DNA from: Actinocorallia herbida
Lineage (GTDB): Bacteria > Actinomycetota > Actinomycetes > Streptosporangiales > Streptosporangiaceae
Direction of reading: 5' to 3'
DNA: 64,000 nucleotides
Assembly: GCF_003751225.1 (NCBI RefSeq)
Contig: NZ_RJKE01000001.1
Location: 2,542,001-2,606,000, forward strand
Shown here: positions 1 to 64,000 of the stretch, piece by piece
Layout: every line of letters starts with the position of its first letter
Numbering within the stretch: position 1 is the first letter of the stretch
Position numbers and translations under genes: made by a program
Notes under the pieces: generated by a model
Seen by the model: only the letters and a program-made list of their open reading frames with translations
What the model was told of the DNA's origin: nothing
The model's database searches: none

Positions 1-50
1 GCCGGGGGCGCGCGTACGCCTGACCTGCGCCTACTGGCTCCGGAGGCCGT

Positions 51-3000
51 TCAGCACAGGGGATCCGGTCGCCTGGGCGGCGCGACGGGCGGGAGGCGCC
101 AGACATGGAGTTCGTCGCCGATGCCGGCGGAGTAGAGGGCTCTGGTCGGGTCGGCTTCGGGGGCCTCCACGTCGAGGTCGTCGCCGCGAAGGGTGAGGTG
201 GGAGTTCGGATCGTCCGGGTAGAACGCGGTGGTCGTTCCCATGTAGCCGTAGGAGTCGGCTCCGCCTGCCTCGAAGAAGTACTCGTACCGGCCTTCGGCG
301 CGCGCAACCGGGGAGGGCGGCATCGCGGACGGGAGGTCCGCGCGGTTCGCGTCGGTGGACCAGAGGGTGACGGCGCGGGCCGCCGTGGGACACAGATCAG
401 TGAGCCGGGCCAGAGGCGCCTTGGCGGGGGACGGCCTGCCGCGGGTGTCGGTCAGGGTGCAGATCCCCGGTGCCGGGCCGTTGCGCGGACAGGCCCAGAG
501 GTGTCCCAATGATTCGGTGAGCACGAGGTCGGTGTCGTCGGTGAAGGCGCGCGTCCACACCGTGCGGTCGGCTGTCAGGCGGACGTGGATCAGGGTGCCG
601 TCGCGCGCTGCCACGAGGTCGGCGCCCTTGGCGTCGGCGGCGGTCACGGCGAGGAGAGAGGCGGATGGGGAGGGCCGGGACAGGGCGCGAGAGGTTCCGT
701 CCTCCAGGTTCCACAGGACGGCATCGGTGCAGACGCCGTCGCACAGGAGCGCGGCGAGGGAGGATCCGTCCTCGGCGAAGGTCGGCGGCCCGACGGAGAG
801 GTCTTCGGGAGCGTTGAGTACCGCCGCGACGGCGAGGTCGGAGGTGCGGCGGACCTGCGTGTGGCAGCTGTCCCGGGCGCAGACAAGGGTCAGCAGCCAC
901 CGCCCGTCCGGGCTGAAACCCGCGGGCCATTCCATCGGGTCGGCGGGTGCCCGGGTGAGGAGCGCACCGTGCCGTGTCTCGTGGATCTCCAGATCGCCGT
1001 CCGGGTTCAGCAGGGCGAGGCGCGCGCCGGTCCGGTCGAACGGCGGGGGCGGCCCGGAGCGGATCGGAAGGGTGAACGCGGGCTCGGGGACCTCGACGGC
1101 GACGATGGCCCGCGCCGTGCCGAGCAACAGCGTCCACGACGCGATGGCGGCACCGAAGAGGACGGCGAGGTTCCGTGCCGGGTGCCGTCGCGCCCGCCTC
1201 TGCGTCAGGGCCCCACCAGTGCCCGCCCGGGTGGCGAGGTGTGCGGCGAGCAGGGCGTGGCGGAACTCGTGGACGGGCCCGGCCTGCCGGAGGACGCCTC
1301 GCGCGTGGGCGTCGCGCAGGAAGGCGGAGTAGCGCCAGGGGAGGTGCCCGCGCAGCGCCAGCCAGAGCCGGGCCATGACGAAGACCGGCCACACGGACCC
1401 GGAGTTGAAGGCGAGCACGACGGTCAGCGAGACCGCGACGACGGCGAGGGCGGCCGTGATCGTCGTAGGTTCCGCGTCCACGGCGGTCATGACGGCGAAG
1501 AGGATGATGAGGACGGTCGAGACGGTGCCGCCGAGGAAGACGAGGTGGCTCGTGCGGTCGCCGCGCAGGCTTTCCTCGGGGCCTGCCGCGTTCGTCTCGT
1601 CGGCGGGTGCGCTGATCCACCGGCCGATGCCGAACAGCGGGCCGGCGACGGCGAGGGCGGTCAGGGCGGTGCGCGCGTCCTCCGCCAGGTCACCGTTGAA
1701 GGAGGGGAGGGTCCAGGCCGCCGCGACCACGAGGCCGACGGCGAACCCGGTGGCCAGGTGCCGCCAGAGGGCGCGGACACGGAGCGCGGTGCGGCGCGGC
1801 AGCGCCGCGTGCCGGGTGCTGACCCCGGTGCTGAGGACGACCGAGACGAGCACGACGACCCCGACGAACGGGCCGTAGCCGAACCAGCCCTCCCCGTCAA
1901 TCGACGGTTCCATGCCGTCGAGGACCGCGAGGGCCGCGATCAGCCGTTTCGAGGACGCGGCGAGCCCGGGGTGCAGTACCAGGAGCGCCGCCCATCCCAG
2001 CCCCACCCCGGCGAGAGCGACGAACACCGCGCCGACGACCCTTCCCACCCGGCTTCCGGAGCGCGAGTCGGCGGCGGGGCGGGCGATCCGTACACAGTTG
2101 GAGGCCGAGACGGCGGCCAGCGCCAAGCCGCCCAGCAGCGCCACGAAGGAGTAATCGGAGGGGGAGCCGGTGACTTCCCTGTAGTCGGTGGTTCGGAAGA
2201 AGAAGACGGCGACGGCCACACTGGTGAGGAGGATGGGGACGGCCGTCATCAGGGCGATGACCGGGGCGGGGACGAGGGAGGCCAGGCGCCACCAGGGCAG
2301 CAGGGTCGAGCGTTCGGTGGGGCGGGAGCGCTGGGCGAGGAAGGAAAGGCGGCGTTCGGCGCGGGCGGCGTCGGCGGGGGTGTCGTAGGCGGCGGGCAGG
2401 AGGGCGGACAGCAGGTGGTCCCGGACGGCGTCGGCGTCGGGCAGGTCGACGAGGTGGGCGGGGCGGCTGTCGGGGTCCTGGTAGACGCGGCGGGCCAAGG
2501 AGATCATCAGGGGCGTGGACAGGGCCTGGGCCAGCGGGCCGCCGTCCTCCCGCAGGAGGGCGTCGAGGACCGGACGCCAGCGCGCGGCGGCTGTGGGCGA
2601 GTCCCGTTCGGCGAGATAGACGGCGCTGTCGGACGCGCCGACGGGCTCGATCTCCAGCACCGAGGCGCGGGACAGCGGGCCGGAGGAGGCCACGGCTTCG
2701 GTGTAGTCGGCGGTCCGGCAGGTGAGGACGAGGGGCAGGCCGGAGCCTGCCGCGCGGTCGAGGTCGTCGATGGCGGCGGGCAGCAGGGAGCGCGGCATCT
2801 CGTCGAGGCCGTCGAGGATCAGCAGGACTCCGCGGTCGGCGATGTGCGCGGCGGGTGCGCACACGGCCTGGAGGGCCGGGTAGTCCTCGCCGATGCGGCG
2901 GGCGAGCCAGGTCTCGACCCCCTGGGCGGGGTCCCAGTCGCGCGCTGACAGCAGGACCGGGACGGGCGGGGCGTCCTCCAGGAGGGCGAGCAGGAGCAGC

Positions 3001-3473
3001 AGCGCGGTCGTGGTCTTGCCCGCGCCGGGTTCGCCGAGGACGACCAGGGGCCCGTCGGCAGCGTGGAGGGCGGCTGCGAGGTCGGCGGCGGCGGGCAGCC
3101 GCGTGTCGGTGGGCGGGAGGGAGCCGTGGCCGCCGCCGGAGGCTCCGGCGCGGACGTCCGGTGGCGCGGTCCGCCAGCGCAGCCGCAGCGGCCGGGGCCG
3201 CAGCAGCCTGCGCGCCTCGGCCTCGCGCGCCCACTGCGTGCGCACCGCCCGGACGAGCAGCCGCACCGCCTTGTCCGGATCGTCTTCGCTCCGGTCGCGC
3301 CGCGCCCACCGCAGCGTGTGGACTCCGGCCGCGCCGAGCGCCACCAGCAGGGCGAGCACACTCGCGTACTGGTCGGCCTTCTCCAGTCCCGCTTTCCGCA
3401 GAAAGACACCGACGCCCAGAAGACCGGCCACGCAGAGCAATCCGAAAAGGAAAGTCAGGAAGCGACGCCGCAT
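51..3473 (-). CDS. Membrane-embedded NACHT-type NTPase with C-terminal beta-propeller-like region
   Basis: A protein of about 1140 residues starting at the ATG at 3473, which follows an AGGA ribosome site 4-5 bases upstream; the frame extends 13 codons further but those look non-coding. Two membrane segments lie near residues 5-25 and 35-55. A STAND/NACHT ATPase core follows: Walker A GEPGAGKTT at about 147-155 and Walker B LLILDGLDE at about 217-225. Several hydrophobic spans (roughly 400-760) follow, then a C-terminal third with repeated FSPDGRWL-like and WNLEDG-like strands typical of WD40/propeller repeats. NACHT proteins couple ligand sensing to oligomerisation; here the sensor would be a propeller tethered at the membrane. 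The role (signalling, defence, transport control) is not known. Fold confidence is high, function low. Confidence 0.85.
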   Translation of the reverse strand: MRRRFLTFLFGLLCVAGLLGVGVFLRKAGLEKADQYASVLALLVALGAAGVHTLRWARRDRSEDDPDKAVRLLVRAVRTQWAREAEARRLLRPRPLRLRWRTAPPDVRAGASGGGHGSLPPTDTRLPAAADLAAALHAADGPLVVLGEPGAGKTTTALLLLLALLEDAPPVPVLLSARDWDPAQGVETWLARRIGEDYPALQAVCAPAAHIADRGVLLILDGLDEMPRSLLPAAIDDLDRAAGSGLPLVLTCRTADYTEAVASSGPLSRASVLEIEPVGASDSAVYLAERDSPTAAARWRPVLDALLREDGGPLAQALSTPLMISLARRVYQDPDSRPAHLVDLPDADAVRDHLLSALLPAAYDTPADAARAERRLSFLAQRSRPTERSTLLPWWRLASLVPAPVIALMTAVPILLTSVAVAVFFFRTTDYREVTGSPSDYSFVALLGGLALAAVSASNCVRIARPAADSRSGSRVGRVVGAVFVALAGVGLGWAALLVLHPGLAASSKRLIAALAVLDGMEPSIDGEGWFGYGPFVGVVVLVSVVLSTGVSTRHAALPRRTALRVRALWRHLATGFAVGLVVAAAWTLPSFNGDLAEDARTALTALAVAGPLFGIGRWISAPADETNAAGPEESLRGDRTSHLVFLGGTVSTVLIILFAVMTAVDAEPTTITAALAVVAVSLTVVLAFNSGSVWPVFVMARLWLALRGHLPWRYSAFLRDAHARGVLRQAGPVHEFRHALLAAHLATRAGTGGALTQRRARRHPARNLAVLFGAAIASWTLLLGTARAIVAVEVPEPAFTLPIRSGPPPPFDRTGARLALLNPDGDLEIHETRHGALLTRAPADPMEWPAGFSPDGRWLLTLVCARDSCHTQVRRTSDLAVAAVLNAPEDLSVGPPTFAEDGSSLAALLCDGVCTDAVLWNLEDGTSRALSRPSPSASLLAVTAADAKGADLVAARDGTLIHVRLTADRTVWTRAFTDDTDLVLTESLGHLWACPRNGPAPGICTLTDTRGRPSPAKAPLARLTDLCPTAARAVTLWSTDANRADLPSAMPPSPVARAEGRYEYFFEAGGADSYGYMGTTTAFYPDDPNSHLTLRGDDLDVEAPEADPTRALYSAGIGDELHVWRLPPVAPPRRPDPLC

Positions 3474-3550
3474 AGGTTCCTCAGCAGAGCAGGCGCGCCC
3501 CACCGGCACCACGGGTTGTCCTCTTCAGGCCAGCCCCCGTACCCTGCGCC

Positions 3551-3640
3551 CGCGTACGCGACCGCATGGGCGGCGGCGGAGGCCGTGCGCGCGAGCACGC
3601 CGACGGGGACGCTCGTCCGGGTGGCGGAACCGGCGGAGAG
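3551..3640 (+). pseudogene. Remnant of a duplicated NAD(P)-binding (NmrA-like) gene
   Basis: Translated on the plus strand this stretch reads AYATAWAAAEAVRASTP then GTLVRVAEPAESA, which aligns without gaps to AYAEVRAAAEIVRASTL then DWTLVRVAKLTDDA in the intact gene at 4062-4685. At DNA level GTGCGCGCGAGCACG and GACGCTCGTCCGGGT are shared exactly. There is no start codon or Rossmann motif upstream, so only a C-terminal scrap remains. It lies just past the 3' end of the convergent HxlR gene. Confidence 0.7.
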
Positions 3641-3645
3641 CGCCG

Positions 3646-3990
3646 TCAGGTGGTGCGGTGGGGGAAGTCGCCTGATCGTTCCAGGTCGAGGGCGACCTCC
3701 CGGATGGTGTCGACGATCGGGAGGAGGCGGCGGCCGAAGTCCGTGAGGGCGTAGGTGCTCCCCTTCCCTGCGGCGGTCTCCTTGTCGTGGCCGACGATCC
3801 CCGCCTCCTCCAGGCGGCGCAGCCGGTTGGTGAGGGTGACGGCGTTGGCTTTGGGGATCGCCCGGTGCAGGGCGTTGAAGCGGAGCGGGCCCGGTTGGAG
3901 CGTCATGACGATCGCGAGGGTCCACAGGTCGCCGATGACGGCCAGGATCTGCATGCAGCGTGCCGTCTGGGGATCGATCGCCTGTTCCAT
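3646..3990 (-). CDS. HxlR-family transcriptional regulator
   Basis: A 114-residue single-domain winged-helix protein of the HxlR family. It has the expected N-terminal conserved Cys (ARCMQIL, residue 12), the GDLWTLAIVMTL helix, the recognition-helix region NAVTLTNRLRRLEEAGI and the wing GKGSTYALTDFGRRL. The ATG at 3990 faces the NAD(P)-binding gene at 4062 across a 71-bp spacer holding an inverted repeat. HxlR proteins usually repress or activate the divergent neighbour in response to electrophiles or quinones through the conserved Cys. Length is normal for the family. Redox or electrophile control of the neighbouring oxidoreductase is inferred from this arrangement. Confidence 0.9.
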   Translation of the reverse strand: MEQAIDPQTARCMQILAVIGDLWTLAIVMTLQPGPLRFNALHRAIPKANAVTLTNRLRRLEEAGIVGHDKETAAGKGSTYALTDFGRRLLPIVDTIREVALDLERSGDFPHRTT

Positions 3991-4019
3991 GGTGTGCCCG
4001 ATTCTACCCGTGCTATAAG

Positions 4020-4044
4020 TTCTTTAGCGGTAAAGATTCTTTAG
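4020..4044. promoter_or_regulatory. Probable HxlR operator in divergent promoter
   Basis: TCTTTA-GCGG-TAAAGA is a perfect 6-4-6 inverted repeat at 4021-4036, and TTCTTTAG is repeated directly at 4020-4027 and 4037-4044. It sits between the HxlR gene and the divergent gene at 4062 and is far more AT-rich than its surroundings. HxlR dimers bind such sites; binding here is inferred. Confidence 0.6.
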
Positions 4045-4061
4045 TGGATGGGGAGCGATAC

Positions 4062-4685
4062 ATGCGCGTCACGATCTTCGGTGCCACCGGACGGACCGGT
4101 CACCTGCTCGTCCAGCGTGCTCTGGAAGCGGGCCATGACGTCACCGCCTACGCCCGCACGCCCGCCAGGCTCCAGATCGCCCATCCGGCGCTGCGCGTGG
4201 TCGTGGGCGAGCTGGACGACGACGCGGCGATCGGCGAGGCGGTGCGCGGCTCGGACGCGGTCATCGAGGGGGTCGGCTCGGAGAGCGGGGGAACCCGCCG
4301 CGTCGTCGCGGCGATGACGGCCGCCGGGGTGAAGCGCCTGGTGGCGGTGTCCACGTGCAGTGTCCCGGACGCCGGCGATCGCCCCGACCCGGACGTCGAG
4401 GAACTCGTCCGGTTCGTGCGCACCAGGGCTCCGGGCGCCTACGCCGAGGTGCGGGCGGCTGCGGAGATCGTGCGCGCGAGCACGCTGGACTGGACGCTCG
4501 TCCGGGTCGCGAAACTGACGGACGACGCCCCGAGCGGCGCGAGGGCCGGGTACTACGGCCGAGGAGAAATCGGCATGTCGACGAGCCGCGCGGATCTCGC
4601 GGCTTTCCTGCTCGCCCAGCTCACGGACCCGGACCACGCCGGACGCGCCCCGGCGATCAGCAGCCGACCCCGCCTCCCCGCCTGA
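4062..4685 (+). CDS. NAD(P)-binding NmrA/SDR-a-like oxidoreductase
   Basis: A 207-residue atypical short-chain dehydrogenase. The N-terminus MRVTIFGATGRTGHL carries the dinucleotide motif GATGRTG at residues 7-13, followed by a second-strand segment VTAYARTPARL that could contact NADP, and VVGELDD. There is no canonical YxxxK pair, as in NmrA-like and isoflavone-reductase-like sensors, so it may be a redox sensor or a quinone/NAD(P)H oxidoreductase rather than a classical dehydrogenase. The ATG at 4062 follows a GGGGAG ribosome site. It is divergent from the HxlR gene, the usual pairing for QorB/NmrA-type genes. A decayed partial copy lies at 3551-3640. Confidence 0.85.
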   Translation: MRVTIFGATGRTGHLLVQRALEAGHDVTAYARTPARLQIAHPALRVVVGELDDDAAIGEAVRGSDAVIEGVGSESGGTRRVVAAMTAAGVKRLVAVSTCSVPDAGDRPDPDVEELVRFVRTRAPGAYAEVRAAAEIVRASTLDWTLVRVAKLTDDAPSGARAGYYGRGEIGMSTSRADLAAFLLAQLTDPDHAGRAPAISSRPRLPA

Positions 4686-4708
4686 TCTCCGCCTCCCGCG
4701 ACGAGCGC

Positions 4709-5100
4709 CTAGGAGGCGGCCTGGGTGAGGTGGTCGCGGATGGCTGCATAGGCCGGGCGACGGGCGGGGTCGCGGGACATGAGGGTGAGGAGGAGGGGGC
4801 CGAGGACGGGTCCGGAGCGGGCGGGTGGCGTCGGGTCCTGGGTGATGACGGCGGCGATCATGCCGGTTGTCGGTGGCGGCCGAAAAGGGGGTGACGGCCT
4901 CGGCGGCGAAGTAGAGGGTGGCGCCCAGGCTCCAGAGGTCGGCGGAGGGGGCGGAGGTGCGGCCGTGGATCTGCTCGGGGGACATGAAGGCGGGCGTGCC
5001 GATCATCGCGTTCGTGGCCGTCAGGGTGGTGTCGCCCGCCGGCCAGGCGATGCCGAAGTCGGTGAGCTTGACCCGGCCGCGCGCGTCCAGCGAGTTCCAT
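4709..5100 (-). pseudogene. Truncated, frameshifted Ser/Thr protein kinase remnant
   Basis: Reading leftwards from about 5095 the sequence gives LDARGRVKLTDFGIAW (DFG segment), then MIGTPAFMSPEQIHGR (activation loop and APE-like PEQ) and SADLWSLGATLYFA (subdomain IX). At about 4860-4868 the frame shifts by one and continues as MIAAVITQDPTPP, LMSRDPARRPAY and IRDHLTQAAS before a TAG at 4709-4711. This is the C-lobe of a Hanks-type kinase. The ATP-binding lobe and catalytic loop are absent and the 5' end is joined to unrelated TatA-like sequence, so it is a dead gene. Confidence 0.75.
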
Positions 5101-5157
5101 GACGCCGAACACCACCAGCAGAATCAGCACGATCTCGGGCCAACCGAGTGCGGCCAC
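5085..5157 (-). pseudogene. TatA-like N-terminal fragment fused to kinase debris
   Basis: From a GTG at 5157 the frame reads MAALGWPEIVLILLVVFGV, which resembles the single membrane helix of twin-arginine translocase subunit TatA or a TatA-like protein, including the acidic residue after a short polar start. The amphipathic helix that should follow is missing; the frame runs into the kinase remnant. It is interpreted as a truncated gene at a rearrangement junction. The match rests on about 19 residues. Confidence 0.4.
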
Positions 5158-5246
5158 CGCGCAGCCTTCCCGTCGAAGGATCCGTCGGAAGAGTAATAGC
5201 GCGACTATGGGGGACTTTTTGTGGGTTCGCCGGGAAGGCTGCGCGG
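5157..5246. repeat. 16-bp perfect inverted repeat around a 58-bp loop
   Basis: CCGCGCAGCCTTCCCG at 5157-5172 is the exact reverse complement of CGGGAAGGCTGCGCGG at 5231-5246. The left arm begins at the start codon of the TatA-like fragment. It could be a rearrangement scar or mobile-element debris; no transposase is present. Confidence 0.6.
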
Positions 5247-5272
5247 CCGGGCCCGGAGAGGGGCCCGGCCGC
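5243..5272 (-). terminator. GC-rich terminator hairpin of the Rieske/ACAD operon
   Basis: GCGGCCGGGCCC (5243-5254), loop GGAGAG, GGGCCCGGCCGC (5261-5272): a perfect 12-bp stem 24 bp beyond the stop of the last gene of the minus-strand operon. There is no T tract, as is common in actinomycetes. Confidence 0.75.
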
Positions 5273-5296
5273 TTCCACCTGTGGAGTTGTGGGCCG

Positions 5297-6088
5297 TCAC
5301 AGGTGGATGAGCCGGGGGGCGGTGCGCTCCGACCGCAGGAGGGCGCCGGCCTCTCGGCTCAGGTCTTTGGTGCTGCCCAGGAGGCCGTCGAGGACCAGGG
5401 CGCGTTTGATGTGGTGGTGGAGGTCGTGTTCGGCGGTGAAGCCGATGCCGCCCATGACCTGCTGGCAGTGGCGGGCCGCGGTGAGCGCGGCTTCGCCGGC
5501 CGCCGCCTTCGCGAGGAGGGAGGCCAGGTCGTCGGGGTGGGCCGTCGAGGCGATGAGGGCGGCTTCGGCTCCTTCCAGGGCGACCAGGGTTTCGGCGAGG
5601 CGGTGGCGGACGGCCTGGAAGGAGGCCAGGGGCTTGCCGAACTGGACGCGGGACAGGACGTGGGCGCGGGCCAGGGCGAGCATGGCGTGGCCGGAGCCGA
5701 GGAGCCACCAGCCCAGCGCACGGCGGCCCGCCGCCAGGGGCACGGGGTCGGCGCCGGCGGCCGTGCGGAGGGGGAGCGCCGGATCGAGGGCGATGCCCGG
5801 GACGTCGGTCCGCTCCCAGACGACGTGGGCGCGGCCCGTGTAGGGGAGCGGGAGGGTGCCGCCCAGCGGCCGCCCCGCCTCCGCGAGCACCACGTCGTTC
5901 AGGACCGACGCGTGCGCCCCGGTCTCGCCGAGCAGCCGGAACACCGACGGCACGGCGACCTCGGGCAGCTCCGCGAGCAGGTCGGGCCAGCCCAGGTCGG
6001 CCAGGGCCGTGTCCAGGGCGGGCCCGGAGGACGCGGTCATCGTCTTGCGCAGGGTCTCGGCGAGGAGGTCGCGTTCAGCGGCGTCCAT
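5297..6088 (-). CDS. Acyl-CoA dehydrogenase, beta-type (small) subunit
   Basis: A 263-residue protein, well below the roughly 380 of homotetrameric acyl-CoA dehydrogenases, with the N-terminal helical part shortened. The C-terminal domain keeps the FAD-contact motif RVQFGKPLASFQAVRHRLA and a GGIGFTAEHDLHHHIKRA segment, but it lacks the YEGT catalytic glutamate region. This matches the partner subunit of heteromeric alpha2beta2 enzymes such as FadE28-FadE29 of Mycobacterium tuberculosis, which dehydrogenate steroid side-chain CoA thioesters. The ATG at 6088 is 8 bp after the stop of the alpha-type gene, so the two are co-translated. It is the last gene of the operon and is followed by a hairpin. 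The substrate is not known. Confidence 0.85.
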   Translation of the reverse strand: MDAAERDLLAETLRKTMTASSGPALDTALADLGWPDLLAELPEVAVPSVFRLLGETGAHASVLNDVVLAEAGRPLGGTLPLPYTGRAHVVWERTDVPGIALDPALPLRTAAGADPVPLAAGRRALGWWLLGSGHAMLALARAHVLSRVQFGKPLASFQAVRHRLAETLVALEGAEAALIASTAHPDDLASLLAKAAAGEAALTAARHCQQVMGGIGFTAEHDLHHHIKRALVLDGLLGSTKDLSREAGALLRSERTAPRLIHL

Positions 6089-6096
6089 CGTGGCCG

Positions 6097-7191
6097 TCAC
6101 TCCTTTCCGAGGTCGAGCAGGCGGCGGGCGATGATGTTGCGCTGGATCTCGGAGGTGCCGCCGTAGATCGTCGCGGCCCGCGAGTACAGGTACTCCGGCT
6201 GCCAAGGCGACGAGCCCAGCTCCAGGACGCCGGGCAGCAGGTCCCGCGCGGTGTCGAACAGCTTCTGCTCGGCGGTCGCCAGCAGCACCTTGTCCACCGA
6301 CGTCTCCGGGCCGAGCTTCGCGCCCGCGCCGAGCCGCTCCTGGGTGACGTGCGAGCGGCAGCGCGCGGTGTGCAGGGCCAGGTAGGCGGCGCCGAGCGCG
6401 GCGTCGTCGCGGGCGTCGAGGTCGGCCTGGTCGAGGACGCGGTCGAGCCGGGAGAACAGGTGCGCGATCCGGTGCCAGAAGCAGGTGGACCGCTCGTGCG
6501 GGAGCAGGTCCATCGCGAGGCTCCAGCCGTCCCCGGGCCGCCCGAGCATCCGGTCGGCCGGGACCGCGACGTCGTCGAAGAACACCTCGGCGAACTCGTC
6601 GACGCCGTGCATGGTCCGCAGCGGCCGGACGGTGATGCCGGGGGAGTCCATGTCCACGAAGAACGCGGTGATCCCGGCGTGCCCCGGGGCCGTCCGGGTC
6701 AGCAGGACACAGCGTGCGGAGAACTGGGCAAGGCTCGTCCACACCTTCTGCCCGCTGACGACCCAGTGGTCGCCGCGCTGGACGGCCCGGGTCGTCAACG
6801 AGGCGAGGTCGCTCCCGGATCCGGGCTCGGAGAACCCCTGGCACCACTGCTCCCGCCCGCTGAGCAGCAGCGGCACCATCTCCGCCGCGAGTTCGGGCCG
6901 CGCGTAGGAGATCAGCGTCGGCACCAGGACCTCGACCATCGAGTAGATCCCCGGCGCGGCGAGCCCGCGCGTCGCGACCTCCTCGCCGAGGACCGCCCGC
7001 AGCACCGCCGGGCCGCCCAGCCCGCCGACGAGCTCGGGCCAGCCGTACCGCATCCAGTCCGCGTCGAAGAGCGCCCGGCGGACCCGGGCGAGCTGGGCGA
7101 CCTCCGCCTCGAGCGAGTGGTCGGGGCCGGGCGAGAGGTCGTTCTCGGCCAGCCAGGCGCACAGCCCCGACCGGAACTCCGCGATGCTCAC
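6097..7191 (-). CDS. Acyl-CoA dehydrogenase, alpha-type (large) subunit
   Basis: A protein of 364 residues from a GTG at 7191 that overlaps the previous stop as GTGA. It has the FAD/substrate motifs GFSEPGSGSDLASL and GQKVWTSLAQF and a C-terminal IYGGTSEIQRNIIARRLL. Gly occupies the place where Glu is found in YEGT-type enzymes, which is the pattern of large subunits of heteromeric FadE pairs. With the short downstream partner it should form an alpha2beta2 flavoenzyme introducing an alpha,beta double bond into a bulky acyl-CoA (inference from the FadE family). It belongs to the Rieske-amidohydrolase operon transcribed from about 11000. Confidence 0.9.
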   Translation of the reverse strand: MSIAEFRSGLCAWLAENDLSPGPDHSLEAEVAQLARVRRALFDADWMRYGWPELVGGLGGPAVLRAVLGEEVATRGLAAPGIYSMVEVLVPTLISYARPELAAEMVPLLLSGREQWCQGFSEPGSGSDLASLTTRAVQRGDHWVVSGQKVWTSLAQFSARCVLLTRTAPGHAGITAFFVDMDSPGITVRPLRTMHGVDEFAEVFFDDVAVPADRMLGRPGDGWSLAMDLLPHERSTCFWHRIAHLFSRLDRVLDQADLDARDDAALGAAYLALHTARCRSHVTQERLGAGAKLGPETSVDKVLLATAEQKLFDTARDLLPGVLELGSSPWQPEYLYSRAATIYGGTSEIQRNIIARRLLDLGKE

Positions 7192-7631
7192 GCGCTCGAG
7201 TTCTTGTACGCGTGCGGGATCCCCGAGTCGTGGTCCCCGGTGCGGCGGATGAAGGTCATCGACCGGGTCGCCAGCCGCCACCCGTCGGCGGTGCGCCGGT
7301 AGGTGTCGGAGTAGTACCCGATCCGCATGTGGTGGTTGGTGTGGTCGATGAACGCCAGCGGCTGGGTGCCGCTCGCGTCGTCGCCGTCGATCTCCACCAG
7401 GGCGGTGCCGGTGAGGAACAGGCCCTTGGGGGCCGCCGCGACGAGGTCGGGGAACTCGGTCAGCGGGTAGGTGTCGCCGAAGGCGCTGTAGGTGCCGTCG
7501 GGGGTGAACACCGAGACGAGGCCCTCGATGTCGCCCTTGGTGATGGTCACCGCGTACTTGGCGAGCAGCTGCTGGATCGCCACCTGGTCCTCGGTCTCCG
7601 AGGGGCCGGTGGCGGTGGTGTTATCCGGCAA
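7188..7631 (-). CDS. SnoaL/NTF2-fold protein
   Basis: A protein of about 147 residues with the cone-shaped NTF2 pattern: an N-terminal helix QVAIQQLLAKYAVTITKGD, the YSAFGDTYPL strand, then HTNHHMRIGYYSDTYRRTADG and WRLATRSMTFIRRTG. Such folds act as ketosteroid-isomerase-like isomerases, dehydratases, or small subunits of ring-hydroxylating oxygenases. A Rieske alpha subunit lies upstream in the same operon. The probable start is the TTG at 7631, overlapping the amidohydrolase by 11 bp; a GTG at 7583 is an alternative. It overlaps the next gene by 4 bp. An oxygenase beta subunit or a pathway isomerase are both possible. Confidence 0.8.
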   Translation of the reverse strand: MPDNTTATGPSETEDQVAIQQLLAKYAVTITKGDIEGLVSVFTPDGTYSAFGDTYPLTEFPDLVAAAPKGLFLTGTALVEIDGDDASGTQPLAFIDHTNHHMRIGYYSDTYRRTADGWRLATRSMTFIRRTGDHDSGIPHAYKNSSA

Positions 7632-8829
7632 AGACCTTTCCTCCCTTCATGACGAACTTGACCTGCTGGGTGACGGTGATGTCCGCGAGCGGGTCACCGG
7701 GGACGCCGATGATGTCGGCGAGCAGCCCCTCCGCGAGCCGGCCCCGGTCGGTGACGCCGAGGAGTTCGGCGGCCCTGACCGTCGCGGCCCGCAGGACCGC
7801 GAGTTCCGACATCCCGCGCGTGGTGAGCGCGACGAGCTCGCTCGCGTTCTTGCCGTGCGGGATGGCGGGCGCGTCGGTGCCGACCGCGATCTTGACGCCC
7901 GCCTCGATGGCCTTGCGCACCGATTCGCGGGCGCGCGGGAACATCTCGGCGGCCTTGGCCTTGAGCTCCGGCGCGGCCTTGGAGACGTCCATGCCGTCGG
8001 CGAGGAACGTGGTCGGCACCAGCCAGGTGCCGCGCTCCAGCATCAGCTCGATCGTCTCGTCGTCGATGAGGAAGCCGTGCTCGATGCAGTCGATCCCGGC
8101 GAGCACCGCGTTCTTCACCGCGCCCGCGCCGTGCGTGTGCGCGGCGACCTTGAGCCCGCGCCGGTGCGCCTCGTCGACGATCGCGCGCAGCTCCTCGTCC
8201 GAATAGTGCTGCGCGCCCGGCAGGCCGGTGTGCGACATGACGCCGCCGGAGCAGCACACCTTGATGAGCTGCGCCCCGTGCTTGATCTGGTACCTGACGG
8301 CCTTGCGCACCTCGTCCACGCCGTTGGCGATGCCCTCCTCCAAGGTGAGGGGCATGATGCCGGGCGCGAACGCGGCGAACATCGTCGGGTCGAGGTGGCC
8401 GCCGGTCGGGGTGATCGCGTGCCCGGCCGGAACGATCCTGGGCCCGTCGATCCAGCCCGCGTCGATCGCCTTGGCGAGCGCGACGTCGAGGAGGTACCCG
8501 CCGGTCTTGACGAACAGGCCGAGGTTCCGGACCGTCGTGAACCCGGCCCGCAGGGTGCGGCGGGCGTTCCCGACGGCCCGCAGCATCCGCAGGGGAGGGT
8601 CGTCCTGGACGGGCGAGTACGCGACGGTCTCGCCGCGCCCGCCCATCAGCAGGTTGACCTCCATGTCCATGAGGCCGGGCAGCAGGATCAGATCGCCGAG
8701 ATCGATGACCTCGCCCTCGGGCGCGCCCCCGATCCCGGCGATCCGGTCGCCGTCGACCCTGACGATCCCGGGCCGGACGATCTCGCCGGTGTCCAGGTCG
8801 AGCAGGCCCGCCGCCTTCAGGGTGAGCAT
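7621..8829 (-). CDS. Metal-dependent amidohydrolase lacking the N-terminal HxH motif
   Basis: A 402-residue imidazolonepropionase/Xaa-Pro-dipeptidase-like amidohydrolase. Landmarks are the N-terminal beta-sandwich with GEIVRPGIVRVDGDRIAGIG, then LILLPGLMDMEVNLLMGG, the lysine segment LIKVCCSGGVMS, VAAHTHGAGAV, DCIEHGFLID, and GTDAPAIPHGKN with the C-terminal metal/catalytic Asp. The first-strand metal ligands, normally HxH after PGLID, read MEVN here, so the alpha-metal site is altered. The ATG at 8829 overlaps the upstream stop (ATGA). A hydrolase acting on an amide, lactone or cyclic imide intermediate would fit, but the changed site makes the reaction uncertain. Confidence 0.85.
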   Translation of the reverse strand: MLTLKAAGLLDLDTGEIVRPGIVRVDGDRIAGIGGAPEGEVIDLGDLILLPGLMDMEVNLLMGGRGETVAYSPVQDDPPLRMLRAVGNARRTLRAGFTTVRNLGLFVKTGGYLLDVALAKAIDAGWIDGPRIVPAGHAITPTGGHLDPTMFAAFAPGIMPLTLEEGIANGVDEVRKAVRYQIKHGAQLIKVCCSGGVMSHTGLPGAQHYSDEELRAIVDEAHRRGLKVAAHTHGAGAVKNAVLAGIDCIEHGFLIDDETIELMLERGTWLVPTTFLADGMDVSKAAPELKAKAAEMFPRARESVRKAIEAGVKIAVGTDAPAIPHGKNASELVALTTRGMSELAVLRAATVRAAELLGVTDRGRLAEGLLADIIGVPGDPLADITVTQQVKFVMKGGKVFAG

Positions 8830-9152
8830 CAGAAGCCCGGTTCCACGAGGAGGTCGAGGTAGGCCGCGCCGCTGTCGGGGACGCGGGGCTGGCTCCAGCA
8901 CTCCACGGGGAAGGAGACCATGACGACGGACTGAAGCAGATGCATCAGCGTCCGGACGTCCTCGGGCAGGTCCGTGAAGTCGTGCTTGTCGCAGTGGTCG
9001 AGCGCGGCCTCGAGACGGGGCATGGCCGCGTCGTAGAGGGCCTGCATCTCGTCCATCGAGGACGCGAGGCGCTTGGCGTAGCGCTCGGGCTCGGTGGGCA
9101 GGGCCCAGTCCTGGAAGGACTCCAGATCGGCGAACTCAGCGGGCAGCGGCAT
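8829..9152 (-). CDS. Small conserved-looking protein of unknown function
   Basis: A 107-residue, acidic, mostly helical protein (AEFADLESFQDWALPTEPE, SMDEMQALYDAAMPRLEAAL, LPEDVRTLMHLLQSVVMVS). No catalytic motif or signal peptide is recognised. The gene overlaps the Rieske gene by 17 bp upstream and the amidohydrolase by 4 bp downstream, so it is made together with the two enzymes. It may be an accessory or assembly protein for the oxygenase; this rests on position only. Confidence 0.75.
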   Translation of the reverse strand: MPLPAEFADLESFQDWALPTEPERYAKRLASSMDEMQALYDAAMPRLEAALDHCDKHDFTDLPEDVRTLMHLLQSVVMVSFPVECWSQPRVPDSGAAYLDLLVEPGF

Positions 9153-10407
9153 CGCGGTACTCCTCGACCTTGTCGGCGACGACCTTGTGCAGGTGGCGGA
9201 GCAGCAGCTCCTGGTCGCACAGCGGGAATTCGGTGACGGTCCTGGTGGCGATCATCGTCTGGGTCGCCTCCAGGGTGTTGGCGTCCTGCAGCGCGTACTC
9301 CTTGAAGGTGACCGCGGCCAGCTCCTGGGCCATGCGCTCGCGGGCGTTCTTCGGCGGCACGAAGTACAGGTTCGCCTCGAAGATGTGCCGGTCCACGGCG
9401 GTCGGCCAGTAGTGGTAGGTCAGGTACCAGCCGGGCGCCCAGAACAGCAGGGTGAAGTTGGGGAAGATCTCGAACGAGTCGGTGCCCCACGCGCGGTGCT
9501 TGGCCGGGTTGATCCCGGCGGGCAGCTCGGCCGGGTCGAGGCCGTCGATCGCGGGCCGGTCCCACGGGCCGAACAGGCCGCTGCGCAGCGCCCGCTCGAT
9601 CGGCTTGACCATGCTCGGGTCCTTCGGCGGCGCCATGCCGCCCCAGGAGGAGATCATCGAGTGCGGGCTGTACAGCTCGTAGTGCAGCGCCTCGAACCCG
9701 TAGCCGAGCAGCTTGTCGGCCTCGTCCTTGGTCGCCTGCTTCTGGTGCAGGACGGGCGCGTGGTAGAACTCGGCGAACGCGTCGATGAACAGCTTCCAGT
9801 TGGAGCCGATCTCGGCCTTGTAGGTGTAGACCTCGGTCATCTCGTGGAACGGGTAGCCCTCGAGGCCCGTCGCCATCTCGCCGAGGTACTCCGTCAGGGT
9901 CTCCTGCGGGTCCAGGTTGACGAAGACGAACCCTTCCCAGACGTCGCAGGCCACCTCCTTCAGGCCGAAGTCCTTCTTGTCCAGGTCGAAGAACTCGCCC
10001 TCCTGCTGGACGAACGTCAGCTCGCCTTCGAGGCTGTAGCGCCAGGCGTGGTACTTGCAGGTGAACTGACGGCAGGTGCCGGAGACCTCCTCATTGGGAT
10101 AGTCGTTCCACACCAGCTTGTTGCCGCGGTGCCGGCAGACGTTGTGGAAGGCCCTGACCTTCTTGTCGGCGCCCCGCACGATGATGAGGGACGTCCCGGC
10201 GGCGGCCAGTTCCTTGGTGAAGTAGTTCCCGGTGCGCGGGATCCGCTCGACGCGGCCGACGTTCAGCCAGGTCCGCTTGAAGATCGCGGCGCGCTCGTCC
10301 TCGTAGAACGCGGGGTCGATCGAGTCGGTGTAGTCGACCGGAGCGGTCCCGAGTTCGGGGTACTGCTCCGTCCAGCTCCCCGCCGGGGGCTTGGCGAAAT
10401 GGGGCAC
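9136..10407 (-). CDS. Rieske non-heme iron oxygenase, large subunit
   Basis: A protein of 423 residues from a GTG at 10407, preceded by GAAAGG. The Rieske [2Fe-2S] ligands are Cys91-x-His93 (VCRHRG) and Cys117-x2-His120 (CKYHAW). The mononuclear iron site shows His216 and His221 in EFYHAPVLH, with the bridging acid in IDAFAEF. This is the ring-hydroxylating oxygenase alpha-subunit architecture, using electrons from a ferredoxin/reductase that is not encoded nearby. It is the second gene of the operon, 11 bp after the CMD-family gene. Hydroxylation or demethylation of an aromatic or polycyclic substrate is inferred; the product is unknown. A second, distinct Rieske protein lies at 50694-51899. 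Confidence 0.93.
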   Translation of the reverse strand: MPHFAKPPAGSWTEQYPELGTAPVDYTDSIDPAFYEDERAAIFKRTWLNVGRVERIPRTGNYFTKELAAAGTSLIIVRGADKKVRAFHNVCRHRGNKLVWNDYPNEEVSGTCRQFTCKYHAWRYSLEGELTFVQQEGEFFDLDKKDFGLKEVACDVWEGFVFVNLDPQETLTEYLGEMATGLEGYPFHEMTEVYTYKAEIGSNWKLFIDAFAEFYHAPVLHQKQATKDEADKLLGYGFEALHYELYSPHSMISSWGGMAPPKDPSMVKPIERALRSGLFGPWDRPAIDGLDPAELPAGINPAKHRAWGTDSFEIFPNFTLLFWAPGWYLTYHYWPTAVDRHIFEANLYFVPPKNARERMAQELAAVTFKEYALQDANTLEATQTMIATRTVTEFPLCDQELLLRHLHKVVADKVEEYRDAAAR

Positions 10408-10418
10408 GGTGAGGCCTT

Positions 10419-10952
10419 TCAGTGGTGGAGGTCGGGGTCCAGGCCGAAGGTGTTGAACGCCATGGCCAGCAGGCAGTAGGCGCCGATGGTGAAGACGAGG
10501 TCCATGAGCTGGTGCTCCGACAGGTGCTCGCCGAGGGCGGCCCAGGTCTCGTCGGTCAGGGCCGAGCCGTCGTCGAGTTCGTCGACCGCGCGCAGGACGA
10601 GGAGGTCCAGCGGGTCGGCGGCCTCGCCGCGCCCGGCCGCCTCGATCTCCGCGTCCGTCAGTCCGGCCTGACGGGCCAGCTCGGTGTGGTGCACCCACTC
10701 GAACACGCAGTCGCGGCGGCGCGCGACCCGCAGGATCGCCAGCTCCCGCAGCCGCGCCGGGAGGGTCGAGTGGATCAGCAGATGGGTGTTGAAGGTGAGG
10801 AACCGCCGCGCGAGCGCGGGGTGCCGCACGAGCGTGGCGAGCGCGGCGCCGACGTCGGCACGCTCGCGCCTGCCTTCGGGCATCAGGGAGGAGACGGCTT
10901 TGCGCTCCTGGTCGCCCCACTCTTCTGCCGTGATCGGCGGAAGGCGCGTCAT
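10419..10952 (-). CDS. Carboxymuconolactone decarboxylase (AhpD-like) family protein
   Basis: A 177-residue all-helical CMD-domain protein. The family core is present: LPARLRELAILRVARRRDCVFEW with the Glu of ELAIL, then VHHTELARQAGLTDAEIEA, including the EWVHH proton-relay residues. Only one Cys precedes the motif, so an AhpD-type CxxC peroxidase is not supported. Family roles include gamma-lactone decarboxylation and peroxide defence. It is the promoter-proximal gene of the Rieske operon. The ATG at 10952 faces the divergent transporter operon across 331 bp. Confidence 0.88.
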   Translation of the reverse strand: MTRLPPITAEEWGDQERKAVSSLMPEGRRERADVGAALATLVRHPALARRFLTFNTHLLIHSTLPARLRELAILRVARRRDCVFEWVHHTELARQAGLTDAEIEAAGRGEAADPLDLLVLRAVDELDDGSALTDETWAALGEHLSEHQLMDLVFTIGAYCLLAMAFNTFGLDPDLHH

Positions 10953-10972
10953 GGTTCCTCGCTCTCGTTGAG

Positions 10973-10987
10973 GAGAATCGCATTCTC
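10973..10987. promoter_or_regulatory. Palindromic operator candidate near the Rieske operon start
   Basis: GAGAAT-CGC-ATTCTC, a perfect 6-3-6 inverted repeat 20 bp upstream of the CMD gene start, in the divergent intergenic region. TTCTCACTTAC continues from it and recurs as TTCTCGCTTAC on the opposite strand near 11096-11106. Confidence 0.6.
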
Positions 10988-11082
10988 ACTTACGAGCACA
11001 AGATTTCCACGATTTGGGTCCCGGAGTCAATGCGGGGACAGGAGTCAACCGCCACCGGTGCGGGAAGAACCCTGGCCAGAGC

Positions 11083-11097
11083 GAATGGTTGATTCTC
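11083..11097. promoter_or_regulatory. Second, imperfect related operator-like site
   Basis: GAATGGTTGATTCTC; read on the minus strand, GAGAATCAACCATTC resembles the palindrome at 10973-10987, in opposite orientation and on the transporter side of the divergent region. The rest of 10953-11283 holds no gene. Confidence 0.4.
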
Positions 11098-11283
11098 TGT
11101 AAGCGAGAAGCTAGTTTCCTCTCACCGGTAGGAGCGTGATCCACCGGGCACCCCGCGGCAGGCCACCGCGTCCACCCAGCAGTTGTCGGGGGAGAGTACG
11201 AGGAGGAATCCGTTGAAACCGCATGAGACCCGCGCCGCGCCCCATGGGGCCGCCGGCGCCGGCGAGAGACCGAGAGACCTCCG

Positions 11284-13410
11284 GTGATCGACGAGCTCCT
11301 GATCTTCGGGGTCGTCGGCCTGAGCACCGCCGCGATCTACGCGGTCATCGGCAGCGGCCTGGTGCTCACCTACACCACCACGGGCGTCTTCAACTTCGCG
11401 CACGGCGCGGCGGGCATGCTGTCGGCCTTCGCCTACTGGCAGCTGTCGGTCGGCTGGGGAGTGCCAGTCCCGCTCGCGCTCGCCCTGGTGCTGCTGGTGC
11501 TGGCGCCGCTGTTCGGCCTCGCCGTCGAGAAGTTCGTCCTCCGCCCGGTGCAGGCACTCGGTGAGGCCGAACGGCTGGTCATGACCGTCGCGCTGCTCAG
11601 CGGCCTCATCGCCGCCGCGCGCTGGATCTGGGACCCCAACGAGCCGCGGCCCCTGCCGACGTTCTTCGCCGACGCGGAGCCGATCCACCTCGGCCCCGCC
11701 ACCGTCACCTGGCACCAGGCGACGACCATGCTCGTCGCGATCGCCGTCGCGATCGGCCTGCGCGTCCTGCTGTTCGGCACTCGGGTCGGCGCGGAGATGC
11801 GCGCGACCGTCGACGACCGGGCCCTGGTCGGGCTCACCGGAGCCGACCCGCAGCGCGCGGGCCGGGTCGCGTGGGTCCTCGGCACCCAGCTCGCCGCGGT
11901 CGGCGGCATCCTCATCGCGCCGACCGTCGCGCTGGACGCCGCCCAGCTGTCCCTGCTCATCGTCAGCGCCTACACCGCGGCGATCTTCGGACGGCTGCGC
12001 AGCCTCCCGCTCACGTTCGTCGGCGCGATCGTCGTCGGCTGCTCGGAGAGCTACCTGACGGGCTTCCTGCCGCAGAACGACTACCTGCCGGGCCTGCGGC
12101 TCGCCGCTCCCGCACTCCTGCTGTTCCTCGCGCTGCTGGTGTTCCCGCAGCGGCGGCTGCACGGCGGCGACCGGCGGGCCAGGCGCGTCCCGGAACCGAC
12201 CATGCGCGGCACGCTGGTGTTCGCCGGCGCCGTCGTGGTGTTCGGCGTGCTCCTCGCGAGCATCCTGAACCCCTCGGAACTCGTCAGCTACGGGCCGATG
12301 TTCTCCCTCGGCATCGTCGCGCTGTCCTTCGTGCCGCTCGCCGGATACGCGGGCCAGATCTCGCTCTGCCAGCTCAGCATGGCGGGCATCGGCGCGATCG
12401 TCTGGGCGCACCTGGGGGCCGACGGGCAGCCGTGGGCGCTGGTGGTCGCCGTGGCCGTCGCGGCGCTCGCCGGGGCGCTCGTCGCCATTCCCGCACTGCG
12501 GCTCTCGGGCGTGTATCTAGCGCTGGGCACGTCCGCGTTCGCAGTGGTCCTCGACCGGTGGATCTTCAGCATGCCGTCGTTCGAGGTGCTCGGTATCCGG
12601 ATCGCGTTCTTCGACCAGGGCGCCGTGAACGTCGCGGGGCCCACGCTGTTCGGCTTCACCCTCGACACCGAGTCCGAACTGCTCATCCTCGCCGCGATCG
12701 CGCTCGCGCTCACCTCGATCGGGGTCGCCGGGCTGCGGCGCGGCAGGTTCGGACGGCGGCTCATCGCGCTGCGCGACAGCGAGGCCGCCTACGCGACCCT
12801 CGGCGGCAACCTGCTGGCCGCCCGGGTCGGCGTGTTCGCGCTCGCCGCGGGCATCGCCGGACTCGGCGGCGCCCTCTACGGGATGCAGCAGCGGGCCGTC
12901 ACCCCGGAGCAGTTCTCGTTCACCGCGGGGCTCCCGCTGTTCCTCGTCGCGGTGATCGCCGGACTCGGATCGGTCGGGGCCGGGCTGTTCACCGGCGTCG
13001 CGTTCCTCGGCCCGATGCACGGCCTGGCGCTGCTCGGGCCCTGGGCGTCCAACGTGCTGTCGCTGCTGCCCAGCCTCGCCGGGCTCGGCCTCGCGCGCAG
13101 CCCCGACGGCATCATCGGCGGCTTCCGCGAGCAGTGGGCGCCGCTCGGCCGCGACCGCGTCGCGCTCCCGCTGCTCCTCGCCGCCCTCGCGGGCGCCTGG
13201 GGGCTGCGGCTCGGCGACGTCGTCGGCGGGTGGGGCTTCACGCTCATCGCGCTCGTCGCCGCGCTGCTGCTGCGCACCTGGGCCGCCGCGCGGGAGACCG
13301 CGCGGAACGTGCCCGCGACCCCTGAGATCCCCGTCGAATGGTGGGGACTGCGCCGTCCGTGGCGCGCCGAGGACGAGGAGGTGCTGGCCCGTGGCGTCGC
13401 TGGAGGTTAG
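11284..13410 (+). CDS. Fused LivH-LivM branched-chain-type ABC permease
   Basis: A 708-residue integral membrane protein that joins two permeases usually made separately. Residues 1 to about 300 are LivH-like (GLVLTYTTTGVFNFAHGA, then the EAA-like loop GLTGADPQRAGRVAWVLG). About 310-660 are LivM-like (GYAGQISLCQLSMAGIGA, ALRLSGVYLALGTSAFA, LRDSEAAYATLGGN). The GTG at 11284 is the first gene of the plus-strand operon and overlaps livG by 20 bp. HAAT-family importers take up branched amino acids, amides, aromatic acids and similar organic acids. No periplasmic binding protein gene is present in the window, which is unusual for this transporter type. Uptake of the island's substrate is inferred from position. 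Confidence 0.92.
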   Translation: MIDELLIFGVVGLSTAAIYAVIGSGLVLTYTTTGVFNFAHGAAGMLSAFAYWQLSVGWGVPVPLALALVLLVLAPLFGLAVEKFVLRPVQALGEAERLVMTVALLSGLIAAARWIWDPNEPRPLPTFFADAEPIHLGPATVTWHQATTMLVAIAVAIGLRVLLFGTRVGAEMRATVDDRALVGLTGADPQRAGRVAWVLGTQLAAVGGILIAPTVALDAAQLSLLIVSAYTAAIFGRLRSLPLTFVGAIVVGCSESYLTGFLPQNDYLPGLRLAAPALLLFLALLVFPQRRLHGGDRRARRVPEPTMRGTLVFAGAVVVFGVLLASILNPSELVSYGPMFSLGIVALSFVPLAGYAGQISLCQLSMAGIGAIVWAHLGADGQPWALVVAVAVAALAGALVAIPALRLSGVYLALGTSAFAVVLDRWIFSMPSFEVLGIRIAFFDQGAVNVAGPTLFGFTLDTESELLILAAIALALTSIGVAGLRRGRFGRRLIALRDSEAAYATLGGNLLAARVGVFALAAGIAGLGGALYGMQQRAVTPEQFSFTAGLPLFLVAVIAGLGSVGAGLFTGVAFLGPMHGLALLGPWASNVLSLLPSLAGLGLARSPDGIIGGFREQWAPLGRDRVALPLLLAALAGAWGLRLGDVVGGWGFTLIALVAALLLRTWAAARETARNVPATPEIPVEWWGLRRPWRAEDEEVLARGVAGG

Positions 13411-14101
13411 CGGAGTGACCGTCGCGTTCGGCGGCCACCGCGCGCTGGACGGGGTCGCGATGACGGCCGAGGAAGGGCACGTCACCGGCCTCATCGGACC
13501 GAACGGGGCGGGCAAGAGCACCCTGTTCGACGTCGTGTCCGGACTGCGCAGGCCGTCGGCCGGGCGGGTCTCGCTCGGCGGCAGGGACGTGACCGGGCTC
13601 GGGCCCTCGCGACGGGCCAGGCGCGGGCTCGCCCGGACGTTCCAGCGGCTCGAACTGTTCGGCCGGCTGAGCGTCCGGGACAACCTGCGCGTCGCCGCGG
13701 AACTAGGGCCGGAACGGCGCAAGGCCGACGCCGCCGTCACCGGCCTCATCGAGCGGCTCGGACTCGGCGCGGTCGCCGACGACCACGTCGACACCCTCCC
13801 GACCGGGCTCGCCCGGCTCGTCGAGGTCGGCCGGGCCCTCGCGGTGCGGCCGACCCTGCTCCTGCTGGACGAGCCGGCGGCCGGGCAGGACGCCGACGAG
13901 ACCGAGCGCTTCGCGGCGCTCCTCCGCTCGGTCGCCTCCGACGGCACCGCGGTCGTCCTGGTCGAGCACGACATGGGCCTCGTCATGTCCGTCTGCGACC
14001 GGGTCCACGTGCTGGACCTCGGCAAGATCATCGCGGCCGGGACGCCCGAGGAGATCCGCCGCGACGAGCTGGTACTCGCCGCCTATCTGGGGGACGCATG
14101 A
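13391..14101 (+). CDS. livG: ABC transporter ATP-binding protein (LivG-type)
   Basis: A 236-residue nucleotide-binding subunit. Walker A is GPNGAGKST at 36-44, the Q-loop region is ARTFQRLELFG, Walker B is LLLLDEPAAGQD and the H-loop lies in VEHDMGLVM. The signature normally reading LSGGQ is LPTGLARLVEVGRAL, a clear deviation that could lower or make asymmetric its ATPase activity, as in heterodimeric ABC ATPases with one degenerate site. The GTG at 13391 overlaps the permease, and the gene overlaps livF by ATGA. It works with LivF and the fused permease. Confidence 0.92.
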   Translation: MASLEVSGVTVAFGGHRALDGVAMTAEEGHVTGLIGPNGAGKSTLFDVVSGLRRPSAGRVSLGGRDVTGLGPSRRARRGLARTFQRLELFGRLSVRDNLRVAAELGPERRKADAAVTGLIERLGLGAVADDHVDTLPTGLARLVEVGRALAVRPTLLLLDEPAAGQDADETERFAALLRSVASDGTAVVLVEHDMGLVMSVCDRVHVLDLGKIIAAGTPEEIRRDELVLAAYLGDA

Positions 14102-14805
14102 GCGCGCTGCTGGAACTGCGCGGCGTCCGCGCCGCCTACGACAGGATCACCGTCCTGCACGGCGTCGACCTCACCGTCGGCCCCGGCCAGGTCGTCGCGC
14201 TGCTCGGGCCGAACGGCGCGGGCAAGACCACCACGCTGAAGGTCGCCGCCGGAATCCACCCGGCGTCGTCCGGCAGGCTCGTCCTCGGCGGCCGGGACGT
14301 CACCGGGGCCGCCCCGCGCGACCTCGCCCGCGCCGGGCTGTGCCTCATCCCGGAAGGCAGGGGAGTGTTCCCGAACCTCTCCGTCCGGGACAACCTCCTG
14401 ATGATGACCTTCACCGGGCGTGCCCGGGAGGAGATCGAGGAGATCGCCTTCACCCGCTTCCCCGTCCTGGCGAAGCGGGCCGGGCAGACCGCGGGCACCC
14501 TGTCCGGGGGCGAGCAGCAGATGCTCGCCCTCGCCCGCGGCCTCGCCACCGACCCCGCGGTGCTGCTGCTCGACGAACTGTCGATGGGCCTCGCGCCCCT
14601 CGTCGTCGCCCGGCTCTACGAGCAGGTCGCCGAGATCGCCGCCTCCGGCGTCGCGGTGCTCGTCGTCGAGCAGTTCGCCGCCGCGGTCCTCGGCATCGCC
14701 GACCACGCGGCGGTCCTCGTCCGCGGCCGGATCGAACGCCAGGGCAGCCCCGACGACGGCCTCCGCGCCGAACTCTCATCCCTCTACCTGGGGAGCGCCA
14801 CATGA
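14098..14805 (+). CDS. livF: ABC transporter ATP-binding protein (LivF-type)
   Basis: A 235-residue ATPase with Walker A GPNGAGKTT at 37-45, a canonical signature LSGGEQQMLALARGL, Walker B LLLDELSMGLAP and the H-loop in VLVVEQFAAAV (Gln in place of the common His, as usual in LivF proteins). The start codon overlaps the livG stop as ATGA and its own stop overlaps the next gene in the same way. It supplies the second nucleotide-binding subunit of the LivHM-LivG-LivF importer. Confidence 0.93.
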   Translation: MSALLELRGVRAAYDRITVLHGVDLTVGPGQVVALLGPNGAGKTTTLKVAAGIHPASSGRLVLGGRDVTGAAPRDLARAGLCLIPEGRGVFPNLSVRDNLLMMTFTGRAREEIEEIAFTRFPVLAKRAGQTAGTLSGGEQQMLALARGLATDPAVLLLDELSMGLAPLVVARLYEQVAEIAASGVAVLVVEQFAAAVLGIADHAAVLVRGRIERQGSPDDGLRAELSSLYLGSAT

Positions 14806-15164
14806 CCGACACCCAGCTGCCGAGCGCCGAATCGCGGGCCGACCGCTTCGCCCGCGAGATGGCCGAACTGAAGATCCCCGACCCCGCCGCGGGCCGCGCC
14901 GCGCTCTGGCTGCGCCTCGGCGGCGGCCTCATGGCGCTCGGCCTCGTGCTGGGCGCGGTGGGCTACCTCCTCGCCCACGGCACCACCGACCCCCTCGCCC
15001 AGCGCGACGCACTCGCGCTCGGCCTCGCCGGGGTGTCGGCCAGCGTCGTCGGCGCCGCCCTGTTCGTGCGCTACTCCCTCACCGGGTTCCTGCGGTTCTG
15101 GATGGCCCGGCAGTCCTTCGACCTGGCCCGGCTCACCGAAAGCCTCGGCGGGCCCCGCGACTAA
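14802..15164 (+). CDS. Small two-helix membrane protein, unknown
   Basis: A 120-residue protein. A charged N-terminal helix (ESRADRFAREMAELKIPDP) is followed by two probable membrane spans, LGGGLMALGLVLGAVGYLLA and LALGLAGVSASVVGAALFV, then SLTGFLRFWMARQSFDLARL. Its ATG overlaps the livF stop (ATGA), so it is translated with the transporter and may be an auxiliary membrane component. No named family is recognised. Confidence 0.75.
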   Translation: MTDTQLPSAESRADRFAREMAELKIPDPAAGRAALWLRLGGGLMALGLVLGAVGYLLAHGTTDPLAQRDALALGLAGVSASVVGAALFVRYSLTGFLRFWMARQSFDLARLTESLGGPRD

Positions 15165-15176
15165 AGGAGACGAACC

Positions 15177-15488
15177 ATGACAGCACCGCGCTCCGGCGAA
15201 CAGCTCGCCAGCACCGTGTGCGGCACCCGGGTGGTCGTCGTACGCGCCCCGGCCGACGCCTCCGGCGTCCTGGCCTGCGGCGGCAGCCCCATGGTGGCCG
15301 CGGCCTCCGCCGCGAAACCCGGCGCGCCCACCCCGGCGGGGCAGGCCGTGACGCTCCTCGGCAAGCGCTACACCGACGCCGCCGGGACCCTCGAACTGCT
15401 CTGCACGTCCGCCGGGACGGGCGAGCTGACCTACGACGGCGAGCCGCTCACGCTCAAGGCCGCCAAACCCCTTCCCGCCTCGGACTGA
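15177..15488 (+). CDS. Small Cys-containing protein, possibly desulforedoxin-like
   Basis: A 103-residue protein starting at the ATG at 15177 after an AAAGGAG site, 12 bp behind the small membrane protein. The segment CGTRVVVVRAP followed by VLACGGSPM resembles the N-terminal metal knuckle of desulfoferrodoxin/desulforedoxin (CGNxVEV, LxCCGxPM), but only two of the four Cys are kept, plus a third Cys in LELLCTSAG. The downstream half (GKRYTDAAGTLELL, GELTYDGEPLTL) is not recognised. Metal binding is therefore doubtful. It sits between a transporter and an amidohydrolase in one operon and may serve as a scaffold, carrier or electron-transfer part (speculative). Confidence 0.7.
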   Translation: MTAPRSGEQLASTVCGTRVVVVRAPADASGVLACGGSPMVAAASAAKPGAPTPAGQAVTLLGKRYTDAAGTLELLCTSAGTGELTYDGEPLTLKAAKPLPASD

Positions 15489-15502
15489 AAGGACTGATGG
15501 CC

Positions 15503-16801
15503 ATGAACCGCGACGACATGATCCTCATCAGCGTCGACGACCACATCATCGAACCGCCCGACATGTTCGTGAACCACCTCCCGGCCAAGTACAAGGACGA
15601 CGCCCCCCAGCTCGTCCACCGGGAGGACGGCACCGATGTCTGGAAGTTCCGCGACACGGTCATCCCCAACGCGGCGCTCAACGCCGTCGCGGGACGCCCC
15701 AAGACCGAGTACGGCATGGAGCCGCAGGGCCTCGACGAGATCCGGCCCGGGTGCTACGACGTGCACGAGCGCGTCAAGGACATGAACGCGGGCGGCATCC
15801 TCGGGTCGATGAACTTCCCGTCGTTCCCCGGCTTCGCCGCGCGCCTGTTCGCCACCGAGGACCCCGACTTCTCGATGGCGCTCGTCCGCGCCTACAACGA
15901 CTGGCACATCGACGAGTGGTGCGGCCAGTACCCGGGCCGCTTCATCCCGATGGCGCTGCCCGCGATCTGGGACCCGCAGCTGTGCGCCGACGAGGTCCGC
16001 CGCGTCGCCGCCAAGGGCTGCCACTCCCTCACCTTCACCGAGAATCCCGCCGCGCTCGGCTACCCGAGCTTCCACAACGAGCACTGGGACCCGTTGTGGA
16101 AGGCCCTCACCGACACCGGCACGATCCTCAACGTGCACATCGGCTCGTCGGGCCGCCTCACGATCCCGTCGGTCGACGGCCCGCCGGACGTGATGATCAC
16201 GCTGCAGCCGATGAACATCGTCTCGGCCGCCGCCGACCTGCTGTGGTCCCGGGTCATCAAGGAGTTCCCGACCATCAAGATCGCGCTGTCCGAGGGCGGC
16301 ACGGGCTGGATCCCCTACTTCCTCGAGCGCGTCGACCGGACCTTCGAGATGCACGCGACCTGGACGCTCCAGGACTTCGGCGGGCGCCTCCCGTCGGAGG
16401 TCTTCCGCGACCACTTCCTCACCTGCTTCATCAGCGACCCGCTCGGCGTCCGGCTCCGGCACGACATCGGCATCGACAACATCTGCTGGGAGGCCGACTA
16501 CCCGCACAGCGACTCGATGTGGCCGAACGCCCCCGAGGAGCTGCACGAGGTGCTCACCAAGTACGACGTGTCCGACGGCGACATCAACAAGATGACGCAC
16601 GAGAACGCGATCCGCTGGTACCAGTTCGATCCGTTCGCGCACGTGCCGCGCGAGCAGGCCACCGTCGGCGCGCTGCGGGCCGCCTCGCCCGGCCACGACG
16701 TGAGCATCCAGTCGCGCAGCCACCGCGTCATCGCGCCGGAGGAGAAGCTCGAGGGCTTCCGCCAGCGCGCCCGCGCGGCGACCGCCCGAGCCGCCCAGTG
16801 A
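15503..16801 (+). CDS. Amidohydrolase-2 (ACMSD-like) TIM-barrel hydrolase/decarboxylase
   Basis: A protein of about 432 residues of the amidohydrolase-2 family. The N-terminus ILISVDDHIIEPPDMF carries the first-strand Asp-His in place of HxH; metal-ligand regions follow at LNVHIGSSG, KIALSEGGTGWIPY and the C-terminal CWEADYPHSDSMWP. Members catalyse hydrolysis or non-oxidative decarboxylation of aromatic or cyclic acids (compare ACMSD and 5-carboxyvanillate decarboxylase). Two in-frame ATGs lie at 15497 and 15503; the AAAGGA site at 15488-15493 favours the second (9-nt spacing). It probably acts downstream of the Rieske oxygenase encoded by the divergent operon. Confidence 0.88.
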   Translation: MNRDDMILISVDDHIIEPPDMFVNHLPAKYKDDAPQLVHREDGTDVWKFRDTVIPNAALNAVAGRPKTEYGMEPQGLDEIRPGCYDVHERVKDMNAGGILGSMNFPSFPGFAARLFATEDPDFSMALVRAYNDWHIDEWCGQYPGRFIPMALPAIWDPQLCADEVRRVAAKGCHSLTFTENPAALGYPSFHNEHWDPLWKALTDTGTILNVHIGSSGRLTIPSVDGPPDVMITLQPMNIVSAAADLLWSRVIKEFPTIKIALSEGGTGWIPYFLERVDRTFEMHATWTLQDFGGRLPSEVFRDHFLTCFISDPLGVRLRHDIGIDNICWEADYPHSDSMWPNAPEELHEVLTKYDVSDGDINKMTHENAIRWYQFDPFAHVPREQATVGALRAASPGHDVSIQSRSHRVIAPEEKLEGFRQRARAATARAAQ

Positions 16802-16883
16802 CCGTCACGACCGCGTCCGGCCGGGGCTCCCGCCCTGGCCGACGCTCCCGCGGGCGCCGCCCGCGAGCGAAGGGAGGCAACGC

Positions 16884-18050
16884 GTGGACTTCGCGCTGAA
16901 CGACGAGCAGCGGCTGTTCCGCCAGACGCTGCGCGACTTCGCCGAGAAGGAGATCATGCCGGTCGCCTCCGAGTGGGAGCGGACGGGACGGTATCCGGCC
17001 GAGTTCGTCGAGAAGTTCCAGGACATGGGGCTGTTCGGGCTGAACGTCCCCGAGGAGTACGGGGGACTGGGCGCCGACCGGGTGTCCTACGCCCTGGCCT
17101 TCGAGGAGATCGCGCGGGCGTGGCTGGGCGCGGCGGGCCTGTTCGGGCCGCACTCCGTCGCGTGCTGGATGGTCTCCCGGAACGGGACCGAGGAGCAGAA
17201 GGCGCGGTTCCTGCCCCGGATGGCCTCGGGCGAACTGCGGTCGGGCCTCGGGCTGACCGAGCCCGGCGCGGGCACCGACCTCCAGGGCATCATCACGACC
17301 GCGGTCCGCGACGGGGACCATTACGTCGTGAACGGGGCGAAGACCTGGATCACCAACGCCAGGGTCGCCGGGATGCTGCCGATCCTCGTCAAGACCGGGG
17401 CGGTGGACGGCGGGCACGCGGCCATGTCGGTGCTGCTCGTCGAGACCGACACCCCCGGCTTCCGGGTCACCCGGGACCTGCCGAAACTCGGGTACAAGGG
17501 ACCCGAGACGTGCGAGCTCGTCCTGGAGGACGTGCGCGTCCCCGCGGCGAACCTGCTCGGCGGGGAGGAGGGGCACGGACTCCAGCACGTCCTCGGCTCG
17601 CTGGAGATCGGCCGGATCAACATCTCCGCCCGCGCCGTCGGCGTCGCCCAGGCCGCGTACGAGGCCGCGCTGAACTATTCGCGCGAGCGCGAGGCGTTCG
17701 GCAAGCCCATCGCGAACTTCCAGGCGATCCAGCTCAAACTGGCCGACATGGCCACCGAGATCCAGGCCGCGCGGCTGCTCGCCTACTGGGCGGCGACCCG
17801 CTCGGAGGAGACCGGCGGACGCGTCGACCTGGAGGCCGGCATGGCGAAGATGTACGCCTCCGAGGTGGCCATCAAGTGCGCGCTCGAATCCATGCGGATC
17901 CACGGCGGGTACGGCTACTCGGCGGAGTACGTCGTCGAACGGCTCTACCGCGACGCGCCCCTCATGGCGATCGGGGAGGGCACCAACGACGTCCAGCGCC
18001 TCATCATCGCCAAGTCCCTCGTCTCCGGAAAGGGACGTCTCGGCTGGTGA
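16884..18050 (+). CDS. Acyl-CoA dehydrogenase (canonical, homotetrameric type)
   Basis: A protein of 388 residues from a GTG at 16884 with an AGGGAGG site. All classical motifs are present: LTEPGAGTDLQGI, GAKTWITNARVA, REAFGKPIANFQAIQ and the C-terminal IGEGTNDVQRLIIAKSL, whose Glu corresponds to the catalytic base of short- and medium-chain enzymes. It oxidises an acyl-CoA to the enoyl-CoA and passes electrons to ETF. It is the last gene of the transporter operon, followed by a terminator hairpin. Its complete active site contrasts with the alpha/beta pair at 5297-7191. Confidence 0.93.
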   Translation: MDFALNDEQRLFRQTLRDFAEKEIMPVASEWERTGRYPAEFVEKFQDMGLFGLNVPEEYGGLGADRVSYALAFEEIARAWLGAAGLFGPHSVACWMVSRNGTEEQKARFLPRMASGELRSGLGLTEPGAGTDLQGIITTAVRDGDHYVVNGAKTWITNARVAGMLPILVKTGAVDGGHAAMSVLLVETDTPGFRVTRDLPKLGYKGPETCELVLEDVRVPAANLLGGEEGHGLQHVLGSLEIGRINISARAVGVAQAAYEAALNYSREREAFGKPIANFQAIQLKLADMATEIQAARLLAYWAATRSEETGGRVDLEAGMAKMYASEVAIKCALESMRIHGGYGYSAEYVVERLYRDAPLMAIGEGTNDVQRLIIAKSLVSGKGRLGW

Positions 18051-18091
18051 GCGCGTAGCGCGGAATCACCTCTGAAATACCCCCCTTTTTC

Positions 18092-18121
18092 ACGCCCCTG
18101 TGACCCTTGTCACAGGGGCGT
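18092..18121 (+). terminator. Terminator hairpin after the transporter/ACAD operon
   Basis: ACGCCCCTGTGA (18092-18103), loop CCCTTG, TCACAGGGGCGT (18110-18121): a perfect 12-bp stem 41 bp after the dehydrogenase stop. It abuts the TetR operator directly. There is no T tract on the plus strand. Confidence 0.7.
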
Positions 18122-18153
18122 AACCAACCTAATGTGTGTTCAGTAGGTTGGTT
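18122..18153. promoter_or_regulatory. TetR-type operator upstream of the TetR gene
   Basis: AACCAACCTA (18122-18131) and TAGGTTGGTT (18144-18153) form a perfect 10-bp inverted repeat with a 12-bp spacer, ending 30 bp before the likely GTG start of the TetR gene. Autoregulation is inferred. No second copy of this palindrome was found in the 10953-11283 promoter region. Confidence 0.75.
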
Positions 18154-18183
18154 GAAAGGGGCAGCCCGCTGAGTGAAGACAGG

Positions 18184-18816
18184 GTGAAAGAAGACAGGCG
18201 AACCATCGCCGATCCGCGCCCTTACGCCGCGCTCCTCGCGAAGGGCGAGGACCGGAGGCAGCGGATCCTCGCGGTCGCCCAGCGGCTGCTGCGGCGCCAG
18301 GGTTGGCGCAGCACCACGCTCGGCCAGATCGCCCGTGAGGCCGGGATCAGCACCGCCGGAGTCCTGCACCACTTCGAGTCCAAGGAGCAGCTGCTCCACG
18401 CGATCCTCGACGCCCGCGACGCGGACGACGAATCGCACTCGGACTACATGTCGGGCGACCTCGTCGAGGAACTCGGCAAGCTCGCCGAGCGCTTCCGGCG
18501 CTCACCCGACCTCGTGGGGCTGTTCGCCATCCTTCGCGTGGAGAACATCGACCCCGAAGCACCCCTCCACCAGAGGTTCCGCAGCAGGCACCGCGTCGCC
18601 CTGGAGACCGTGTCCGCCTTCATCCGGGACGGCCAGCGCTCCGGAAAGTACCGGGTCGAGCCGGACCCGGCAGTTTTGGCCGCCGAGATCGTCGCATTCT
18701 TGAATGGGATAGAGACAACATGGCTGCTCGACCCTTCGTTTCCCCTGAGCGAGGTCTTCAGGGAGTACGTTGCGTCACTCGACCGGCGACTCGCCCCGCC
18801 GTCGGACGCATCCTGA
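18184..18816 (+). CDS. TetR-family transcriptional regulator
   Basis: About 210 residues from the GTG at 18184; an earlier GTG at 18136 would place the start inside the operator. The N-terminal helix-turn-helix reads RILAVAQRLLRRQGWRSTTL, GQIAREAGISTAGVLHHFES and KEQLLHAIL. The C-terminal ligand domain is TetR_C-like (ESHSDYMSGDLVEELGKLAE, FAILRVENIDPEAPLHQRF). The operator at 18122-18153 suggests self-repression. Being next to the catabolic island it may control it, with an acyl-CoA or pathway intermediate as the ligand (inference). Confidence 0.9.
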   Translation: MKEDRRTIADPRPYAALLAKGEDRRQRILAVAQRLLRRQGWRSTTLGQIAREAGISTAGVLHHFESKEQLLHAILDARDADDESHSDYMSGDLVEELGKLAERFRRSPDLVGLFAILRVENIDPEAPLHQRFRSRHRVALETVSAFIRDGQRSGKYRVEPDPAVLAAEIVAFLNGIETTWLLDPSFPLSEVFREYVASLDRRLAPPSDAS

Positions 18817-19298
18817 GGCCCCGGCTCTTCATCGCCGCGTCCAGCCCCGAAGAGGCGGTCCGCTCCGCCGGCGGCTGGCTGTTCGACTGCGTCATGGCGG
18901 GCTGGGACGTCACCGTCCTGACCCCCGGAAAGGCCGATCCCACCGCGCTGCGCATCCTCGGCGCCCGCTCCGGCGACCTCGAGGCCGCGATCACCCGCTC
19001 GGTGCCCGGCCCCCGTCCCGTCGCCGTCGCCGTCGAGGCCCTGCTGTGCGAGACCGAGCCGCGCGTCGGCTCGCTCCTGCGCAAGGCGCTCGACACGTCC
19101 AGCGCCGACATCCGCGTCTGGGGCGCAGCCCGCCCCGCCACCTTCGCGGACGCCGTCGACCCCGTCCGCCACCGCCTCAGCACCGCCGCCCGCGCCTTCA
19201 AGTCCCACGCCCTGGCGGCGCTTCCCAGCACCTCCGCCCCGCACGTCCTCCCCACCGAGACCTTCCACCGCACCCCGTCCGCGGCGGCGAGGTCCTGA
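18813..19298 (+). CDS. Unknown conserved-looking cytosolic protein
   Basis: The recognisable body starts at RPRLFIAASSPEEAVRSAG and continues GWLFDCVMAGWDVTVL, LRILGARSGDLEAAI, ALLCETEPRVGSLLRKAL and DIRVWGAA. This looks like a Rossmann-like alpha/beta start (RLFIAA) without a known motif. No ATG, GTG or TTG is well placed: a CTG at 18813 overlaps the TetR stop as CTGA, whereas the ATG at 18720 would overlap the TetR coding sequence by 97 bp. The CTG is preferred because the conserved-looking part begins right there. The C-terminal region is Ala/Pro-rich. The function is not known; cotranscription with TetR is likely. Confidence 0.65.
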   Translation: MRPRLFIAASSPEEAVRSAGGWLFDCVMAGWDVTVLTPGKADPTALRILGARSGDLEAAITRSVPGPRPVAVAVEALLCETEPRVGSLLRKALDTSSADIRVWGAARPATFADAVDPVRHRLSTAARAFKSHALAALPSTSAPHVLPTETFHRTPSAAARS

Positions 19299-19305
19299 CG
19301 GCCTT

Positions 19306-19336
19306 GGAGCGCGCTCTCCACCCTGGAGCGCGCTCC
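19306..19336. terminator. Bidirectional terminator between convergent genes
   Basis: GGAGCGCGCTC (19306-19316) and GAGCGCGCTCC (19326-19336) pair in an 11-bp stem; the right copy lies inside a perfect 14-bp palindrome TGGAGCGCGCTCCA. It lies between the stops at 19298 and 19348. Confidence 0.65.
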
Positions 19337-19347
19337 ATCACCGTCCC

Positions 19348-19923
19348 CTACTCGCAGACGACCCCGTCGCCGTCGCGGTCGGTGTACCAGTCGTACTCGG
19401 GGTCCTGGCCCTCGTAGTAGGGGCCGTAGCCCGCGGCCGTCGCCTGGGCGCAGGTGTCGAACTGCGGGTCGGTGCTCGGTTGCGGCGGGGGCTTCGGCTT
19501 GCTCTTCTTCCAGGTCTTGGACAGCACCTTGGTGCCCTGCGCGTCGCGGAGGGTCGCGGTGTCGCCCGTGTTGTTCCAGATGTACCAGCCGCGCTGCATG
19601 TACAGGTGGGTCGCGGAGTTCTTGCCCTTGCCCGTGTGGACGGTGACGCTCTTGCCCGCCCTGAGGGTGAACGCCGGGAACCTGTACACGTGGTGCTGGG
19701 CGTCGCGCAACGTCCAGTTCTTGAACTTCACCGCCTTTCCGCCGGTGTTCTTGATGACGACGTACTCCTTGTTGAGGTGGGAGTTGCCGCCGTTGTCCGC
19801 GCCCGGCGCGTCGTACTGGATCTCGGTGTACTTCAGCGCCGGCTTCGCCGCCGCCGACGCGGAGGTCCCCGAGCCCACGAGGACCGCCGCGAGCACGGCG
19901 GAGGTCATGACAGCAGAACGCAC
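19348..19923 (-). CDS. Secreted lamin-tail-like protein with C-terminal excalibur domain
   Basis: A 191-residue exported protein. The signal peptide MRSAVMTSAVLAAVLVGSG ends near TSASAAA. The central 95 residues form a lamin-tail-like beta-sandwich (LNKEYVVIKNTGGKAVKF, NWTLRDAQHHVYRFPAFTL, YIWNNTGDTATLRDAQG). A Lys/Pro linker leads to the excalibur calcium-binding motif DRDGDGVVCE at the very C-terminus, with the paired Cys in FDTCAQATAAGYGPYY. Similar proteins are surface or nuclease-associated in actinomycetes; binding to DNA, cell wall or calcium is inferred from the domains only. The gene stands alone, convergent with the unknown gene at 18813. Confidence 0.88.
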   Translation of the reverse strand: MRSAVMTSAVLAAVLVGSGTSASAAAKPALKYTEIQYDAPGADNGGNSHLNKEYVVIKNTGGKAVKFKNWTLRDAQHHVYRFPAFTLRAGKSVTVHTGKGKNSATHLYMQRGWYIWNNTGDTATLRDAQGTKVLSKTWKKSKPKPPPQPSTDPQFDTCAQATAAGYGPYYEGQDPEYDWYTDRDGDGVVCE

Positions 19924-20058
19924 GAATGCCCCTTGGGTAGCGAAAATCGGAGCGCCAATCTAAGGGAGGCATGCGGGGTATGGGTGAGATTTCCGGAAAC
20001 GGTATTTCTTCGGAAGATCCGGGCCGCGCGGTGTTCCGGCGCCGCGGGCCCGGACCCG

Positions 20059-21441
20059 TCACGGCCCGGCCGGCTTGGGGAGGGCGAAGCTCAGCGGGAC
20101 GATGAGCGCGAGGGCGGCCGCGGCGGCGAGGAAAGCGTGCTGGTAGCCCACCACGGGAGCGGCCGCCGAGGCCGCGACCGTCGCCAGGGCGGCGAGGCCG
20201 ATCGAGCCGCCGACCTGGCGCGCGGTGTTGATGAGCCCGGACACGAGGCCCGCCTCGGAACCTGGGGCCGCACCCGTCGCGAGGGCGGCGACCGGGGTGA
20301 ACAGCAGGCCCGAGCCCAGGCACATGACGATCGCCGGGCCGAGCAGTCCGGCGGCGTAGGACGTGTCCTCGCCGAGCCGCGCCTGCCAGAGGAAGCCCGC
20401 GGTGCCGAGGACCGCGCCGAGGATCAGGACGGCGCGCGGCCCGAACCGTCGCATCAGCGCGGGCGCGGACCGGGCGCCGACGATGATGGCCGCCGTGTGC
20501 GGCAGGAATCCGAGGCCCGCGCGGATCGCGCTGTAGTGCAGCACGTTCTGCATGTAGAGCGACAGGAAGTACCACATCGCGAAGAAGGCGGCCCCGACGA
20601 GGACCATGATGACGCTCGCCGCCGAGATCGCCCGGACCTTGAAGATGCCGAGCGGGACCAGCGGCGCCGTCGCGAACCTCGCCTCGACCAGCAGGAACAG
20701 CGCGAGCGCGGCGACGCCCGCGCCGATCGGGCCGAGCGCCTGGACCGCGCCCCAGCCGTGCTCGTGGGTCTGCGCGGTGCCGTAGGCCACGAGGGAGAAT
20801 CCCGCGGTCACTAGGATCGCGCCCGTTACGTCGAGCCGCCTTGCGGTGGGCACCGCGCGCTCGGCGAGGACGACGAAGGCCGCGGCCACGACCGCGCCGC
20901 CCACCGGCACGTTGATGAGCAGCACCCACCGCCAGGACAGGTACTCGGTGAGCACCCCGCCCAGCACGGAGCCGATCGCCCCGGCGGCCGCGCCCGCGGC
21001 GCTCCACCTCGCCACCGCCCTCGTGCGCGCGGAGGGATCGGTGAACGTGGTGGCGAGGATCGTCAGGGTCGCGGGGGACAGGACCGCCGCGCCGACGCCC
21101 TGGAGCGCCCGCGCCGCGACGAGCAGGCCCGCCGAGTCGGCGAGGCCGCCCGCGAGGCTCGCCGCGCAGAACAGCGCGAGGCCCGCCAGGTAGACGCGCT
21201 TCTGGCCGAAGAGGTCGGCGGCGCGCCCGCCGAGCAGGAGGAAGCCCGCGAACGTCAGGGCGTAGGCGTTGACGACCCATTGCAGGCCCGTCGCGTCGAA
21301 ACCGAGGTCGGTGCGGATCGCGGGCAGGGCCACGTTGACGATCGAGACGTCGAGGACGACGAGGAACTGGCCGAGGCAGGCGACCAGCAGCACCACGGAG
21401 GCGCGCTTGTCCGCTGTCGCGGGTTGCGCGGTCGAGGTCAT
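20059..21441 (-). CDS. MFS drug-efflux transporter (DHA2-type)
   Basis: A 460-residue major-facilitator protein with many membrane helices. The first helix carries the antiporter motif D1-like LVVLDVSIVNVALPAI, followed by LLLGGRAADLFGQKRVY (motif A) and GPAIGSVLGG-like motif C (GAIGSVLGGVLTEYLSWRW). This is typical of EmrB/QacA proton-driven multidrug exporters, although at 460 residues the predicted helix number is near 12-14. The ATG at 21441 is divergent from the TetR gene at 21524 across a region with palindromic operators, the classical local efflux-repressor unit. Confidence 0.92.
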   Translation of the reverse strand: MTSTAQPATADKRASVVLLVACLGQFLVVLDVSIVNVALPAIRTDLGFDATGLQWVVNAYALTFAGFLLLGGRAADLFGQKRVYLAGLALFCAASLAGGLADSAGLLVAARALQGVGAAVLSPATLTILATTFTDPSARTRAVARWSAAGAAAGAIGSVLGGVLTEYLSWRWVLLINVPVGGAVVAAAFVVLAERAVPTARRLDVTGAILVTAGFSLVAYGTAQTHEHGWGAVQALGPIGAGVAALALFLLVEARFATAPLVPLGIFKVRAISAASVIMVLVGAAFFAMWYFLSLYMQNVLHYSAIRAGLGFLPHTAAIIVGARSAPALMRRFGPRAVLILGAVLGTAGFLWQARLGEDTSYAAGLLGPAIVMCLGSGLLFTPVAALATGAAPGSEAGLVSGLINTARQVGGSIGLAALATVAASAAAPVVGYQHAFLAAAAALALIVPLSFALPKPAGP

Positions 21442-21457
21442 GGGGAGTCTCCAATCG

Positions 21458-21501
21458 GAGCGGAGTATTCCGCTCGGAAAGGCTAACGGAATGATCCGCT
21501 C
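21458..21501. promoter_or_regulatory. Tandem operator sites between MFS and TetR genes
   Basis: GAGCGGA-GTAT-TCCGCTC is a perfect 7-4-7 inverted repeat at 21458-21475. A weaker copy, CGGA-ATGA-TCCG extended by CTC, lies at 21487-21501 with its centre 26 bp away. They cover both divergent promoters. Confidence 0.7.
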
Positions 21502-21523
21502 CGGTCCAGCTACACTTCGGTCC

Positions 21524-22177
21524 ATGACGACTCGCCCCGCCGCGGGCGGCCGCAAGGCCGAAGCCGCGCGCAACAACCGCACGGTGCTCAACGCGGCCCG
21601 CGAGGTCTTCTTCGAGCAGGGCTTCGACGCACCCATGTCCGCGATCGCGGAGCGCGCCGGCGTGGGCATGGGCTCCCTCTACCGCCGCTATCCGAGCAAG
21701 GAGGTCCTGGCCCGCCACCTCTGCACCATCTCCATGGAGGGCACGCTCGCGGCCGCCGAACGCGCGCTGGCCGAGGAATCGTCGGGCTGGTCGGCCCTGG
21801 TCCGCTTCATAACGGAATCCCTGGAATGCGGCATGGGCGCCCTCTCCGGCTTCGCCGGCTCCTTCCCCGTCACCCAGGCCATGATCGATCTGAGTGAACA
21901 GGGCGCGAACGCCATGCAGGAGATCCTCACCCGCGCCGCCGCCGAAGGCTCCGTCCGCCCCGACCTCACCCCGGGCGACCTCGTCTACCTCCTCAAACTC
22001 CTCGCCACGAAGACCACCCCGGACCCCGCCCGCACCACCGAACTCCGCCCCCGCTACCTGACCATCGTCCTCGACGGCCTCCGCCCGACCCCCACCCCCC
22101 TCCCCGCCCCCGCCCCCACCTGGCCCGAAATCGCCGCCCGCTGGGGCCCCGCCACAGACCTCCCCGAAGACCTCTAG
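21524..22177 (+). CDS. TetR-family repressor of the divergent exporter
   Basis: A protein of 217 residues with the TetR helix-turn-helix RTVLNAAREVFFEQGFDAPM, SAIAERAGVGMGSLYRRYPS, KEVLARHLC, and a C-terminal domain of the SbtR/PsrA-like type (SALVRFITESLECGMGAL, TPGDLVYLLKLLATKT). The C-terminus is Pro/Thr-rich and ends at EDL. The start at 21524 is the only well-placed ATG. Control of the MFS gene through the sites at 21458-21501 is inferred from the arrangement. Confidence 0.9.
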   Translation: MTTRPAAGGRKAEAARNNRTVLNAAREVFFEQGFDAPMSAIAERAGVGMGSLYRRYPSKEVLARHLCTISMEGTLAAAERALAEESSGWSALVRFITESLECGMGALSGFAGSFPVTQAMIDLSEQGANAMQEILTRAAAEGSVRPDLTPGDLVYLLKLLATKTTPDPARTTELRPRYLTIVLDGLRPTPTPLPAPAPTWPEIAARWGPATDLPEDL

Positions 22178-22277
22178 CGGCCTCGCCCGCCGGAGGACGG
22201 CCTCGGCGGCACGGGAGAATCCCGCACCACAGATCTTCAACTCCGGGCGCCTCACCCCCGAACCCTGACGGCCCCGC

Positions 22278-22666
22278 CGAACACCCCTCGTCGCGGGGAC
22301 GAGCCCCGGCCCGGCAAGGATCGCGGCCCTAGCGCCGGAACACCCCGCGTGCGTGGAGCGAACGCGATCGGCTCCGCGCGCAGGAGCTTGCCGACCGGAC
22401 CACCTCCGCCTGCGCGGAGCGAACTTCGTGCGCCGCCGGACGCTGCTCCGGCTCACCGGACCACCTCCGCCTGCGCGGGGAGGAGGACCTGAGCGGCGCG
22501 ACCCTAAGCCGCGCGTACGGAACACCCCCCGTGCGCGGGGAGGAGGCCGCTGCTCGGAGCAGCCGCCCGGGGCGCGGCGGAACACCCCCGCGTGTGCGGG
22601 GAGGAGCTCTCGCCCACCCACGAGTCGCGCACTCTCCCGGAACACCCCCGCGTGCGCGGGGAGGAG
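22278..22666 (-). CRISPR. Type I-E CRISPR array, 7 repeats, decayed at its left end, no cas genes nearby
   Basis: The consensus repeat (plus strand) is 29 nt: CGGAACACCCCCGCGT followed by GCGCGGGGAGGAG, with a GC hairpin in the middle. Repeats lie at 22278-22303, 22336-22363, 22396-22424, 22457-22485, 22518-22545, 22578-22606 and 22638-22666. Five of the six spacers are exactly 32 nt and the last is 31. The rightmost repeat equals the consensus, the next two differ by one or two bases or indels, and the leftmost three or four are progressively degenerate. The reverse complement, CTCCTCCCCGCGC...GTGTTCCG, is the transcribed orientation of actinobacterial I-E repeats, so transcription should run leftwards. 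Decay at the leader-distal end agrees with this. No cas gene is present in the window. Confidence 0.93.
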
Positions 22667-22765
22667 GCTTGCTGGTCTGGGTGTTTGTTGTGGGGGAGGG
22701 GGCTTTCGTTTTGTTGGGTTCGGTTCGGGCGGGCTCGACGTCAGTCGGATGCGGGGGGTTCGGGG
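22667..22765 (-). promoter_or_regulatory. Probable CRISPR leader
   Basis: The 99 bp between the best-preserved repeat and the next gene are T/G-rich on the plus strand (GTGTTTGTTGTGGGGG, CGTTTTGTTGGGTTCGG), hence A/C-rich in the direction of array transcription and lower in GC than the surroundings. Position and polarity fit a leader; no motif was confirmed. Confidence 0.5.
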
Positions 22766-23317
22766 TTAGGTGGGGCGGCCGCCGGGGGACCAGGGGTGGA
22801 GTTCGATCGAGGCGTAGGCGGGGGTGGTGAGGAAGGTGCTCGCGGTGGTGGGGGAGTCCGATCGGAGGAGGGCGGCGGTGCCCAGCCAGGTGGTGGCGTC
22901 GTCGGAGAGGAGGGGGCCGTAGGCGATGAGGGAGGGGGAGGGTGGGGGGAGTTCGTCGGCGGGGGTGGCGGAGGCGGCTAGGGCGATGAGGAGGTAGGCG
23001 TCATCGTTGAGGGACGCGAGGGGGTAGTCCCACATGGTGCGGCCGAGGGTGTTGTGCCAGCGGCGGAGCATGACGTCGCGGTAGGCGCCGGACTGGTAGT
23101 TGGGTTCGTTGAAGGCGAAGGCTCGGGCTGCGTCGGGGGAGGGGAGGTCGAGGATGTGGACGCTGCCCGTGGGGATGTCCTCCTCCGGGTTCCAGGTGGG
23201 GCCGCGGGCGATCATCTGGGCGGCGAACCCGTCCATGTAGGACCAGTGGCGTTCGCCGTTGGCCATGCGGAGGGCGCGGGAGCCCGGCCGGTCCCGGTGG
23301 TAGCAGAAGAACTCCAT
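22766..23317 (-). CDS. YciI-like protein, probably two tandem YCII domains
   Basis: A 183-residue protein. Residues 1-90 show the YCII pattern: a ferredoxin-like start MEFFCYHRDRPGS, ERHWSYMDGFAAQMIARGP (His and the active-site-like region), GSVHILDLPSPDAARAFAFN and YRDVMLRRW. From about residue 105 a second, weaker copy reads YLLIALAASATPADE, YGPLLSDDATTWLGTAALL and TPAYASIELHPW. YCII proteins act as small-molecule lyases or dehalogenase-like enzymes, or as partners of sigma factors. It ends just before the CRISPR leader and starts 14 bp beyond the stop of the esterase gene (23332), so the two could be cotranscribed. Confidence 0.75.
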   Translation of the reverse strand: MEFFCYHRDRPGSRALRMANGERHWSYMDGFAAQMIARGPTWNPEEDIPTGSVHILDLPSPDAARAFAFNEPNYQSGAYRDVMLRRWHNTLGRTMWDYPLASLNDDAYLLIALAASATPADELPPPSPSLIAYGPLLSDDATTWLGTAALLRSDSPTTASTFLTTPAYASIELHPWSPGGRPT

Positions 23318-23331
23318 GGGGAGGATTCTGC

Positions 23332-24594
23332 CTAAAGGTGGAACGCGGTGACGAAGTCCCAGATGACGTCGTTGGCCGTGATGTCGTGGGTCGTGCCGCC
23401 GAGGAAGGGGCCGAGGAAGGGGAGGCCGCCCGGCCAGTTGTGCCCGCCGCCGCGGATCCGGTAGAGGACGACGGGGGCGTCGGCGGGGCAGCCCAGGTAG
23501 GTGATGCGGTCGACGGTCGTCCGGTCGGCCGGGTCGAGGTCGGGGAGCGCGGTGGTCTCCGTGTCGGTGGAGCAGCCGTTGTTGCCCGCCCAGAACGCCG
23601 CGGCCGGGGGCGCCGTCGTATACGGGACGACGGAGTCCCCGTCACCGTGCAGGAGCACGATCGGGACCGGGCGGGTCGGGGCGCAACCTGCGATATCGCT
23701 GAGCTGGCCGGACACCGGGGCGAAAGCCGCGAAGCGCGTGTTCTCGCAGGCCAGCTTGCTCGTGAAGAAGCCGCCGTTGCTCATCCCCGAGGCGTAGAGG
23801 CGGGACGGGTCGGCATTGAACCGTTCGACCAGGATGTCCTGGAGTCGCATGACAAAGCCGGGATCGTCCAACTCGGGCTCCGTGGTGCCCGCCGGGACGC
23901 CCTGCCATCCACGTCCGTGATGTTCGGGCGTGATCATGATGTACCCGCGGGTGCGCGCGTGGTCGGCCATCCTGCCGAAGAACTCCGCCATCCACGGCGC
24001 CTCGATCAGGCCGGGGAAGTGGAAGAGCACGGGTCGGGGCGTGCCGTCGTAGTCGTCGGGCAGCCTGAGGATCGCCCGCCGCTCGACGCCCGCGTGCGCG
24101 ATCCGGATCGCGTGGTCCCCGGGATCGGGCAGCGCGTCGACCAGGGTCAGCGAGACCGTGCGGCGGGCCGTGTCCGGGCCGTCGGTGACAGAGGCGGGGC
24201 CGGTCCAGGTCACGGTCCCGTCCTCGGGGACCGTGACGCCGCGGACGTCGGCCTTGACGCGCACGCCGGAGCCCGGATCCTCCAGGGTGAACGACCCGGT
24301 GAGCCCGGTGAGCCCGCGCCGCACGTCGAGGGCCGCGGTGACGTCCCCGCCGGAGGGCCCGGGGAAGGCGCCTCGCCCGGCGATCCGGACCGTCGCGAAG
24401 TCGGCGACCCGGTCGGTGACGGCGAACCCGCCCGAGGTGAGCGCTCCGTCGGCGGTGTAGGCGGATCCGTCGATGCGGACCGAGAACCGGTCGGCCGGGG
24501 CGGGCGCCGGGTCGGCCGCCGCCGGAACAGCGGGCGAGAACGCCGCGACCATGAGCGCGAACGCCATGCACGAACGTGCGAGCAACGGTCTCAC
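23332..24594 (-). CDS. Secreted PHB-depolymerase/feruloyl-esterase-like serine hydrolase
   Basis: A protein of 420 residues from a GTG at 24594 with a strong AGAGGAG site. The signal peptide is VRPLLARSCMAFALMVAAFS, cleaved near AAADPA. Residues 40-170 form a beta-rich domain of unknown role; the rest is an alpha/beta hydrolase of the esterase-PHB/LpqC type. The nucleophile lies in SGMSNGGFF, a probable Asp in LLHGDGDSVVPY and the His in GGGHNWPGG. FHFPGLIEAPW probably holds the oxyanion loop. It would cleave polyester or ester-linked aromatic polymers outside the cell. An AT-rich element lies about 60 bp upstream. Confidence 0.88.
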   Translation of the reverse strand: MRPLLARSCMAFALMVAAFSPAVPAAADPAPAPADRFSVRIDGSAYTADGALTSGGFAVTDRVADFATVRIAGRGAFPGPSGGDVTAALDVRRGLTGLTGSFTLEDPGSGVRVKADVRGVTVPEDGTVTWTGPASVTDGPDTARRTVSLTLVDALPDPGDHAIRIAHAGVERRAILRLPDDYDGTPRPVLFHFPGLIEAPWMAEFFGRMADHARTRGYIMITPEHHGRGWQGVPAGTTEPELDDPGFVMRLQDILVERFNADPSRLYASGMSNGGFFTSKLACENTRFAAFAPVSGQLSDIAGCAPTRPVPIVLLHGDGDSVVPYTTAPPAAAFWAGNNGCSTDTETTALPDLDPADRTTVDRITYLGCPADAPVVLYRIRGGGHNWPGGLPFLGPFLGGTTHDITANDVIWDFVTAFHL

Positions 24595-24652
24595 GGCTCT
24601 TCTCCTCTGGGCGGGGATCCGCGCCGGGATCCGACGGCGTCCGGGACGCAAC

Positions 24653-24679
24653 ATTGAATAATTTATATAGATCAAGATC
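24653..24679. promoter_or_regulatory. AT-rich promoter/operator island upstream of the esterase
   Basis: ATTGAATAATTTATATAGAT then CAAGAT: 27 bp of nearly pure A/T in very GC-rich DNA. Read towards the esterase it gives CTTGATCTATATAAATTATT, similar to CTTGATGATGTATATTATT at 49010-49028. The stretch 24595-24807 contains no gene. Confidence 0.5.
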
Positions 24680-24807
24680 GGCGGATCGGCCAGGCCCAAT
24701 CCCGGAGCGCGCGTCCGCCTGCCGGGTGCGGTGGCGGGCTCGTCCCGACCGCCTTCGCGCGAGCGGCCGGGTGCTCAGACCCCGGAGGCCCAAACCTCCG
24801 GCAGGCG

Positions 24808-25632
24808 TCAGTCGGAGGCCGCGGCGCCGGGGCCGAAGAGGGCCTCGGCGCCGAAGAGGTCCTTGAAGACCGAGGAGTAGTCGGGGCCTCGACGGAGGTG
24901 GTGGCCGCCGTCGACGTTGATGATCTGGCCTGTGATCCAGGAGGACTCGGGGCCGGCGAGGAAGCGGACGGCCTCGGCGATGTCCGCAGGCCGGCCGATC
25001 CGGGCGATGGGCATGCACTCCAGGTAGTCCTGGAGGACGGGGCCCTGGTCGGCGATGCCCGCGATGAGCTCCGTCGCGACGACGCCGGGACGGACCCCGT
25101 TGACGCGGACGCCGAAGGCGCCGAGTTCGTCGGCCGTGAGCTGCACGAGGTGGTCCACCGCGGCCTTGGAGACGCCGTAGGCACCGAACCACCTGTGCGT
25201 GTTGGACGCCGCGATCGAGGAGACCGCGACGATCGCGCCGCCGCCCGCCTCGATGAGCGCCTTCGACCCGTGCTTGATCGTGAACATCGTGCCGGTGGCG
25301 TTCAGCTCGAGCGTGGTGCGCCACGCGTCGGCGTCGAGCGTGCCGATCGGTCCGATCGAGGTCGAGCCGCCCGCGTTGGCGACGATCGCCTTGAGCGGAC
25401 CGCGCGCCGCGGCGGCCGCGATCGCCGCGGTGATCTGCTCCTCTTGGGTGATGTCCGCAACGATGTAGGTGGCTTTGTCGCCAAGTGTCGCGATCGCGGA
25501 CTTCAGCCGCTCCTCGTTGCGGCCGCAGATCGTCACCAGGGCGCCGTCGGCGACGAACCTCGCCGCGCAGCCGAGGCCGATGCCGCTGCCGCCGCCCGTC
25601 ACCAGGACGGACGCGCCTTCGAGAGATCCCAT
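24808..25632 (-). CDS. Short-chain dehydrogenase/reductase
   Basis: A 274-residue classical SDR. The cofactor motif is TGGGSGIG (12-19), with VADITQEE (Asp) and NAG in IVANAGGS, the catalytic Ser in VSSIAASN and YGVSKAAVD for the Tyr-x3-Lys pair. The substrate loop is VRPGVVATELIAGI and the C-terminal WITGQIINVDGG is typical of fabG-like enzymes. A GAAGG site precedes the ATG at 25632. It would interconvert an alcohol and a ketone with NAD(P). It lies 98 bp downstream of a second SDR in the same direction. Confidence 0.92.
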   Translation of the reverse strand: MGSLEGASVLVTGGGSGIGLGCAARFVADGALVTICGRNEERLKSAIATLGDKATYIVADITQEEQITAAIAAAAARGPLKAIVANAGGSTSIGPIGTLDADAWRTTLELNATGTMFTIKHGSKALIEAGGGAIVAVSSIAASNTHRWFGAYGVSKAAVDHLVQLTADELGAFGVRVNGVRPGVVATELIAGIADQGPVLQDYLECMPIARIGRPADIAEAVRFLAGPESSWITGQIINVDGGHHLRRGPDYSSVFKDLFGAEALFGPGAAASD

Positions 25633-25730
25633 TTCCGCACCTTCTTCCTTCCGGCGGGGTGTGCCGGAGTCTTCCTTGACCGGGGATCGCGTTGCCGTGA
25701 GGGGTGCCACTGACCGTCAGAGAGGGGGTT

Positions 25731-26489
25731 TCAGCGGTCGACCGCGGTCGTTCCGCCGTCGACGGTCAGGTGGGCGCCCGTGATGAACGAGGCCTCGTCG
25801 CTCATGAGGAACCGCACCGCGCTCGCGACCTCCGCCGGCAACCCCATGCGGCCGAGCGGGGACTTCGCCGCGAACTCCGCGCGCATCCCCTCGCCGGCTA
25901 TCGCGAGCAGAGGCGTGTCGATGTAGCCGGGGCATACGGCGTTCACCCTTACCCCGTCGCCGGCGAGCTGGTGGGCGAGCGCCCGGGTGAGGCCGAGGAG
26001 TCCGGCTTTGGACGCGCAGTAAGAAGGGATGAACAACTGCCCGACGAACGCCTCGATGGAGGCGATTCCCACCACGGCCGAACCCGGGTGGGCCTTCAGG
26101 TCGGCGAGCAGTTCCTGCACGAGGAAGGCATGTGCCCGAAGGTTGACGTGCTGGACGGCGTCCCAGGTCTCCTCATCGAGGTCCCCGACCGCGGCGGGCC
26201 CCGAGATCCCCGCCGCGTGAACGAGCCCGCCCAGCGAGCCCAACGCGGCACGGCTACGCCGGACGGCCTCCGGGAGCTCCGCGCGCTTCGTGACGTCGAT
26301 GCTGACGGCGAGGACAGGGACGTCGGACTCTACGGCGATCTCGGACGCGACGTCTCCGGCGTCGGCGAGGTCCCACAGGGCGACGGGCCGGCCCGCGCGC
26401 GCGAGCGCCTTCGCGCACTCCGCGCCGATCCCGGAGGCGGCCCCGGTGACGATCACCCCGGTGCCCGGACCGGGCAACGATGACGGCAT
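25731..26489 (-). CDS. Short-chain dehydrogenase/reductase
   Basis: A 252-residue classical SDR with TGAASGIG (15-22), ALWDLAD, a SIDVTKRAEL region, HAAGISG (in place of NNAG), IASIEAFVGQ, YCASKAGLLG (Tyr-x3-Lys) and FITGAHLTVDGG. The start at 26489 follows AAGGAATATAA directly downstream of an AT-rich operator-like element. It probably forms a unit with the SDR at 24808. The HAAG variant is seen in several actinobacterial alcohol dehydrogenases, and the substrate cannot be predicted. Confidence 0.92.
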   Translation of the reverse strand: MPSSLPGPGTGVIVTGAASGIGAECAKALARAGRPVALWDLADAGDVASEIAVESDVPVLAVSIDVTKRAELPEAVRRSRAALGSLGGLVHAAGISGPAAVGDLDEETWDAVQHVNLRAHAFLVQELLADLKAHPGSAVVGIASIEAFVGQLFIPSYCASKAGLLGLTRALAHQLAGDGVRVNAVCPGYIDTPLLAIAGEGMRAEFAAKSPLGRMGLPAEVASAVRFLMSDEASFITGAHLTVDGGTTAVDR

Positions 26490-26517
26490 TTATATTCCTT
26501 ATAATTGATACTTGATG
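26487..26517. promoter_or_regulatory. AT-rich element with TTGATAC motif
   Basis: ATTTATATTCCTTATAAT then TGATACTTGATGC. ATAATTGATAC (26501-26511) matches ATATTTGATAC at 58291-58301 in 10 of 11 bases, and ACTTGATG recurs at 49008-49015. It lies immediately upstream of the SDR gene start. Confidence 0.5.
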
Positions 26518-26588
26518 CCTCGACCGCTTCACATTAGCGTTCCCTACGGCCCCCGGACAGGGGTCGGACGCGACCTCCGGGAGGCTCG

Positions 26589-27018
26589 AGTGCGGGACTT
26601 CGCGACAGGATCGCCGTCGTCACCGGAGCGGGCAGCGGCATCGGCCGCGCCCTCGCCCTCCGCTTCGCCGACGAGGGCATGGACGTCGCCGTCACCGACA
26701 TCGACGGCGCGGCCCTCGCCTCGACGGCCGAGGCGGTCGCGTCCAGGGGAGTCCGCACGGTCACGCACGTGGCCGACGTGGGCGAGCAGTCAGAGGTGGA
26801 GGCGTTCGCCGACCTCGTCTACGCCGAGTTGGGAGCCGTCCACCTTCTTTGCAACAACGCCGGGTCTACATGGGCGGGCAGACCTGGACCCGTCCGGCGG
26901 CCGACTTCGCCCGGACCCTGCGCGTCAACCGGCCTGCACCGAGGGCCTTTTCGCCCAAGCCGCAGCCCTGGCCTCCGGCGCTCTCCCCGACATGCCCGAC
27001 TTCGAATGGCGAGGCTGA
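26589..27018 (+). pseudogene. Frameshifted and internally deleted SDR gene
   Basis: From about 26598 the frame reads LRDRIAVVTGAGSGIGRALA, DVAVTDIDGAALASTAEAVA, VADVGEQSEVEAFADLVYAE and LLCNNAG: a complete SDR cofactor half. At about 26862 the frame shifts and continues VYMGGQTWTRPAADFARTLRVN. It then jumps to a third frame, EGLFAQAAALASGALPDMPDF, ending at TGA 27016-27018. The catalytic Tyr-x3-Lys region is lost. No in-frame start codon is evident. It is a clear relic, with its stop 2 bp before the Ddn-like gene. Confidence 0.8.
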
Positions 27019-27019
27019 C

Positions 27020-27502
27020 ATGCCCGAAACCGCAAAGCCCAAAGGCATCGACTCTCCCCGCGCGATCAAGATCATCAAGATCATGTCCCGCGTCAACATC
27101 CGGCTCTACCGCCTCACCAACGGCCGCATCGGCGGCACCTGGCGCGTGGGCAGCGCCCTGCGCAAACCGGTCCCCGTCTGCCTGGTCACCGTGAAAGGCC
27201 GCAAAACCGGCAATCCCCACACCATTCCGCTCCTCTACCTCCCCGACGGCGATCGCGTCATCATCGTCGCCTCCCAGGGCGGACTGCCCAAAAACCCCAT
27301 CTGGTACCTCAACATCCTCACCAACCCCGACGTCACCATCGAGGTCCGCAAAACCACCCGCACCATGCGCGCCCGAGTGGCCACCCCCGAAGAGCGCGCC
27401 GCCCTCTGGCCCCGGCTCGTCGCCCAATACGCCGACTTCGACACCTACCAGGCCCGCGCCGACCGCGAAATCCCCGTGGTCATCTGCGAACCCACCCCCT
27501 GA
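27020..27502 (+). CDS. Deazaflavin (F420)-dependent nitroreductase-like protein
   Basis: A 160-residue protein of the Ddn/FDOR-A split-beta-barrel family. Landmarks are RVNIRLYRLTNGRIGG, VCLVTVKGRKTGNPHTIPL (conserved phosphate-binding KGRKTG), VIIVASQGGLPKNPIWYLN (SxGGxPxxPxWYxN signature), VTIEVRKTTRTMRARV and the C-terminal YQARADREIPVV. These proteins use reduced F420 to reduce quinones, enones or nitroimidazoles. The ATG at 27020 directly follows the SDR relic and may have been coupled to it. Confidence 0.9.
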   Translation: MPETAKPKGIDSPRAIKIIKIMSRVNIRLYRLTNGRIGGTWRVGSALRKPVPVCLVTVKGRKTGNPHTIPLLYLPDGDRVIIVASQGGLPKNPIWYLNILTNPDVTIEVRKTTRTMRARVATPEERAALWPRLVAQYADFDTYQARADREIPVVICEPTP

Positions 27503-28050
27503 CCCGTCCCCGCCCGCGCACGGTCACCCGTCCTCGGCCACCTTGACCCCGTCGATCATCGAACCCATGCGCATGAACACTCACCCATGGCGTGATTCCC
27601 GGATCGCGCCACGGATCCGCGGGCGACGGCGCTCCGCCCCGAGACCCACGGGGTGTTCCAGGACCCACCGGATTCCTCTGCGCGGGGAATGTCCGCATTC
27701 AGGCTGGAGCCGATCACTCCCGAGAACACGGCTCCGCCGGGCAGTCCGTCGAGGCGGTCGAGGGCGGGGCGGTCGTGGTGGCCGAGGATGCGGAGGGCGC
27801 CTCGCAGGGCGAACGCATGAGGTCGCGGCACGCTTTCGCGGCGTAGTGCACCCGACCAGGGAGAGTCGGAATTCGTGGAGACTTCATCCCGGGGGAGGGA
27901 CGTCGCCCCCCGGGTGGTGGGACCGCGGGGCCCCCAGCGTGCGGGGCGTCGGCGATGGCCGACCTCGCCGGCCTCGGTGAGCGGTGGAGCCGACCGAATC
28001 CGGCAAGGACGGCTCGGTGGGCAAGGACGGCGTCCGCTCGACCGTCTCGT
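27503..28050. other. 548-bp gap without a recognisable gene
   Basis: Short open frames exist on both strands but show no family resemblance, no ribosome site and low-complexity composition. The only structure seen is the hairpin at 27888-27914. It may be decayed coding sequence. Confidence 0.5.
27888..27914 (-). terminator. Hairpin with GGACGTC loop
   Basis: CCCGGGGG (27888-27895), loop AGGGACGTCGC, CCCCCGGG (27907-27914). It lies 137 bp beyond the WYL regulator stop. Its loop shares GAGGGACGTC with the terminator at 55053-55087. Confidence 0.5.
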
Positions 28051-29076
28051 TCACCCTCCGGTGGTCCTCTCGTCGGCCCTGCCCGGCCTGTCGTCCGGCG
28101 GGCCGGGCAGGGCCTTTGCGGCGGTGCGCAGGCGGTGCGCGAGGGCGCGGCAGCGGTCGGCGAGCTCGGGTGGGTGCAGGGGCTGGAAGGGGTGGCCGAG
28201 GAGGACCATGTGCATGACGAGGAAGTCCAGGTCGTCGGCACCGGCGAGGACTTCGCAGAGGTCGTCGCCCGCGGCGTGGACGACGGCCGCCGACGCGGGG
28301 ATGCGGGCGCGGACGGTGGCGGCGGGGGCGTGGACGAGGAAGCGGGCCTGGTGGGCGTAGGGGCGGCTCGCCACCGATTCCTGGACGTACCGGGCGGCGT
28401 CGGGGGCGGGGCGGGGACGGAACCGCCAGGTGCGGGCGGCGACCTCGGTCATTCGGTCGACGCGGAAGGTGCGCCAGTCGGCGCGGTCGAGGTCGTAGGC
28501 CAGCAGGTACCAGCGGCGGTCGGAAGCGACCAGGCGGTAGGGCTCGACCCGGCGGGTGCGCACGGAGCCGCCTGACGGGTAGGCGAAGCCCGCCTCGACC
28601 TCGTCCCGGCACGCGCCCGCCAGCGTCGTCAGCGCTGAGGGGTCGACGGGTTCGCGACCTCCGCCGAAGGACTCCACCGAACCGGCGAGGGTCCGCACCT
28701 CCTCCCGCAGCCGGTGAGGCAGGACGCGGTCGAGCTTCGCCAGCGCGCGCAGCGCCGCGTCGCCGGTGCCCGCGACCGCCCCGGTCCCGGCGGTGAGCAG
28801 GGAGACGGCCGTGGCGATCGCCTCCTCGTCGTCGAGGAGGAGCGGCGGGAGGTCCCGCCCAGGCCCGAGCCGGTACCCGCCGCCCGCGCCCTGCCCGGCG
28901 TGCACCGGGTAGCCCAGCGCGCGCAGACGTTCCACGTCGCGCCGCACCGTGCGCGCGGTGACCCGAAGCTTCTCGGCCAGTTCGGGGCCCGTCCACACCT
29001 GGCGCTGCTGCAGCAGCCCGAGCAGCCGCAGCACCCGCTCCGTCGTGCCGAGTTCTGCGCCTTTTGCCGGGTCCAT
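28051..29076 (-). CDS. WYL-domain (YafY/PafC-like) transcriptional regulator
   Basis: A 341-residue protein with an N-terminal HTH-11 domain (TTERVLRLLGLLQQRQVWTG, ELAEKLRVTARTVRRDVERL, HAGQGAGGGYRL), then the linker LLLDDEEAIATAVSLL and a C-terminal WYL domain (RVEPYRLVASDRRWYLLAYD, WRTFRVDRM) plus a WCX tail. Such regulators sense nucleic acids or small ligands and often control DNA-damage or detoxification genes. It is divergent from a DinB/glyoxalase pair. The last 25 codons overlap a strong hairpin (28075-28114), giving an unusual Pro/Arg-rich tail (LPGPPDDRPGRADERTTGG). Confidence 0.9.
   Translation of the reverse strand: MDPAKGAELGTTERVLRLLGLLQQRQVWTGPELAEKLRVTARTVRRDVERLRALGYPVHAGQGAGGGYRLGPGRDLPPLLLDDEEAIATAVSLLTAGTGAVAGTGDAALRALAKLDRVLPHRLREEVRTLAGSVESFGGGREPVDPSALTTLAGACRDEVEAGFAYPSGGSVRTRRVEPYRLVASDRRWYLLAYDLDRADWRTFRVDRMTEVAARTWRFRPRPAPDAARYVQESVASRPYAHQARFLVHAPAATVRARIPASAAVVHAAGDDLCEVLAGADDLDFLVMHMVLLGHPFQPLHPPELADRCRALAHRLRTAAKALPGPPDDRPGRADERTTGG
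28075..28114 (-). terminator. 14-bp-stem hairpin inside the 3' end of the WYL gene
   Basis: GGCCCTGCCCGGCC (28075-28088) pairs perfectly with GGCCGGGCAGGGCC (28101-28114) around a 12-nt loop. It lies within the final codons of the regulator gene. On the plus strand it is followed by TTT. Confidence 0.6.
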
Positions 29077-29085
29077 GACGACACC

Positions 29086-29126
29086 CTGCCAGAAAGCGGA
29101 CCGATCCTGTCCGCCCGGCCTGGCAG
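29086..29126. promoter_or_regulatory. Nested inverted repeats in the WYL/DinB divergent promoter
   Basis: Outer arms CTGCCAG (29086-29092) and CTGGCAG (29120-29126); inner arms CGGAC (29097-29101) and GTCCG (29109-29113). The 60-bp spacer separates the regulator at 29076 from the gene at 29137. It is a likely regulator-binding region. Confidence 0.55.
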
Positions 29127-29136
29127 CGTGAGGCCC

Positions 29137-29724
29137 ATGGACGCACACGACTTCTCCTGGAACCGGACGTTGCGGGAGCAATGGGAGCAGCACTACCAGT
29201 ACCAGCTGCGCGCCCGGCTCCAGGACCTCACCGACGAGGAGTACTTCTGGTCGCCGGTCGCCGGCCCCTGGACGGTCCGGCCGCGCGCCGCCGCCGGGGA
29301 GCCCGCCCCCGGGCCGGACGCGCACGGCGTCGGGGACTTCCTCGTCGATTTCACCTACCCCATGCCGGAACCGGCGCCCTTCACCACGATCGCGTGGCGG
29401 CTCGGGCACGTCATCGTCGGAGTGCTCGCGGTCCGCAACGCCGCGCACTTCGGCGGGCCGCCCGCCTCCTACGAGAGCTGGGAGTACGCCGGAGACGCCG
29501 CCACCGCCCTCACCCAGTTGGAGACGCAGCTCGACCGGTGGCTGGCCGGGGTGGCCTCGCTCGGGGAGGACGGGCTGCGCGCGCCGATCGGCCCCGCGGA
29601 GCCGTTCCCCGACGCGCCCACCGCCGCCCTCGTCCTGCACATCCACCGCGAACTCATCCACCACCTGTCCGAGGTCTGCCTGCTGCGCGACCTGTACCTG
29701 CACCGGAGCGGAGCGAGCCGATGA
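29137..29724 (+). CDS. DinB-superfamily protein
   Basis: A 195-residue four-helix-bundle protein of the DinB/YfiT superfamily. The metal-ligand His positions appear in ARLGHV-like TIAWRLGHVIVGVLAVRN and in HIHRELIHHLSEVCLLRDL, with LTDEEYFWSPVAGPWTV at the start. DinB-like proteins bind a divalent metal and in actinomycetes include mycothiol- or bacillithiol-dependent transferases. It is translationally coupled to the glyoxalase gene (ATGA at 29721) and divergent from the WYL regulator, suggesting a regulated thiol-linked detoxification pair (inference). Confidence 0.85.
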   Translation: MDAHDFSWNRTLREQWEQHYQYQLRARLQDLTDEEYFWSPVAGPWTVRPRAAAGEPAPGPDAHGVGDFLVDFTYPMPEPAPFTTIAWRLGHVIVGVLAVRNAAHFGGPPASYESWEYAGDAATALTQLETQLDRWLAGVASLGEDGLRAPIGPAEPFPDAPTAALVLHIHRELIHHLSEVCLLRDLYLHRSGASR

Positions 29725-30182
29725 GCCGCCACGTCCAGATCACCTTCGACTGCCGCGACCCGCGGGCCCTGTCCGTCTTCTGGCGCGACGTCCTCGGCTA
29801 CGTCCACCCCGCCCCGCCCGGCGTCGACCTGCCCGACGGCGCCGACCCGCTCGCCGCCTGGGACGGCTTCCTCGCCCGAGCCGGCGTCCCCGAAGAGGCG
29901 CGCAACACCCGGTCGGCCATCGAGGACCCCGACGGACGGGGCCCACGCCTGTTCTTCCAGCAGGTCCCCGAAGGCAAGACCGCCAAGAACCGCGTCCACC
30001 TGGACGTCCGCGCGGCTCCCGGCCTGAGCGGCGACGTCCGCATGGCCGCCCTGGAGGCCGAAGCGGCCCGCCTCGTCGCCCTCGGCGCGACCCGCGTCCA
30101 GCGCTTCGAACCCGCCCCGCCCCTGGGCGGCGGCCACATCATCATGACCGACCCGGAAGGCAACGAATTCTGCCTCGACTGA
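29721..30182 (+). CDS. Glyoxalase/VOC-superfamily protein
   Basis: A 153-residue two-module VOC protein: HVQITFDCRDPRALSVFW, DVLGYV, RLFFQQVPEGKTAKNRVHLD (the NRVHLDV metal-ligand strand) and GGGHIIMTDPEGNEFCLD (C-terminal Glu ligand). This pattern is typical of actinobacterial glyoxalase-like domain proteins acting in detoxification or antibiotic resistance. The start codon overlaps the DinB gene stop. It converges on the Nudix gene with a terminator hairpin between them. Confidence 0.9.
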   Translation: MSRHVQITFDCRDPRALSVFWRDVLGYVHPAPPGVDLPDGADPLAAWDGFLARAGVPEEARNTRSAIEDPDGRGPRLFFQQVPEGKTAKNRVHLDVRAAPGLSGDVRMAALEAEAARLVALGATRVQRFEPAPPLGGGHIIMTDPEGNEFCLD

Positions 30183-30194
30183 CGACGAAGCCCG

Positions 30195-30221
30195 GCCCGG
30201 CCCAGGACGTCAGGGCCGGGC
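30195..30221. terminator. Terminator hairpin between convergent genes
   Basis: GCCCGGCCC (30195-30203), loop AGGACGTCA, GGGCCGGGC (30213-30221): 9-bp perfect stem between the stops of the glyoxalase and Nudix genes, overlapping the end of the latter. Confidence 0.7.
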
Positions 30222-30902
30222 GAAGGGGCCCTCCAGGGCGGCCCAGTGCAGCAGCATGATCGTCTTTCCGTCGGCGACGCGGCCGTCGCGGACCATGGCG
30301 AGCGCCTCGGTGAAGGGGATCTCCACCACCTCGATGTCCTCGCCGTCGTCTTCCAGGCCGCCGCCGTCGGCGGTGCGGTCGGCGGGGGTGTAGGGGGCGG
30401 CGTAGAAGTGGAGGCGTTCGGTGATGGAGCCGGGGCTCATGTAGGCGTCGTAGAGGTGGGTGAGGGGGCCCAGCGTGACGCCCAGCTCTTCGAAGGCTTC
30501 GCGGCGGATCGCGGTGCGCGGGTCGTCTTCGTCCAGGAGGCCGGCGGCGGCCTCGATGAGCATGCCGTCGGGGTGGTCGTTGACGTAGGCGGGGTAGCGG
30601 AACTGGCGGGTGAGCAGGACGGTGCCGCGCTCGGTGTCGTACGGGAGGACGACGGCGCCGTTGCCGCGGTCGTAGGTCTCGCGCTGCTGGGTGTCCCACC
30701 GGCCGTCGCGGCGGCGGTAGTCGAAGGTCGTGCGGCGGAGGACGTGCCAGCCCTGGGAGGTCAGTTCGACGTCGCGGACGACGACATCGGGGTTGCGGTC
30801 CAGGTCGCGGCCCGCCTGGTCGAGGCCGGTGCGGCCACGGTGGTCGGGGATGTCGACGCCGGGGAGGGCGGGCGCTCGGTGCGCGGCGGCTTGGTCGGTC
30901 AT
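30210..30902 (-). CDS. Nudix hydrolase (GDP-mannose/ADP-ribose pyrophosphatase-like)
   Basis: A 230-residue Nudix protein. The box is GLLDEDDPRTAIRREAFEELGV, matching GX5EX7REUXEEXGU. The N-terminal domain (VVVRDVELTSQGWHVLRR, FDYRRRDGRWDTQQRETYDR) and LTRQFRYPAYVNDHPDGMLIEA place it with NudK/ADPRase-type dimers that split sugar nucleotides. It is divergent from a DeoR regulator. Substrate choice among ADP-ribose, GDP-mannose and similar compounds cannot be decided. Confidence 0.92.
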   Translation of the reverse strand: MTDQAAAHRAPALPGVDIPDHRGRTGLDQAGRDLDRNPDVVVRDVELTSQGWHVLRRTTFDYRRRDGRWDTQQRETYDRGNGAVVLPYDTERGTVLLTRQFRYPAYVNDHPDGMLIEAAAGLLDEDDPRTAIRREAFEELGVTLGPLTHLYDAYMSPGSITERLHFYAAPYTPADRTADGGGLEDDGEDIEVVEIPFTEALAMVRDGRVADGKTIMLLHWAALEGPFARP

Positions 30903-30919
30903 GGCGCGCTACACTACAC

Positions 30920-30938
30920 GCAGAAACGTGCAGAAACG
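30920..30938. promoter_or_regulatory. Direct repeat upstream of the DeoR gene
   Basis: GCAGAAACG at 30920-30928 and again at 30930-30938, a 10-bp (one helical turn) phasing, located between the divergent Nudix and DeoR genes. DeoR proteins often bind direct repeats; autoregulation is inferred. Confidence 0.55.
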
Positions 30939-30951
30939 CGAAGGAGTGTGC

Positions 30952-31707
30952 ATGCTGGCCGCTGAGAGGCGCGAACACCTGTTGGGGCTGCTGGCCCGCC
31001 AGGGCAAGGTCGTCGCCAAGGATGTCGCCGCCGAGCTGGGCATCTCCGAGGACAGCGTGCGGCGGGACCTCCGCGACCTCGCCGCCGAAGGTCTCTGCCA
31101 CCGCGTGTACGGGGGCGCCCTCCCGGTGTCCCCGGCCGTCGCGGACTACGCGGCCCGGCAGACCGTCACCCCTGACGGCAAGCGCAAGGTCGCCGCTGCC
31201 GCCGCCGCGCTGATCCGGCCGGACAGCGCCCTCATCCTCGACGGCGGCACCACCGCGTTGGCCGTCGCCGAGTCCCTGCCGCCCGAACTGGCCTGCACCG
31301 TCATCACGCACAGCCCGACCATCGCCGCCGCCCTGGTCGCCCACCCGAAGGCCGAGATCTTCCTTCTCGGCGGCCGGATCTTCAAGCACTCCGCCGTGGC
31401 CTGCGGCGCCGCCGCCGTCGAGGCCGCCCAGCAGATCTCCGCCGACCTGTGCTTCCTGGGCGTCACCGGCGTGCACCCCGAAGCCGGCCTCACCACCGGC
31501 GACGCCGACGAGGCCGCCATGAAACGCGCCCTCGCCGCCCGCGCCGCCGACACCCACATCCTCGCCTCCTCCGAGAAGATCGGCACCGCCTCCCGCTTCC
31601 GCGTCCTCCCCCTCGAAGCCGTCACCACCGTCATCACCGACGCCACCGCCCACCCCGCCCTGGACGCCCTCCGAGCCCAGTCGGTGGAGATCCGCACGGC
31701 CCCCTGA
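30952..31707 (+). CDS. DeoR-family transcriptional regulator
   Basis: A 251-residue protein. The N-terminal DeoR HTH reads ERREHLLGLLARQGKVVAKD, VAAELGISEDSVRRDLRDLA and CHRVYGGALPVS. The C-terminal isomerase-like sensor domain has LILDGGTTALAVAESLP, VITHSPTIAAAL, FLLGGRIFKHSAVACG and the usual E/S-K segment LASSEKIGTASRF. A GAAGGAG site lies 5 nt before the ATG at 30952. DeoR sensors bind phosphorylated sugars, nucleotides or similar ligands. The neighbouring Nudix hydrolase may be its target. Confidence 0.93.
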   Translation: MLAAERREHLLGLLARQGKVVAKDVAAELGISEDSVRRDLRDLAAEGLCHRVYGGALPVSPAVADYAARQTVTPDGKRKVAAAAAALIRPDSALILDGGTTALAVAESLPPELACTVITHSPTIAAALVAHPKAEIFLLGGRIFKHSAVACGAAAVEAAQQISADLCFLGVTGVHPEAGLTTGDADEAAMKRALAARAADTHILASSEKIGTASRFRVLPLEAVTTVITDATAHPALDALRAQSVEIRTAP

Positions 31708-31715
31708 CCACCGGG

Positions 31716-31744
31716 CCGCCGCCCCGGGACGTCCGGGGCGGCGG
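31716..31744. terminator. Terminator hairpin between convergent genes
   Basis: CCGCCGCCCCGG (31716-31727), loop GACGT, CCGGGGCGGCGG (31733-31744): a perfect 12-bp stem between the DeoR stop and the stop of the convergent membrane-protein gene. Confidence 0.75.
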
Positions 31745-31767
31745 GGTGCGGTCGGGGCGGCGGCGAC

Positions 31768-32274
31768 TCAGAGTGCCGGGCGGTCCGGAGGGGCCTCCGA
31801 GATGCTGTGCTTGCCGGGCGGGAGGTCGGCCTCGGGGCCGAGACGGGCGACGAAGAAGGCGCGCAGGGCGGTGAGGTCTTCTTCGTAGGTGCGGAAGTCC
31901 GAGTGGGGGACGGGGAGACGCAGCATCGAACCGTCCCGCAGGCGCAGCGCCGGGCAGCGCACGCGGCGGGTGGACTGGGCGTAGGACGTCTCGGCGAGGC
32001 CGGCGATATCGGGCCACGGGAGCTCTCTGCGCCGGACGGTGCGGAACGCGACGCCCTCCGCGTCCACCCGGACGAACATCCGGGACATCAGCGGGAACAC
32101 GAAGGCCAGGAGGACGCCGCCGATGGCGGAGATGAACGCGAGCGGCCAGAGCGTCGACTCCGCGAGGGAGAGGATGAGCCCCGAGGCCGCGATCGACCCC
32201 AGGATCAGCGATATCGGCTCCCACAGAGGCCGGCCCTTCAGGCGGAACTCCAGGAACTCGGGTACGTCGGTCAT
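31768..32274 (-). CDS. Membrane protein with PH-like C-terminal domain
   Basis: A 168-residue protein. After FLEFRLKGRPLWE come two membrane segments, PISLILGSIAASGLILSLA and TLWPLAFISAIGGVLLAFVF. A cytosolic region follows with a PH-like strand pattern: MFVRVDAEGVAFRTVRRREL, PWPDIAGLAETSY, CPALRLRDGSMLRLPVP. Actinomycetes carry many such bPH-type membrane proteins without assigned roles. It is a single gene, convergent with the DeoR gene. Confidence 0.75.
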   Translation of the reverse strand: MTDVPEFLEFRLKGRPLWEPISLILGSIAASGLILSLAESTLWPLAFISAIGGVLLAFVFPLMSRMFVRVDAEGVAFRTVRRRELPWPDIAGLAETSYAQSTRRVRCPALRLRDGSMLRLPVPHSDFRTYEEDLTALRAFFVARLGPEADLPPGKHSISEAPPDRPAL

Positions 32275-32440
32275 GGGTCCCCTTCGGAAGGCGGCGCGCT
32301 TTGGGGAGCGTCGCACGCCGGGCCCTCGCCTGTCCGCACTCCCCGGCCCGTCCGGGACCCCGGTCCTACGGCGACGTGACTCGGCCCGCCCGCTTCGGGG
32401 GCGGTGGAACGCCCGCAAAACCGTGGGGGATGCTGGGCGC

Positions 32441-33352
32441 GTGGACGGATTCGAGGCGCAGCGGCCCCGGCTGATGGGACTGGCCTACCGGATGCTCGGG
32501 CGGGTGGCCGACGCCGAGGACGTCGTCCAGGAGGCGTGGCTGCGCTGGGCGCAGGCGGACCGGGCGAACGTGGCCGATCCGGAGGCGTTCCTGGTCCGGA
32601 CCACCACGCGCCTGGCGATAGACCGCCTCCGCAGGGTGCGGGCCCGGCGCGAGGTGTACCCGGGGGAGTGGCTGCCCGAGCCGATCCTCACCGCGACCGA
32701 TGACGCCGCCGACCAGGTCGTGCGGACCGAGTCGGTGACGATGGCGGTCCTCGTCGTGCTGGAGCGGCTGTCCCCGCTGGAGCGCGCGGTGTTCGTCCTG
32801 CGGGAGGTGTTCGAGGAGCCCTATCCGGCGATCGCCGAGGCGCTGGGCAAGGCGGAGCCCGCGGTGCGGCAGCTCGCGGCGCGGGCGCGGGCGCACGTCC
32901 GGGACGGCCGCCCCCGGTACGAGGTCGACCGTGAGCGGTGGGGCGCCGCGGCCGGCCAGTTCTTCCACGCGTGCGCGACCGGGGACATGGACGCCCTCCT
33001 CGCGACCCTCTCCCCGGACGTCAGCCTGACCGGCGACGGCGGCGGCCGCACCCCGAACGCGCTGCGCGTCGTGCGCGGGCCCGCCAAGGCCGCGCGGCTC
33101 CTCATGGGCATCTTCCACGGCCCGGCCATGCGCCACTTCCTCGCCCGCCTCGGCCTGGCGGACGCCGAGCCCGGCATCCTGTTCGCCGACGCCAACGGCA
33201 GGCCCGCCGCCGTGCTGACGATGGACGGCCGCCCGGTCGGATTCCTCCAGCCGACGATCGTCGACGGGCTCGTCCACGACGTGTACGTCATCACGAATCC
33301 GGCGAAGATGGCGGGCCTGATGTCACAGGAGGAGGGCCCGCTGCGTCCTTGA
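32441..33352 (+). CDS. ECF41-group RNA polymerase sigma factor with SnoaL-like C-terminal domain
   Basis: A protein of 303 residues from a GTG at 32441. Region 2 is present (LMGLAYRMLGRVADAEDVVQ, EAWLRWAQ), region 4 (LSPLERAVFVLREVFEEPYP, AIAEALGKAEPAVRQLAARA), and a fused NTF2/SnoaL-like domain. All three ECF41 hallmarks can be seen: WLPEP at 77-81, DGGGR (usually DGGGK) at about 199-203 and NPAKM (usually NPDKL) near the C-terminus. ECF41 factors have no anti-sigma factor; the C-terminal domain modulates activity. They usually sit beside carboxymuconolactone-decarboxylase, oxidoreductase or epimerase genes; here an FAD oxidoreductase follows 3 bp after the stop. Confidence 0.94.
   Translation: MDGFEAQRPRLMGLAYRMLGRVADAEDVVQEAWLRWAQADRANVADPEAFLVRTTTRLAIDRLRRVRARREVYPGEWLPEPILTATDDAADQVVRTESVTMAVLVVLERLSPLERAVFVLREVFEEPYPAIAEALGKAEPAVRQLAARARAHVRDGRPRYEVDRERWGAAAGQFFHACATGDMDALLATLSPDVSLTGDGGGRTPNALRVVRGPAKAARLLMGIFHGPAMRHFLARLGLADAEPGILFADANGRPAAVLTMDGRPVGFLQPTIVDGLVHDVYVITNPAKMAGLMSQEEGPLRP
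33321..33347 (+). promoter_or_regulatory. ECF41-type promoter inside the 3' end of the sigma gene
   Basis: TGTCACA at 33321-33327, then 16 nt, then CGTC at 33344-33347. This equals the described ECF41 consensus TGTCACA-N16-CGTC with no mismatch. CGTC ends 8 nt before the ATG at 33356, so the transcript should start at or next to the start codon (leaderless). Confidence 0.8.
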
Positions 33353-33355
33353 CGC

Positions 33356-34540
33356 ATGACGACCATCACCATCATCGGCGGCGGCCTCGCCGGCCTGACC
33401 GCGGCGATCAGCGGCGCCGAGCAGGGCGCGTCCGTCGTTCTGCACGAAGCGCACGCCGAGCCGGGCGGACGCGCCCGGACCACCGACGGCCCCTACCGCG
33501 CCAACGACGGCGCGCACGCCTTCTACGCCGACGGCGCCCCGTGGCGCTGGCTGAAGAAGCGCGGACTCGTCCAGCCGTTCCACGCCATCCGGCCCGCGTC
33601 CCTGGCGCGCCTGTACTTCCGCGGCGACGGTGACCTGGGGCACCTCCCGCCCGCGCCGCTCCTACGCGCGATCCTCCTGAGCAGGCGGCATCGCGCGCCC
33701 GTCGACCTGCCGTTCCGGGACTGGGCGACCGACCGGTTCGGCGAGGCCGCGGCAGAGGCCGTCATCGGCCTTCTCGGTCCCGCCACCTACTTCCACGATC
33801 CGGGCGTCCTGTCGGCGGCGTTCTGCCAGGAGCGCCTGCACCGGGTCGCCGCGCTGTCCTACCCCGTCACCCGCTACCCCCGCGGAGGCTGGGCGACGAT
33901 GGTCGGCAACATGCGGCGGCGCGCCGAGGAGCTGGGTGTGCGGATCGAGACGGGCTCCCGCGTCACCGAGCTCCCCGAGGACGGCCCCGTGATCGTCGCC
34001 ACCTCCCTGGACTCCGCCCGCGGCCTCCTGGACGACCCGTCCCTGACGTGGGAGAGCGGCCGGGCCGCCTGCCGCGACGTCGCCCTGCGCGCCCGTCCCG
34101 GGGACGCGTTCCTCGTCTTCGACCTCGTCGAGCGCTCCCTGATCGAGGACTTCTCCGCCGCCGACGCCACGCTCGCCCCGGCCGGGCACTCGCTCGTGCA
34201 GGGCTTCGTCCCGGCGCGACCCGGGGAGTCCAAGGCCGACGCCCTCCGCCGCCTGGACCGCGCCTTCGACCGGGCGTTCCCCGACTGGCGATCGCGCACC
34301 GTGTGGGAGCGCGACCAGCTGTCCCACCACCGCACCGGCGCGCTCGACCTGCCGGGCCGCACCTGGCGCGACCGCCCCGCCGTCTCCCGCGGCGACGGCC
34401 GCTTCCTCGCCGGAGACTCGGTCGCCGCCCCCGGCATGCTCGCCGAGGTCTCCATCACCAGCGCGCTCCGGGCCGCGGAGCTCGCCGTGTCCCTGGCGCG
34501 CAGGGTCCGCACCGGGAGCCCGGGCCGATCCGCGTCCTGA
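33356..34540 (+). CDS. FAD-dependent oxidoreductase (phytoene-desaturase/amine-oxidase-like)
   Basis: A 394-residue flavoprotein. The dinucleotide motif is TIIGGGLAGLTAAISGAEQG with VVLHEAHAEPGGRARTT (the E and GGRA elements of NAD(P)-binding-8/amine oxidases), and the C-terminal FAD motif is GRFLAGDSVAAPGMLAEVS. The middle (RHRAPVDLPFRDWATDRFGE, YPRGGWATMVGNMRRRAEEL) resembles carotenoid-type desaturases. It lies 3 bp behind the ECF41 gene and directly under its predicted promoter, making it the likely sigma target. The reaction is unknown. A hairpin follows the stop. Confidence 0.9.
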   Translation: MTTITIIGGGLAGLTAAISGAEQGASVVLHEAHAEPGGRARTTDGPYRANDGAHAFYADGAPWRWLKKRGLVQPFHAIRPASLARLYFRGDGDLGHLPPAPLLRAILLSRRHRAPVDLPFRDWATDRFGEAAAEAVIGLLGPATYFHDPGVLSAAFCQERLHRVAALSYPVTRYPRGGWATMVGNMRRRAEELGVRIETGSRVTELPEDGPVIVATSLDSARGLLDDPSLTWESGRAACRDVALRARPGDAFLVFDLVERSLIEDFSAADATLAPAGHSLVQGFVPARPGESKADALRRLDRAFDRAFPDWRSRTVWERDQLSHHRTGALDLPGRTWRDRPAVSRGDGRFLAGDSVAAPGMLAEVSITSALRAAELAVSLARRVRTGSPGRSAS

Positions 34541-34551
34541 TCCGGCGCACT

Positions 34552-34582
34552 CGCCGGGACCGCACCGCTTCCGGTCCCGGCG
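34552..34582 (+). terminator. Terminator hairpin after the oxidoreductase
   Basis: CGCCGGGACCG (34552-34562), 9-nt loop, CGGTCCCGGCG (34572-34582): a perfect 11-bp stem between the convergent oxidoreductase and TetR genes. Confidence 0.75.
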
Positions 34583-34616
34583 GGGCGCACCCTTCGTCAG
34601 GCGGGAGGGCGGCTCG

Positions 34617-35201
34617 TCAGGCGGGAGGGGCGGCCATGACGGCGGCGAGGGCGGCGGCGAAGCGGTCGGGGGCGACGTCCGAGGGGGAGCGGCCGAAGTA
34701 GCCCTGGAGCAGGTGGTAGCCGGTGAGGGCGGAGACGACCACCGTGAGCAGGGCGCGGGGGTCGTCGTGGGCGGGGCCGGAGGGGAGGTCGCGCATGAGG
34801 TGCGCGGCCTCCTCGATGATGCCCTGGTCGACGAGGGCGGCGCCGATCCGGTCCGTCAGGTCGGGGAATCTGCCGTGCTCGCGGGCCAGCAGGTTGATCA
34901 GCGGCCTGACCCGCGCCATGTAGTCGAGCTGTTGCAGGAAGCGGCGGGTGAGCGCCTCCTGCGGATCGGCGACGGGGCCGCGTTCGAACTCGTCGCGGTA
35001 GCCCTGGGCGCGTTCCAGCTCGCGTTCGAGGACGGCCCGGAAGACCTCCTCCTTGGAGCGGAAGTGCCGGTAGAAGCTGCCGCTGCCGGGGGAGAGGCCG
35101 GCCAGTTCCTCGATGCCGGTGACGGTGGTGCCGCCGAAACCGTGCCGCTGGATCAGCTCGAGTGCGGCGTCCAGGATGCGTGCGCGCGTAGGGGAGACCA
35201 C
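34617..35201 (-). CDS. TetR-family transcriptional regulator
   Basis: A protein of 194 residues from a GTG at 35201; a longer frame upstream would run through the operator. The HTH reads RARILDAALELIQRHGFGGT, TVTGIEELAGLSPGSGSFYR and HFRSKEEVFRAVLEREL. The C-terminal domain has ARVRPLINLLAREHGRFPDL and LTVVVSALTGYHLLQGYFGR. It is divergent from a secreted GH5 glycosidase with a compact cluster of palindromes between them, so it probably represses itself and the glycosidase. Confidence 0.9.
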   Translation of the reverse strand: MVSPTRARILDAALELIQRHGFGGTTVTGIEELAGLSPGSGSFYRHFRSKEEVFRAVLERELERAQGYRDEFERGPVADPQEALTRRFLQQLDYMARVRPLINLLAREHGRFPDLTDRIGAALVDQGIIEEAAHLMRDLPSGPAHDDPRALLTVVVSALTGYHLLQGYFGRSPSDVAPDRFAAALAAVMAAPPA

Positions 35202-35205
35202 AGGG

Positions 35206-35242
35206 GCAAGATAGCTCTTGCTTGTGCAAGAGGGTTCTTGCA
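35206..35242. promoter_or_regulatory. Three overlapping palindromes, TetR operator cluster
   Basis: GCAAGA-TAGC-TCTTGC (35206-35221), CTCTTGC-TTGT-GCAAGAG (35215-35232) and TGCAAGA-GGGT-TCTTGCA (35225-35242), all with 4-nt centres and sharing half-sites. They lie between the TetR start (35201) and the GH5 start (35289). Confidence 0.8.
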
Positions 35243-35288
35243 CACTGAGGGCCCGAGCAGAGGCCCCCACCCCCCGAAAGGCCCTCTC

Positions 35289-37151
35289 ATGTCACCGACA
35301 GGTGTCTTCTCCCTGCGTTCCCTCAGATCGGCCGCGGTCGCCGCGCTGACGGCGGGCGCGATCGCCGTCACCGGGTCCCCCGCCCACGCGGACGGCGCGG
35401 TCACCGTCACGGCCAAGCAGCAGAACTGGGTGTTCCGCGACGCCCAGGGCCGCGAGGTCACCTTGCGCGGCTTCAACGTCTCCGGCAGCACGAAGCTGTA
35501 CGAGAACGGGCTTCTCCCGTTCAAGAGCACCGCGGACGCCGTCAAGTCCGCCCAGGCGATGCGGGATCTGACCGGCGCCAACGCGGTCCGCTTCCTGATC
35601 AGCTGGGAGGGCGTGCAGCCCGCCCCGAACACCATCGACTACGCCTACCTCGACAAGGTCGTCGCGCAGGTCAGGGCGTTCACCGACCGTGGCATCCGCG
35701 TCCTGATCGACTACCACCAGGACCTCTATTCCGCGCACCTGTTCAACACCGGCAGCTGGTACACCGGCGACGGCGCCCCCAAGTGGGTCGTCCAGGCGGG
35801 CGGGTACCCGAAGGAGTCCTGCGGGATCTGCATCCTGTGGGGCCAGAACATGCAGACCAACAACGCGGTGCGCAAGGCCGCCTACGACTTCTGGCGCGAC
35901 CGGGCCCTGACGACCTCGTCCGGGACGGTAGGAGTCCAGTCGGCCTACCTGACGCAGGCCAAGTCCATGATGACCTACCTCAGGCAGCAGCTCCCCGCCG
36001 CGTCCTTCGACAACGTCGTCGGCCTCGACCCGTTCAACGAGCCGTTCGACGGCGGCCTGGACGGCGCGAGCGGCGTCGAGTGGGAGAAGAACCACCTGAT
36101 GCCCTTCTACCGACGGATCCGCACCGCCATGGACGAGGCGGGCTGGACCGCCAAGCCCGCCTTCGTCGAGCCGCTCGTCTTCTGGAACACCTGGGCCGCC
36201 GAAGAGGGCGGCATGACGACCGTCGGCCCGCTCGGCAGCCGGATGGTGTTCAACAGCCACTACTACGACGGCGCCCGCCTCACCCTGGACGTCTCGGCCG
36301 CCTCCGACGGCACCTACACCGACGAGCTGAACGAGATCCGGCAGCGCGCCACGTCCCTGGGGACCGCGCCGATCCTGTCGGAGTTCGGCGGCAAGATGAC
36401 GGGCAACGGCAGCGACCGCACCCCGTGGATGATGCGCGCGACGTACCAGGCCGCCGACGCCGGAGTCGCCGGCAAGACCTGGTGGACGACGCCCGCCGCG
36501 GGAGGCAACGTCCTGTCGGCCCTCCAATGGCACTGGGACATCTACAACGGCCGCCACAACGAGCTGATGAACTTCAACCCCAACAAGGTGAAGACCGCCG
36601 GAGACGCCTGGAACGACGAGGACCACTCGGTCGTGAACACCAACGCCGCGGGCGCCGTCACGATCAGGCTCGACCAGCGCGTCCTGGACCGGCTCTACCC
36701 GTCGGCGGTCAGCGGCGACACCCTCGCCTTCGCCTACGAGGACCTCGCCCGCTCCGGCTACGCCGGCGCCGGGACCCAGACGCAGTGGCTCGTCGCCCCC
36801 TCCTCCCTGCCCAACGTCGCGTCCTTCACCCAGAACCGCCAGTACGGCGTCCTGGTCTGGAAGAGCGGCTCCTCGACCGCCCCCACCGAACTCCACCTCC
36901 CCCAGTCCTTCGCCCCCGCCACCACCACCGTCATCAGCGATCTCGCCGCCTTCACCGGCATCCCCGCCACCGGCCCCATCACCACCACCACCGAAACCGG
37001 CTCCACCACCGCCCGGAAGCTGAGCATCACCGCGCCCGCCGGCACCCACTACGCCCTCGTCGTCAACACCGCGACGGGCACCGCGCCCACCGCGGCCCAG
37101 CTCGCCGCCGTCCGCACCGAACTCGCGACCTGGCTCACCCAGAAGTTCTAG
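35289..37151 (+). CDS. Secreted GH5 glycoside hydrolase (endoglycosylceramidase-like)
   Basis: A 620-residue secreted protein. The signal peptide SLRSLRSAAVAALTAGAIAV is cleaved near AHA-DGA. The TIM barrel of family GH5 shows LRGFNVSGSTKLYENG, SWEGVQPAPNTID, IDYHQDLYS, LDPFNEPF (acid/base Glu251) and ILSEFGG (nucleophile Glu365), with NSHYYDGAR between them. From about 470 a beta-sandwich domain (WLVAPSSLPNVASF, YGVLVWKSGSS, THYALVVNTATG) completes it. HQDLYS and the overall order match endoglycoceramidase-type members, which release glycans from glycolipids. TetR control is likely. A terminator follows. Confidence 0.92.
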   Translation: MSPTGVFSLRSLRSAAVAALTAGAIAVTGSPAHADGAVTVTAKQQNWVFRDAQGREVTLRGFNVSGSTKLYENGLLPFKSTADAVKSAQAMRDLTGANAVRFLISWEGVQPAPNTIDYAYLDKVVAQVRAFTDRGIRVLIDYHQDLYSAHLFNTGSWYTGDGAPKWVVQAGGYPKESCGICILWGQNMQTNNAVRKAAYDFWRDRALTTSSGTVGVQSAYLTQAKSMMTYLRQQLPAASFDNVVGLDPFNEPFDGGLDGASGVEWEKNHLMPFYRRIRTAMDEAGWTAKPAFVEPLVFWNTWAAEEGGMTTVGPLGSRMVFNSHYYDGARLTLDVSAASDGTYTDELNEIRQRATSLGTAPILSEFGGKMTGNGSDRTPWMMRATYQAADAGVAGKTWWTTPAAGGNVLSALQWHWDIYNGRHNELMNFNPNKVKTAGDAWNDEDHSVVNTNAAGAVTIRLDQRVLDRLYPSAVSGDTLAFAYEDLARSGYAGAGTQTQWLVAPSSLPNVASFTQNRQYGVLVWKSGSSTAPTELHLPQSFAPATTTVISDLAAFTGIPATGPITTTTETGSTTARKLSITAPAGTHYALVVNTATGTAPTAAQLAAVRTELATWLTQKF

Positions 37152-37158
37152 CCGCATC

Positions 37159-37209
37159 GCCGAAAGGCCGACCCGCTCGTTCCGGGGGCTCGTGGGCCGG
37201 CCTTTCGGC
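37159..37209 (+). terminator. Terminator hairpin after the GH5 gene
   Basis: GCCGAAAGGCCG (37159-37170) and CGGCCTTTCGGC (37198-37209), a 12-bp perfect stem with a 27-nt loop starting 8 bp after the stop. Confidence 0.75.
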
Positions 37210-37346
37210 TGTTCGGGCCTGGGGCCGTCCCTCCGGCCCTCGGGGCCTCCGGGGCAGCCACAGCGCCCTCACGGCGGTCGGGCCGGTCGGGGCGAGCGTG
37301 GAAGGCCGCCGGGTGAGCGGCCCCGGCCGGGGCCGCGGAGCCGCGG

Positions 37347-38141
37347 TCAGGCCCGGCAGAGGATCTCGCCGTGCGGGACCGTGAACCAGCCGTCCGGGTG
37401 GTCGGCGAACGCCTGCCAGGCGCGCGACAGCCGTTCCAGGCCGGCCCGGTCGGCGTAACCCGCGGCCAGCGCCTGGTCCGCCATCGCCGACTCCACGACC
37501 CGGTCCCGCCACATCTCGCCCCACCAGCGGCGCTCCTCCGGTGTGGCGTGGCACCACACCGAGGCCGACGGGTGCGCGTCGGCGAAGCCCGCCTCGTGCG
37601 CCCAGGCCAGCAGATGCCTTCCGGCGTCGGGTTCCCCGCCGTTGGCCCGCGCGCACTTCAGGTAGAGCGCCAGCCACTCCTCCAGCTCCGGCGACGCGGG
37701 GTACCAGAACATCCCGCTGTAGTCCGCGTCACGGGCCGCGACGATCCCGCCCGGCCGGCACACGCGGCGCATCTCCCGCAGCGCCGCCACCGGATCGGCC
37801 ACGTGCTGCAGCGTCTGATGCGCGTGCACGACGTCGAAGGCCCCGTCCGCGAACGGCAGCGCGTACACGTCGCCCACCTGGAACGAGACATGGGCGACGC
37901 CCTCGGCCCGCGCCCGCGCCTCGTCCAGCACCCCCTCCGCCAGATCGACGCCGACGACCCGGGCGACCCGCGACGCCAGGTCCACCGTGATGCTCCCCGG
38001 CCCGCACCCGACGTCCAGCAGGACGTCGTCCGGCTTCAGGTGGGGCGCCAGGTAGGCGGCCGAGTTCTCGACACCGCGCCACCGGTGCGATCGCAGGACC
38101 GAGTCGTGATGCCCGTGGGTGTACTTCTCGTGCTCCGTCAT
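37347..38141 (-). CDS. SAM-dependent class I methyltransferase
   Basis: A 264-residue methyltransferase of the UbiE/type-11 kind. SAM-binding motif I is LLDVGCGPGSITVDLA, motif II VVGVDLAEGVLDEARARA (acidic loop), and GDVYALPFADGAFDVVHAH precedes motif IV, with LREMRRVCRPGGIVAARD after it. The N-terminal HEKYTHGHHDSVLRSHRW is usual in actinobacterial homologues. The ATG at 38141 is chosen; a GTG 15 bp upstream is an alternative. It is a single gene and its substrate is unknown. Confidence 0.92.
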   Translation of the reverse strand: MTEHEKYTHGHHDSVLRSHRWRGVENSAAYLAPHLKPDDVLLDVGCGPGSITVDLASRVARVVGVDLAEGVLDEARARAEGVAHVSFQVGDVYALPFADGAFDVVHAHQTLQHVADPVAALREMRRVCRPGGIVAARDADYSGMFWYPASPELEEWLALYLKCARANGGEPDAGRHLLAWAHEAGFADAHPSASVWCHATPEERRWWGEMWRDRVVESAMADQALAAGYADRAGLERLSRAWQAFADHPDGWFTVPHGEILCRA

Positions 38142-38250
38142 AGCGATCACCGTAACCCGACGTCTCGCTTCATGAGAACTGCGTCTCACGATATGGACTG
38201 CGAAAGGTCTGGAGAGATCTGATGATCGGCACCGGCGCGACTCGCGGGCG

Positions 38251-39174
38251 TCAGAGCAGGCCGGGGTCCGTGGTGATCTCGACCACGATCCACGGGGTGT
38301 AGGGCAGGGCCATGAGCTCGTCGTGCAGGGTCCGCCGCACGCGGTCCTCGTCCGCGATGTCCCAGCGGCCCGCCGGGACCACGAAGCCGACCTCGACGTA
38401 GATCCTGCCGCCCACCTTGCCGGCGCGCAGCACCGGCTCGGGAAGCCCTTCGGCGGCCCGCGCCCGTTCGACGGCGTCGCGGATCCGCCGCAGTACCGCC
38501 GGCTCCGGCGCGGAGTCCAGCAGCTCGGACACCGCCTGGCGGAGCATGCGCACCGGCAGCCCGATGAGCGCCACGCAGGTCACCAGGACCAGCACCGAGT
38601 CGGAGTACGCCGCCGCGGCGCGCCAGCCCGCCCCGCCCAGCACGAGCGCCACGGCGCCGCCGACCGCGATGATGAGGCTGGACGCGGCTCCCGCGAGCCA
38701 GCCCGCGGCCTCCGCCCGGATCAGATCCGTTCGCGGACTGCGCCGGACCAGGTAACCGTAGGTCGCGAGGCTCGCCAGCCCGCCCGCCACCCCGTACGCG
38801 GCCAGGCTCACGGGCGCCACCTCGGACCCGCCCCCGAGGATGACCCGGACGGCCTCCACGGCGGCGTAGGCGAGCGTCCCGAACAGCGCGAGACCCTGCA
38901 CGCCCACGACCATCGGCACGAGAGGCTCCCGGCCGAACGGGAACCGCGGCGTCGGCCCCGCGGCGGCGACGCGCGAGGCGTACAGCGCGAGCCCCGACAG
39001 CCCCAGGCCGAGAACGACATAGACACCGTCCAGCAGGATCACCTGCGAGCCGGCCGCGAATCCCCACACCAGGGCCAGGCACCCGAGCCCGGCCGAGACC
39101 GCCATCGACGCCCTCAGCCCGCGCTGTTCACGCCGTGCCGGCGGAACCGGCTCCCCATCCCCCACCCGGACCAT
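38251..39174 (-). CDS. Cation-diffusion-facilitator-like membrane protein with degenerate metal site
   Basis: A 307-residue protein with about six membrane helices (LRASMAVSAGLGCLALVWGF, LLDGVYVVLGLGLSGLALYA, LVPMVVGVQGLALFGTLAYA, YGVAGGLASLATYGYL, AGAASSLIIAVGGAVALVLG, SDSVLVLVTCVALIGL) and a C-terminal cytosolic domain (GKVGGRIYVEVGFVVPAG). This is the CDF fold of zinc, cobalt or iron efflux proteins. The transport-site residues differ from the usual HxxxD/DxxxD: helix 2 has DGVYV and helix 5 has RAEAAGWLAG, so metal selectivity or activity may differ. The ATG at 39174 is divergent from the histidine kinase gene. Confidence 0.85.
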   Translation of the reverse strand: MVRVGDGEPVPPARREQRGLRASMAVSAGLGCLALVWGFAAGSQVILLDGVYVVLGLGLSGLALYASRVAAAGPTPRFPFGREPLVPMVVGVQGLALFGTLAYAAVEAVRVILGGGSEVAPVSLAAYGVAGGLASLATYGYLVRRSPRTDLIRAEAAGWLAGAASSLIIAVGGAVALVLGGAGWRAAAAYSDSVLVLVTCVALIGLPVRMLRQAVSELLDSAPEPAVLRRIRDAVERARAAEGLPEPVLRAGKVGGRIYVEVGFVVPAGRWDIADEDRVRRTLHDELMALPYTPWIVVEITTDPGLL

Positions 39175-39529
39175 GATCACAGCCCCCGGGCCCCGCGACA
39201 ACCGGCCGGGCCCGGCAGCGCCGCGCGGATCTCCCACGCGTGGGTTCACCGCGTCCGAACCCTTCCGGGATGCGGGCTGCTCGGCTCCGCCTCGGGTGAG
39301 GATGCCCCAGGCGTCGGGCTTGCGGACGCCGACGGCCCACACGGTCTCGGTGCCGGGGACGTGGGCCGGGCCGGGGGCGTCGACCTCGGTCGTCCTCGCC
39401 CGCGCGACCGGGCCGGGTTCCGGCGCCGGGGACAGAGCAGGACCCGGACGGGACGGCGTGTCTTCTGGGCATCGGGCGGGCGACGCTCTAGAAGTGGCTG
39501 GTGGGGGCGGGGATCACGGGGGCGGGAAG
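39175..39529. other. 355-bp divergent intergenic region
   Basis: Lies between the cation-efflux-like gene and the histidine kinase gene. No conserved protein or clear palindrome was seen; both promoters should be here. Confidence 0.5.
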
Positions 39530-40924
39530 ATGAAGGCTGGAGACGGGCGGCTGAGGCGGCGGCTGGCGCTCGTCTTCGTTTCGCTGCGGGGACGGATCAC
39601 GCTGCTCGCGTTGACCGTCTCCGCGATCATTCTGCTGGCCTGCCTGTTCCTCGTGCTGGCGCTGTTCCGGCAGGACACGCAGTCGGAGGCGGCGCGCGAG
39701 GCCGGGCGCACGGCGGTGCGGACCGCGGGCGAGGTCGTCCGGGCGCCGCTGCAGGAGGCGCAGATCCCGGACTCGACCGTGTACGTCCAGGTGGTGGCCG
39801 ATGACGGCACCGTCCTCGCGGCGAGCGGGCCACTGCGCGGGCGGCCCGCCATCACGCGGGTCCGGTCGGAGGATCCGGCCGATCCCAGGGCGGACGTCAC
39901 CGACTGCTCCAACAGCCTCGGCAGCTGCGTCTACATCGTGGGGCTGCGGGTCGACGAGAACGCCTACGGCCGGCCCGTCACGGTGTACGCGGCGGCGCGA
40001 GTGGCCGGGGTCGTGGGGGAGGAGGCGTCTCCGGTCGGGTTCCGGACGACGGCGGTGCTGATCGGCGTGCTGCTGCTCATCGGGCTGCTCACCTGGCTGG
40101 CGGTCTATTCGGCGCTGCGGCCGGTGCGGCAGATCACCAAGGAGCTCTCGGACATCACGGCCTCGGACCTGTCCCGGCGCGTCCCCGTCCAGTTCAGCGG
40201 CGGAAGCGAGCTACAGGAACTCGCCGAGACCATCAACGCCACCCTCGCCCGACTGGAGGAGGCCACCGACCGCCAACGCCGCTTCGTCGCCGAGGCGTCG
40301 CACGACCTGCGCAACCCGATCGCCGGCCTGCTCACCCGCCTGGAGGTCCTGGACTCGGAGGACGAGGACTACCCGTGGAAGGAAGACGTCCACGAGGCGG
40401 TCGGCGACGTCGAGCGCCTCAGCGCAATCGTCGAGGACCTCCTGGAACTGGCCCGACTGGAGTCGGGCACGCCCCCGCCCACCGAACGCCTGGACCTCGG
40501 CGAACTCGCCGCCGCCGAAATCGCGCGCCGCCCGCTGGGCCGCCTGCCCATCACCACCGACCTCACCCCGAACGTCCAGGTCGACGCCAACCGCCTCCGC
40601 GTCGCCCGCCTGCTCGGCAACCTCCTGGCCAACGCCCAGCGCCACGGCAGAACCCGGGTGGACGTCACCGTCACCACCGAAGACGGCCAGGCCGTCCTGC
40701 GAGTGGACGACGACGGCCGGGGCGTCCCTCCTGAGGACACCGACCGGATCTTCGAGCGCTTCGCCCGCCTCAAGGAGTCCCGGGACCTGGATTCCGGCGG
40801 CACCGGCCTGGGCCTCCCCATCGCCCAGGAGATCGCCCGCAACTACGGCGGCACCCTGACCGCCGCCCCGTCCCCCGGCGGTCACTTCACCCTCCGCCTC
40901 CCTTTGGCGGACTCCTCCCGATAG
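39530..40924 (+). CDS. Two-component sensor histidine kinase (no adjacent response regulator)
   Basis: A protein of 464 residues from the ATG at 39530. The order is TM1 at about 22-46, an extracytoplasmic sensor of roughly 125 residues with two Cys (DCSNSLGSC), TM2 at about 173-195, a HAMP domain (LRPVRQITKELSDITASDLS), HisKA with the phosphoaccepting His258 in VAEASHDLRNPIAG, and the HATPase motifs N (LLGNLLANAQRHG), G1 (VDDDGRGVP) and G2 (GGTGLGLPIAQEI). It is the EnvZ/PhoR-type topology. No response regulator gene is present on either side, so it is an orphan kinase within the window. Confidence 0.93.
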   Translation: MKAGDGRLRRRLALVFVSLRGRITLLALTVSAIILLACLFLVLALFRQDTQSEAAREAGRTAVRTAGEVVRAPLQEAQIPDSTVYVQVVADDGTVLAASGPLRGRPAITRVRSEDPADPRADVTDCSNSLGSCVYIVGLRVDENAYGRPVTVYAAARVAGVVGEEASPVGFRTTAVLIGVLLLIGLLTWLAVYSALRPVRQITKELSDITASDLSRRVPVQFSGGSELQELAETINATLARLEEATDRQRRFVAEASHDLRNPIAGLLTRLEVLDSEDEDYPWKEDVHEAVGDVERLSAIVEDLLELARLESGTPPPTERLDLGELAAAEIARRPLGRLPITTDLTPNVQVDANRLRVARLLGNLLANAQRHGRTRVDVTVTTEDGQAVLRVDDDGRGVPPEDTDRIFERFARLKESRDLDSGGTGLGLPIAQEIARNYGGTLTAAPSPGGHFTLRLPLADSSR

Positions 40925-41108
40925 GCACCCGGCCGAAGGCGGGCCCACCGCGGTTCCGGGCGGTCAGCCGGAGATGCGGCCCGCCCAGCCGGGCAGGCTC
41001 TCCACGTAGTCACCTTCGGAGCTCCCGCCGCCACCGTCACCGCCGTCGGCCGGTTCCTCGGTGGCGGCGATGGCGCGCAGCGGGCCGGGCTCCCGGGTCC
41101 GGGACGGG

Positions 41109-41918
41109 TCAGCGGGGGGTCCAGGTGATGCGCCGGCCGGACTGGAAGGTTCTGGCGCCTTCCCTCAGGGAGGCGTCGCTGGTGCCCAGCTGGATCAGGG
41201 ATTGGCCCATTTCCAGGGCGGCTCGGTAGCTGGATTCTTGGGCGGTCCAGATGGATTTTACGGTGGTTTCGGTGGCCAGGGCGGGTTGGGAGGCTATTCG
41301 GGTGGCTACTTCGAGGGCTCGGGGGAGGAGGTCGGCGGGGGCGGTGAGTTCTTGGGCGAGGCCTATTTGGTGGGCTCGGGTGGCGGTCATGCGTTCGTAG
41401 GAGCCCATGAGGGACATGCGCATCACTTCGCCCAGGGGCATGCGCTGGAGCATCATCATGGGTTCGAAGACGGCGGCCATGCCGTAGGTGGTGTGGGGGT
41501 CGAAGAAGGTGGCGGTTTCGGAGGCGATGATGAATTCGACTTCGCCCAGGAGATAGAAGGCGCCGGCACAGGCCATGCCGTTCACGGCGGCGATGACCGG
41601 CTTGTAGAGGTGGCCTGCGGTCTTCGGGGGGAGGAAGTGGCCCGGGTCGTTGTGGTGGAGGGGGACCGCGCCGTTTTCTCCCACTGCTTCGGCTTTGCGG
41701 TCGAGGCCGGTGCAGAAGGCCTTGTCACCGGCGCCCGTCAGGACGATGGCGCGGATGGTCTCGCGGTCGCGGAGGTAGCGCCAGCAGGAGGCGATCTCGC
41801 GCATCATGACGGAGTCGAAGGCGTTGAGGACTTCGGGGCGGTTGAGGGTGACCACCGCCACCTTGTCGATTTCCTCGTACTGGATCGTCTTGTACTGCGG
41901 AAGGTCTGTGGAGGTCAT
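41109..41918 (-). CDS. Crotonase-fold (enoyl-CoA hydratase-like) protein without catalytic Glu pair
   Basis: A 269-residue crotonase-superfamily member: VAVVTLNRPEVLNAFDSVMM, the first oxyanion-hole segment KAFCTGLD, KPVIAAVNGMACAGAFYLLG, and FFDPHTTYGM. The positions equivalent to rat hydratase Glu144 and Glu164 are Tyr122 (AGAFY) and His142 (DPH), exactly 20 residues apart, so ordinary hydratase chemistry is unlikely. It may act as an isomerase, thioesterase, C-C hydrolase or structural partner. It is the last gene of the seven-gene operon starting at 48930 and lies 20 bp behind the phosphotransferase gene. Confidence 0.88.
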   Translation of the reverse strand: MTSTDLPQYKTIQYEEIDKVAVVTLNRPEVLNAFDSVMMREIASCWRYLRDRETIRAIVLTGAGDKAFCTGLDRKAEAVGENGAVPLHHNDPGHFLPPKTAGHLYKPVIAAVNGMACAGAFYLLGEVEFIIASETATFFDPHTTYGMAAVFEPMMMLQRMPLGEVMRMSLMGSYERMTATRAHQIGLAQELTAPADLLPRALEVATRIASQPALATETTVKSIWTAQESSYRAALEMGQSLIQLGTSDASLREGARTFQSGRRITWTPR

Positions 41919-41938
41919 GGGAGGTCCTTCGACGATGT

Positions 41939-43003
41939 TCAGATGAGGGAGAGGGAGTCCAGGGCGCGGATCATGGCGGAGGAGCGGCGGGCCATGGTGA
42001 GGAACATCTCGTCACCGCGGTCGGTCTGGGTGCCGTAGGCGCAGCCCAGGACGGTGATCAGGGGGCCCTGGACGGCGGCGAAGCGGTAGTCCTCGAAGCA
42101 CTCCTCGAAGGAGTAGTCCGTTACTCCGTGGGTGAGGAGTTCGGCGTGGTAGGCGGCGACGACGTCGCGTTCGCAGGCGGCACGGTCGGCGGGGTCGAGG
42201 CCGGTGCCGAGGAGGAAGGCGACGTCGCGGAGGGGGTGGCCGAGGCTGAGGGTCTGCCAGTCGACGGCGGTGACGTCATCGCCGGAAGGGGGGAAGAGGA
42301 GGTTGTCCAGGCGGTAGTCGCCGTGGACGAGGCCGAAGCGCTCGGGGCGGGCGACCGCCCAGGAGACGACGTCGCGGGCCACATCGCGCAGCGTCTCGGC
42401 GTCCTCGGGGGCCAAGCGGCCGGGGAAGCGGTCGATGAAGGTCTCGACGGCGGGGGCGAAGGCGTCGCCGAGGAGTTCGGCCTCCTCCTGGCCGACCTGG
42501 CCGAGCCAGCCGAGGTCGAGGAGGGTGGGGTCGCACCAGCGGGGGCCGTGGAGGCCGGCGAGGTTGCGGGCCGCGGCCTCGGCGTGGCCGGGGAGGCAGC
42601 CGGCGAGCTGGTCGCCCTGGACGGAGGGGGCGGCGTCCTCGAGGAGGAGGGTGAAGGTGGTGCCGTCGGCGGAGATGTCGCTGTAGTGGCAGCGGGGGAT
42701 GCGGACCGCGACGGTGGGGGCGATGTCCTGGTAGAAGCGGACTTCGGTGCGGTAGGCGGAGCTGAGGAAGGCGCGGGAGGCGATGTTCTCGGCGGGGAGT
42801 TTCGCGATGAGGCGCGGGGGCACGCCCTCGCCGGTGAGCTCCAGCCGGTAGCAGGTGCCGATCTGACCCGAGCCGACGCGTTGGGCCGATACCGCGGTCA
42901 CCGGGGCGCCGAGGGCCGCGGTGAGCCAGGCGGGGTCCAGGAGGTCCGGGGTATCGACGGCGGGCACGCTCGGGGAGTTCACTGACGGATCGACGACGCT
43001 CAC
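41939..43003 (-). CDS. Aminoglycoside-phosphotransferase-fold kinase (APH/ecdysteroid-kinase-like)
   Basis: A protein of 354 residues from a GTG at 43003 behind GGAGG. Kinase-like elements: GSGQIGTCYRLEL, LIAKLP (Lys), the Brenner-like catalytic loop LVHGDYRLDNLLFP and the metal motif AVDWQTLSLGHPLRDVAFLL. Members phosphorylate small molecules; in catabolic operons of mycobacteria and relatives, similar genes sit beside acyl-CoA and steroid enzymes. Here it lies between an F420-type monooxygenase and a crotonase-fold gene. Phosphorylation of a hydroxylated substrate or intermediate would fit (inference). Confidence 0.88.
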   Translation of the reverse strand: MSVVDPSVNSPSVPAVDTPDLLDPAWLTAALGAPVTAVSAQRVGSGQIGTCYRLELTGEGVPPRLIAKLPAENIASRAFLSSAYRTEVRFYQDIAPTVAVRIPRCHYSDISADGTTFTLLLEDAAPSVQGDQLAGCLPGHAEAAARNLAGLHGPRWCDPTLLDLGWLGQVGQEEAELLGDAFAPAVETFIDRFPGRLAPEDAETLRDVARDVVSWAVARPERFGLVHGDYRLDNLLFPPSGDDVTAVDWQTLSLGHPLRDVAFLLGTGLDPADRAACERDVVAAYHAELLTHGVTDYSFEECFEDYRFAAVQGPLITVLGCAYGTQTDRGDEMFLTMARRSSAMIRALDSLSLI

Positions 43004-43128
43004 GGCCGCCTCCTTAGATGTGCGCGGCGCCGCCTCGGGGTGGTGTCGGCGCCGCGGGGACGGGGGGTTTCGGGCGATGGCGCTGGGACGAGCGGGGGCG
43101 CACCGGCCGGAGCCGATGCGCCCGGGGA

Positions 43129-44214
43129 TCAGGGGAGGTACCGCGCCGGGTTGAGGTCGGTGCGGACACCGAAGGAGTCCGGACGGATCTTGCGGTACGC
43201 CTCCACGACGGGTTCCAGCTCCCGGGGGGTGGCGCCGTGGAGGATGACGCCGTCGGCGCCGTGCGCGAACTGGTCGGCGACCTTCGCCGCGCACTGTTCC
43301 GCCGAGCCCGTCGCCGAGGCGGCGAGCCATTCGGCGGGGATCAGCGTGTTCAGGTACTCCAGCTGTTCCGTGGTCGCGACCGCGTCGAAGGCACCGGCGA
43401 AGGTGCTGACGAAGTCGTCGGCACGGAACCGGGTCAAGACGGACTTGTCCCACTCGTTCAGGCCGACCAGAAGATCGCCGTACCCCTGGAGATAGGTCGC
43501 CAGCCGCCCGGTGAGCTTCTTCAACCGGAGGTCGTAAGGGATGTGGTCGCCCACGACCGCCAGCACCGACCAGACGCGGACCGAGGAAGGATCGCGTCCC
43601 GCCTGCTCCGCGCCCCGGCGCACCGCCGCGACCGACCGTTCGAGGAGCTCGTCCCCGAAGAACGTGTGCAGGACGACGCCGTCGGCCACCCGGCCCGCGA
43701 ACTCCAGGGTCTTGCCGCCCATGGCCGTCAGCAGGATGGGGATGTCCTCGTCGAACGACGAGTCCTGCATCAGGTACGGGAACTTCCCGGCCGGGCCGTC
43801 GTGCCCGAGGACGGGCTGCCCCTTCCACAGCGTCCGCAGGATCCCGATGACGTCCTCGAGCTGCGCGCTCGTGACGCGGGGGACGCCCATGACGTCGAAG
43901 AGCATGTCGAACCCGCGACCGAGGCCGAGGGCGAAACGGCCTCCGGTGAGGCGGTGCATCGTCGTCGCGAGGGTGGCGGTGAGCAGCGGATGCCGCGTGT
44001 TGTGGTTCGTCGCCGCCGTCGCGATGCCGAGCCGTTCAGAAACCGCCCCGGCCGCTCCCGACAGGGTCGCCGCCTCCTTGGCGTTGAACCTTTCGGAGAG
44101 GAACACCGCGCCGAGGCCGAGGCGTTCGCCGTCGCGCACCTCCATCAGCAGGTCGCGGGGAGTGGCGGAGTGGCCGGCGAGGCCGTAGAAGCCGAGTTCC
44201 CAGAGGTCGTCCAT
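43129..44214 (-). CDS. LLM-class F420-dependent oxidoreductase
   Basis: A 361-residue luciferase-like TIM-barrel protein: ELGFYGLAGHSATPRDLLME, GLGAVFLSERFNAKEAATLS, ATAATNHNTRHPLLTATLAT, FALGLGRGFDMLFDVMG and ILLTAMGGKTLEFAGRVADG. The N-terminal substrate/cofactor region and lack of a flavin partner favour coenzyme F420, close to the TIGR03857-like actinobacterial group. It would reduce or dehydrogenate an intermediate by hydride transfer. It is the fifth gene of the operon, 15 bp behind the P450 and 125 bp before the kinase. Confidence 0.88.
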   Translation of the reverse strand: MDDLWELGFYGLAGHSATPRDLLMEVRDGERLGLGAVFLSERFNAKEAATLSGAAGAVSERLGIATAATNHNTRHPLLTATLATTMHRLTGGRFALGLGRGFDMLFDVMGVPRVTSAQLEDVIGILRTLWKGQPVLGHDGPAGKFPYLMQDSSFDEDIPILLTAMGGKTLEFAGRVADGVVLHTFFGDELLERSVAAVRRGAEQAGRDPSSVRVWSVLAVVGDHIPYDLRLKKLTGRLATYLQGYGDLLVGLNEWDKSVLTRFRADDFVSTFAGAFDAVATTEQLEYLNTLIPAEWLAASATGSAEQCAAKVADQFAHGADGVILHGATPRELEPVVEAYRKIRPDSFGVRTDLNPARYLP

Positions 44215-44229
44215 AGAGAAGGACTCCGT

Positions 44230-45444
44230 TCAGTGCGCGATCTTCGGGGTGGGGGTGAAGCGCACCTTCATGCTCTCGTAGCCGGACACGAAATTGGCAG
44301 GCCGATATGCGGGTTCCGTGTCGTCGACGGGCTCGAGGTCGGGCAGCCGCGTGAGCAGCTGCTCGAACATGACCTTGAGCTCCAGCCGGGCGAGGCTGTT
44401 GCCGAGGCAGAAGTGGGGACCGTTCCCGAAGGCGATGTGGTCGTTCGGGGTGCGCGCGACGTCGAACCGGAACGGGTCCGCGAACACGTCGGCGTCCCGG
44501 TTGGCCGACGGGTACAGCAGGAGGACCTTGTCGCCCTCGGAGATCCGGCTCCCGTTGAACTCGAAGTCCCGGGTGGCCGTCCGGTTCATGTTCTTGATCG
44601 GCGACACCCACCGCAGCATCTCTTCGACGGCCGTGGGGATGCGTGAAGGATCGTCGATGAGGCTCTGCCGCTGGCCGGGGTGCAGGGCGAGCTGGTACAT
44701 GCCGCCGGAGATGACGTGCCGGGTGGTCTCGTCGCCTCCGATGAGGATGAGCAGGGACTCCTGGACGACGGAGTCCTGGTCGAGGCGGTCGCCGTCGATC
44801 TCGGCGTGGACGAGGATGCTGAGCAGGTCGTCCATCGGGCAGCCGCGCCGCTCGGCGGCGGCGCCGGCCGCGTACTCGGTGAACCCGCTGAACGCCTCGC
44901 CCGCCTTGATGAGCATGTCCGGGTCGTCGCCGCCGGTGAGGCCGGACAGCATGTCGTCGGACCAGCGCAGCAGCGTCGCCCGGTCGGACGGCGCGACGCC
45001 CAGCGCGTCACCGATGACGATCAGGGGCAGCAGCGCCGCGATGTCGCTGACGAAGTCGCATTCGCCCCGCTCGCAGACCTCGTCGATGATCTCATCGCAG
45101 ATCCGCCGAAGGTAGGACTCCTGATCCGAGACCCGGCGCGGTGTGAACCCGGAGCTCACGAGCTTGCGCCGCATCTTGTGCTGCGGGTCGTCCATGTCGA
45201 TCATCATCGGCAGCGGGAAGGCGTCGGCGCGGATGCCCTGGGCGTTGGAGAACACCTCCGGCATGCGGGACGCCCGCTTGAGGTCGGCGTGCTTGGACAC
45301 CCCCCACACGCCCGCGTTGGCGTCCCAGTAGACCGGGGCGTTCTCCCGCATCCAGGTCATTTCCTCGTGCGGATTCCGGCCCCAGAACTCGCCACTGATC
45401 AGGTTGATCGACGGGTTGGCGGGCAGGTCGGCTTTGTCGGGCAT
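44230..45444 (-). CDS. Cytochrome P450
   Basis: A 404-residue bacterial class I P450. The heme-binding loop is FGNGPHFCLGN with Cys346, the ExxR pair is at Glu275/Arg278 (EEMLRW) and the I-helix oxygen-binding motif is GGDETT (236-241; Gly-Asp where AGxxT is usual, as in several CYP families of actinobacteria). It hydroxylates a hydrophobic substrate using ferredoxin electrons; no ferredoxin gene is adjacent. It lies 33 bp behind a second P450, which suggests sequential oxidations in one pathway. Confidence 0.95.
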   Translation of the reverse strand: MPDKADLPANPSINLISGEFWGRNPHEEMTWMRENAPVYWDANAGVWGVSKHADLKRASRMPEVFSNAQGIRADAFPLPMMIDMDDPQHKMRRKLVSSGFTPRRVSDQESYLRRICDEIIDEVCERGECDFVSDIAALLPLIVIGDALGVAPSDRATLLRWSDDMLSGLTGGDDPDMLIKAGEAFSGFTEYAAGAAAERRGCPMDDLLSILVHAEIDGDRLDQDSVVQESLLILIGGDETTRHVISGGMYQLALHPGQRQSLIDDPSRIPTAVEEMLRWVSPIKNMNRTATRDFEFNGSRISEGDKVLLLYPSANRDADVFADPFRFDVARTPNDHIAFGNGPHFCLGNSLARLELKVMFEQLLTRLPDLEPVDDTEPAYRPANFVSGYESMKVRFTPTPKIAH

Positions 45445-45477
45445 GGAAACCTTCCTCGGGGGGTGGAGGCGGGGAGG

Positions 45478-46653
45478 TCAGGAGAGGACGCGCACGGGCA
45501 GCTTGGCGAGGCCGCGCACGTTGCTGGAGTAGGCCCACTCCATCCCGGACTCGTCGTAGTCGAAGTCGGGGAAGCGCTTGAGCAGCTCCTCGAACGCGAC
45601 GCGGGTCTCCAGCCGGGCCAGGGACGCGCCCAGGCACAGGTGCCGGCCGAACCCGAAGCTGACGTGCCGGTCGATGTCCCGGGAGATGTCGAAGACGTCC
45701 GGGTCGGCGTACTTGCGCTCGTCCCTGATGGCCGATCCCGTCACAAGGATGACCCGCTGGTCGGCCGGGATGACGGTCCCGTGCAGCTCGACGTCCTGGG
45801 TCGTCCAGCGCCCCTGGTAGTGCGACGGCGGGTCCCAGCGCAGCATCTCCTCGACAGCGTTGCCGAGCAGCGAGGGGTCGGCGACGATCGCGCGGCGCGC
45901 CTCGGGGAAGCGGCTGAGCGCGATGACGCCGTTGGGGATGAGCTTGGCGACGGTCTCGTGCCCGGCGAAGGCGAGCTCCAGGAACCGTGAGGCGAGCTCG
46001 CCGTTGCCCAACGACCGGGTCGAGCCGTCCTCTTCTTCGACCGGGGTGTTCATGAGGAGGGTGATGACGTCGTCGCCCGGGTGCGCGCGGCGCTCCTTCA
46101 CCAGATCGGCGAGCAGCCCGAGCAGTTCGGCGCTGGCGACGAAGGCGTCCTCGGGGGTCTTGTTGTCCTCGGTGCGGACCGCGACCCGGTCGCTGAGGTG
46201 GTGGATCTTCTCGCGGCTCTCGGCGGGGATGCCGATCAGCTCGCTGATGACGTCGAGGGGCAGCCGGAACGAGAAGTTCTCGACGAGCTCGAATTCGGAG
46301 AGGCCGTCCAGCTTGTCCAGGAGGTCGGCGGCGGTCCGGCGGATGAACGGCTCGAGCGCCGCGATCCTCCGGGGCGTGAACAGCCGCGCGACGATCTTGC
46401 GGTGCATGGTGTGCTCGGGCGGGTCCTTGACGATCAGGAACGGCGCCCCCTGGTCGACGCCCTCGATCGTGACCCCGTGCGCGCTGGAGAAGTGCTCGAC
46501 GTCCAGGTGGGCCGCGACGACGTCCTCGTACCGGGTGAGGGCCCAGAAGCCGAGCTCCTCGTTGTGGTAGACCGGCGCCTCGTCCCGCAGCCGCTTGTAG
46601 ACCGGGAACGGGTTCCGGACCGTCGCCCGGTGGAACGGGTTGTACTCGATCAC
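45478..46653 (-). CDS. Cytochrome P450
   Basis: A protein of 391 residues from a GTG at 46653 that overlaps the stop of the upstream SDR (GTGA). The heme loop is FGFGRHLCLGA (Cys340), the ExxR pair is Glu269/Arg272 and the I-helix reads AGHET (230-234), where His replaces the residue before the Glu-Thr pair. DPPEHTMHRKIVARLFTPRR is the conserved C-helix region. Its sequence differs clearly from the downstream P450, so it is not a recent duplicate. The two P450s and the aldehyde dehydrogenase suggest terminal or allylic oxidation to acid level. Confidence 0.95.
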   Translation of the reverse strand: MIEYNPFHRATVRNPFPVYKRLRDEAPVYHNEELGFWALTRYEDVVAAHLDVEHFSSAHGVTIEGVDQGAPFLIVKDPPEHTMHRKIVARLFTPRRIAALEPFIRRTAADLLDKLDGLSEFELVENFSFRLPLDVISELIGIPAESREKIHHLSDRVAVRTEDNKTPEDAFVASAELLGLLADLVKERRAHPGDDVITLLMNTPVEEEDGSTRSLGNGELASRFLELAFAGHETVAKLIPNGVIALSRFPEARRAIVADPSLLGNAVEEMLRWDPPSHYQGRWTTQDVELHGTVIPADQRVILVTGSAIRDERKYADPDVFDISRDIDRHVSFGFGRHLCLGASLARLETRVAFEELLKRFPDFDYDESGMEWAYSSNVRGLAKLPVRVLS

Positions 46654-47438
46654 GGGGTCTCTCCAGTGAAGGGGGCCAGCGAGTCGGCGAAGGTGCCCAC
46701 GACGGGCGAGGGGGAGCGGACCGTCAGGTGCTCGAGGCAGACGCCGGGCTTGCCGAGGGCGGTCGCGGCGGTGCCGAGCAGGACGTCGGCGACGTCCTGC
46801 GGGTCCATCATCTGCTCCTGGGCGAGGCCGCGCACGCCCCAGTCGTCCAGCGCGCGCATGAGGATGTCGCCCTCGAAGGCGTTGCCGAAGTCCGTGGGGA
46901 AGGTCGCGCCGATCGTGACCGTGGTGAACCGCTTCCACGGGTGCTCGGTCCGCCAGCCGACCAGCAGCCTTTCGAGCGCGGCCTTGGACGTCGCGTACGC
47001 GCCGAGCCCTGTGCGGGGTTGCACGACGGTCTCGGACGAGAGCGCCATCACCATCCCGGAGGCGTCCAGCAGAGGCAGGCACGCCCGGAGCAGCCGGTGG
47101 GTGCCGACGACGTTGGCGGCGAAGACGCGTTCCCAGTCTTCGTCGTCGGTGTCGACGAGCATCTTCAGCGGGGCCACGCCGACGCAGGAGACGACGAGGT
47201 CGAGCCCGCCCAGCTCCGCCTGAACGGCGGCGGCGATCCGGGTCGCGCCGTCGCGATCGGTGAGGTCGACCGCGACGGTGTGGCCGCCGCCCGCCTCGTC
47301 GCGGGCCTTGTCGAGTTCGGCCTGCCGCCGCGCGGCGAACACGACCCGCGCGCCCGCCCGCACCGCGCCGACCGCGAAGGCCCGCCCGATGCCCGCGGAC
47401 GCTCCGCTCACCAGGACGCGTGCGCCGTCCAAGCCCAT
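46650..47438 (-). CDS. Short-chain dehydrogenase/reductase
   Basis: A 262-residue SDR. The cofactor motif is SGASAGIG (11-18), with FAARRQ (Arg, NADP-type), VDLTDRDG, VVSCVGVAP in place of NNAG, LSSETVVQ and YATSKAALERLL (Tyr-x3-Lys). The C-terminal half is longer than in fabG types (FPTDFGNAFEGDILMRALDD). The ATG at 47438 follows GAAGGGAAG. It is the second gene of the operon between ALDH and P450, a likely alcohol or hydroxyacyl oxidation step. Confidence 0.9.
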   Translation of the reverse strand: MGLDGARVLVSGASAGIGRAFAVGAVRAGARVVFAARRQAELDKARDEAGGGHTVAVDLTDRDGATRIAAAVQAELGGLDLVVSCVGVAPLKMLVDTDDEDWERVFAANVVGTHRLLRACLPLLDASGMVMALSSETVVQPRTGLGAYATSKAALERLLVGWRTEHPWKRFTTVTIGATFPTDFGNAFEGDILMRALDDWGVRGLAQEQMMDPQDVADVLLGTAATALGKPGVCLEHLTVRSPSPVVGTFADSLAPFTGETP

Positions 47439-47460
47439 GGTCTTCCCTTCGTCGGGGAGG

Positions 47461-48930
47461 TCAGCGGCCATATGCGATGGCCTTGATCTCCAGGTACTCC
47501 TCGAATCCGGCGATACCGCTCTCCCGGCCGACGCCGCTCTGCCGGTAGCCGCCGAACGGCACGTCCGCGCCGTAGTAGAGGCCGCCGTTGACCGAGATCG
47601 TGCCGGTCCTGACCCGCTGCGCGACGGCCTGCGCCCGCTCCTCCGACGCGCTGACGACCATCCCGGACAGGCCGTAAGGCGAGTCGTTGGCTATCCGAAC
47701 CGCGTCGTCGTCGCCGTCGTGCGCGAGGACCGCGAGGACGGGGCCGAAGATCTCCTCCTGCGCGACCGTCGCGTCCGGGGTGACGCCGGTGAGCACGGTC
47801 GGCTGCACGAAGTAGCCGCGCGGCAGGTGCTCGGGGATCCCGCCGCCGAGCGCGACGCTCGCGCCTTCGCTGACGCCCTTCTCGACGTAGCCGAGGACGC
47901 GCTGCCGCTGCCGCTCGCTGATGAGCGGGCCCATGAGGACGCCCGGGTCGGACGGGTCGCCGTACGGCCAGTCCTTGAGCATCTGGACGAGCAGTTCGAC
48001 GCCCTCGTCGTAGCGGGCGCGCGGCAGGACGAGCCGGGTGAGGATCGCGCAGCCCTGCCCGGCGTGGGTGGTGATCTGGAAGGCGGCGTTACCGACGGCG
48101 GCCTTCATGTCGGCGTCGTCGAGGGCGAGCAGAGCGGACTTGCCGCCGAGCTCGAGGAACACCTTCTTGATGTTCTCCGCGCCCGCGCGCATGACGCTGC
48201 GGCCGGTGTCGGTCGACCCGGTGAACGAGACGAGGTCGACGCGCGGGTCGGCCGCGAGCTGGGCGCCGAGCTCGTGCGAGGAGCCGACGACGACGTTGAA
48301 CACGCCGTCCGGGATGTCGGTCTCCTCCGCGACGATCCGGCCGAGGATCGTGGCGTTCCAGGGCGTGTCGGGCGCGGGCTTGAGGATCACGGTGTTGCCC
48401 GCGGCGAGGGCGGGTCCGACCTTGGCCAGGATGATCTGCATCGGGAAGTTCCACGGCGTGATCGCGCCGACCACCCCGACGGCTTCCCGGCGCAGGACGC
48501 GCTGGGTGCGGATCCCCATCGGGGACGCGATGCCCAGGTCGGTCTCCCACGCGTAGGACTCCGCGACGTCCGCGATCCAGCCGAGGCCCTCGACGGGGCT
48601 GTCGAGCTGGGGGCCGTGGGTGAGCATGACGGGGGTGCCGACCTCGGCGACGATCACGCCGCGCAGCTCGTCGGCATGGCGTTCCAGACCCTCGCGGAGC
48701 TGGCGCAGGCAGCGGACGCGGAACGCCAGGTCCGTCGGCCAGGTGGTCTCGTCGAAGGCGCGGCGGGCCGCGGCGATCGCGCGGTCCATGTCGGCGGTCC
48801 CGGCGTCGGCGGTGGTGCCGATGACCTCCTCCGTCGCGGGGTTGACGTTCTCGAAGGTGCGGCCGTCGGCTGCGGCTGTCACAGACCCGTCTATGAGAAG
48901 CAGTTCCTCGCGGGGGGCGTCCGATGTCAT
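47461..48930 (-). CDS. NAD(P)-dependent aldehyde dehydrogenase
   Basis: A 489-residue class I/II-type ALDH. Visible active-site residues are Asn161 (TPWNFPM), Glu260 (LELGGKS) and the nucleophile Cys294 in HAGQGCAIL, with Lys184 in ILKPAPDTP and the second conserved Glu in EEIFGPVLAVL. It oxidises aldehydes to acids. It is the first gene of the seven-gene minus-strand operon, 22 bp before the SDR. The promoter region 48931-49124 is shared with the divergent SDR and includes an AT-rich element. Confidence 0.95.
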   Translation of the reverse strand: MTSDAPREELLLIDGSVTAAADGRTFENVNPATEEVIGTTADAGTADMDRAIAAARRAFDETTWPTDLAFRVRCLRQLREGLERHADELRGVIVAEVGTPVMLTHGPQLDSPVEGLGWIADVAESYAWETDLGIASPMGIRTQRVLRREAVGVVGAITPWNFPMQIILAKVGPALAAGNTVILKPAPDTPWNATILGRIVAEETDIPDGVFNVVVGSSHELGAQLAADPRVDLVSFTGSTDTGRSVMRAGAENIKKVFLELGGKSALLALDDADMKAAVGNAAFQITTHAGQGCAILTRLVLPRARYDEGVELLVQMLKDWPYGDPSDPGVLMGPLISERQRQRVLGYVEKGVSEGASVALGGGIPEHLPRGYFVQPTVLTGVTPDATVAQEEIFGPVLAVLAHDGDDDAVRIANDSPYGLSGMVVSASEERAQAVAQRVRTGTISVNGGLYYGADVPFGGYRQSGVGRESGIAGFEEYLEIKAIAYGR

Positions 48931-48996
48931 GGTGTCTCCACAGCGTTCGGTGTGGTCGGGGGACGCCGCGAGCCCGGTGCGGAGGGGCCGCGGATC

Positions 48997-49035
48997 TGAT
49001 TTTTTAAACTTGATGATGTATATTATTAGCAATTC
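48997..49035. promoter_or_regulatory. AT-rich promoter/operator island
   Basis: GATTTTTTAAACTTGATGAT then GTATATTATTAGCAATTC: 39 bp of mostly A/T between the divergent ALDH and SDR genes. CTTGATGATGTATATTATT resembles the minus strand of 24653-24679, and ACTTGATG recurs at 26510-26517. Confidence 0.5.
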
Positions 49036-49124
49036 GTGGGTCTGCCAATGCCCACCGAGCGGCGGCCGCCCCGCGATCGACCCCCACCCCACGCTCCAGT
49101 GGTCCCCCGGAGGAGGGCGCGCAC

Positions 49125-49874
49125 ATGCGCTTTGCAGACAAGGTCGCGATCGTGACCGGCGCAGGACAGGGCATCGGCGAGGTCTACGCCAAGTCCCTGG
49201 CCGAGGAAGGCGCCAAGGTCGTCGTCGCCGACCTCAACGAGGAGCAGGCCCGCCGCGTCGCCAAGGAGATCGAGGCCGCGGGCGGAGCCGCCCTCGCCGT
49301 CCGCACCGACGTCTCCGACGCCGAGAGCACCGTCGCGATGGCCGCCGCCACCGAAGCGGCCTTCGGCGGGATCGACTACCTGGTGAACAACGCCGCGATC
49401 TACGGCGGCATGCAGATCGAGTCCCTGCTCAAGGTGGACTTCGGCTACTACGAGAAGTTCATGGCGGTGAACATGAACGGCGCCCTGCACTGCACCCGCG
49501 CCGTCTACCGCAGCATGCGCAAACGCGGCGGCGGCGCCATCGTCAACCAGTCCTCCACCGCCGCCTGGATGGCCGGCGGCTTCTATTCCATCGCCAAGGC
49601 CGCGGTGAACAGCCTGACGGTCAACCTCGCCGCCGAGATGGGCTGGATGAACGTCCGCGTCAACGCCATCGCCCCCGGACCGACGGACACCGCCGCCACC
49701 CGCGAGGTGGTCCCCGAAGGCTTCGTCGAGCCCATGGTCCAGGGCTTGGCCATCAAGCGCCTGGGCACCCCCCAGGACCACGTGGGCGCCCTCAAGTTCC
49801 TCCTCTCCGACGAGGCCTCCTGGGTCACCGGCCAGATCTTCGCCGTCGACGGCGGCCAGATCGTCCGCATCTGA
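49125..49874 (+). CDS. Short-chain dehydrogenase/reductase
   Basis: A 249-residue classical SDR with TGAGQGIG (11-18), VVVADLNEEQ (Asp, NAD-type), DVSDAEST, VNNAAIYGG, NQSSTAAW, YSIAKAAVNSLT (Tyr-x3-Lys) and WVTGQIFAVDGG. The ATG at 49125 follows GGAGGAGGG. It is divergent from the ALDH-P450 operon and probably part of the same pathway. A terminator hairpin follows the stop. Confidence 0.93.
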   Translation: MRFADKVAIVTGAGQGIGEVYAKSLAEEGAKVVVADLNEEQARRVAKEIEAAGGAALAVRTDVSDAESTVAMAAATEAAFGGIDYLVNNAAIYGGMQIESLLKVDFGYYEKFMAVNMNGALHCTRAVYRSMRKRGGGAIVNQSSTAAWMAGGFYSIAKAAVNSLTVNLAAEMGWMNVRVNAIAPGPTDTAATREVVPEGFVEPMVQGLAIKRLGTPQDHVGALKFLLSDEASWVTGQIFAVDGGQIVRI

Positions 49875-49885
49875 CCCCGGCTCAC

Positions 49886-49917
49886 AGAAGGCCCGCCCCC
49901 TCGGGAGCGGGCCTTCT
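49886..49917. terminator. Bidirectional terminator between SDR and TetR genes
   Basis: AGAAGGCCCGC (49886-49896), 10-nt loop, GCGGGCCTTCT (49907-49917): a perfect 11-bp stem between the convergent stops at 49874 and 49938. Confidence 0.8.
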
Positions 49918-49937
49918 TCATGCCGCCGGGCGGCCCG

Positions 49938-50570
49938 CTAGGGCATGGGCCCGTTCGCCGCCGACGGGCGGCGGGCGTCGAAGAGGAACCTGTCGAACCA
50001 GCGGCGCAGGTAGGCGCGGAACTCCGCGGGAGCGCGCGGCGGGTGGCCGGGGTCGATGACGAAGGACTGAAGGAGGCGGAGCATGAGTTCGACCAGCTCG
50101 TCCAGGTCGGTGTCGGTGTAGCCGCGGGCGGCCCAGTCGATGTCGAAGCGGGTGAGGATGGCGCGGCCGAACGTCATCGCGGTGGGCGAGGTGATGGCCT
50201 GGGTCAGGGTGCCGGCGTGGCCGGTGGCCAGCAGGATTCCCAGGTAGGGGTCGTGCTGCAACCGGTCGAAGGTGTAGCACATGCCTTCGGCCAGGATCTC
50301 GGCGTCCTCGCGCAGCGGGGCGACGTGGTCGGCCAGCCGGTCGAGGAAGCCGCCGACGGCGTGCTGGGCGGTGGCCACGAGGAGTTCCTCGGTGCCGGCG
50401 AAGTAGAAGTAGACCGTCTGCCGGGTGACGCCCAGCTCCTTGGCGACGTCGGCGAGCCGTGTCCTGGATCCGTACCGGTCGATGCACCGCATCGCCGCGC
50501 CGATGACCCGCTCCCTCGCCTCGGCGTCGTCACGCGGGGGATCGCCCCGCCAGCCGTGCGTTCTCACCAT
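49938..50570 (-). CDS. TetR-family regulator divergent from a Rieske oxygenase
   Basis: A 210-residue TetR protein with the HTH RERVIGAAMRCIDRYGSRTR, LADVAKELGVTRQTVYFYFA and GTEELLVATA, and a C-terminal domain with LQHDPYLGILLATGHAG, FDIDWAARGYTDTDLDELVE and LRRWFDRFLFD. A start at ATG 50570 leaves 123 bp to the Rieske start at 50694. That spacer carries a 28-bp concentric palindrome next to the Rieske gene. Ligand-released repression of the oxygenase is inferred. Confidence 0.92.
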   Translation of the reverse strand: MVRTHGWRGDPPRDDAEARERVIGAAMRCIDRYGSRTRLADVAKELGVTRQTVYFYFAGTEELLVATAQHAVGGFLDRLADHVAPLREDAEILAEGMCYTFDRLQHDPYLGILLATGHAGTLTQAITSPTAMTFGRAILTRFDIDWAARGYTDTDLDELVELMLRLLQSFVIDPGHPPRAPAEFRAYLRRWFDRFLFDARRPSAANGPMP

Positions 50571-50663
50571 CCCGCCGCGTCCGTCCGCGGCGCAACCGTT
50601 TCCATGCCGACCAGGGTGGCACGGTGCCGGTCGCTCCGCGATCTCGGCCGGGGCCCTTGACTA

Positions 50664-50691
50664 GACGACTTCACATCTATGTATGGTCGTC
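50664..50691. promoter_or_regulatory. Concentric palindromic TetR operator at the Rieske promoter
   Basis: GACGAC-TTC-ACAT-CT-ATGT-ATG-GTCGTC: outer 6-bp and inner 4-bp arms share one centre at 50677-50678. A TTGACT -35-like hexamer (50657-50662) and TATGTA (50678-50683) overlap it. It ends 2 bp before the ATG at 50694. Confidence 0.8.
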
Positions 50692-50693
50692 CC

Positions 50694-51899
50694 ATGACCG
50701 TGATCGCCTCACCCCCCGGGCGCACCCCCGCCCCCCTGGACGCGTCACTGACCGAGCGCGCGCTGGACCTCGCCGTCCGCAAGACGACGGAGATGGCGGC
50801 CGGCACCCTGGCGGTACCGCTGTCGTACTACCGGGACCCCGCCCTGTACGAGCGCGAGCGCGCGCTGCTCAAGCGCACCCCGCTCGCCATCGGGCAGAGC
50901 GCCCGGCTCGCCGAGCCGCACGCGTACTTCGTCCGCACCGTCCTGGGCAGCTCCCTGCTCGTCACCCGGGACGCCGACGGCCGGGCCCACGTCTTCCTCA
51001 ACTACTGCCGCCACCGCGGCGCCCGGCCCGCGGAAGGCGAGGGCGTGTCCCGCCGGTTCACCTGCCCCTACCACGCCTGGTCGTACGACACACAGGGCTG
51101 CCTGGCCTCCCTGCCCGGCCGCGAAGGGTTCCCCGACCTCGACAAGAGCCGCTACGGTCTCGTCGAACTGCCTTCCGAGGAGCGCCACGGATTCGTCTGG
51201 GCGGTGCTGACCGCGGACGCGCCCCTGGACCTCGACGCGCACCTCGGCCCCCTGGACGCCGAACTCGCCCAGTGGGGTTACGAGGACTACGGCTATCTGA
51301 CGGCCCGGGAGTTCACCTCGGGCGTCAGCTGGAAGGGCGCGCTGGAGGCGTTCGCCGAGGGCTACCACTTCCCCTTCGTGCACGGCAAAAGCGTCATCGG
51401 CCAGAACACCCTGCCGAACACCTCGGTCCACGACGTGTTCGGCCGCCACCACCGGATGGGCTTCCCCTTCACGTGGATCACCGCCCTCACCGACGACCCG
51501 GACGCGGACCGGGGCCCCAGCGCCAACATGGGCGTCATCTACTGGGTTTATCCGAACCTCATCCTCGCCAACAGCATGATCGGTGTGGAGATCATCGACC
51601 TGCTGCCGCACGACGGCCCGACGACCTGCACGGTGCGGCACGGCTGGATGGGCGTGACCCCCGCCCGGGACGACGCGACCTCCGCCCTGTACCGGGACGT
51701 GTACGAACAGGTTCACGCCGCCGTCCGCGACGAGGACTTCCTGATGCTCCCCAGCTGCGGCGACGGCGTCCGCAACGGACAGCACCACCACATGCTCATC
51801 GGCCGCAACGAGATCGGCGTCCAGCACATGATCCGCACCATGGCCGCCGCCCTCGACGTCGACCTCGACGCCGAGGCGGCTACATCGGGGTGGGATTGA
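50694..51899 (+). CDS. Rieske non-heme iron oxygenase, large subunit
   Basis: A 401-residue alpha subunit. The [2Fe-2S] ligands are Cys105-x-His107 (YCRHRG) and Cys124-x2-His127 (CPYHAW); the mononuclear iron histidines are His225 and His230 in EGYHFPFVH. An RTVLGSSLLVTRDADG segment precedes the cluster. It belongs to a different branch from the protein at 9136-10407. The transcript is probably very short-leadered because the operator/promoter ends at the start codon. It is monocistronic: the next gene is convergent and overlaps by 20 bp. A hydroxylase or O-demethylase role is possible. Confidence 0.95.
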   Translation: MTVIASPPGRTPAPLDASLTERALDLAVRKTTEMAAGTLAVPLSYYRDPALYERERALLKRTPLAIGQSARLAEPHAYFVRTVLGSSLLVTRDADGRAHVFLNYCRHRGARPAEGEGVSRRFTCPYHAWSYDTQGCLASLPGREGFPDLDKSRYGLVELPSEERHGFVWAVLTADAPLDLDAHLGPLDAELAQWGYEDYGYLTAREFTSGVSWKGALEAFAEGYHFPFVHGKSVIGQNTLPNTSVHDVFGRHHRMGFPFTWITALTDDPDADRGPSANMGVIYWVYPNLILANSMIGVEIIDLLPHDGPTTCTVRHGWMGVTPARDDATSALYRDVYEQVHAAVRDEDFLMLPSCGDGVRNGQHHHMLIGRNEIGVQHMIRTMAAALDVDLDAEAATSGWD

Positions 51900-52659
51900 T
51901 CAGGGCGAAGGGGGCGCCTTGGGGGTCGGTGACGACGGTCATGCGGCCGGCGATCATGTCGAAGGGCGGGGCCAGGACCGTGCCGCCGTGTTCGAGAAGG
52001 GTGTCGACGGAGGCGTCGACGTCGTCGACGGCGAAGTAGGTGAGCCAGTGGGAGGGGGTGCCGGGCGGGTCGGCGGCGAGGTGGGTGGCGCCGCCGACGC
52101 ACTGGTCGCCGACGCGTAGTTCGCAGTAGGGTTCGGCGCCTTCCATGGGCTTGATCCGCAGGTCGAAGGCCTCGGCGTAGAAGGCGGTGGCACCCGGGAT
52201 GTCGTCGGTGTGCAGTTCGTTCCAGACGAGGGCGCCCGCCTCGTTGACGACCTGGGCGCCGGCGAAGTCGCGGGCTTCCCAGACACCGAAGACCGCGCCC
52301 TGCGGGTCGGCGGCGACCAGCATCCGGCCGAGCGAGCCCACGTCCATCACGGGGGCGATGAGGAGGCCGCCCGCGGCGACGATCGCGTCCTGGGTGGCCT
52401 GGGCGTCGGTGCTGGAAAGGTAGTTCGTCCAGACGGTCGGCGGTTCCGACGCCCCCTCCGGGGCCATCGTCGGGGCGATGCCCGCCACCGCCCTGCCGTT
52501 CAGCTCGCAGACCGTGTACCCGCCGAACTCGGCGGGGCCGATCTCGCCCTGCCAGCCGAGCAGTTCGCGGTAGAAGTCCAGCGCGGCCTGCTGGTCCTTC
52601 GCCATCAGATCCACCCAGCACGGCGTGCCGGTCGCGTACGGCTCGGTGACTTCGGACAT
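51880..52659 (-). CDS. Tandem-VOC glyoxalase-like protein
   Basis: A 259-residue protein of two VOC modules: GTPCWVDLMAKDQQAALDFY with LLGWQGEIGPAEFGGYTVCE, and a repeat VWNELHTDDIPGATAFYAEA with LTYFAVDDVDASVDTLLEHG. Each ends in a DPQGA strand (AADPQGAVFGVWEA; VTDPQGAPFALINP). It is the CFP32/antigen-type actinobacterial glyoxalase. Its 3' end overlaps the convergent Rieske gene by 20 bp (51880-51899), so antisense transcription is likely. Confidence 0.92.
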   Translation of the reverse strand: MSEVTEPYATGTPCWVDLMAKDQQAALDFYRELLGWQGEIGPAEFGGYTVCELNGRAVAGIAPTMAPEGASEPPTVWTNYLSSTDAQATQDAIVAAGGLLIAPVMDVGSLGRMLVAADPQGAVFGVWEARDFAGAQVVNEAGALVWNELHTDDIPGATAFYAEAFDLRIKPMEGAEPYCELRVGDQCVGGATHLAADPPGTPSHWLTYFAVDDVDASVDTLLEHGGTVLAPPFDMIAGRMTVVTDPQGAPFALINPTPM

Positions 52660-52773
52660 GCGTCGCTCCCCCGGTTGACGTCTCCCTTGCCTTCACCACC
52701 CTTCCCCCGGCCGTCCGGGTCCACCATCCGACACGCCCACGGGACCCGGGCCCTTCGTGAACGCGGCGCGGGC

Positions 52774-53376
52774 TCACACGGAGGACGGGTCCGGGGCGGC
52801 GTTGGCGAGGACCCCGGCCGTGACCCGCTGGAGAACGGCGGGCTCGGGCGGGGCGGCCTGGCGGTCGGCGAACAGGAGGTGGGCGGCGCCCAGCAGGGTG
52901 GGGGCGAGGACTTCGAGGTCGGCGTCGGGGGTGAGGCGGCCCAGGTCGCGTTCGGCGGCGAGGTAGGCGGTGAGGGCCACCGCGATCTCGGCGAGGAGGG
53001 GGACGCCGGTCGGCCATCGCCGGCGCAGGCGGGCGCGCAGCGCGTCCCGGGAGGTGATGAGCGCGACGATGGCCACGGCCACCGGGCTCAGGAGGTCGGG
53101 GAGCGCCCGGGTGAGGTTGCCGGTGAGGGTGCCCGTCCCGGCGGCATCGCGCAGCGCGTCGCCGCGGGCCCGGGCGCGGGCGGCCCGGTCCAGGACGAGG
53201 TCGGCGAGGAAGGCGTCGAAGTCGGTGAAGTGCCGGTGCAGGACGCCCTTGGCGCAGTCGGCCTCCGTGGTGACGGCACGGCTGGTCAGCGCGCTGGGCC
53301 CGTCCCGGAGCAGGACGCGCTCCGCGGCGTCGAACAGCTGCTCCCGCACGTCCCGGATGGCCACGCCTGTCGGCAC
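52774..53376 (-). CDS. TetR-family regulator divergent from a methyltransferase
   Basis: A protein of 200 residues from a GTG at 53376. The HTH reads REQLFDAAERVLLRDGPSAL, TSRAVTTEADCAKGVLHRHF and TDFDAFLADLVLDRA (Cys in the recognition region). The C-terminal part is Ala/Leu-rich (SPVAVAIVALITSRDAL, LAPTLLGAAHLLFADRQAAP). Twin operators lie 47-84 bp upstream, the second covering the start codon of the divergent methyltransferase. Mutual control is inferred. Confidence 0.9.
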   Translation of the reverse strand: MPTGVAIRDVREQLFDAAERVLLRDGPSALTSRAVTTEADCAKGVLHRHFTDFDAFLADLVLDRAARARARGDALRDAAGTGTLTGNLTRALPDLLSPVAVAIVALITSRDALRARLRRRWPTGVPLLAEIAVALTAYLAAERDLGRLTPDADLEVLAPTLLGAAHLLFADRQAAPPEPAVLQRVTAGVLANAAPDPSSV

Positions 53377-53422
53377 AGTCCGTCACTCCCTCACTCGTCC
53401 GGCTAACCCCGGACAGTGTATG

Positions 53423-53460
53423 AGTGGGCATCTGCCCATTAGAGTGGGCGCATGCCCACT
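53423..53460. promoter_or_regulatory. Twin TetR operators, one overlapping the methyltransferase start codon
   Basis: AGTGGGC-ATCT-GCCCATT (53423-53440, one mismatch) and AGTGGGC-GCAT-GCCCACT (53443-53460, perfect 7-4-7), spaced 20 bp. The ATG of the methyltransferase (53452-53454) is inside the second palindrome. Confidence 0.8.
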
Positions 53461-54267
53461 TCTTCCTCGGAACGCCCTTCCACCGCGCCCCACGAGGCCC
53501 GTCGGATCGCCGAGTCGTTCGGCTCGGACGCCGCGCGCTACGACCGGGCCCGGCCCCCCTACCCCGAAGCCCTGATGCGGCGGATCGCCGAGACCGCCCC
53601 CGGACCCGACGTCCTCGACGTCGGCTGCGGCACCGGCATCGCGGCCCGGCAGCTCCAGGTGGCCGGCTGCCGGGTCCTGGGCGTCGAGCCCGACGCGCGG
53701 ATGGCCGACTTCGCCCGGGACCGCGGGACGGCGGTCGAGGCCGCGACGTTCGAGGACTGGGCGCCCGCCGGGCGCACCTTCGACGCCGTCGTCGCCGCGA
53801 CCGCCTGGCACTGGGTGGACCCGGTCGCGGGCTCGGCCAAAGCGGCCCGGATCCTCCGTCCCGGGGGCCTGTTCGCGGCGTTCTGGCACGTCTTCCGGCT
53901 CCCGCCCGACCTCGCGGACTCCTTCGTCGGGGCCTACCGGCGCGCCGTCCCCGACTCGCCCATCGACCCCAGGGCCGCGACGTCCACCGCCGACGCCTAC
54001 GAGACGATCTTCGCCAAGGTCGCCGACGGACTCGGCACGGCCGGCGGATTCGGCGCCCCGCAGAAGTGGCCCTTCGCCTGGGAGCGCGCCTACACCCGTG
54101 CCGAGTGGCTCGACCAGCTGTCCACCACGGGGGCCCTCACCGCCCTGCGCCCGGACCAGCGGGCCGAGGTGCTGCGCGCCGTCGGCGCGGCGATCGACGC
54201 GGACGGCGGCTCCTTCGTCATGCCCTACACCACGGTCGCCGTCACCGCGATCCGCACCGCCTCCTGA
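53452..54267 (+). CDS. SAM-dependent class I methyltransferase
   Basis: A 271-residue methyltransferase: ESFGSDAARYDRARPPYPEA (family N-terminus), motif I VLDVGCGTGIAARQLQ, VLGVEPDARMADFARDRG, ATFEDWAPAGRTFDAVVAA, TAWHWVDPVAGSAKAARIL and RPGGLFAAFWHV. FDAVVAATAWHWVDP is typical of trans-aconitate/phosphonate-like type-11 methyltransferases. No ribosome site precedes the ATG, which lies inside an operator, so a leaderless transcript is plausible. The substrate is unknown. Confidence 0.92.
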   Translation: MPTSSSERPSTAPHEARRIAESFGSDAARYDRARPPYPEALMRRIAETAPGPDVLDVGCGTGIAARQLQVAGCRVLGVEPDARMADFARDRGTAVEAATFEDWAPAGRTFDAVVAATAWHWVDPVAGSAKAARILRPGGLFAAFWHVFRLPPDLADSFVGAYRRAVPDSPIDPRAATSTADAYETIFAKVADGLGTAGGFGAPQKWPFAWERAYTRAEWLDQLSTTGALTALRPDQRAEVLRAVGAAIDADGGSFVMPYTTVAVTAIRTAS

Positions 54268-54279
54268 TCCGGCCGGGGG

Positions 54280-54918
54280 TCAGTCCTTCCGGCCGGTGGC
54301 GGCGATGGTGAGGCCCAGGCCGATCATCGTGGCGCCGCCGATGCCGCCGACGAGGGACAGACGCTCCGGGGAGCGGGTGAACCAGGTGCGGGCGGTGGAG
54401 GCGGCGAGGCCCCAGACGCCGTCCGAGGCGACCGCGATGAGGTTGAAGACCAGGCCGAGGACGAGGATCTGCACGGGCACTCCGCCGCGGGCCGGGTCGA
54501 CGAACTGGGGGAGGACCGCGGCGAAGAACACGATGGTCTTCGGGTTCGAGACACCGACGGTGAAGCCCTCCCAGAACGTCCTGAGGGTGCCCCGGGCCGC
54601 GCCGCCGTCGGCGACCAGCGTGTGCAGCGCCCGGCGCTCCCGCCAGGCCCGGACGCCGAGGTACACCAGGTACGCGGCGCCCGCCAGCTTGAGCGTCGTG
54701 AAGACGACCACGGAGCGTTCCACGATGGACCCGACGCCGAAGGCCACCGCCACGACCAGCACGTAGGCCCCGAGCGTGTTCCCCAGCACCGTGGTCAGCG
54801 CGGCCCGCCGCCCGTGCGCCAGCGCCCGCCCGATCACGAACAGCACGCTCGGCCCCGGGACGACGATCAGCAGGAACGACATGACGGCGAAGGCGAGAAG
54901 CCGGTCGGGAGGCACCAT
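54280..54918 (-). CDS. LysE/RhtB-family exporter
   Basis: A 212-residue membrane protein with about six helices. The family signature is in the first helix, FLLIVVPGPSVLFVIGRALA, followed by GRRAALTTVLGNTLGAYVLV, LKLAGAAYLVYLGVRAWRER, FWEGFTVGVSNPKTIVFFAA (the NPK motif) and VLPQFVDP. LysE/RhtB proteins export amino acids and related small molecules. The ATG at 54918 is preferred. It converges on the methyltransferase gene with 12 bp between the stops. Confidence 0.92.
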   Translation of the reverse strand: MVPPDRLLAFAVMSFLLIVVPGPSVLFVIGRALAHGRRAALTTVLGNTLGAYVLVVAVAFGVGSIVERSVVVFTTLKLAGAAYLVYLGVRAWRERRALHTLVADGGAARGTLRTFWEGFTVGVSNPKTIVFFAAVLPQFVDPARGGVPVQILVLGLVFNLIAVASDGVWGLAASTARTWFTRSPERLSLVGGIGGATMIGLGLTIAATGRKD

Positions 54919-55052
54919 GCGCCCATGCAACCACGCGCGCCCCCGAAGGCGACAGCGGTTATTTCCAGGCCGGGACCCGCCCCGCCGGCCCTCGGTCCCG
55001 TCCACCGCCGCGTCTGGCGGGCGCCGGGCGTGCTGGACGAGCGGGCCTGACC

Positions 55053-55087
55053 GTGCGCCCCGGGGGAGGGACGTCCCCGGGGCGCAC
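55053..55087 (-). terminator. Terminator hairpin of the ECH-ACAD operon
   Basis: GTGCGCCCCGGGG (55053-55065), loop GAGGGACGT, CCCCGGGGCGCAC (55075-55087): a 13-bp perfect stem 3 bp beyond the stop of the dehydrogenase gene. The loop is the same nine bases found at 27894-27904. Confidence 0.85.
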
Positions 55088-55090
55088 CGT

Positions 55091-56245
55091 TCAGCGCGCC
55101 GCGGTGAGGGCCTGCTTGGCGATGACGACCTGCTGGACCTGGCTGGTGCCCTCGTAGATGCGGAAGAGCCGGGCGTCCCGGTAGAAGCGCTCGACGGGGA
55201 CGCCGCGCATGTACCCCGCGCCGCCGTGGACCTGGACGGCCCGGTCGGCGACGCGGCCCACCGCCTCGCTGGCGAAGTACTTCGCGCAGGAAGGGCCCAT
55301 GCGGGTGTCGGTGCCGGCGTCGAAGGCGCGGGACGCCTCCAGCAGCAGGGAGCGGGAGGCGTAGACGTCGGTCTGGGAGTCGGCGATGAGGCCCTGGATG
55401 AGCTGGAACCCGGCGATGGGCTTGCCGGACTGCTTCCTGGACAGGGCGTACGTGACGGTCTCGTCCAGGAGGCGCTGGGCCATGCCGGTGCAGAGGGCGG
55501 CGATGTGCAGGCGGCCGTGGGCCAGGCAGCGCATGGCCGTGAGGTAACCCTGGCCCTTGCCCGAGGGGCCGCCGATGAGGGCTTCGGCGGGGACGGGCAC
55601 GTCGTCCAGGAAGACCTCGGCGGTCCAGGCGCCGTGCTGGCCCATCTTCTTGTCGCGCGGCCCGACGGTCAGGCCGGGGGCGTCGCGCGGGACGAGGAAG
55701 ACCGAGATGTCCCGGGACGCCTTCTCCTGCTCGCCGTGCCGGGCGAAGACCATGAAGACGTCCGCGACGGGCGCGTTGGTGATGTAGCGCTTCGCGCCGT
55801 TCAGGATCCAGCCGCCGTTCCCGTCGGGCCGGGCCGCGGTCTTCAGGCCCGACGGGTCGGAGCCCGCGTCGTCCTCGGTGAGGGCGAACGAGGCGGTCCA
55901 CTCGCCCGAGGCGAGCTTCGGAAGGTGGGCCTTCTTCTGCGCGTCGGTGCCGCCCTCCATGAGGACGTGCCCGGCGATCCCGTTGTTCGTTCCGAACAGC
56001 GAGCGGAAGGCGGGCGTCGTATAGCCCAGCTCCATGACGAGCAGGGCCTCCTGCGCCATGGTCAGGCCCAGGCCGCCGTGCTCCTCGGGCAGGGCGAACC
56101 CGTACAGGCCCATCTCGGCCGCCGCCGCGCGCAGTTCCGGCGGCATCTCGTCGGTCTCGTCGATCTCGGTCTCGCGCGGCACGACCCGCTCGCGCACGAG
56201 CGCCCGTACCGCCGCCACGATCTCCGCGACGTCCGCGTCCTGCAT
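55091..56245 (-). CDS. Acyl-CoA dehydrogenase (canonical)
   Basis: A 384-residue homotetramer-type enzyme: YGFALPEEHGGLGLTMAQEA, FALTEDDAGSDPSGLKTAAR, GAKRYITNAPVADVFMVFA, RKQSGKPIAGFQLIQGLIAD, HGGAGYMRGVPVERFYRDAR and IYEGTSQVQQVVIAKQAL with the catalytic Glu. It is the third gene of the operon ECH (58292), ACAD (57549) and this gene, 35 bp behind its neighbour, and is followed by a terminator. It would feed an enoyl-CoA to the module. Confidence 0.94.
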   Translation of the reverse strand: MQDADVAEIVAAVRALVRERVVPRETEIDETDEMPPELRAAAAEMGLYGFALPEEHGGLGLTMAQEALLVMELGYTTPAFRSLFGTNNGIAGHVLMEGGTDAQKKAHLPKLASGEWTASFALTEDDAGSDPSGLKTAARPDGNGGWILNGAKRYITNAPVADVFMVFARHGEQEKASRDISVFLVPRDAPGLTVGPRDKKMGQHGAWTAEVFLDDVPVPAEALIGGPSGKGQGYLTAMRCLAHGRLHIAALCTGMAQRLLDETVTYALSRKQSGKPIAGFQLIQGLIADSQTDVYASRSLLLEASRAFDAGTDTRMGPSCAKYFASEAVGRVADRAVQVHGGAGYMRGVPVERFYRDARLFRIYEGTSQVQQVVIAKQALTAAR

Positions 56246-56280
56246 GGTCTCCTCCGGGAAGGTAGTGGGTGGGGGCGGCG

Positions 56281-57549
56281 TCAGCCGCGCGGGACCTCAC
56301 GCCAGGGCAGGCCCTCGTACGGGTCGGGTTCCTTCGGCAGCCCGAGCACCCGTTCGGCGAGGATGTTCTTGTTGACCTCGCTGGTGCCGCCCTCGATGGT
56401 GTTGGCGCGGCTGCGCAGCAGGCCGCGGATCTCGGCCGGGATGCCGTCGGCGTAGTCGTCGCCGCCCTCCCAGGCCGCTCCGGCGAGGCCGAGCATCCGG
56501 GCCGCGGCCTCCTGGACGCGCTGGTTCAGCTCCGAGCCGTGCACCTTGCCGATCGAGCTCTCCGGGCCGGGCGGCAGGCCCGCCTTGAGCCCGGCGCGCA
56601 CCCGGACATTGGTCCACGCCCGGATCTGCTCCTCGCCCCACAGCTTGACGAGCCGGTGTCGCGTCTCGTGGTCGTCCCAGCCGTAGGGGAGTCCCTGCTC
56701 GGACCGCTCGATGGCGAGGCCGATCAGACGACGGGTGCCGGAGCCGCCGATGCGGTCGACGCCGCCGGACCCGGATCCGGAGACCATCTGGCGCTCCCCG
56801 CTCAGCGTCGCCCGGGCGACCTTCCAGCCTTCGTTGACGGGTCCGATGCGCTGGTCGTCGGGTACGTGGGCGCCGTCGAGGTAGACCTCGTTGAAGTCGA
56901 CTTCGCCGCCGATGTGCTTGAGCGGGCGGACGTCGACGCCGGGTTGGTCGAGTTTGATGAGGAAGTAGGTGATGCCCTGGCGTTTGGGGGCGTCGGGGTC
57001 GGTGCGGGCGAGCAGGACGCCGTAGTCGGCGAGGTGGGCCCAGGTCGTCCAGACCTTCTGGCCGGTGATGCGCCAGCCGTCGCCGTCGCGCTCGGCCCGG
57101 GTGGCCAGGGAGGCGAGGTCGCTGCCCGCGCCGGGCTCGCTGAACAGCTGGCACCACACCTCGGCGTTGGCGACGATCGGTGGCAGGTATCGCAGCCGCT
57201 GCTCGTGCGTGCCGTGCGCGAAGAGCGCGGCGGCCGTGAGGTTGAGGCCGAGGGGGTTGAGGCGGGGCAGGTGGTAGGGCGCGAGGAGGCGTTCCGCGGT
57301 CTGCGCGAGGCGGCGGTCCCAGCCGAGCCCGCCGTACTCGACCGGCCACTGCGGGACGACCAGGCCGGTCGCGGCGAAGGCCGGATACCAGGCGCGGTAC
57401 TCGTCGGGTGTCCTGACTTTGCGCACCTCCTGGGGGCCGCCGCGCTCGCCGGCCTCGCGCCAGGTCGCGGGGACCTCCGCGGCGATCCAGGCGCGGACGG
57501 CGGTCCGCACGTCCTCCTCGTCGGCGCAGTCGCGCAGCGCGTCACTCAT
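56281..57549 (-). CDS. Acyl-CoA dehydrogenase, alpha-type (large) subunit
   Basis: A 422-residue protein, long for the family. VWCQLFSEPGAGSDLASLAT, RITGQKVWTTWAHLADYG and the C-terminal NTIEGGTSEVNKNILAERVL are present; Gly replaces the catalytic Glu of YEGT enzymes, as in large subunits of heteromeric FadE pairs. The short-type partner is probably the gene at 59643 on the divergent operon. It starts with ATGA overlap to the upstream crotonase-fold gene. It likely acts on a bulky (steroid- or terpenoid-like) acyl-CoA, by analogy with mycobacterial FadE complexes. Confidence 0.92.
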   Translation of the reverse strand: MSDALRDCADEEDVRTAVRAWIAAEVPATWREAGERGGPQEVRKVRTPDEYRAWYPAFAATGLVVPQWPVEYGGLGWDRRLAQTAERLLAPYHLPRLNPLGLNLTAAALFAHGTHEQRLRYLPPIVANAEVWCQLFSEPGAGSDLASLATRAERDGDGWRITGQKVWTTWAHLADYGVLLARTDPDAPKRQGITYFLIKLDQPGVDVRPLKHIGGEVDFNEVYLDGAHVPDDQRIGPVNEGWKVARATLSGERQMVSGSGSGGVDRIGGSGTRRLIGLAIERSEQGLPYGWDDHETRHRLVKLWGEEQIRAWTNVRVRAGLKAGLPPGPESSIGKVHGSELNQRVQEAAARMLGLAGAAWEGGDDYADGIPAEIRGLLRSRANTIEGGTSEVNKNILAERVLGLPKEPDPYEGLPWREVPRG

Positions 57550-58292
57550 CGCGGGATTCCTCTCGCCTCGCTCAGTCCGGTCTCTTTGGCGCGCCACAGG
57601 GCGCGTTTCACCGCGGCGAGCACCTCGGGCGGGTGCTCGGCGACGCGTTCGGCGAGCGCCTGCGCGGTGGGCCGCAGGTCGTCGGGCTCGACGACCTCGC
57701 TGACCCAGCCGAGCCGCAGCGCCTCGGCCGCGCCGATCCGCTCGTGCGCGCCGGTCAGCGCCATCCGGGCGACCGGCGCGAAGCTCGCGCGCCGGGCCAG
57801 CCCGATCGTCTCGAACGCGCTGACCTGGCCGACGCTGACGTGCGGGTCGAGGAAGGTCGCGGACGCCGAGGCGATGACGATGTCGGAGTCGGCCACGAAG
57901 TGGAGGCCGCCGCCGGCGCACACCCCGTTGACCGCCGTCACGACGGGTTTGGCGACGCCGCAGTGCCAGCCGGTGAGCCGCAGGTCGGCCCGTCTGGTGC
58001 GGCGTGACATGTCGCGGAGCGCGCCGGGGTCCTTGGCGAGCTGCGCGACGTCGAGGCCGGTCTGGAAGGCCCTGCCGTTGCCCGTCACGCAGATGACGCG
58101 GACGTCGGGGTCGGCGTCGAGTTCGGCCCAGACCTCGGGGAGGCGGGCCATCATCGCGGCGTCCATGGCGTTGCCCCGGTCGGGCCGGTCGAAGACGAGC
58201 CAGCCGACCGGGCCGTCACGGGCCACCCGGAGCCCGGCGTCCGGAGTGCCGGGCCCACCCGTGGGGAACGGCAGCGCTGGAGTATTCTTCAT
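57546..58292 (-). CDS. Crotonase-fold protein with His in place of both catalytic Glu
   Basis: A 248-residue protein from the ATG at 58292. Crotonase elements: VGWLVFDRPDRGNAMDAAMM, GRAFQTGLDVAQLA (first oxyanion-hole strand), KPVVTAVNGVCAGGGLHFVA and DPHVSVGQVSAF. The two positions matching Glu144/Glu164 of rat enoyl-CoA hydratase are His131 and His151, 20 residues apart. It closely resembles the protein at 62352-63146 in these segments. It is the first gene of the minus operon, divergent from a MaoC-type gene. Hydration is unlikely; another acyl-CoA reaction (isomerisation, C-C cleavage, thioester hydrolysis) is possible. Confidence 0.9.
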   Translation of the reverse strand: MKNTPALPFPTGGPGTPDAGLRVARDGPVGWLVFDRPDRGNAMDAAMMARLPEVWAELDADPDVRVICVTGNGRAFQTGLDVAQLAKDPGALRDMSRRTRRADLRLTGWHCGVAKPVVTAVNGVCAGGGLHFVADSDIVIASASATFLDPHVSVGQVSAFETIGLARRASFAPVARMALTGAHERIGAAEALRLGWVSEVVEPDDLRPTAQALAERVAEHPPEVLAAVKRALWRAKETGLSEARGIPR

Positions 58293-58311
58293 ATTTGATA
58301 CATTTATCACA
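58281..58311. promoter_or_regulatory. AT-rich element with inverted repeat in the divergent promoter
   Basis: TGATA-CATT-TATCA (58296-58309) within AGTATTCTTCATATTTGATA and CATTTATCACA. ATATTTGATAC matches ATAATTGATAC at 26501-26511. It covers the start codon of the minus-strand crotonase-fold gene and lies 67 bp from the plus-strand start. Confidence 0.6.
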
Positions 58312-58377
58312 CCGGTGCTAGCGTCGTAAGTGTTCACTGAGGCCGCCCCCGTGCGGCCGGTGCGAAGGGGACGGTCG

Positions 58378-59640
58378 GTGGCTTCTGGCAAGCTGGATTC
58401 TGGCAAGATCACTGATGCGGGCGTCGCCTTGTTGCGGTCCCGGATCGGCGTCCCGCAGCTGTACCCCGCGCCGCCGCACTACCGGCGGCCCGGCGAGGAC
58501 GCGTTCCGGCACGTCGCCCGCTCCTACGGCGACGACAATCCGCTCTACGGCGATCCCGCCTACGCCGAGGCGACCCGGTGGAAGGCCGCGATAGCGCCTC
58601 CGGCCCTGGTCGGGGGCGACAGCCTCATCGGTGAGGACGCGCTGACCGAGGCGGAGATCGCCCGGCAGGACGAGCTCAAGGGCGATCCGCTGCGCGGCGT
58701 GCACGCCTTCTACGCGGCCAGCGAGCGCGAGTGGTGGGCACCCCTGACGGCCGGTCAGCGGGTCCGCCGGCGGACCGCGCTCGTCGGGGTGAAGGACCGG
58801 CCGAGCGAGTTCGGCGGGCGCGGCGTCCAGGAATGGACGGCCCAGGCGTTCCAGACGGAATCGGGCACCTTGCTCGGCGCGCAGTACCGGATGATGTACC
58901 GGACCGAGCGCGAGAAGGCCAGAGAACGTAAAAAGTATGCAGAAGTGGCGGTAGAGCCCTGGACCGAGGAGGGCATCGCCGAGCTCGACGCCCAGTACGC
59001 GGCGGAGGAGCCGCGCGGCGCCGAGCCCCGCTACTGGGAGGACGTCGAGGTCGGCGACAAGGTCGGCCCGCTGGTCAAGGGCCCGCTGACGGTCACGGAC
59101 ATGGTCTGCTGGCATGTCGGGATGGGCATGGGCATGTACGACGTGGCCCCGCTGCGCCTGGCCTACCGGAACCGGAAGCGGATCCCGCGCTTCTACCACC
59201 GCGATGAGCTGGGCGTCCCCGACGCGATGCAGCGGGTGCACTGGGACCCCGCCTACGCCCGCAAGTCCGGAAATCCCACGACGTTCGACTACGGGCGGAT
59301 GCGCGAGACCTGGATCATCCACGCCTGCACCGACTGGATGGGCGACGACGCCTGGCTGTGGCGGATGCGGGTGGAGTTCCGCAAGTTCAACTACGTGGGC
59401 GACGTCCAGTGGGTCGAGGGCGAGGTCGTCGGCAAACACCTCGCCGAAGGCGGCCGCCCCGCCGTCGACCTCGAACTCCGCACCCGGAACCAGCGGGGCG
59501 AGATCACCTCCCCGGCGTCGGCGACGATCCTGCTGCCGAGCCGCGAGCACGGGCCCGTCCGCCTGCCGGAGCCGCCCGGCGCGGCCACCGACCTCGAGTC
59601 GGCGTTCGCCGCCGTCATCGACCGATTCGAGCGGGAGTGA
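58378..59640 (+). CDS. FAS1-like/MaoC double-hotdog dehydratase
   Basis: A protein of 420 residues from a GTG at 58378 with GAAGGGG upstream; a GTG at 58330 is the alternative. The N-terminal half contains the MaoC_dehydrat_N-like element EDAFRHVARSYGDDNPLYGD, in which Tyr replaces the His usual in DxNPxH. The second half has RYWEDVEVGDKVGPLVKGPL, TVTDMVCWHVGMG, RMRVEFRKFNYVGDVQWVEG and ELRTRNQRGE, a hotdog strand order. It is a probable enoyl-CoA hydratase of the beta-oxidation module, where the crotonase-fold partners lack hydratase residues. It is the first gene of the plus operon, 2 bp before the dehydrogenase gene. Confidence 0.85.
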   Translation: MASGKLDSGKITDAGVALLRSRIGVPQLYPAPPHYRRPGEDAFRHVARSYGDDNPLYGDPAYAEATRWKAAIAPPALVGGDSLIGEDALTEAEIARQDELKGDPLRGVHAFYAASEREWWAPLTAGQRVRRRTALVGVKDRPSEFGGRGVQEWTAQAFQTESGTLLGAQYRMMYRTEREKARERKKYAEVAVEPWTEEGIAELDAQYAAEEPRGAEPRYWEDVEVGDKVGPLVKGPLTVTDMVCWHVGMGMGMYDVAPLRLAYRNRKRIPRFYHRDELGVPDAMQRVHWDPAYARKSGNPTTFDYGRMRETWIIHACTDWMGDDAWLWRMRVEFRKFNYVGDVQWVEGEVVGKHLAEGGRPAVDLELRTRNQRGEITSPASATILLPSREHGPVRLPEPPGAATDLESAFAAVIDRFERE

Positions 59641-59642
59641 CG

Positions 59643-60782
59643 ATGAGCGAGAACGATCTGCGGCTGCTGCGCGAGTCCCTGCGGGACGCGTTCGCCGACC
59701 TGGCGCCGTCCGAGGCGGTGCGCGCCCACATGGACTCAGCACGCGGCTGGAGCCCCGAGGAGTGGCGGCGGCTCTGCCGTGAGCTGGGCCTCGCCGGGTT
59801 CCTCGTGCCCGAGGAGTCCGGCGGCGGCGGCTTCTCGGCCGTCGAGGCCGGCATCGTGTTCGAGGAGGCGGGACGCGCACTGTTGTGCGCGCCGCTCTTC
59901 GCCGTCGCGGGGCTGACCGTTCCTTTGCTGCTCGCCTTGGACGACGCGGAAGCGGCCAAGAGGTATCTGCCCGGACTGTGCGCAGGGACCTTCGTCGCCA
60001 CGGTCGCGACGGCCGACGCGGTAGGCCGCCCGCTGCCTGACGGGGACGTGCCCGAGGCCGTCATCAGCGCGGACGGGCCCGTGCTCACCGGGACCGTGGG
60101 GTTCGTCGTGGACGGGGCGTCGGCCGACGTCGTGCTCGTCCCCGCGCGGACCGGCGACGGGATCGGGATCTTCGCCGTCGAGACCCGGGCCCCAAGCGTC
60201 ACCGTGATCCCGCTGACCAGCCTCGACCTCACCAGGAAGCAGGCCGGGCTGGAGTTCGCCGAGGCCCCCGCCGTCCGGGTGGGGGAGGGCGACGCGGCCG
60301 AGGCGTTCGCGCTCGCGCTCGACGTCGCGCGGGCGCTGCTGGCCGCCGAGCAGGCGGGCGGCGCGGCCCGCTGCCTGGAGGAGACGGTCGCCTACGGCAA
60401 GACGCGTGTCCAGTTCGGCAGGCCGATCGGCTCGTTCCAGGCGTTCAAGCAGAAGTGCGCCGACCTGCTGATCAAGACCGAGTCGGCGAAGTCGGCGGCG
60501 GAGGCGGCCGCGCAGGCCGCGGCCCTGGCCCTGGACGGCGACGCGTTCGTCCGGCTGCCCGGCCTCCCGAACCTGCCCATCGTCTCGGCCGTCGCCGCCT
60601 CCTACTGCGCGGAGGCCTACGTGGCCGTCACCGCCGAGATGATCCAGCTGCACGGCGGCATCGGCTTCACCTGGGAGCACGACGCGCACCTGTACTACAA
60701 GCGCGCCTGGACCGGCCGCGAGCTGCTGGGCCGCCCCGAGGAGCACACCGAGCGCCTCGCCCGCCTCCTGGCCGCCCCGTGA
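59643..60782 (+). CDS. Acyl-CoA dehydrogenase, beta-type (small) subunit
   Basis: A 379-residue ACAD-fold protein: LGLAGFLVPEESGGGGFSAV, GIVFEEAGRALLCAPLFA, a beta-domain (AVISADGPVLTGTVGFVVDG), KTRVQFGRPIGSFQAFKQKC and LHGGIGFTWEHDAHLYYKRA. The C-terminal YEGT-type catalytic stretch is absent; the GGIGFTWEHD form is that of the second subunit in heteromeric FadE enzymes. Its probable partner is the protein encoded at 56281-57549 across the divergent promoter. The ATG at 59643 is 2 bp after the MaoC-type stop. Confidence 0.92.
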   Translation: MSENDLRLLRESLRDAFADLAPSEAVRAHMDSARGWSPEEWRRLCRELGLAGFLVPEESGGGGFSAVEAGIVFEEAGRALLCAPLFAVAGLTVPLLLALDDAEAAKRYLPGLCAGTFVATVATADAVGRPLPDGDVPEAVISADGPVLTGTVGFVVDGASADVVLVPARTGDGIGIFAVETRAPSVTVIPLTSLDLTRKQAGLEFAEAPAVRVGEGDAAEAFALALDVARALLAAEQAGGAARCLEETVAYGKTRVQFGRPIGSFQAFKQKCADLLIKTESAKSAAEAAAQAAALALDGDAFVRLPGLPNLPIVSAVAASYCAEAYVAVTAEMIQLHGGIGFTWEHDAHLYYKRAWTGRELLGRPEEHTERLARLLAAP

Positions 60783-60822
60783 CCACGCACCCCCCACCCC
60801 CGCAACGCGAAAGGCAGGTCCG

Positions 60823-62325
60823 GTGACCATGACCTCGGGCGGTCTCACCGACTTCCTCATCGGCCATCCCGCCGCGCGCGACACCCCCGTCCTCTACGGC
60901 GTGGACGTCGAGCGCACCCTTGGCGAGCTGACGGCGTCGGCCCGCATCCTCGCCGGACGCCTCGGACCCGTCACCGGCCAGCCCGTCGTCTGCGTCGTCG
61001 ACGACGGGGTCCGCGCCGTCACCGCGATGTTCGCGACCTGGCTCGCGGGGGGCGTCTACGTGCCCGTCAACGGGCGGCTGACCGCGCGGGAGGTCGCCGC
61101 GCACGTCGCCGCGTCACGCCCCGCCGTGGTCGTCGCCGGACCGGACACGCGGGTCCCCGAGGGGTACGACGTGCTGCGCGAGGACGAGCCCGACGTGTGG
61201 ACGTGCGCGTGCGCCCCGGACCGGGACGAACCCGCTTCGTACGGACCGGAAGCCGCGATCGTCATCCGGACCTCGGGCACGACGGGCGAGTCCAAGCCCG
61301 TCGTCCTCGGCCACGACGGCGTCCGCGACGGCATCGACACCGTCCTGGGCAAGCTGCGCGGCGGCCGGAGCGCGGGCCGGGCGCCGATGCCCAACCTCAT
61401 CCCCAGCTCGCAGGCGCTGTGGGCGGGCGCCTGGAACCTGTTGTTCGCGTTCCGCGCGGGCGCCCCCGCGATCCTGATGGACCGCTTCGATCCCGTCGCC
61501 TACGCGGGGCTGGTCCGCCGCTTCCAGATCCGCTCGACGATCCTGGCCCCGGCGATGATGGCGATGCTCCTCGAACACGAGGACGTCGCCGACCTCGCCC
61601 CGCTCAAGCTCGTCAGGTCCGTCACCGCGCCGCTCGCGCCCGACCAGGCCCGCAGGTTCCGGGACAGATACGGCGTGGACGTCCTCAACTCCTACGGCCA
61701 GACCGAGCTCGGCAGCGAGGTCGCCGGGTGGACCGCCGCGGACGTCCGGGAGTTCGGCGCGGCCAAGCTCGGCGCGGTCGGCCGGGCGCACCCCGGGATC
61801 GACATCCGCATCGCCGGCGACGACGGCGCCGCCCTGGCGCCGGACGCCTCGGGCGAGATCTGGATCCGGTCGCCGTTCGCGACCGGGGACGCAGCGGGCC
61901 GCGTCGACGCCGAAGGCTATCTCCGCACGGGCGACCTCGGCAGGCTCGACGCCGACGGGTTCCTGTGGATCGAGGGCCGGGTGTCCGACATGGTCAACCG
62001 CGGCGGCCTCAAGATCGTCCCGCAGGAGGTCGAGGAGGTCCTGCGCGGCCACCCCGACGTCGCCGACGCGTGCGTCGCGGGCGTCCCGGACGAGCGCCTC
62101 GGCGAGGTGCCCGTCGCGTGGGTGCGGCCCAAGGCCGGCCGGACCCTTGACGAGGCCGATCTCGCCGCCTGCTCACGGCGGGAACTCGCCGGGTACAAGG
62201 TGCCCGTCGCGTTCCGCGTCGTGGCCGACTTCCCCCGCACCGAGATCGGCAAGGTGCTCCGCCGCGACCTCGTCGCGGACTTCGTCCGGACGGCCGCCGA
62301 GCCGTCGGACGCGCAGGTCCCCTGA
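60823..62325 (+). CDS. Acyl-CoA synthetase (AMP-forming ligase)
   Basis: A protein of 500 residues of the ANL superfamily from a GTG at 60823. The P-loop is IVIRTSGTTGESKPVVL, A5 is NSYGQTELGSE, A7 is LRTGDLGRLDADGFLWIEGR, A8 MVNRGGLKIVPQEVEEVL, and the catalytic Lys lies in EIGKVLRRDLV (A10). It activates a carboxylic acid through an acyl-adenylate to its CoA thioester, the entry step of the module. It lies 40 bp behind the dehydrogenase and 26 bp before the next crotonase-fold gene. The acid is not identifiable. Confidence 0.93.
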   Translation: MTMTSGGLTDFLIGHPAARDTPVLYGVDVERTLGELTASARILAGRLGPVTGQPVVCVVDDGVRAVTAMFATWLAGGVYVPVNGRLTAREVAAHVAASRPAVVVAGPDTRVPEGYDVLREDEPDVWTCACAPDRDEPASYGPEAAIVIRTSGTTGESKPVVLGHDGVRDGIDTVLGKLRGGRSAGRAPMPNLIPSSQALWAGAWNLLFAFRAGAPAILMDRFDPVAYAGLVRRFQIRSTILAPAMMAMLLEHEDVADLAPLKLVRSVTAPLAPDQARRFRDRYGVDVLNSYGQTELGSEVAGWTAADVREFGAAKLGAVGRAHPGIDIRIAGDDGAALAPDASGEIWIRSPFATGDAAGRVDAEGYLRTGDLGRLDADGFLWIEGRVSDMVNRGGLKIVPQEVEEVLRGHPDVADACVAGVPDERLGEVPVAWVRPKAGRTLDEADLAACSRRELAGYKVPVAFRVVADFPRTEIGKVLRRDLVADFVRTAAEPSDAQVP

Positions 62326-62351
62326 CCCACGGCAACGAGAACGGAACGCCC

Positions 62352-63146
62352 TTGAGTTACCAGACCCTTCAGGTGGAGCGGCGCGGCCGCGTCGGGTGGC
62401 TGATCTTCAACCGGCCCGACGTGCGCAACGCCATGAACAACGCGATGCGGGACGAACTACGCGAGGCCTGGACGGAGCTCGCCGCCGACCCGGAGGTGCG
62501 CGTCATCGTCAACGCGGCCAACGGCAAGGCCTTCCAGACCGGTGCCGACGTCCGCGAACTGGCCACCGACGGCCAGGGCATGGAACGCTACCGGGCCTCG
62601 GTCGAGGCCTGGGACCTCGGCTTCACGAGCTGGCACCTCGGCATCGACAAGCCCGTCATCGCCGCGGTGAACGGCATCTGCGCGGGCGGCGGCCTGCACT
62701 TCGTGGCCGACGCCGACATCGTCCTCGCCGCCTCCGACGCCCAGTTCACCGACCCGCACGTCTCGGTCGGCCAGACCAGCGCCATCGAGACGATCGCCCT
62801 CATGCGCAAGATGCCCGCCGAAGCCGTCCTGCGGATGGCCCTCGTCGGCCGCTACGAGCGGATGAGCGCGCAGCGCGCCCTGGACCTCGGCATGATCAGC
62901 GAGATCGTCGACCCGCCGGACCGCCTCCACGAGGCGGCCCAGGACCTCGCCGAGAAGATCGCCCGCAACTCCCCGGCCGCGCTGGCCGCCACCAAACGCG
63001 CCCTCTGGGGCGCCCTCGAATCCGGCCTCACCGACGCCTGCCGGGCGGGCGCCGCCGAACTGACCGGCCTCTGGGGCCACCCCGACCAGACCGAAGGCCC
63101 CGCCGCCTTCGCCGCAAAGCGCGAACCCGACTGGAAGACCCTCTGA
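62352..63146 (+). CDS. Crotonase-fold protein with His in place of both catalytic Glu
   Basis: A protein of 264 residues from a TTG at 62352. VGWLIFNRPDVRNAMNNAMR, GKAFQTGADVRELATDG, KPVIAAVNGICAGGGLHFVA and DPHVSVGQTSAIETIALM define the fold. His116 and His136 occupy the two catalytic Glu positions. It is clearly paralogous to the protein at 57546-58292 (long shared stretches such as CAGGGLHFVAD and DPHVSVGQ). The oxyanion hole is intact, so acyl-CoA binding is expected. It is the last gene of the plus operon, followed by a terminator. Confidence 0.9.
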   Translation: MSYQTLQVERRGRVGWLIFNRPDVRNAMNNAMRDELREAWTELAADPEVRVIVNAANGKAFQTGADVRELATDGQGMERYRASVEAWDLGFTSWHLGIDKPVIAAVNGICAGGGLHFVADADIVLAASDAQFTDPHVSVGQTSAIETIALMRKMPAEAVLRMALVGRYERMSAQRALDLGMISEIVDPPDRLHEAAQDLAEKIARNSPAALAATKRALWGALESGLTDACRAGAAELTGLWGHPDQTEGPAAFAAKREPDWKTL

Positions 63147-63153
63147 GAAACGT

Positions 63154-63192
63154 GCCGGGCCGGGACACCCGCGCGGGCGACCCCGGCCCGGC
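63154..63192 (+). terminator. Terminator hairpin after the ligase/crotonase operon
   Basis: GCCGGGCCGGG (63154-63164), 17-nt loop, CCCGGCCCGGC (63182-63192): a perfect 11-bp stem 8 bp after the stop. Confidence 0.75.
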
Positions 63193-63300
63193 CGCCCCTT
63201 CCCGGCCTCCGGACCGGGACCACCGGCCGCGTTCCCGGCGTGGAGCGGGGACGGGCGGTTCGGTGAGGCGAGCGTTCGGTTTTATGGATCGGTGCGTCTC

Positions 63301-63314
63301 GTAATGGCGTTTAC
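63301..63314. promoter_or_regulatory. Short palindrome upstream of the terminal TetR gene
   Basis: GTAA-TGGCGT-TTAC, 9 bp before the GTG start of the TetR gene. A candidate autoregulatory site or -10 region; the 177-bp intergenic region otherwise shows only the terminator. Confidence 0.4.
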
Positions 63315-63323
63315 AGTGGGGGT

Positions 63324-63908
63324 GTGATCGGAGGGACGCCCGCTCGGCGGGGGCGCAGACGCAGTGAGGAATCCCGCCTGGCCATTCTCACCGCCGCCTA
63401 CGAACTCGTGCTGGAGGTCGGCTATGGGGCGCTGACCGTCGAGGGCATCGCCGCGCGGGCCGGGTGCGGGAAGCAGACGGTGTACCGGTGGTGGCCGCGC
63501 AAGGCCGACGTGCTGATGGAGGCGCTGGCCGTCAAGGCCGACCTGCGGATCTCCACCGGCGACCACGGCTCCTACCGGGCCGACCTGCACGCCTTCCTCC
63601 GCGGCGCGGTCGCGCTCTCCCGTGCCGAAGGGGTCGCGCCGGTCCTGCGTGCGCTCATGGCCGAGGCGCAGATCGACCCGGAGTTCGGCGCCCGGTTCCG
63701 CGCCGGGTTCCTCGACCGTCGCCGGGCCGCCTTGGCCGTCCTGCTCGACCGGGCCCGCGAGCGCGGCGACCTGCCGGCGAGGCCCGCACCCGAACTCGTC
63801 GCGGACCTCGTCTTCGGCCTGGTCTGGTACCGGCTCCTGGCCACCGACCGGCCCCTCGCCGCCCCCGACGCCGACACCCTCATCACGCTGCTGACGGAGC
63901 ACCCGTGA
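63324..63908 (+). CDS. TetR-family transcriptional regulator
   Basis: A protein of 194 residues from a GTG at 63324. After a basic start (RRGRRRSEESRLAIL) the HTH reads TAAYELVLEVGYGALTVEGI, AARAGCGKQTVYRWWPRKAD and VLMEALAVKADL. The C-terminal TetR_C domain includes YRADLHAFLRGAVALSRAEG, ALMAEAQIDPEFGARFRAGF and ELVADLVFGLVWYRLLATD. The YRWWP wing is typical of the AcrR-like actinobacterial group. Its place at the end of the beta-oxidation module suggests local control, without proof. The stop overlaps a following open frame (GTGA). Confidence 0.92.
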   Translation: MIGGTPARRGRRRSEESRLAILTAAYELVLEVGYGALTVEGIAARAGCGKQTVYRWWPRKADVLMEALAVKADLRISTGDHGSYRADLHAFLRGAVALSRAEGVAPVLRALMAEAQIDPEFGARFRAGFLDRRRAALAVLLDRARERGDLPARPAPELVADLVFGLVWYRLLATDRPLAAPDADTLITLLTEHP

Positions 63909-64000
63909 CCGCGCCGCCGTCCGGTGCGGCGGGGGATCCGCGGAAATCCCGCGAGCCGCGACGGGCCGTGCGGCGTCCCGCGGTCGTACTGTCGAACCCA
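63905..64000 (+). CDS. Possible start of a further gene, cut by the window edge
   Basis: A GTG at 63905 overlaps the TetR stop as GTGA and the frame stays open for 32 codons to the end, reading a basic Pro/Arg-rich start (APPSGAAGDPRKSREPRRA) and then VVLSNP. This is too short for a family assignment. The coupling makes a real gene possible. Confidence 0.35.
   Translation, partial: MTAPPSGAAGDPRKSREPRRAVRRPAVVLSNP

Follow-up and report, generated by a model that had tools for sequence, protein, structure and literature searches.

Three crotonases without the catalytic glutamate pair

What could crotonase-fold proteins do with an acyl-CoA once both catalytic glutamates of enoyl-CoA hydratase have been replaced? 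Three such proteins are encoded in the window, by which we mean the whole 64,000-nucleotide stretch of the Actinocorallia herbida genome analyzed here. We give the residues at the two Glu positions as a pair (E/E, H/H, Y/H) and count neighboring positions from the second of them.

62352..63146, plus strand: C3, an H/H crotonase of type A; full length, 264 aa, TTG start; H116, D134, H136, E146, and R170
57546..58292, minus strand: C2, an H/H crotonase of type B; 248 aa counted from the ATG at 58292; C-terminally truncated; H131/H151
41109..41918, minus strand: C1, a Y/H crotonase of the same clade as C2 and C3; Y122/H142, Glu at +10

Translation and alignment bear out the coordinates, frames, and residues that a first-pass annotation gave for all three, including the absence of both glutamates. 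The positions of Glu144 and Glu164 in rat enoyl-CoA hydratase (numbers that also appear in an excerpt of PMC5651017) are taken by H116/H136 in C3, H131/H151 in C2, and Y122/H142 in C1. In an alignment of the crotonases of the host genome these pairs occupy the Glu columns of the E/E proteins, and a HMMER alignment sets H136 of C3 opposite the second Glu of 3R0O, an E/E protein. The crotonase fold itself is clear: the PF00378 cut-off is 27 bits, and the three proteins score 147.1, 118.5, and 126.2. No equivalog or subfamily cut-off of NCBIfam was reached among the best 25 of the 72, 69, and 66 models for the three proteins; among those 25, the EchA19 model is best for C3 (184.6) and C1 (145.2), with a cut-off of 400, and the PRK06190 model is best for C2 (137.8, with a cut-off of 253). 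The stop codon of C2 (TGA) and the ATG of the following gene overlap as ATGA; the short end of C2 therefore looks natural.

We take T63 and G113 of C3, on the basis of alignment, to be the oxyanion residues. The T63 position holds Thr in 51/51 type A rows, and Thr, Ser, and Ala in 56, 5, and 1 of the 62 type B rows; the G113 position is Gly in all 113 H/H rows, and the oxyanion positions are thus kept, as had been claimed. In AcuH, a Glu-to-Ala change at either Glu abolished activity (PMC5651017, excerpt), and in DmdD the E121A change abolished activity and E141A left a trace of one activity (PMC3660561, excerpt); for this reason we consider it unlikely that the subfamily is a canonical hydratase.

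Absence of the Glu pair is common in this organism, and we rejected its rarity as the finding. The 9.8-Mb genome, a single contig, has 64 PF00378 matches, and among the 62 aligned rows 16 are E/E, 34 have neither Glu, and 32 have neither Glu nor Asp. The 20-residue spacing of the pair was likewise rejected as evidence: it is present in all three proteins, as first described, but it is a general family rule, shared by 56 of the 61 own-genome rows in which it could be measured. The acids near a second-position His are distributed differently. All 12 own-genome rows with that His have an Asp two residues before it, versus 4 of the 49 others, and 11 of the 12 have an acid at +9 or +10, versus 10 of the 49 (Fisher p 8e-6, a guide only, as the rows are related and not independent).

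A supported clade with fixed accompanying residues

In a 175-row tree that includes the own-genome crotonases, the proteins with the DPH signature group together with a protein of solved structure, 3TLF (SH-aLRT 98). A more careful 61-row tree, of the kind that the annotation had proposed, places C1, C2, and C3 in one clade with support of 100/98, to which we refer as DxH. Its branches follow the first-position residue: D/H (6 rows, 100/99), Y/H (19 rows, 100/99), and H/H (25 rows, 85/86), with one origin each for His, Tyr, and Asp; some branches are long, and placements inside H/H are less sure.

The residues that accompany the second-position His are constant across these branches. D134, H136, E146, and R170 (C3 numbering) are invariant in 38/38 DxH rows, three of which repeat the window genes, out of 44 crotonase rows compared; the other six (E/E, N/F, and Q/F) are not clade members. 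A single exception at R170 appears in the larger H/H set, where one of the 62 type B rows has Lys. The E146 position is Glu in 117/117 H/H rows of public loci, drawn from 194 crotonase rows, leaving out three fragments gapped at one position and four gapped at both. Because D134 and E146 are fixed together with H136, the second-position His comes with other acids, much as in the hydrolases OCH and ABDH described below. The annotation had held that acids reaching the active site from other positions would speak against its reading, and at the level of sequence this is partly what we find, with Asp at -2 and an acid at +9 or +10. Its suggestion that the DPH signature marks a subfamily is well founded, since a supported clade with fixed accompanying residues is not a chance pattern.

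3TLF, which we presume to be of mycobacterial origin, belongs to the D/H branch. It shares the D-x-H motif and the Glu at +10 with C1–C3, differs from them in having Asp rather than His or Tyr at the first position, and is the best-scoring solved sequence for C3, for C1, and for the Novosphingobium protein described below. The structure record labels it enoyl-CoA hydratase/isomerase; a search of open-licence literature with the entry code returned unrelated matches and no paper on its function. Of 149 genomes sampled from the phylum, the host among them, 15 contain members of the DxH clade (E <= 1e-70). D/H and Y/H genes adjoin in the host and in four genomes of the sample that belong to a single family (G038, G050, G074, and G096). 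We found no description of a DxH or H/H crotonase subfamily in open-licence literature, and one may still exist in print. C1, C2, and C3 belong to a real, coherent, and unnamed crotonase subfamily.

C2 and C3 are ancient paralogues

Types A (C3-like) and B (C2-like) are separate clades in the 61-row tree (100/98 and 100/96), and C3 and C2 are ancient paralogues. The crotonases had been ascribed to two independent operons, a description to be qualified: C1 is a gene of its own about 16 kb away, and C2 and C3, as paralogues, share a single locus with two operons that diverge.

The pairing is widespread. Exactly one A and one B are present in 49 of the 62 public loci of a large tree, from which 5 of the 117 H/H rows were dropped for length; the window is additional to these 62. 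H/H rows occur in 66 public loci in all; those outside the 62 are L104, with a single basal copy, and L112–L114, whose fragments were dropped. In six of the other 13 loci (L073, L092, L103, L109, L118, and L121), several of them at contig ends, tblastn found a partner or a piece of one; in the remaining seven (L096–L101 and L107) it found no type A, only B.

Type A is full length in 50/50 public tree rows. Type B is shortened in 33 of 61 public rows and in C2, ending 88 to 109 residues past the DPH His versus about 128. An A, or a piece of one, is present beside 32 of the 33 truncated B proteins; the exception, L107, offers only 2.8 kb on one side. B is full length in the six other B-only loci, one of which (L096) ends directly after B.

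Loss of both glutamates and truncation of B in 33 of the 61 public rows would fit a non-catalytic acyl-CoA carrier or scaffold, a role reportedly claimed for mycobacterial EchA6 by Cox in 2016, or a B that is a dead regulatory subunit of A. We regard this as very improbable: H116, D134, H136, and E146 are unchanged in 51/51 type A and 62/62 type B rows, which would not be expected of a dead subunit. Conservation of H116, H136, and E146 in both paralogues suggests catalysis. The annotation's statement that these proteins should bind acyl-CoA without hydrating it is apt as regards canonical hydratase work, and it undersells them otherwise.

In AcuH, the active center lies between the N-domain of one subunit and the C-domain of its neighbor (PMC5651017, excerpt). 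Because A and B co-occur, B is often truncated, and the active center of AcuH is intersubunit, we infer that A and B may form one hetero-oligomer in which A would complete the C-terminal part lost by B.

Resemblance to hydrolytic C–C cleaving crotonases

The 6-oxocamphor hydrolase OCH (1O8U) acts by hydrolytic C–C cleavage. Together with ABDH (2J5G/2J5S), it resembles the DxH proteins in having His at the rat E164 position, a preceding Asp, and an acid shortly after. The OCH set consists of Asp142, three residues before His145, and Asp154 at +9. In a profile alignment, His145 aligns with H136 of C3 and Asp154 is paired with I145, the column preceding E146. OCH differs from the DxH proteins in keeping Glu at the first position (E124) and in having its acid at +9, not +10; even so, a dyad equivalent to that of OCH is likely in DxH proteins, judging from these alignments.

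ABDH is a beta-diketone hydrolase (PMC3584854, excerpt) and is CoA-independent according to a title cited in the same excerpt. That source also describes 3q1t, a protein of solved structure, which has V/H for E/E, matches it to D153, H144, E243, D141, and H43 of ABDH, and predicts it to be a beta-diketone hydrolase. The host encodes a relative of this 3q1t/EchA15 type (L030), which is like the DxH proteins in lacking both glutamates (V/H) and in its D-x-H motif, with an acid at +9, and unlike C1–C3 in lying outside the DxH clade, on a long branch, in the 175-row tree. EchA20 is a crotonase for which hydrolytic steroid ring opening with purified enzymes is reported (PMC5380842, excerpt); it shows that a crotonase can perform this chemistry, and it differs in reportedly clustering with MenB.

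BadI was considered as an identity for the window proteins and rejected, with C3, C2, and C1 scoring 75.7, 52.4, and 67.2 bits against a TIGR03210 threshold of 467.6.

Plasmid p3 of the estrogen degrader Novosphingobium sp. ES2-1 was among the best plasmid matches. Its protein (L143:9989-10795) reads IHF...DTH...GLE, that is, H/H with Glu at +10; it is 40.7% identical to C3 and falls in the H/H clade of the 61-row tree, on a long branch. The crotonase adjoining it is not H/H. Starting at the P450 gene, the ES2-1 locus has the same gene order as OpA, an edc operon of N. tardaugens, except that a gene reported as fused corresponds to two separate ES2-1 genes and that the record and the paper label two genes differently. 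The OpA gene at the corresponding place (EGO55_13545) is called a 2-ketocyclohexanecarboxyl-CoA hydrolase and is thought to be able to open ring B (PMC7793797, excerpt), and hydrolytic opening of the B ring, together with BadI, is named in a review (PMC12507874, excerpt). We equate the ES2-1 protein with EGO55_13545 by gene order and annotation; the "BadI-like" label of the edc hydrolase is itself an annotation in the estrogen papers, and the function is a proposed one. Against the BadI model the ES2-1 protein scores 84.3 bits, below the threshold of 467.6.

Gene neighborhood and the reaction

The genes around the crotonases include the following.

45478..46674, minus strand: cytochrome P450 (P450b); best solved match CYP125MRCA
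55091..56245, minus strand: third acyl-CoA dehydrogenase (ACAD1)
56281..57543, minus strand: acyl-CoA dehydrogenase, large-subunit type (ACADL); best solved relative Tcur3483
58330..59640, plus strand: MaoC/FAS1-dehydratase-like protein; PF13452 in the N-half, two putative hot-dog halves from its length
59640..60782, plus strand: acyl-CoA dehydrogenase, small/IpdE2-like (ACADS); below curated cut-offs
60823..62325, plus strand: AMP-forming acyl-CoA ligase
63324..63908, plus strand: TetR-type regulator, after C3

On the minus strand, C2 opens an operon whose next two genes encode acyl-CoA dehydrogenases; the plus-strand operon, which diverges from it, encodes the MaoC-like protein, a dehydrogenase, the ligase, and C3, with the TetR gene behind. 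P450b is adjoined by a short-chain dehydrogenase (SDR) and an aldehyde dehydrogenase, and relatives of all three lie near H/H genes in L063, L064, and L065. Among solved proteins, Tcur3483 is nearest to ACADL and 4x28 is fourth; we take both to be steroid enzymes.

Among 46 public loci of at least 14 kb, relatives of ACADL were found in 41, of the MaoC-like protein in 34, of the ligase in 32, of ACADS in 18, and of P450b in 12, with score limits that we set ourselves. These counts are of named genes only, as clustering of all open reading frames gave clusters mixed with antisense frames. Thiolase/lipid-transfer relatives (four queries) are present in 10 of the 46, a count that does not change between cut-offs of 80 bits and E 1e-15, and SDR relatives (three queries) in 21. 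Neither SDR nor thiolase is a constant partner of the H/H pair.

A beta-keto substrate would need an oxidation step and often a later thiolase, and neither gene is constant near the pair. That inconstancy fits a retro-aldol reaction too.

In the MaoC-like protein, the N-half has Trp or Tyr in place of the hydratase His, and the C-half has invariant D298 and H304, both in 42/42 sequences (the window protein and 41 relatives above 400 bits). The annotation's idea that this protein supplies hydration is possible. Its presence bears on whether the DxH proteins are themselves hydratases, dehydratases, or isomerases, in which His/His or Tyr/His would stand in for Glu/Glu on unusual bulky enoyl-CoAs. 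The kept crotonase fold and oxyanion hole would suit such a role, as would the wide variation of Glu-pair residues among the own-genome crotonases, but 34 of 46 loci have a separate MaoC-type candidate hydratase close to the pair, and the combination of D-x-H and an acidic residue at +9 or +10 is hydrolase-like; we think a role of this kind unlikely. With ring-shaped lipids, breakage of a C–C bond rather than addition of water is probably the reaction of the DxH proteins.

Our leading interpretation, offered tentatively, is that DxH proteins would be a two-subunit His/acid acyl-CoA enzyme that cleaves C–C bonds, cutting a beta-keto (cyclic) acyl-CoA hydrolytically, with a steroid- or terpenoid-like substrate likely. 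The residue at position 116 (His, Tyr, or Asp) and the D-x-H motif would replace the hydratase Glu pair, together with the fixed Glu at +10 and the nearly fixed Arg. His136, held by D134 and/or E146, would activate water or deprotonate a hydroxyl, residue 116 would serve as a second acid/base, and the kept oxyanion hole would hold the enolate. The beta-keto (cyclic) acyl-CoA would be cleaved as in OCH and ABDH and in ring openings of the EchA20 type, and type A would supply the C-terminal part lost by type B within one hetero-oligomer. The substrate, likely steroid- or terpenoid-like, may be prepared by the ligase, the acyl-CoA dehydrogenases, and the MaoC-like protein. Against this interpretation stand the one-column offset from Asp154 of OCH, the BadI scores far below threshold, the inconstancy of SDR and thiolase relatives, the seven loci with B but no A, and the Lys at R170 in one type B row.

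The same neighbors could also serve a retro-aldol lyase: the MaoC-like protein would hydrate an enoyl-CoA, and the H/H pair would cleave the beta-hydroxyacyl-CoA without prior oxidation, yielding acetyl- or propionyl-CoA and a ketone or aldehyde and replacing dehydrogenase plus thiolase. Tertiary hydroxyacyl-CoAs of steroids are cleaved by aldolases. Since thiolase genes are rare near the pair, this reaction gains support; ACADL, the MaoC-like protein, and the ligase are its commonest neighbors (41, 34, and 32 of the 46 loci, against 10 for the thiolase/lipid-transfer relatives). The kinship of ACADL to Tcur3483 points the same way, with a very weak match of the MaoC-like protein to ChsH2/ChsH1 (E about 0.25). 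We nonetheless judge a retro-aldol lyase unlikely. Hydrolysis is favored because the His/acid residue set resembles that of hydrolytic C–C cleavers, an SDR relative is present in nearly half of the loci (21/46), and the ES2-1 locus contains both SDR and thiolase-type genes. On these comparisons, hydrolytic cleavage appears more likely than retro-aldol cleavage.

A broader proposal takes in both chemistries: the DxH proteins would be two-subunit C–C cleaving acyl-CoA enzymes with composite A/B active sites, in which A lends its C-terminal domain to a truncated B and a His-Asp/Glu set carries out a single hydrolytic or retro-aldol step that replaces thiolase, as part of a pathway, widespread in actinobacteria, for compounds that resemble steroids or terpenoids. 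Taken as a whole, we consider this proposal doubtful.

The analysis delimits a crotonase branch that has no name, offers a testable active site and a testable A/B subunit hypothesis for it, and links it to ring opening in estrogen degradation, a step that is poorly proven. The annotated DxH members that we examined (3TLF and the plasmid records) have general enoyl-CoA hydratase labels only, and correcting this label would alter pathway predictions in many actinobacteria.

Crotonases of the host genome and the base of the A/B split

The A. herbida genome has 62 crotonase rows, 34 of which have neither hydratase Glu; among the 62, row L057 is OCH-like (6-oxocamphor hydrolase) and row L030 resembles EchA15 and the solved V/H crotonase 3q1t. 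At the base of the split between types A and B, the paralogous crotonases with His at both Glu positions (H/H), lies the single H/H crotonase (L104:10022-10792) of a Myxococcota MAG.

Neighboring genes and MaoC-like proteins

The window contains a run of neighboring genes:

43129-52659: two P450s, SDRs, aldehyde dehydrogenase, Rieske oxygenase, luciferase-like and glyoxalase-like genes

Relatives of the P450 at 45478..46674 (-) (P450b), SDR1 and ALDH are also found near the H/H cluster in L063, L064, and L065. A protein with the motif HEFIDI.G.NR...MTANW is repeatedly encoded near H/H loci (e.g., L067:3320-4057 and L124:14028-14771); one of the two copies scanned has a weak NIPSNAP match.

In the N-terminal half of the MaoC-like protein (58330-59640), Trp or Tyr replaces the hydratase His in all 42 rows (motif GDDN[PS]L[WY]), and D298..H304-W-D is unvarying in the C-terminal half. 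At L142:6356-8504, a MaoC-like protein, similar by eye to that of the window, adjoins a Y/H crotonase.

Adjoining D/H and Y/H genes

Within the DxH clade, whose D/H branch includes the solved crotonase 3TLF, a D/H gene adjoins a Y/H gene in L150-L153 (genomes G096, G038, G050, and G074) and at L140:8099-9696. Beside such pairs in L166, L168, L170, and L171 is an extra crotonase in which Asn or Gln takes the place of the first Glu and Phe that of the second. The adjacency of the D/H and Y/H genes suggests that they form a putative second hetero-pair within the DxH clade.
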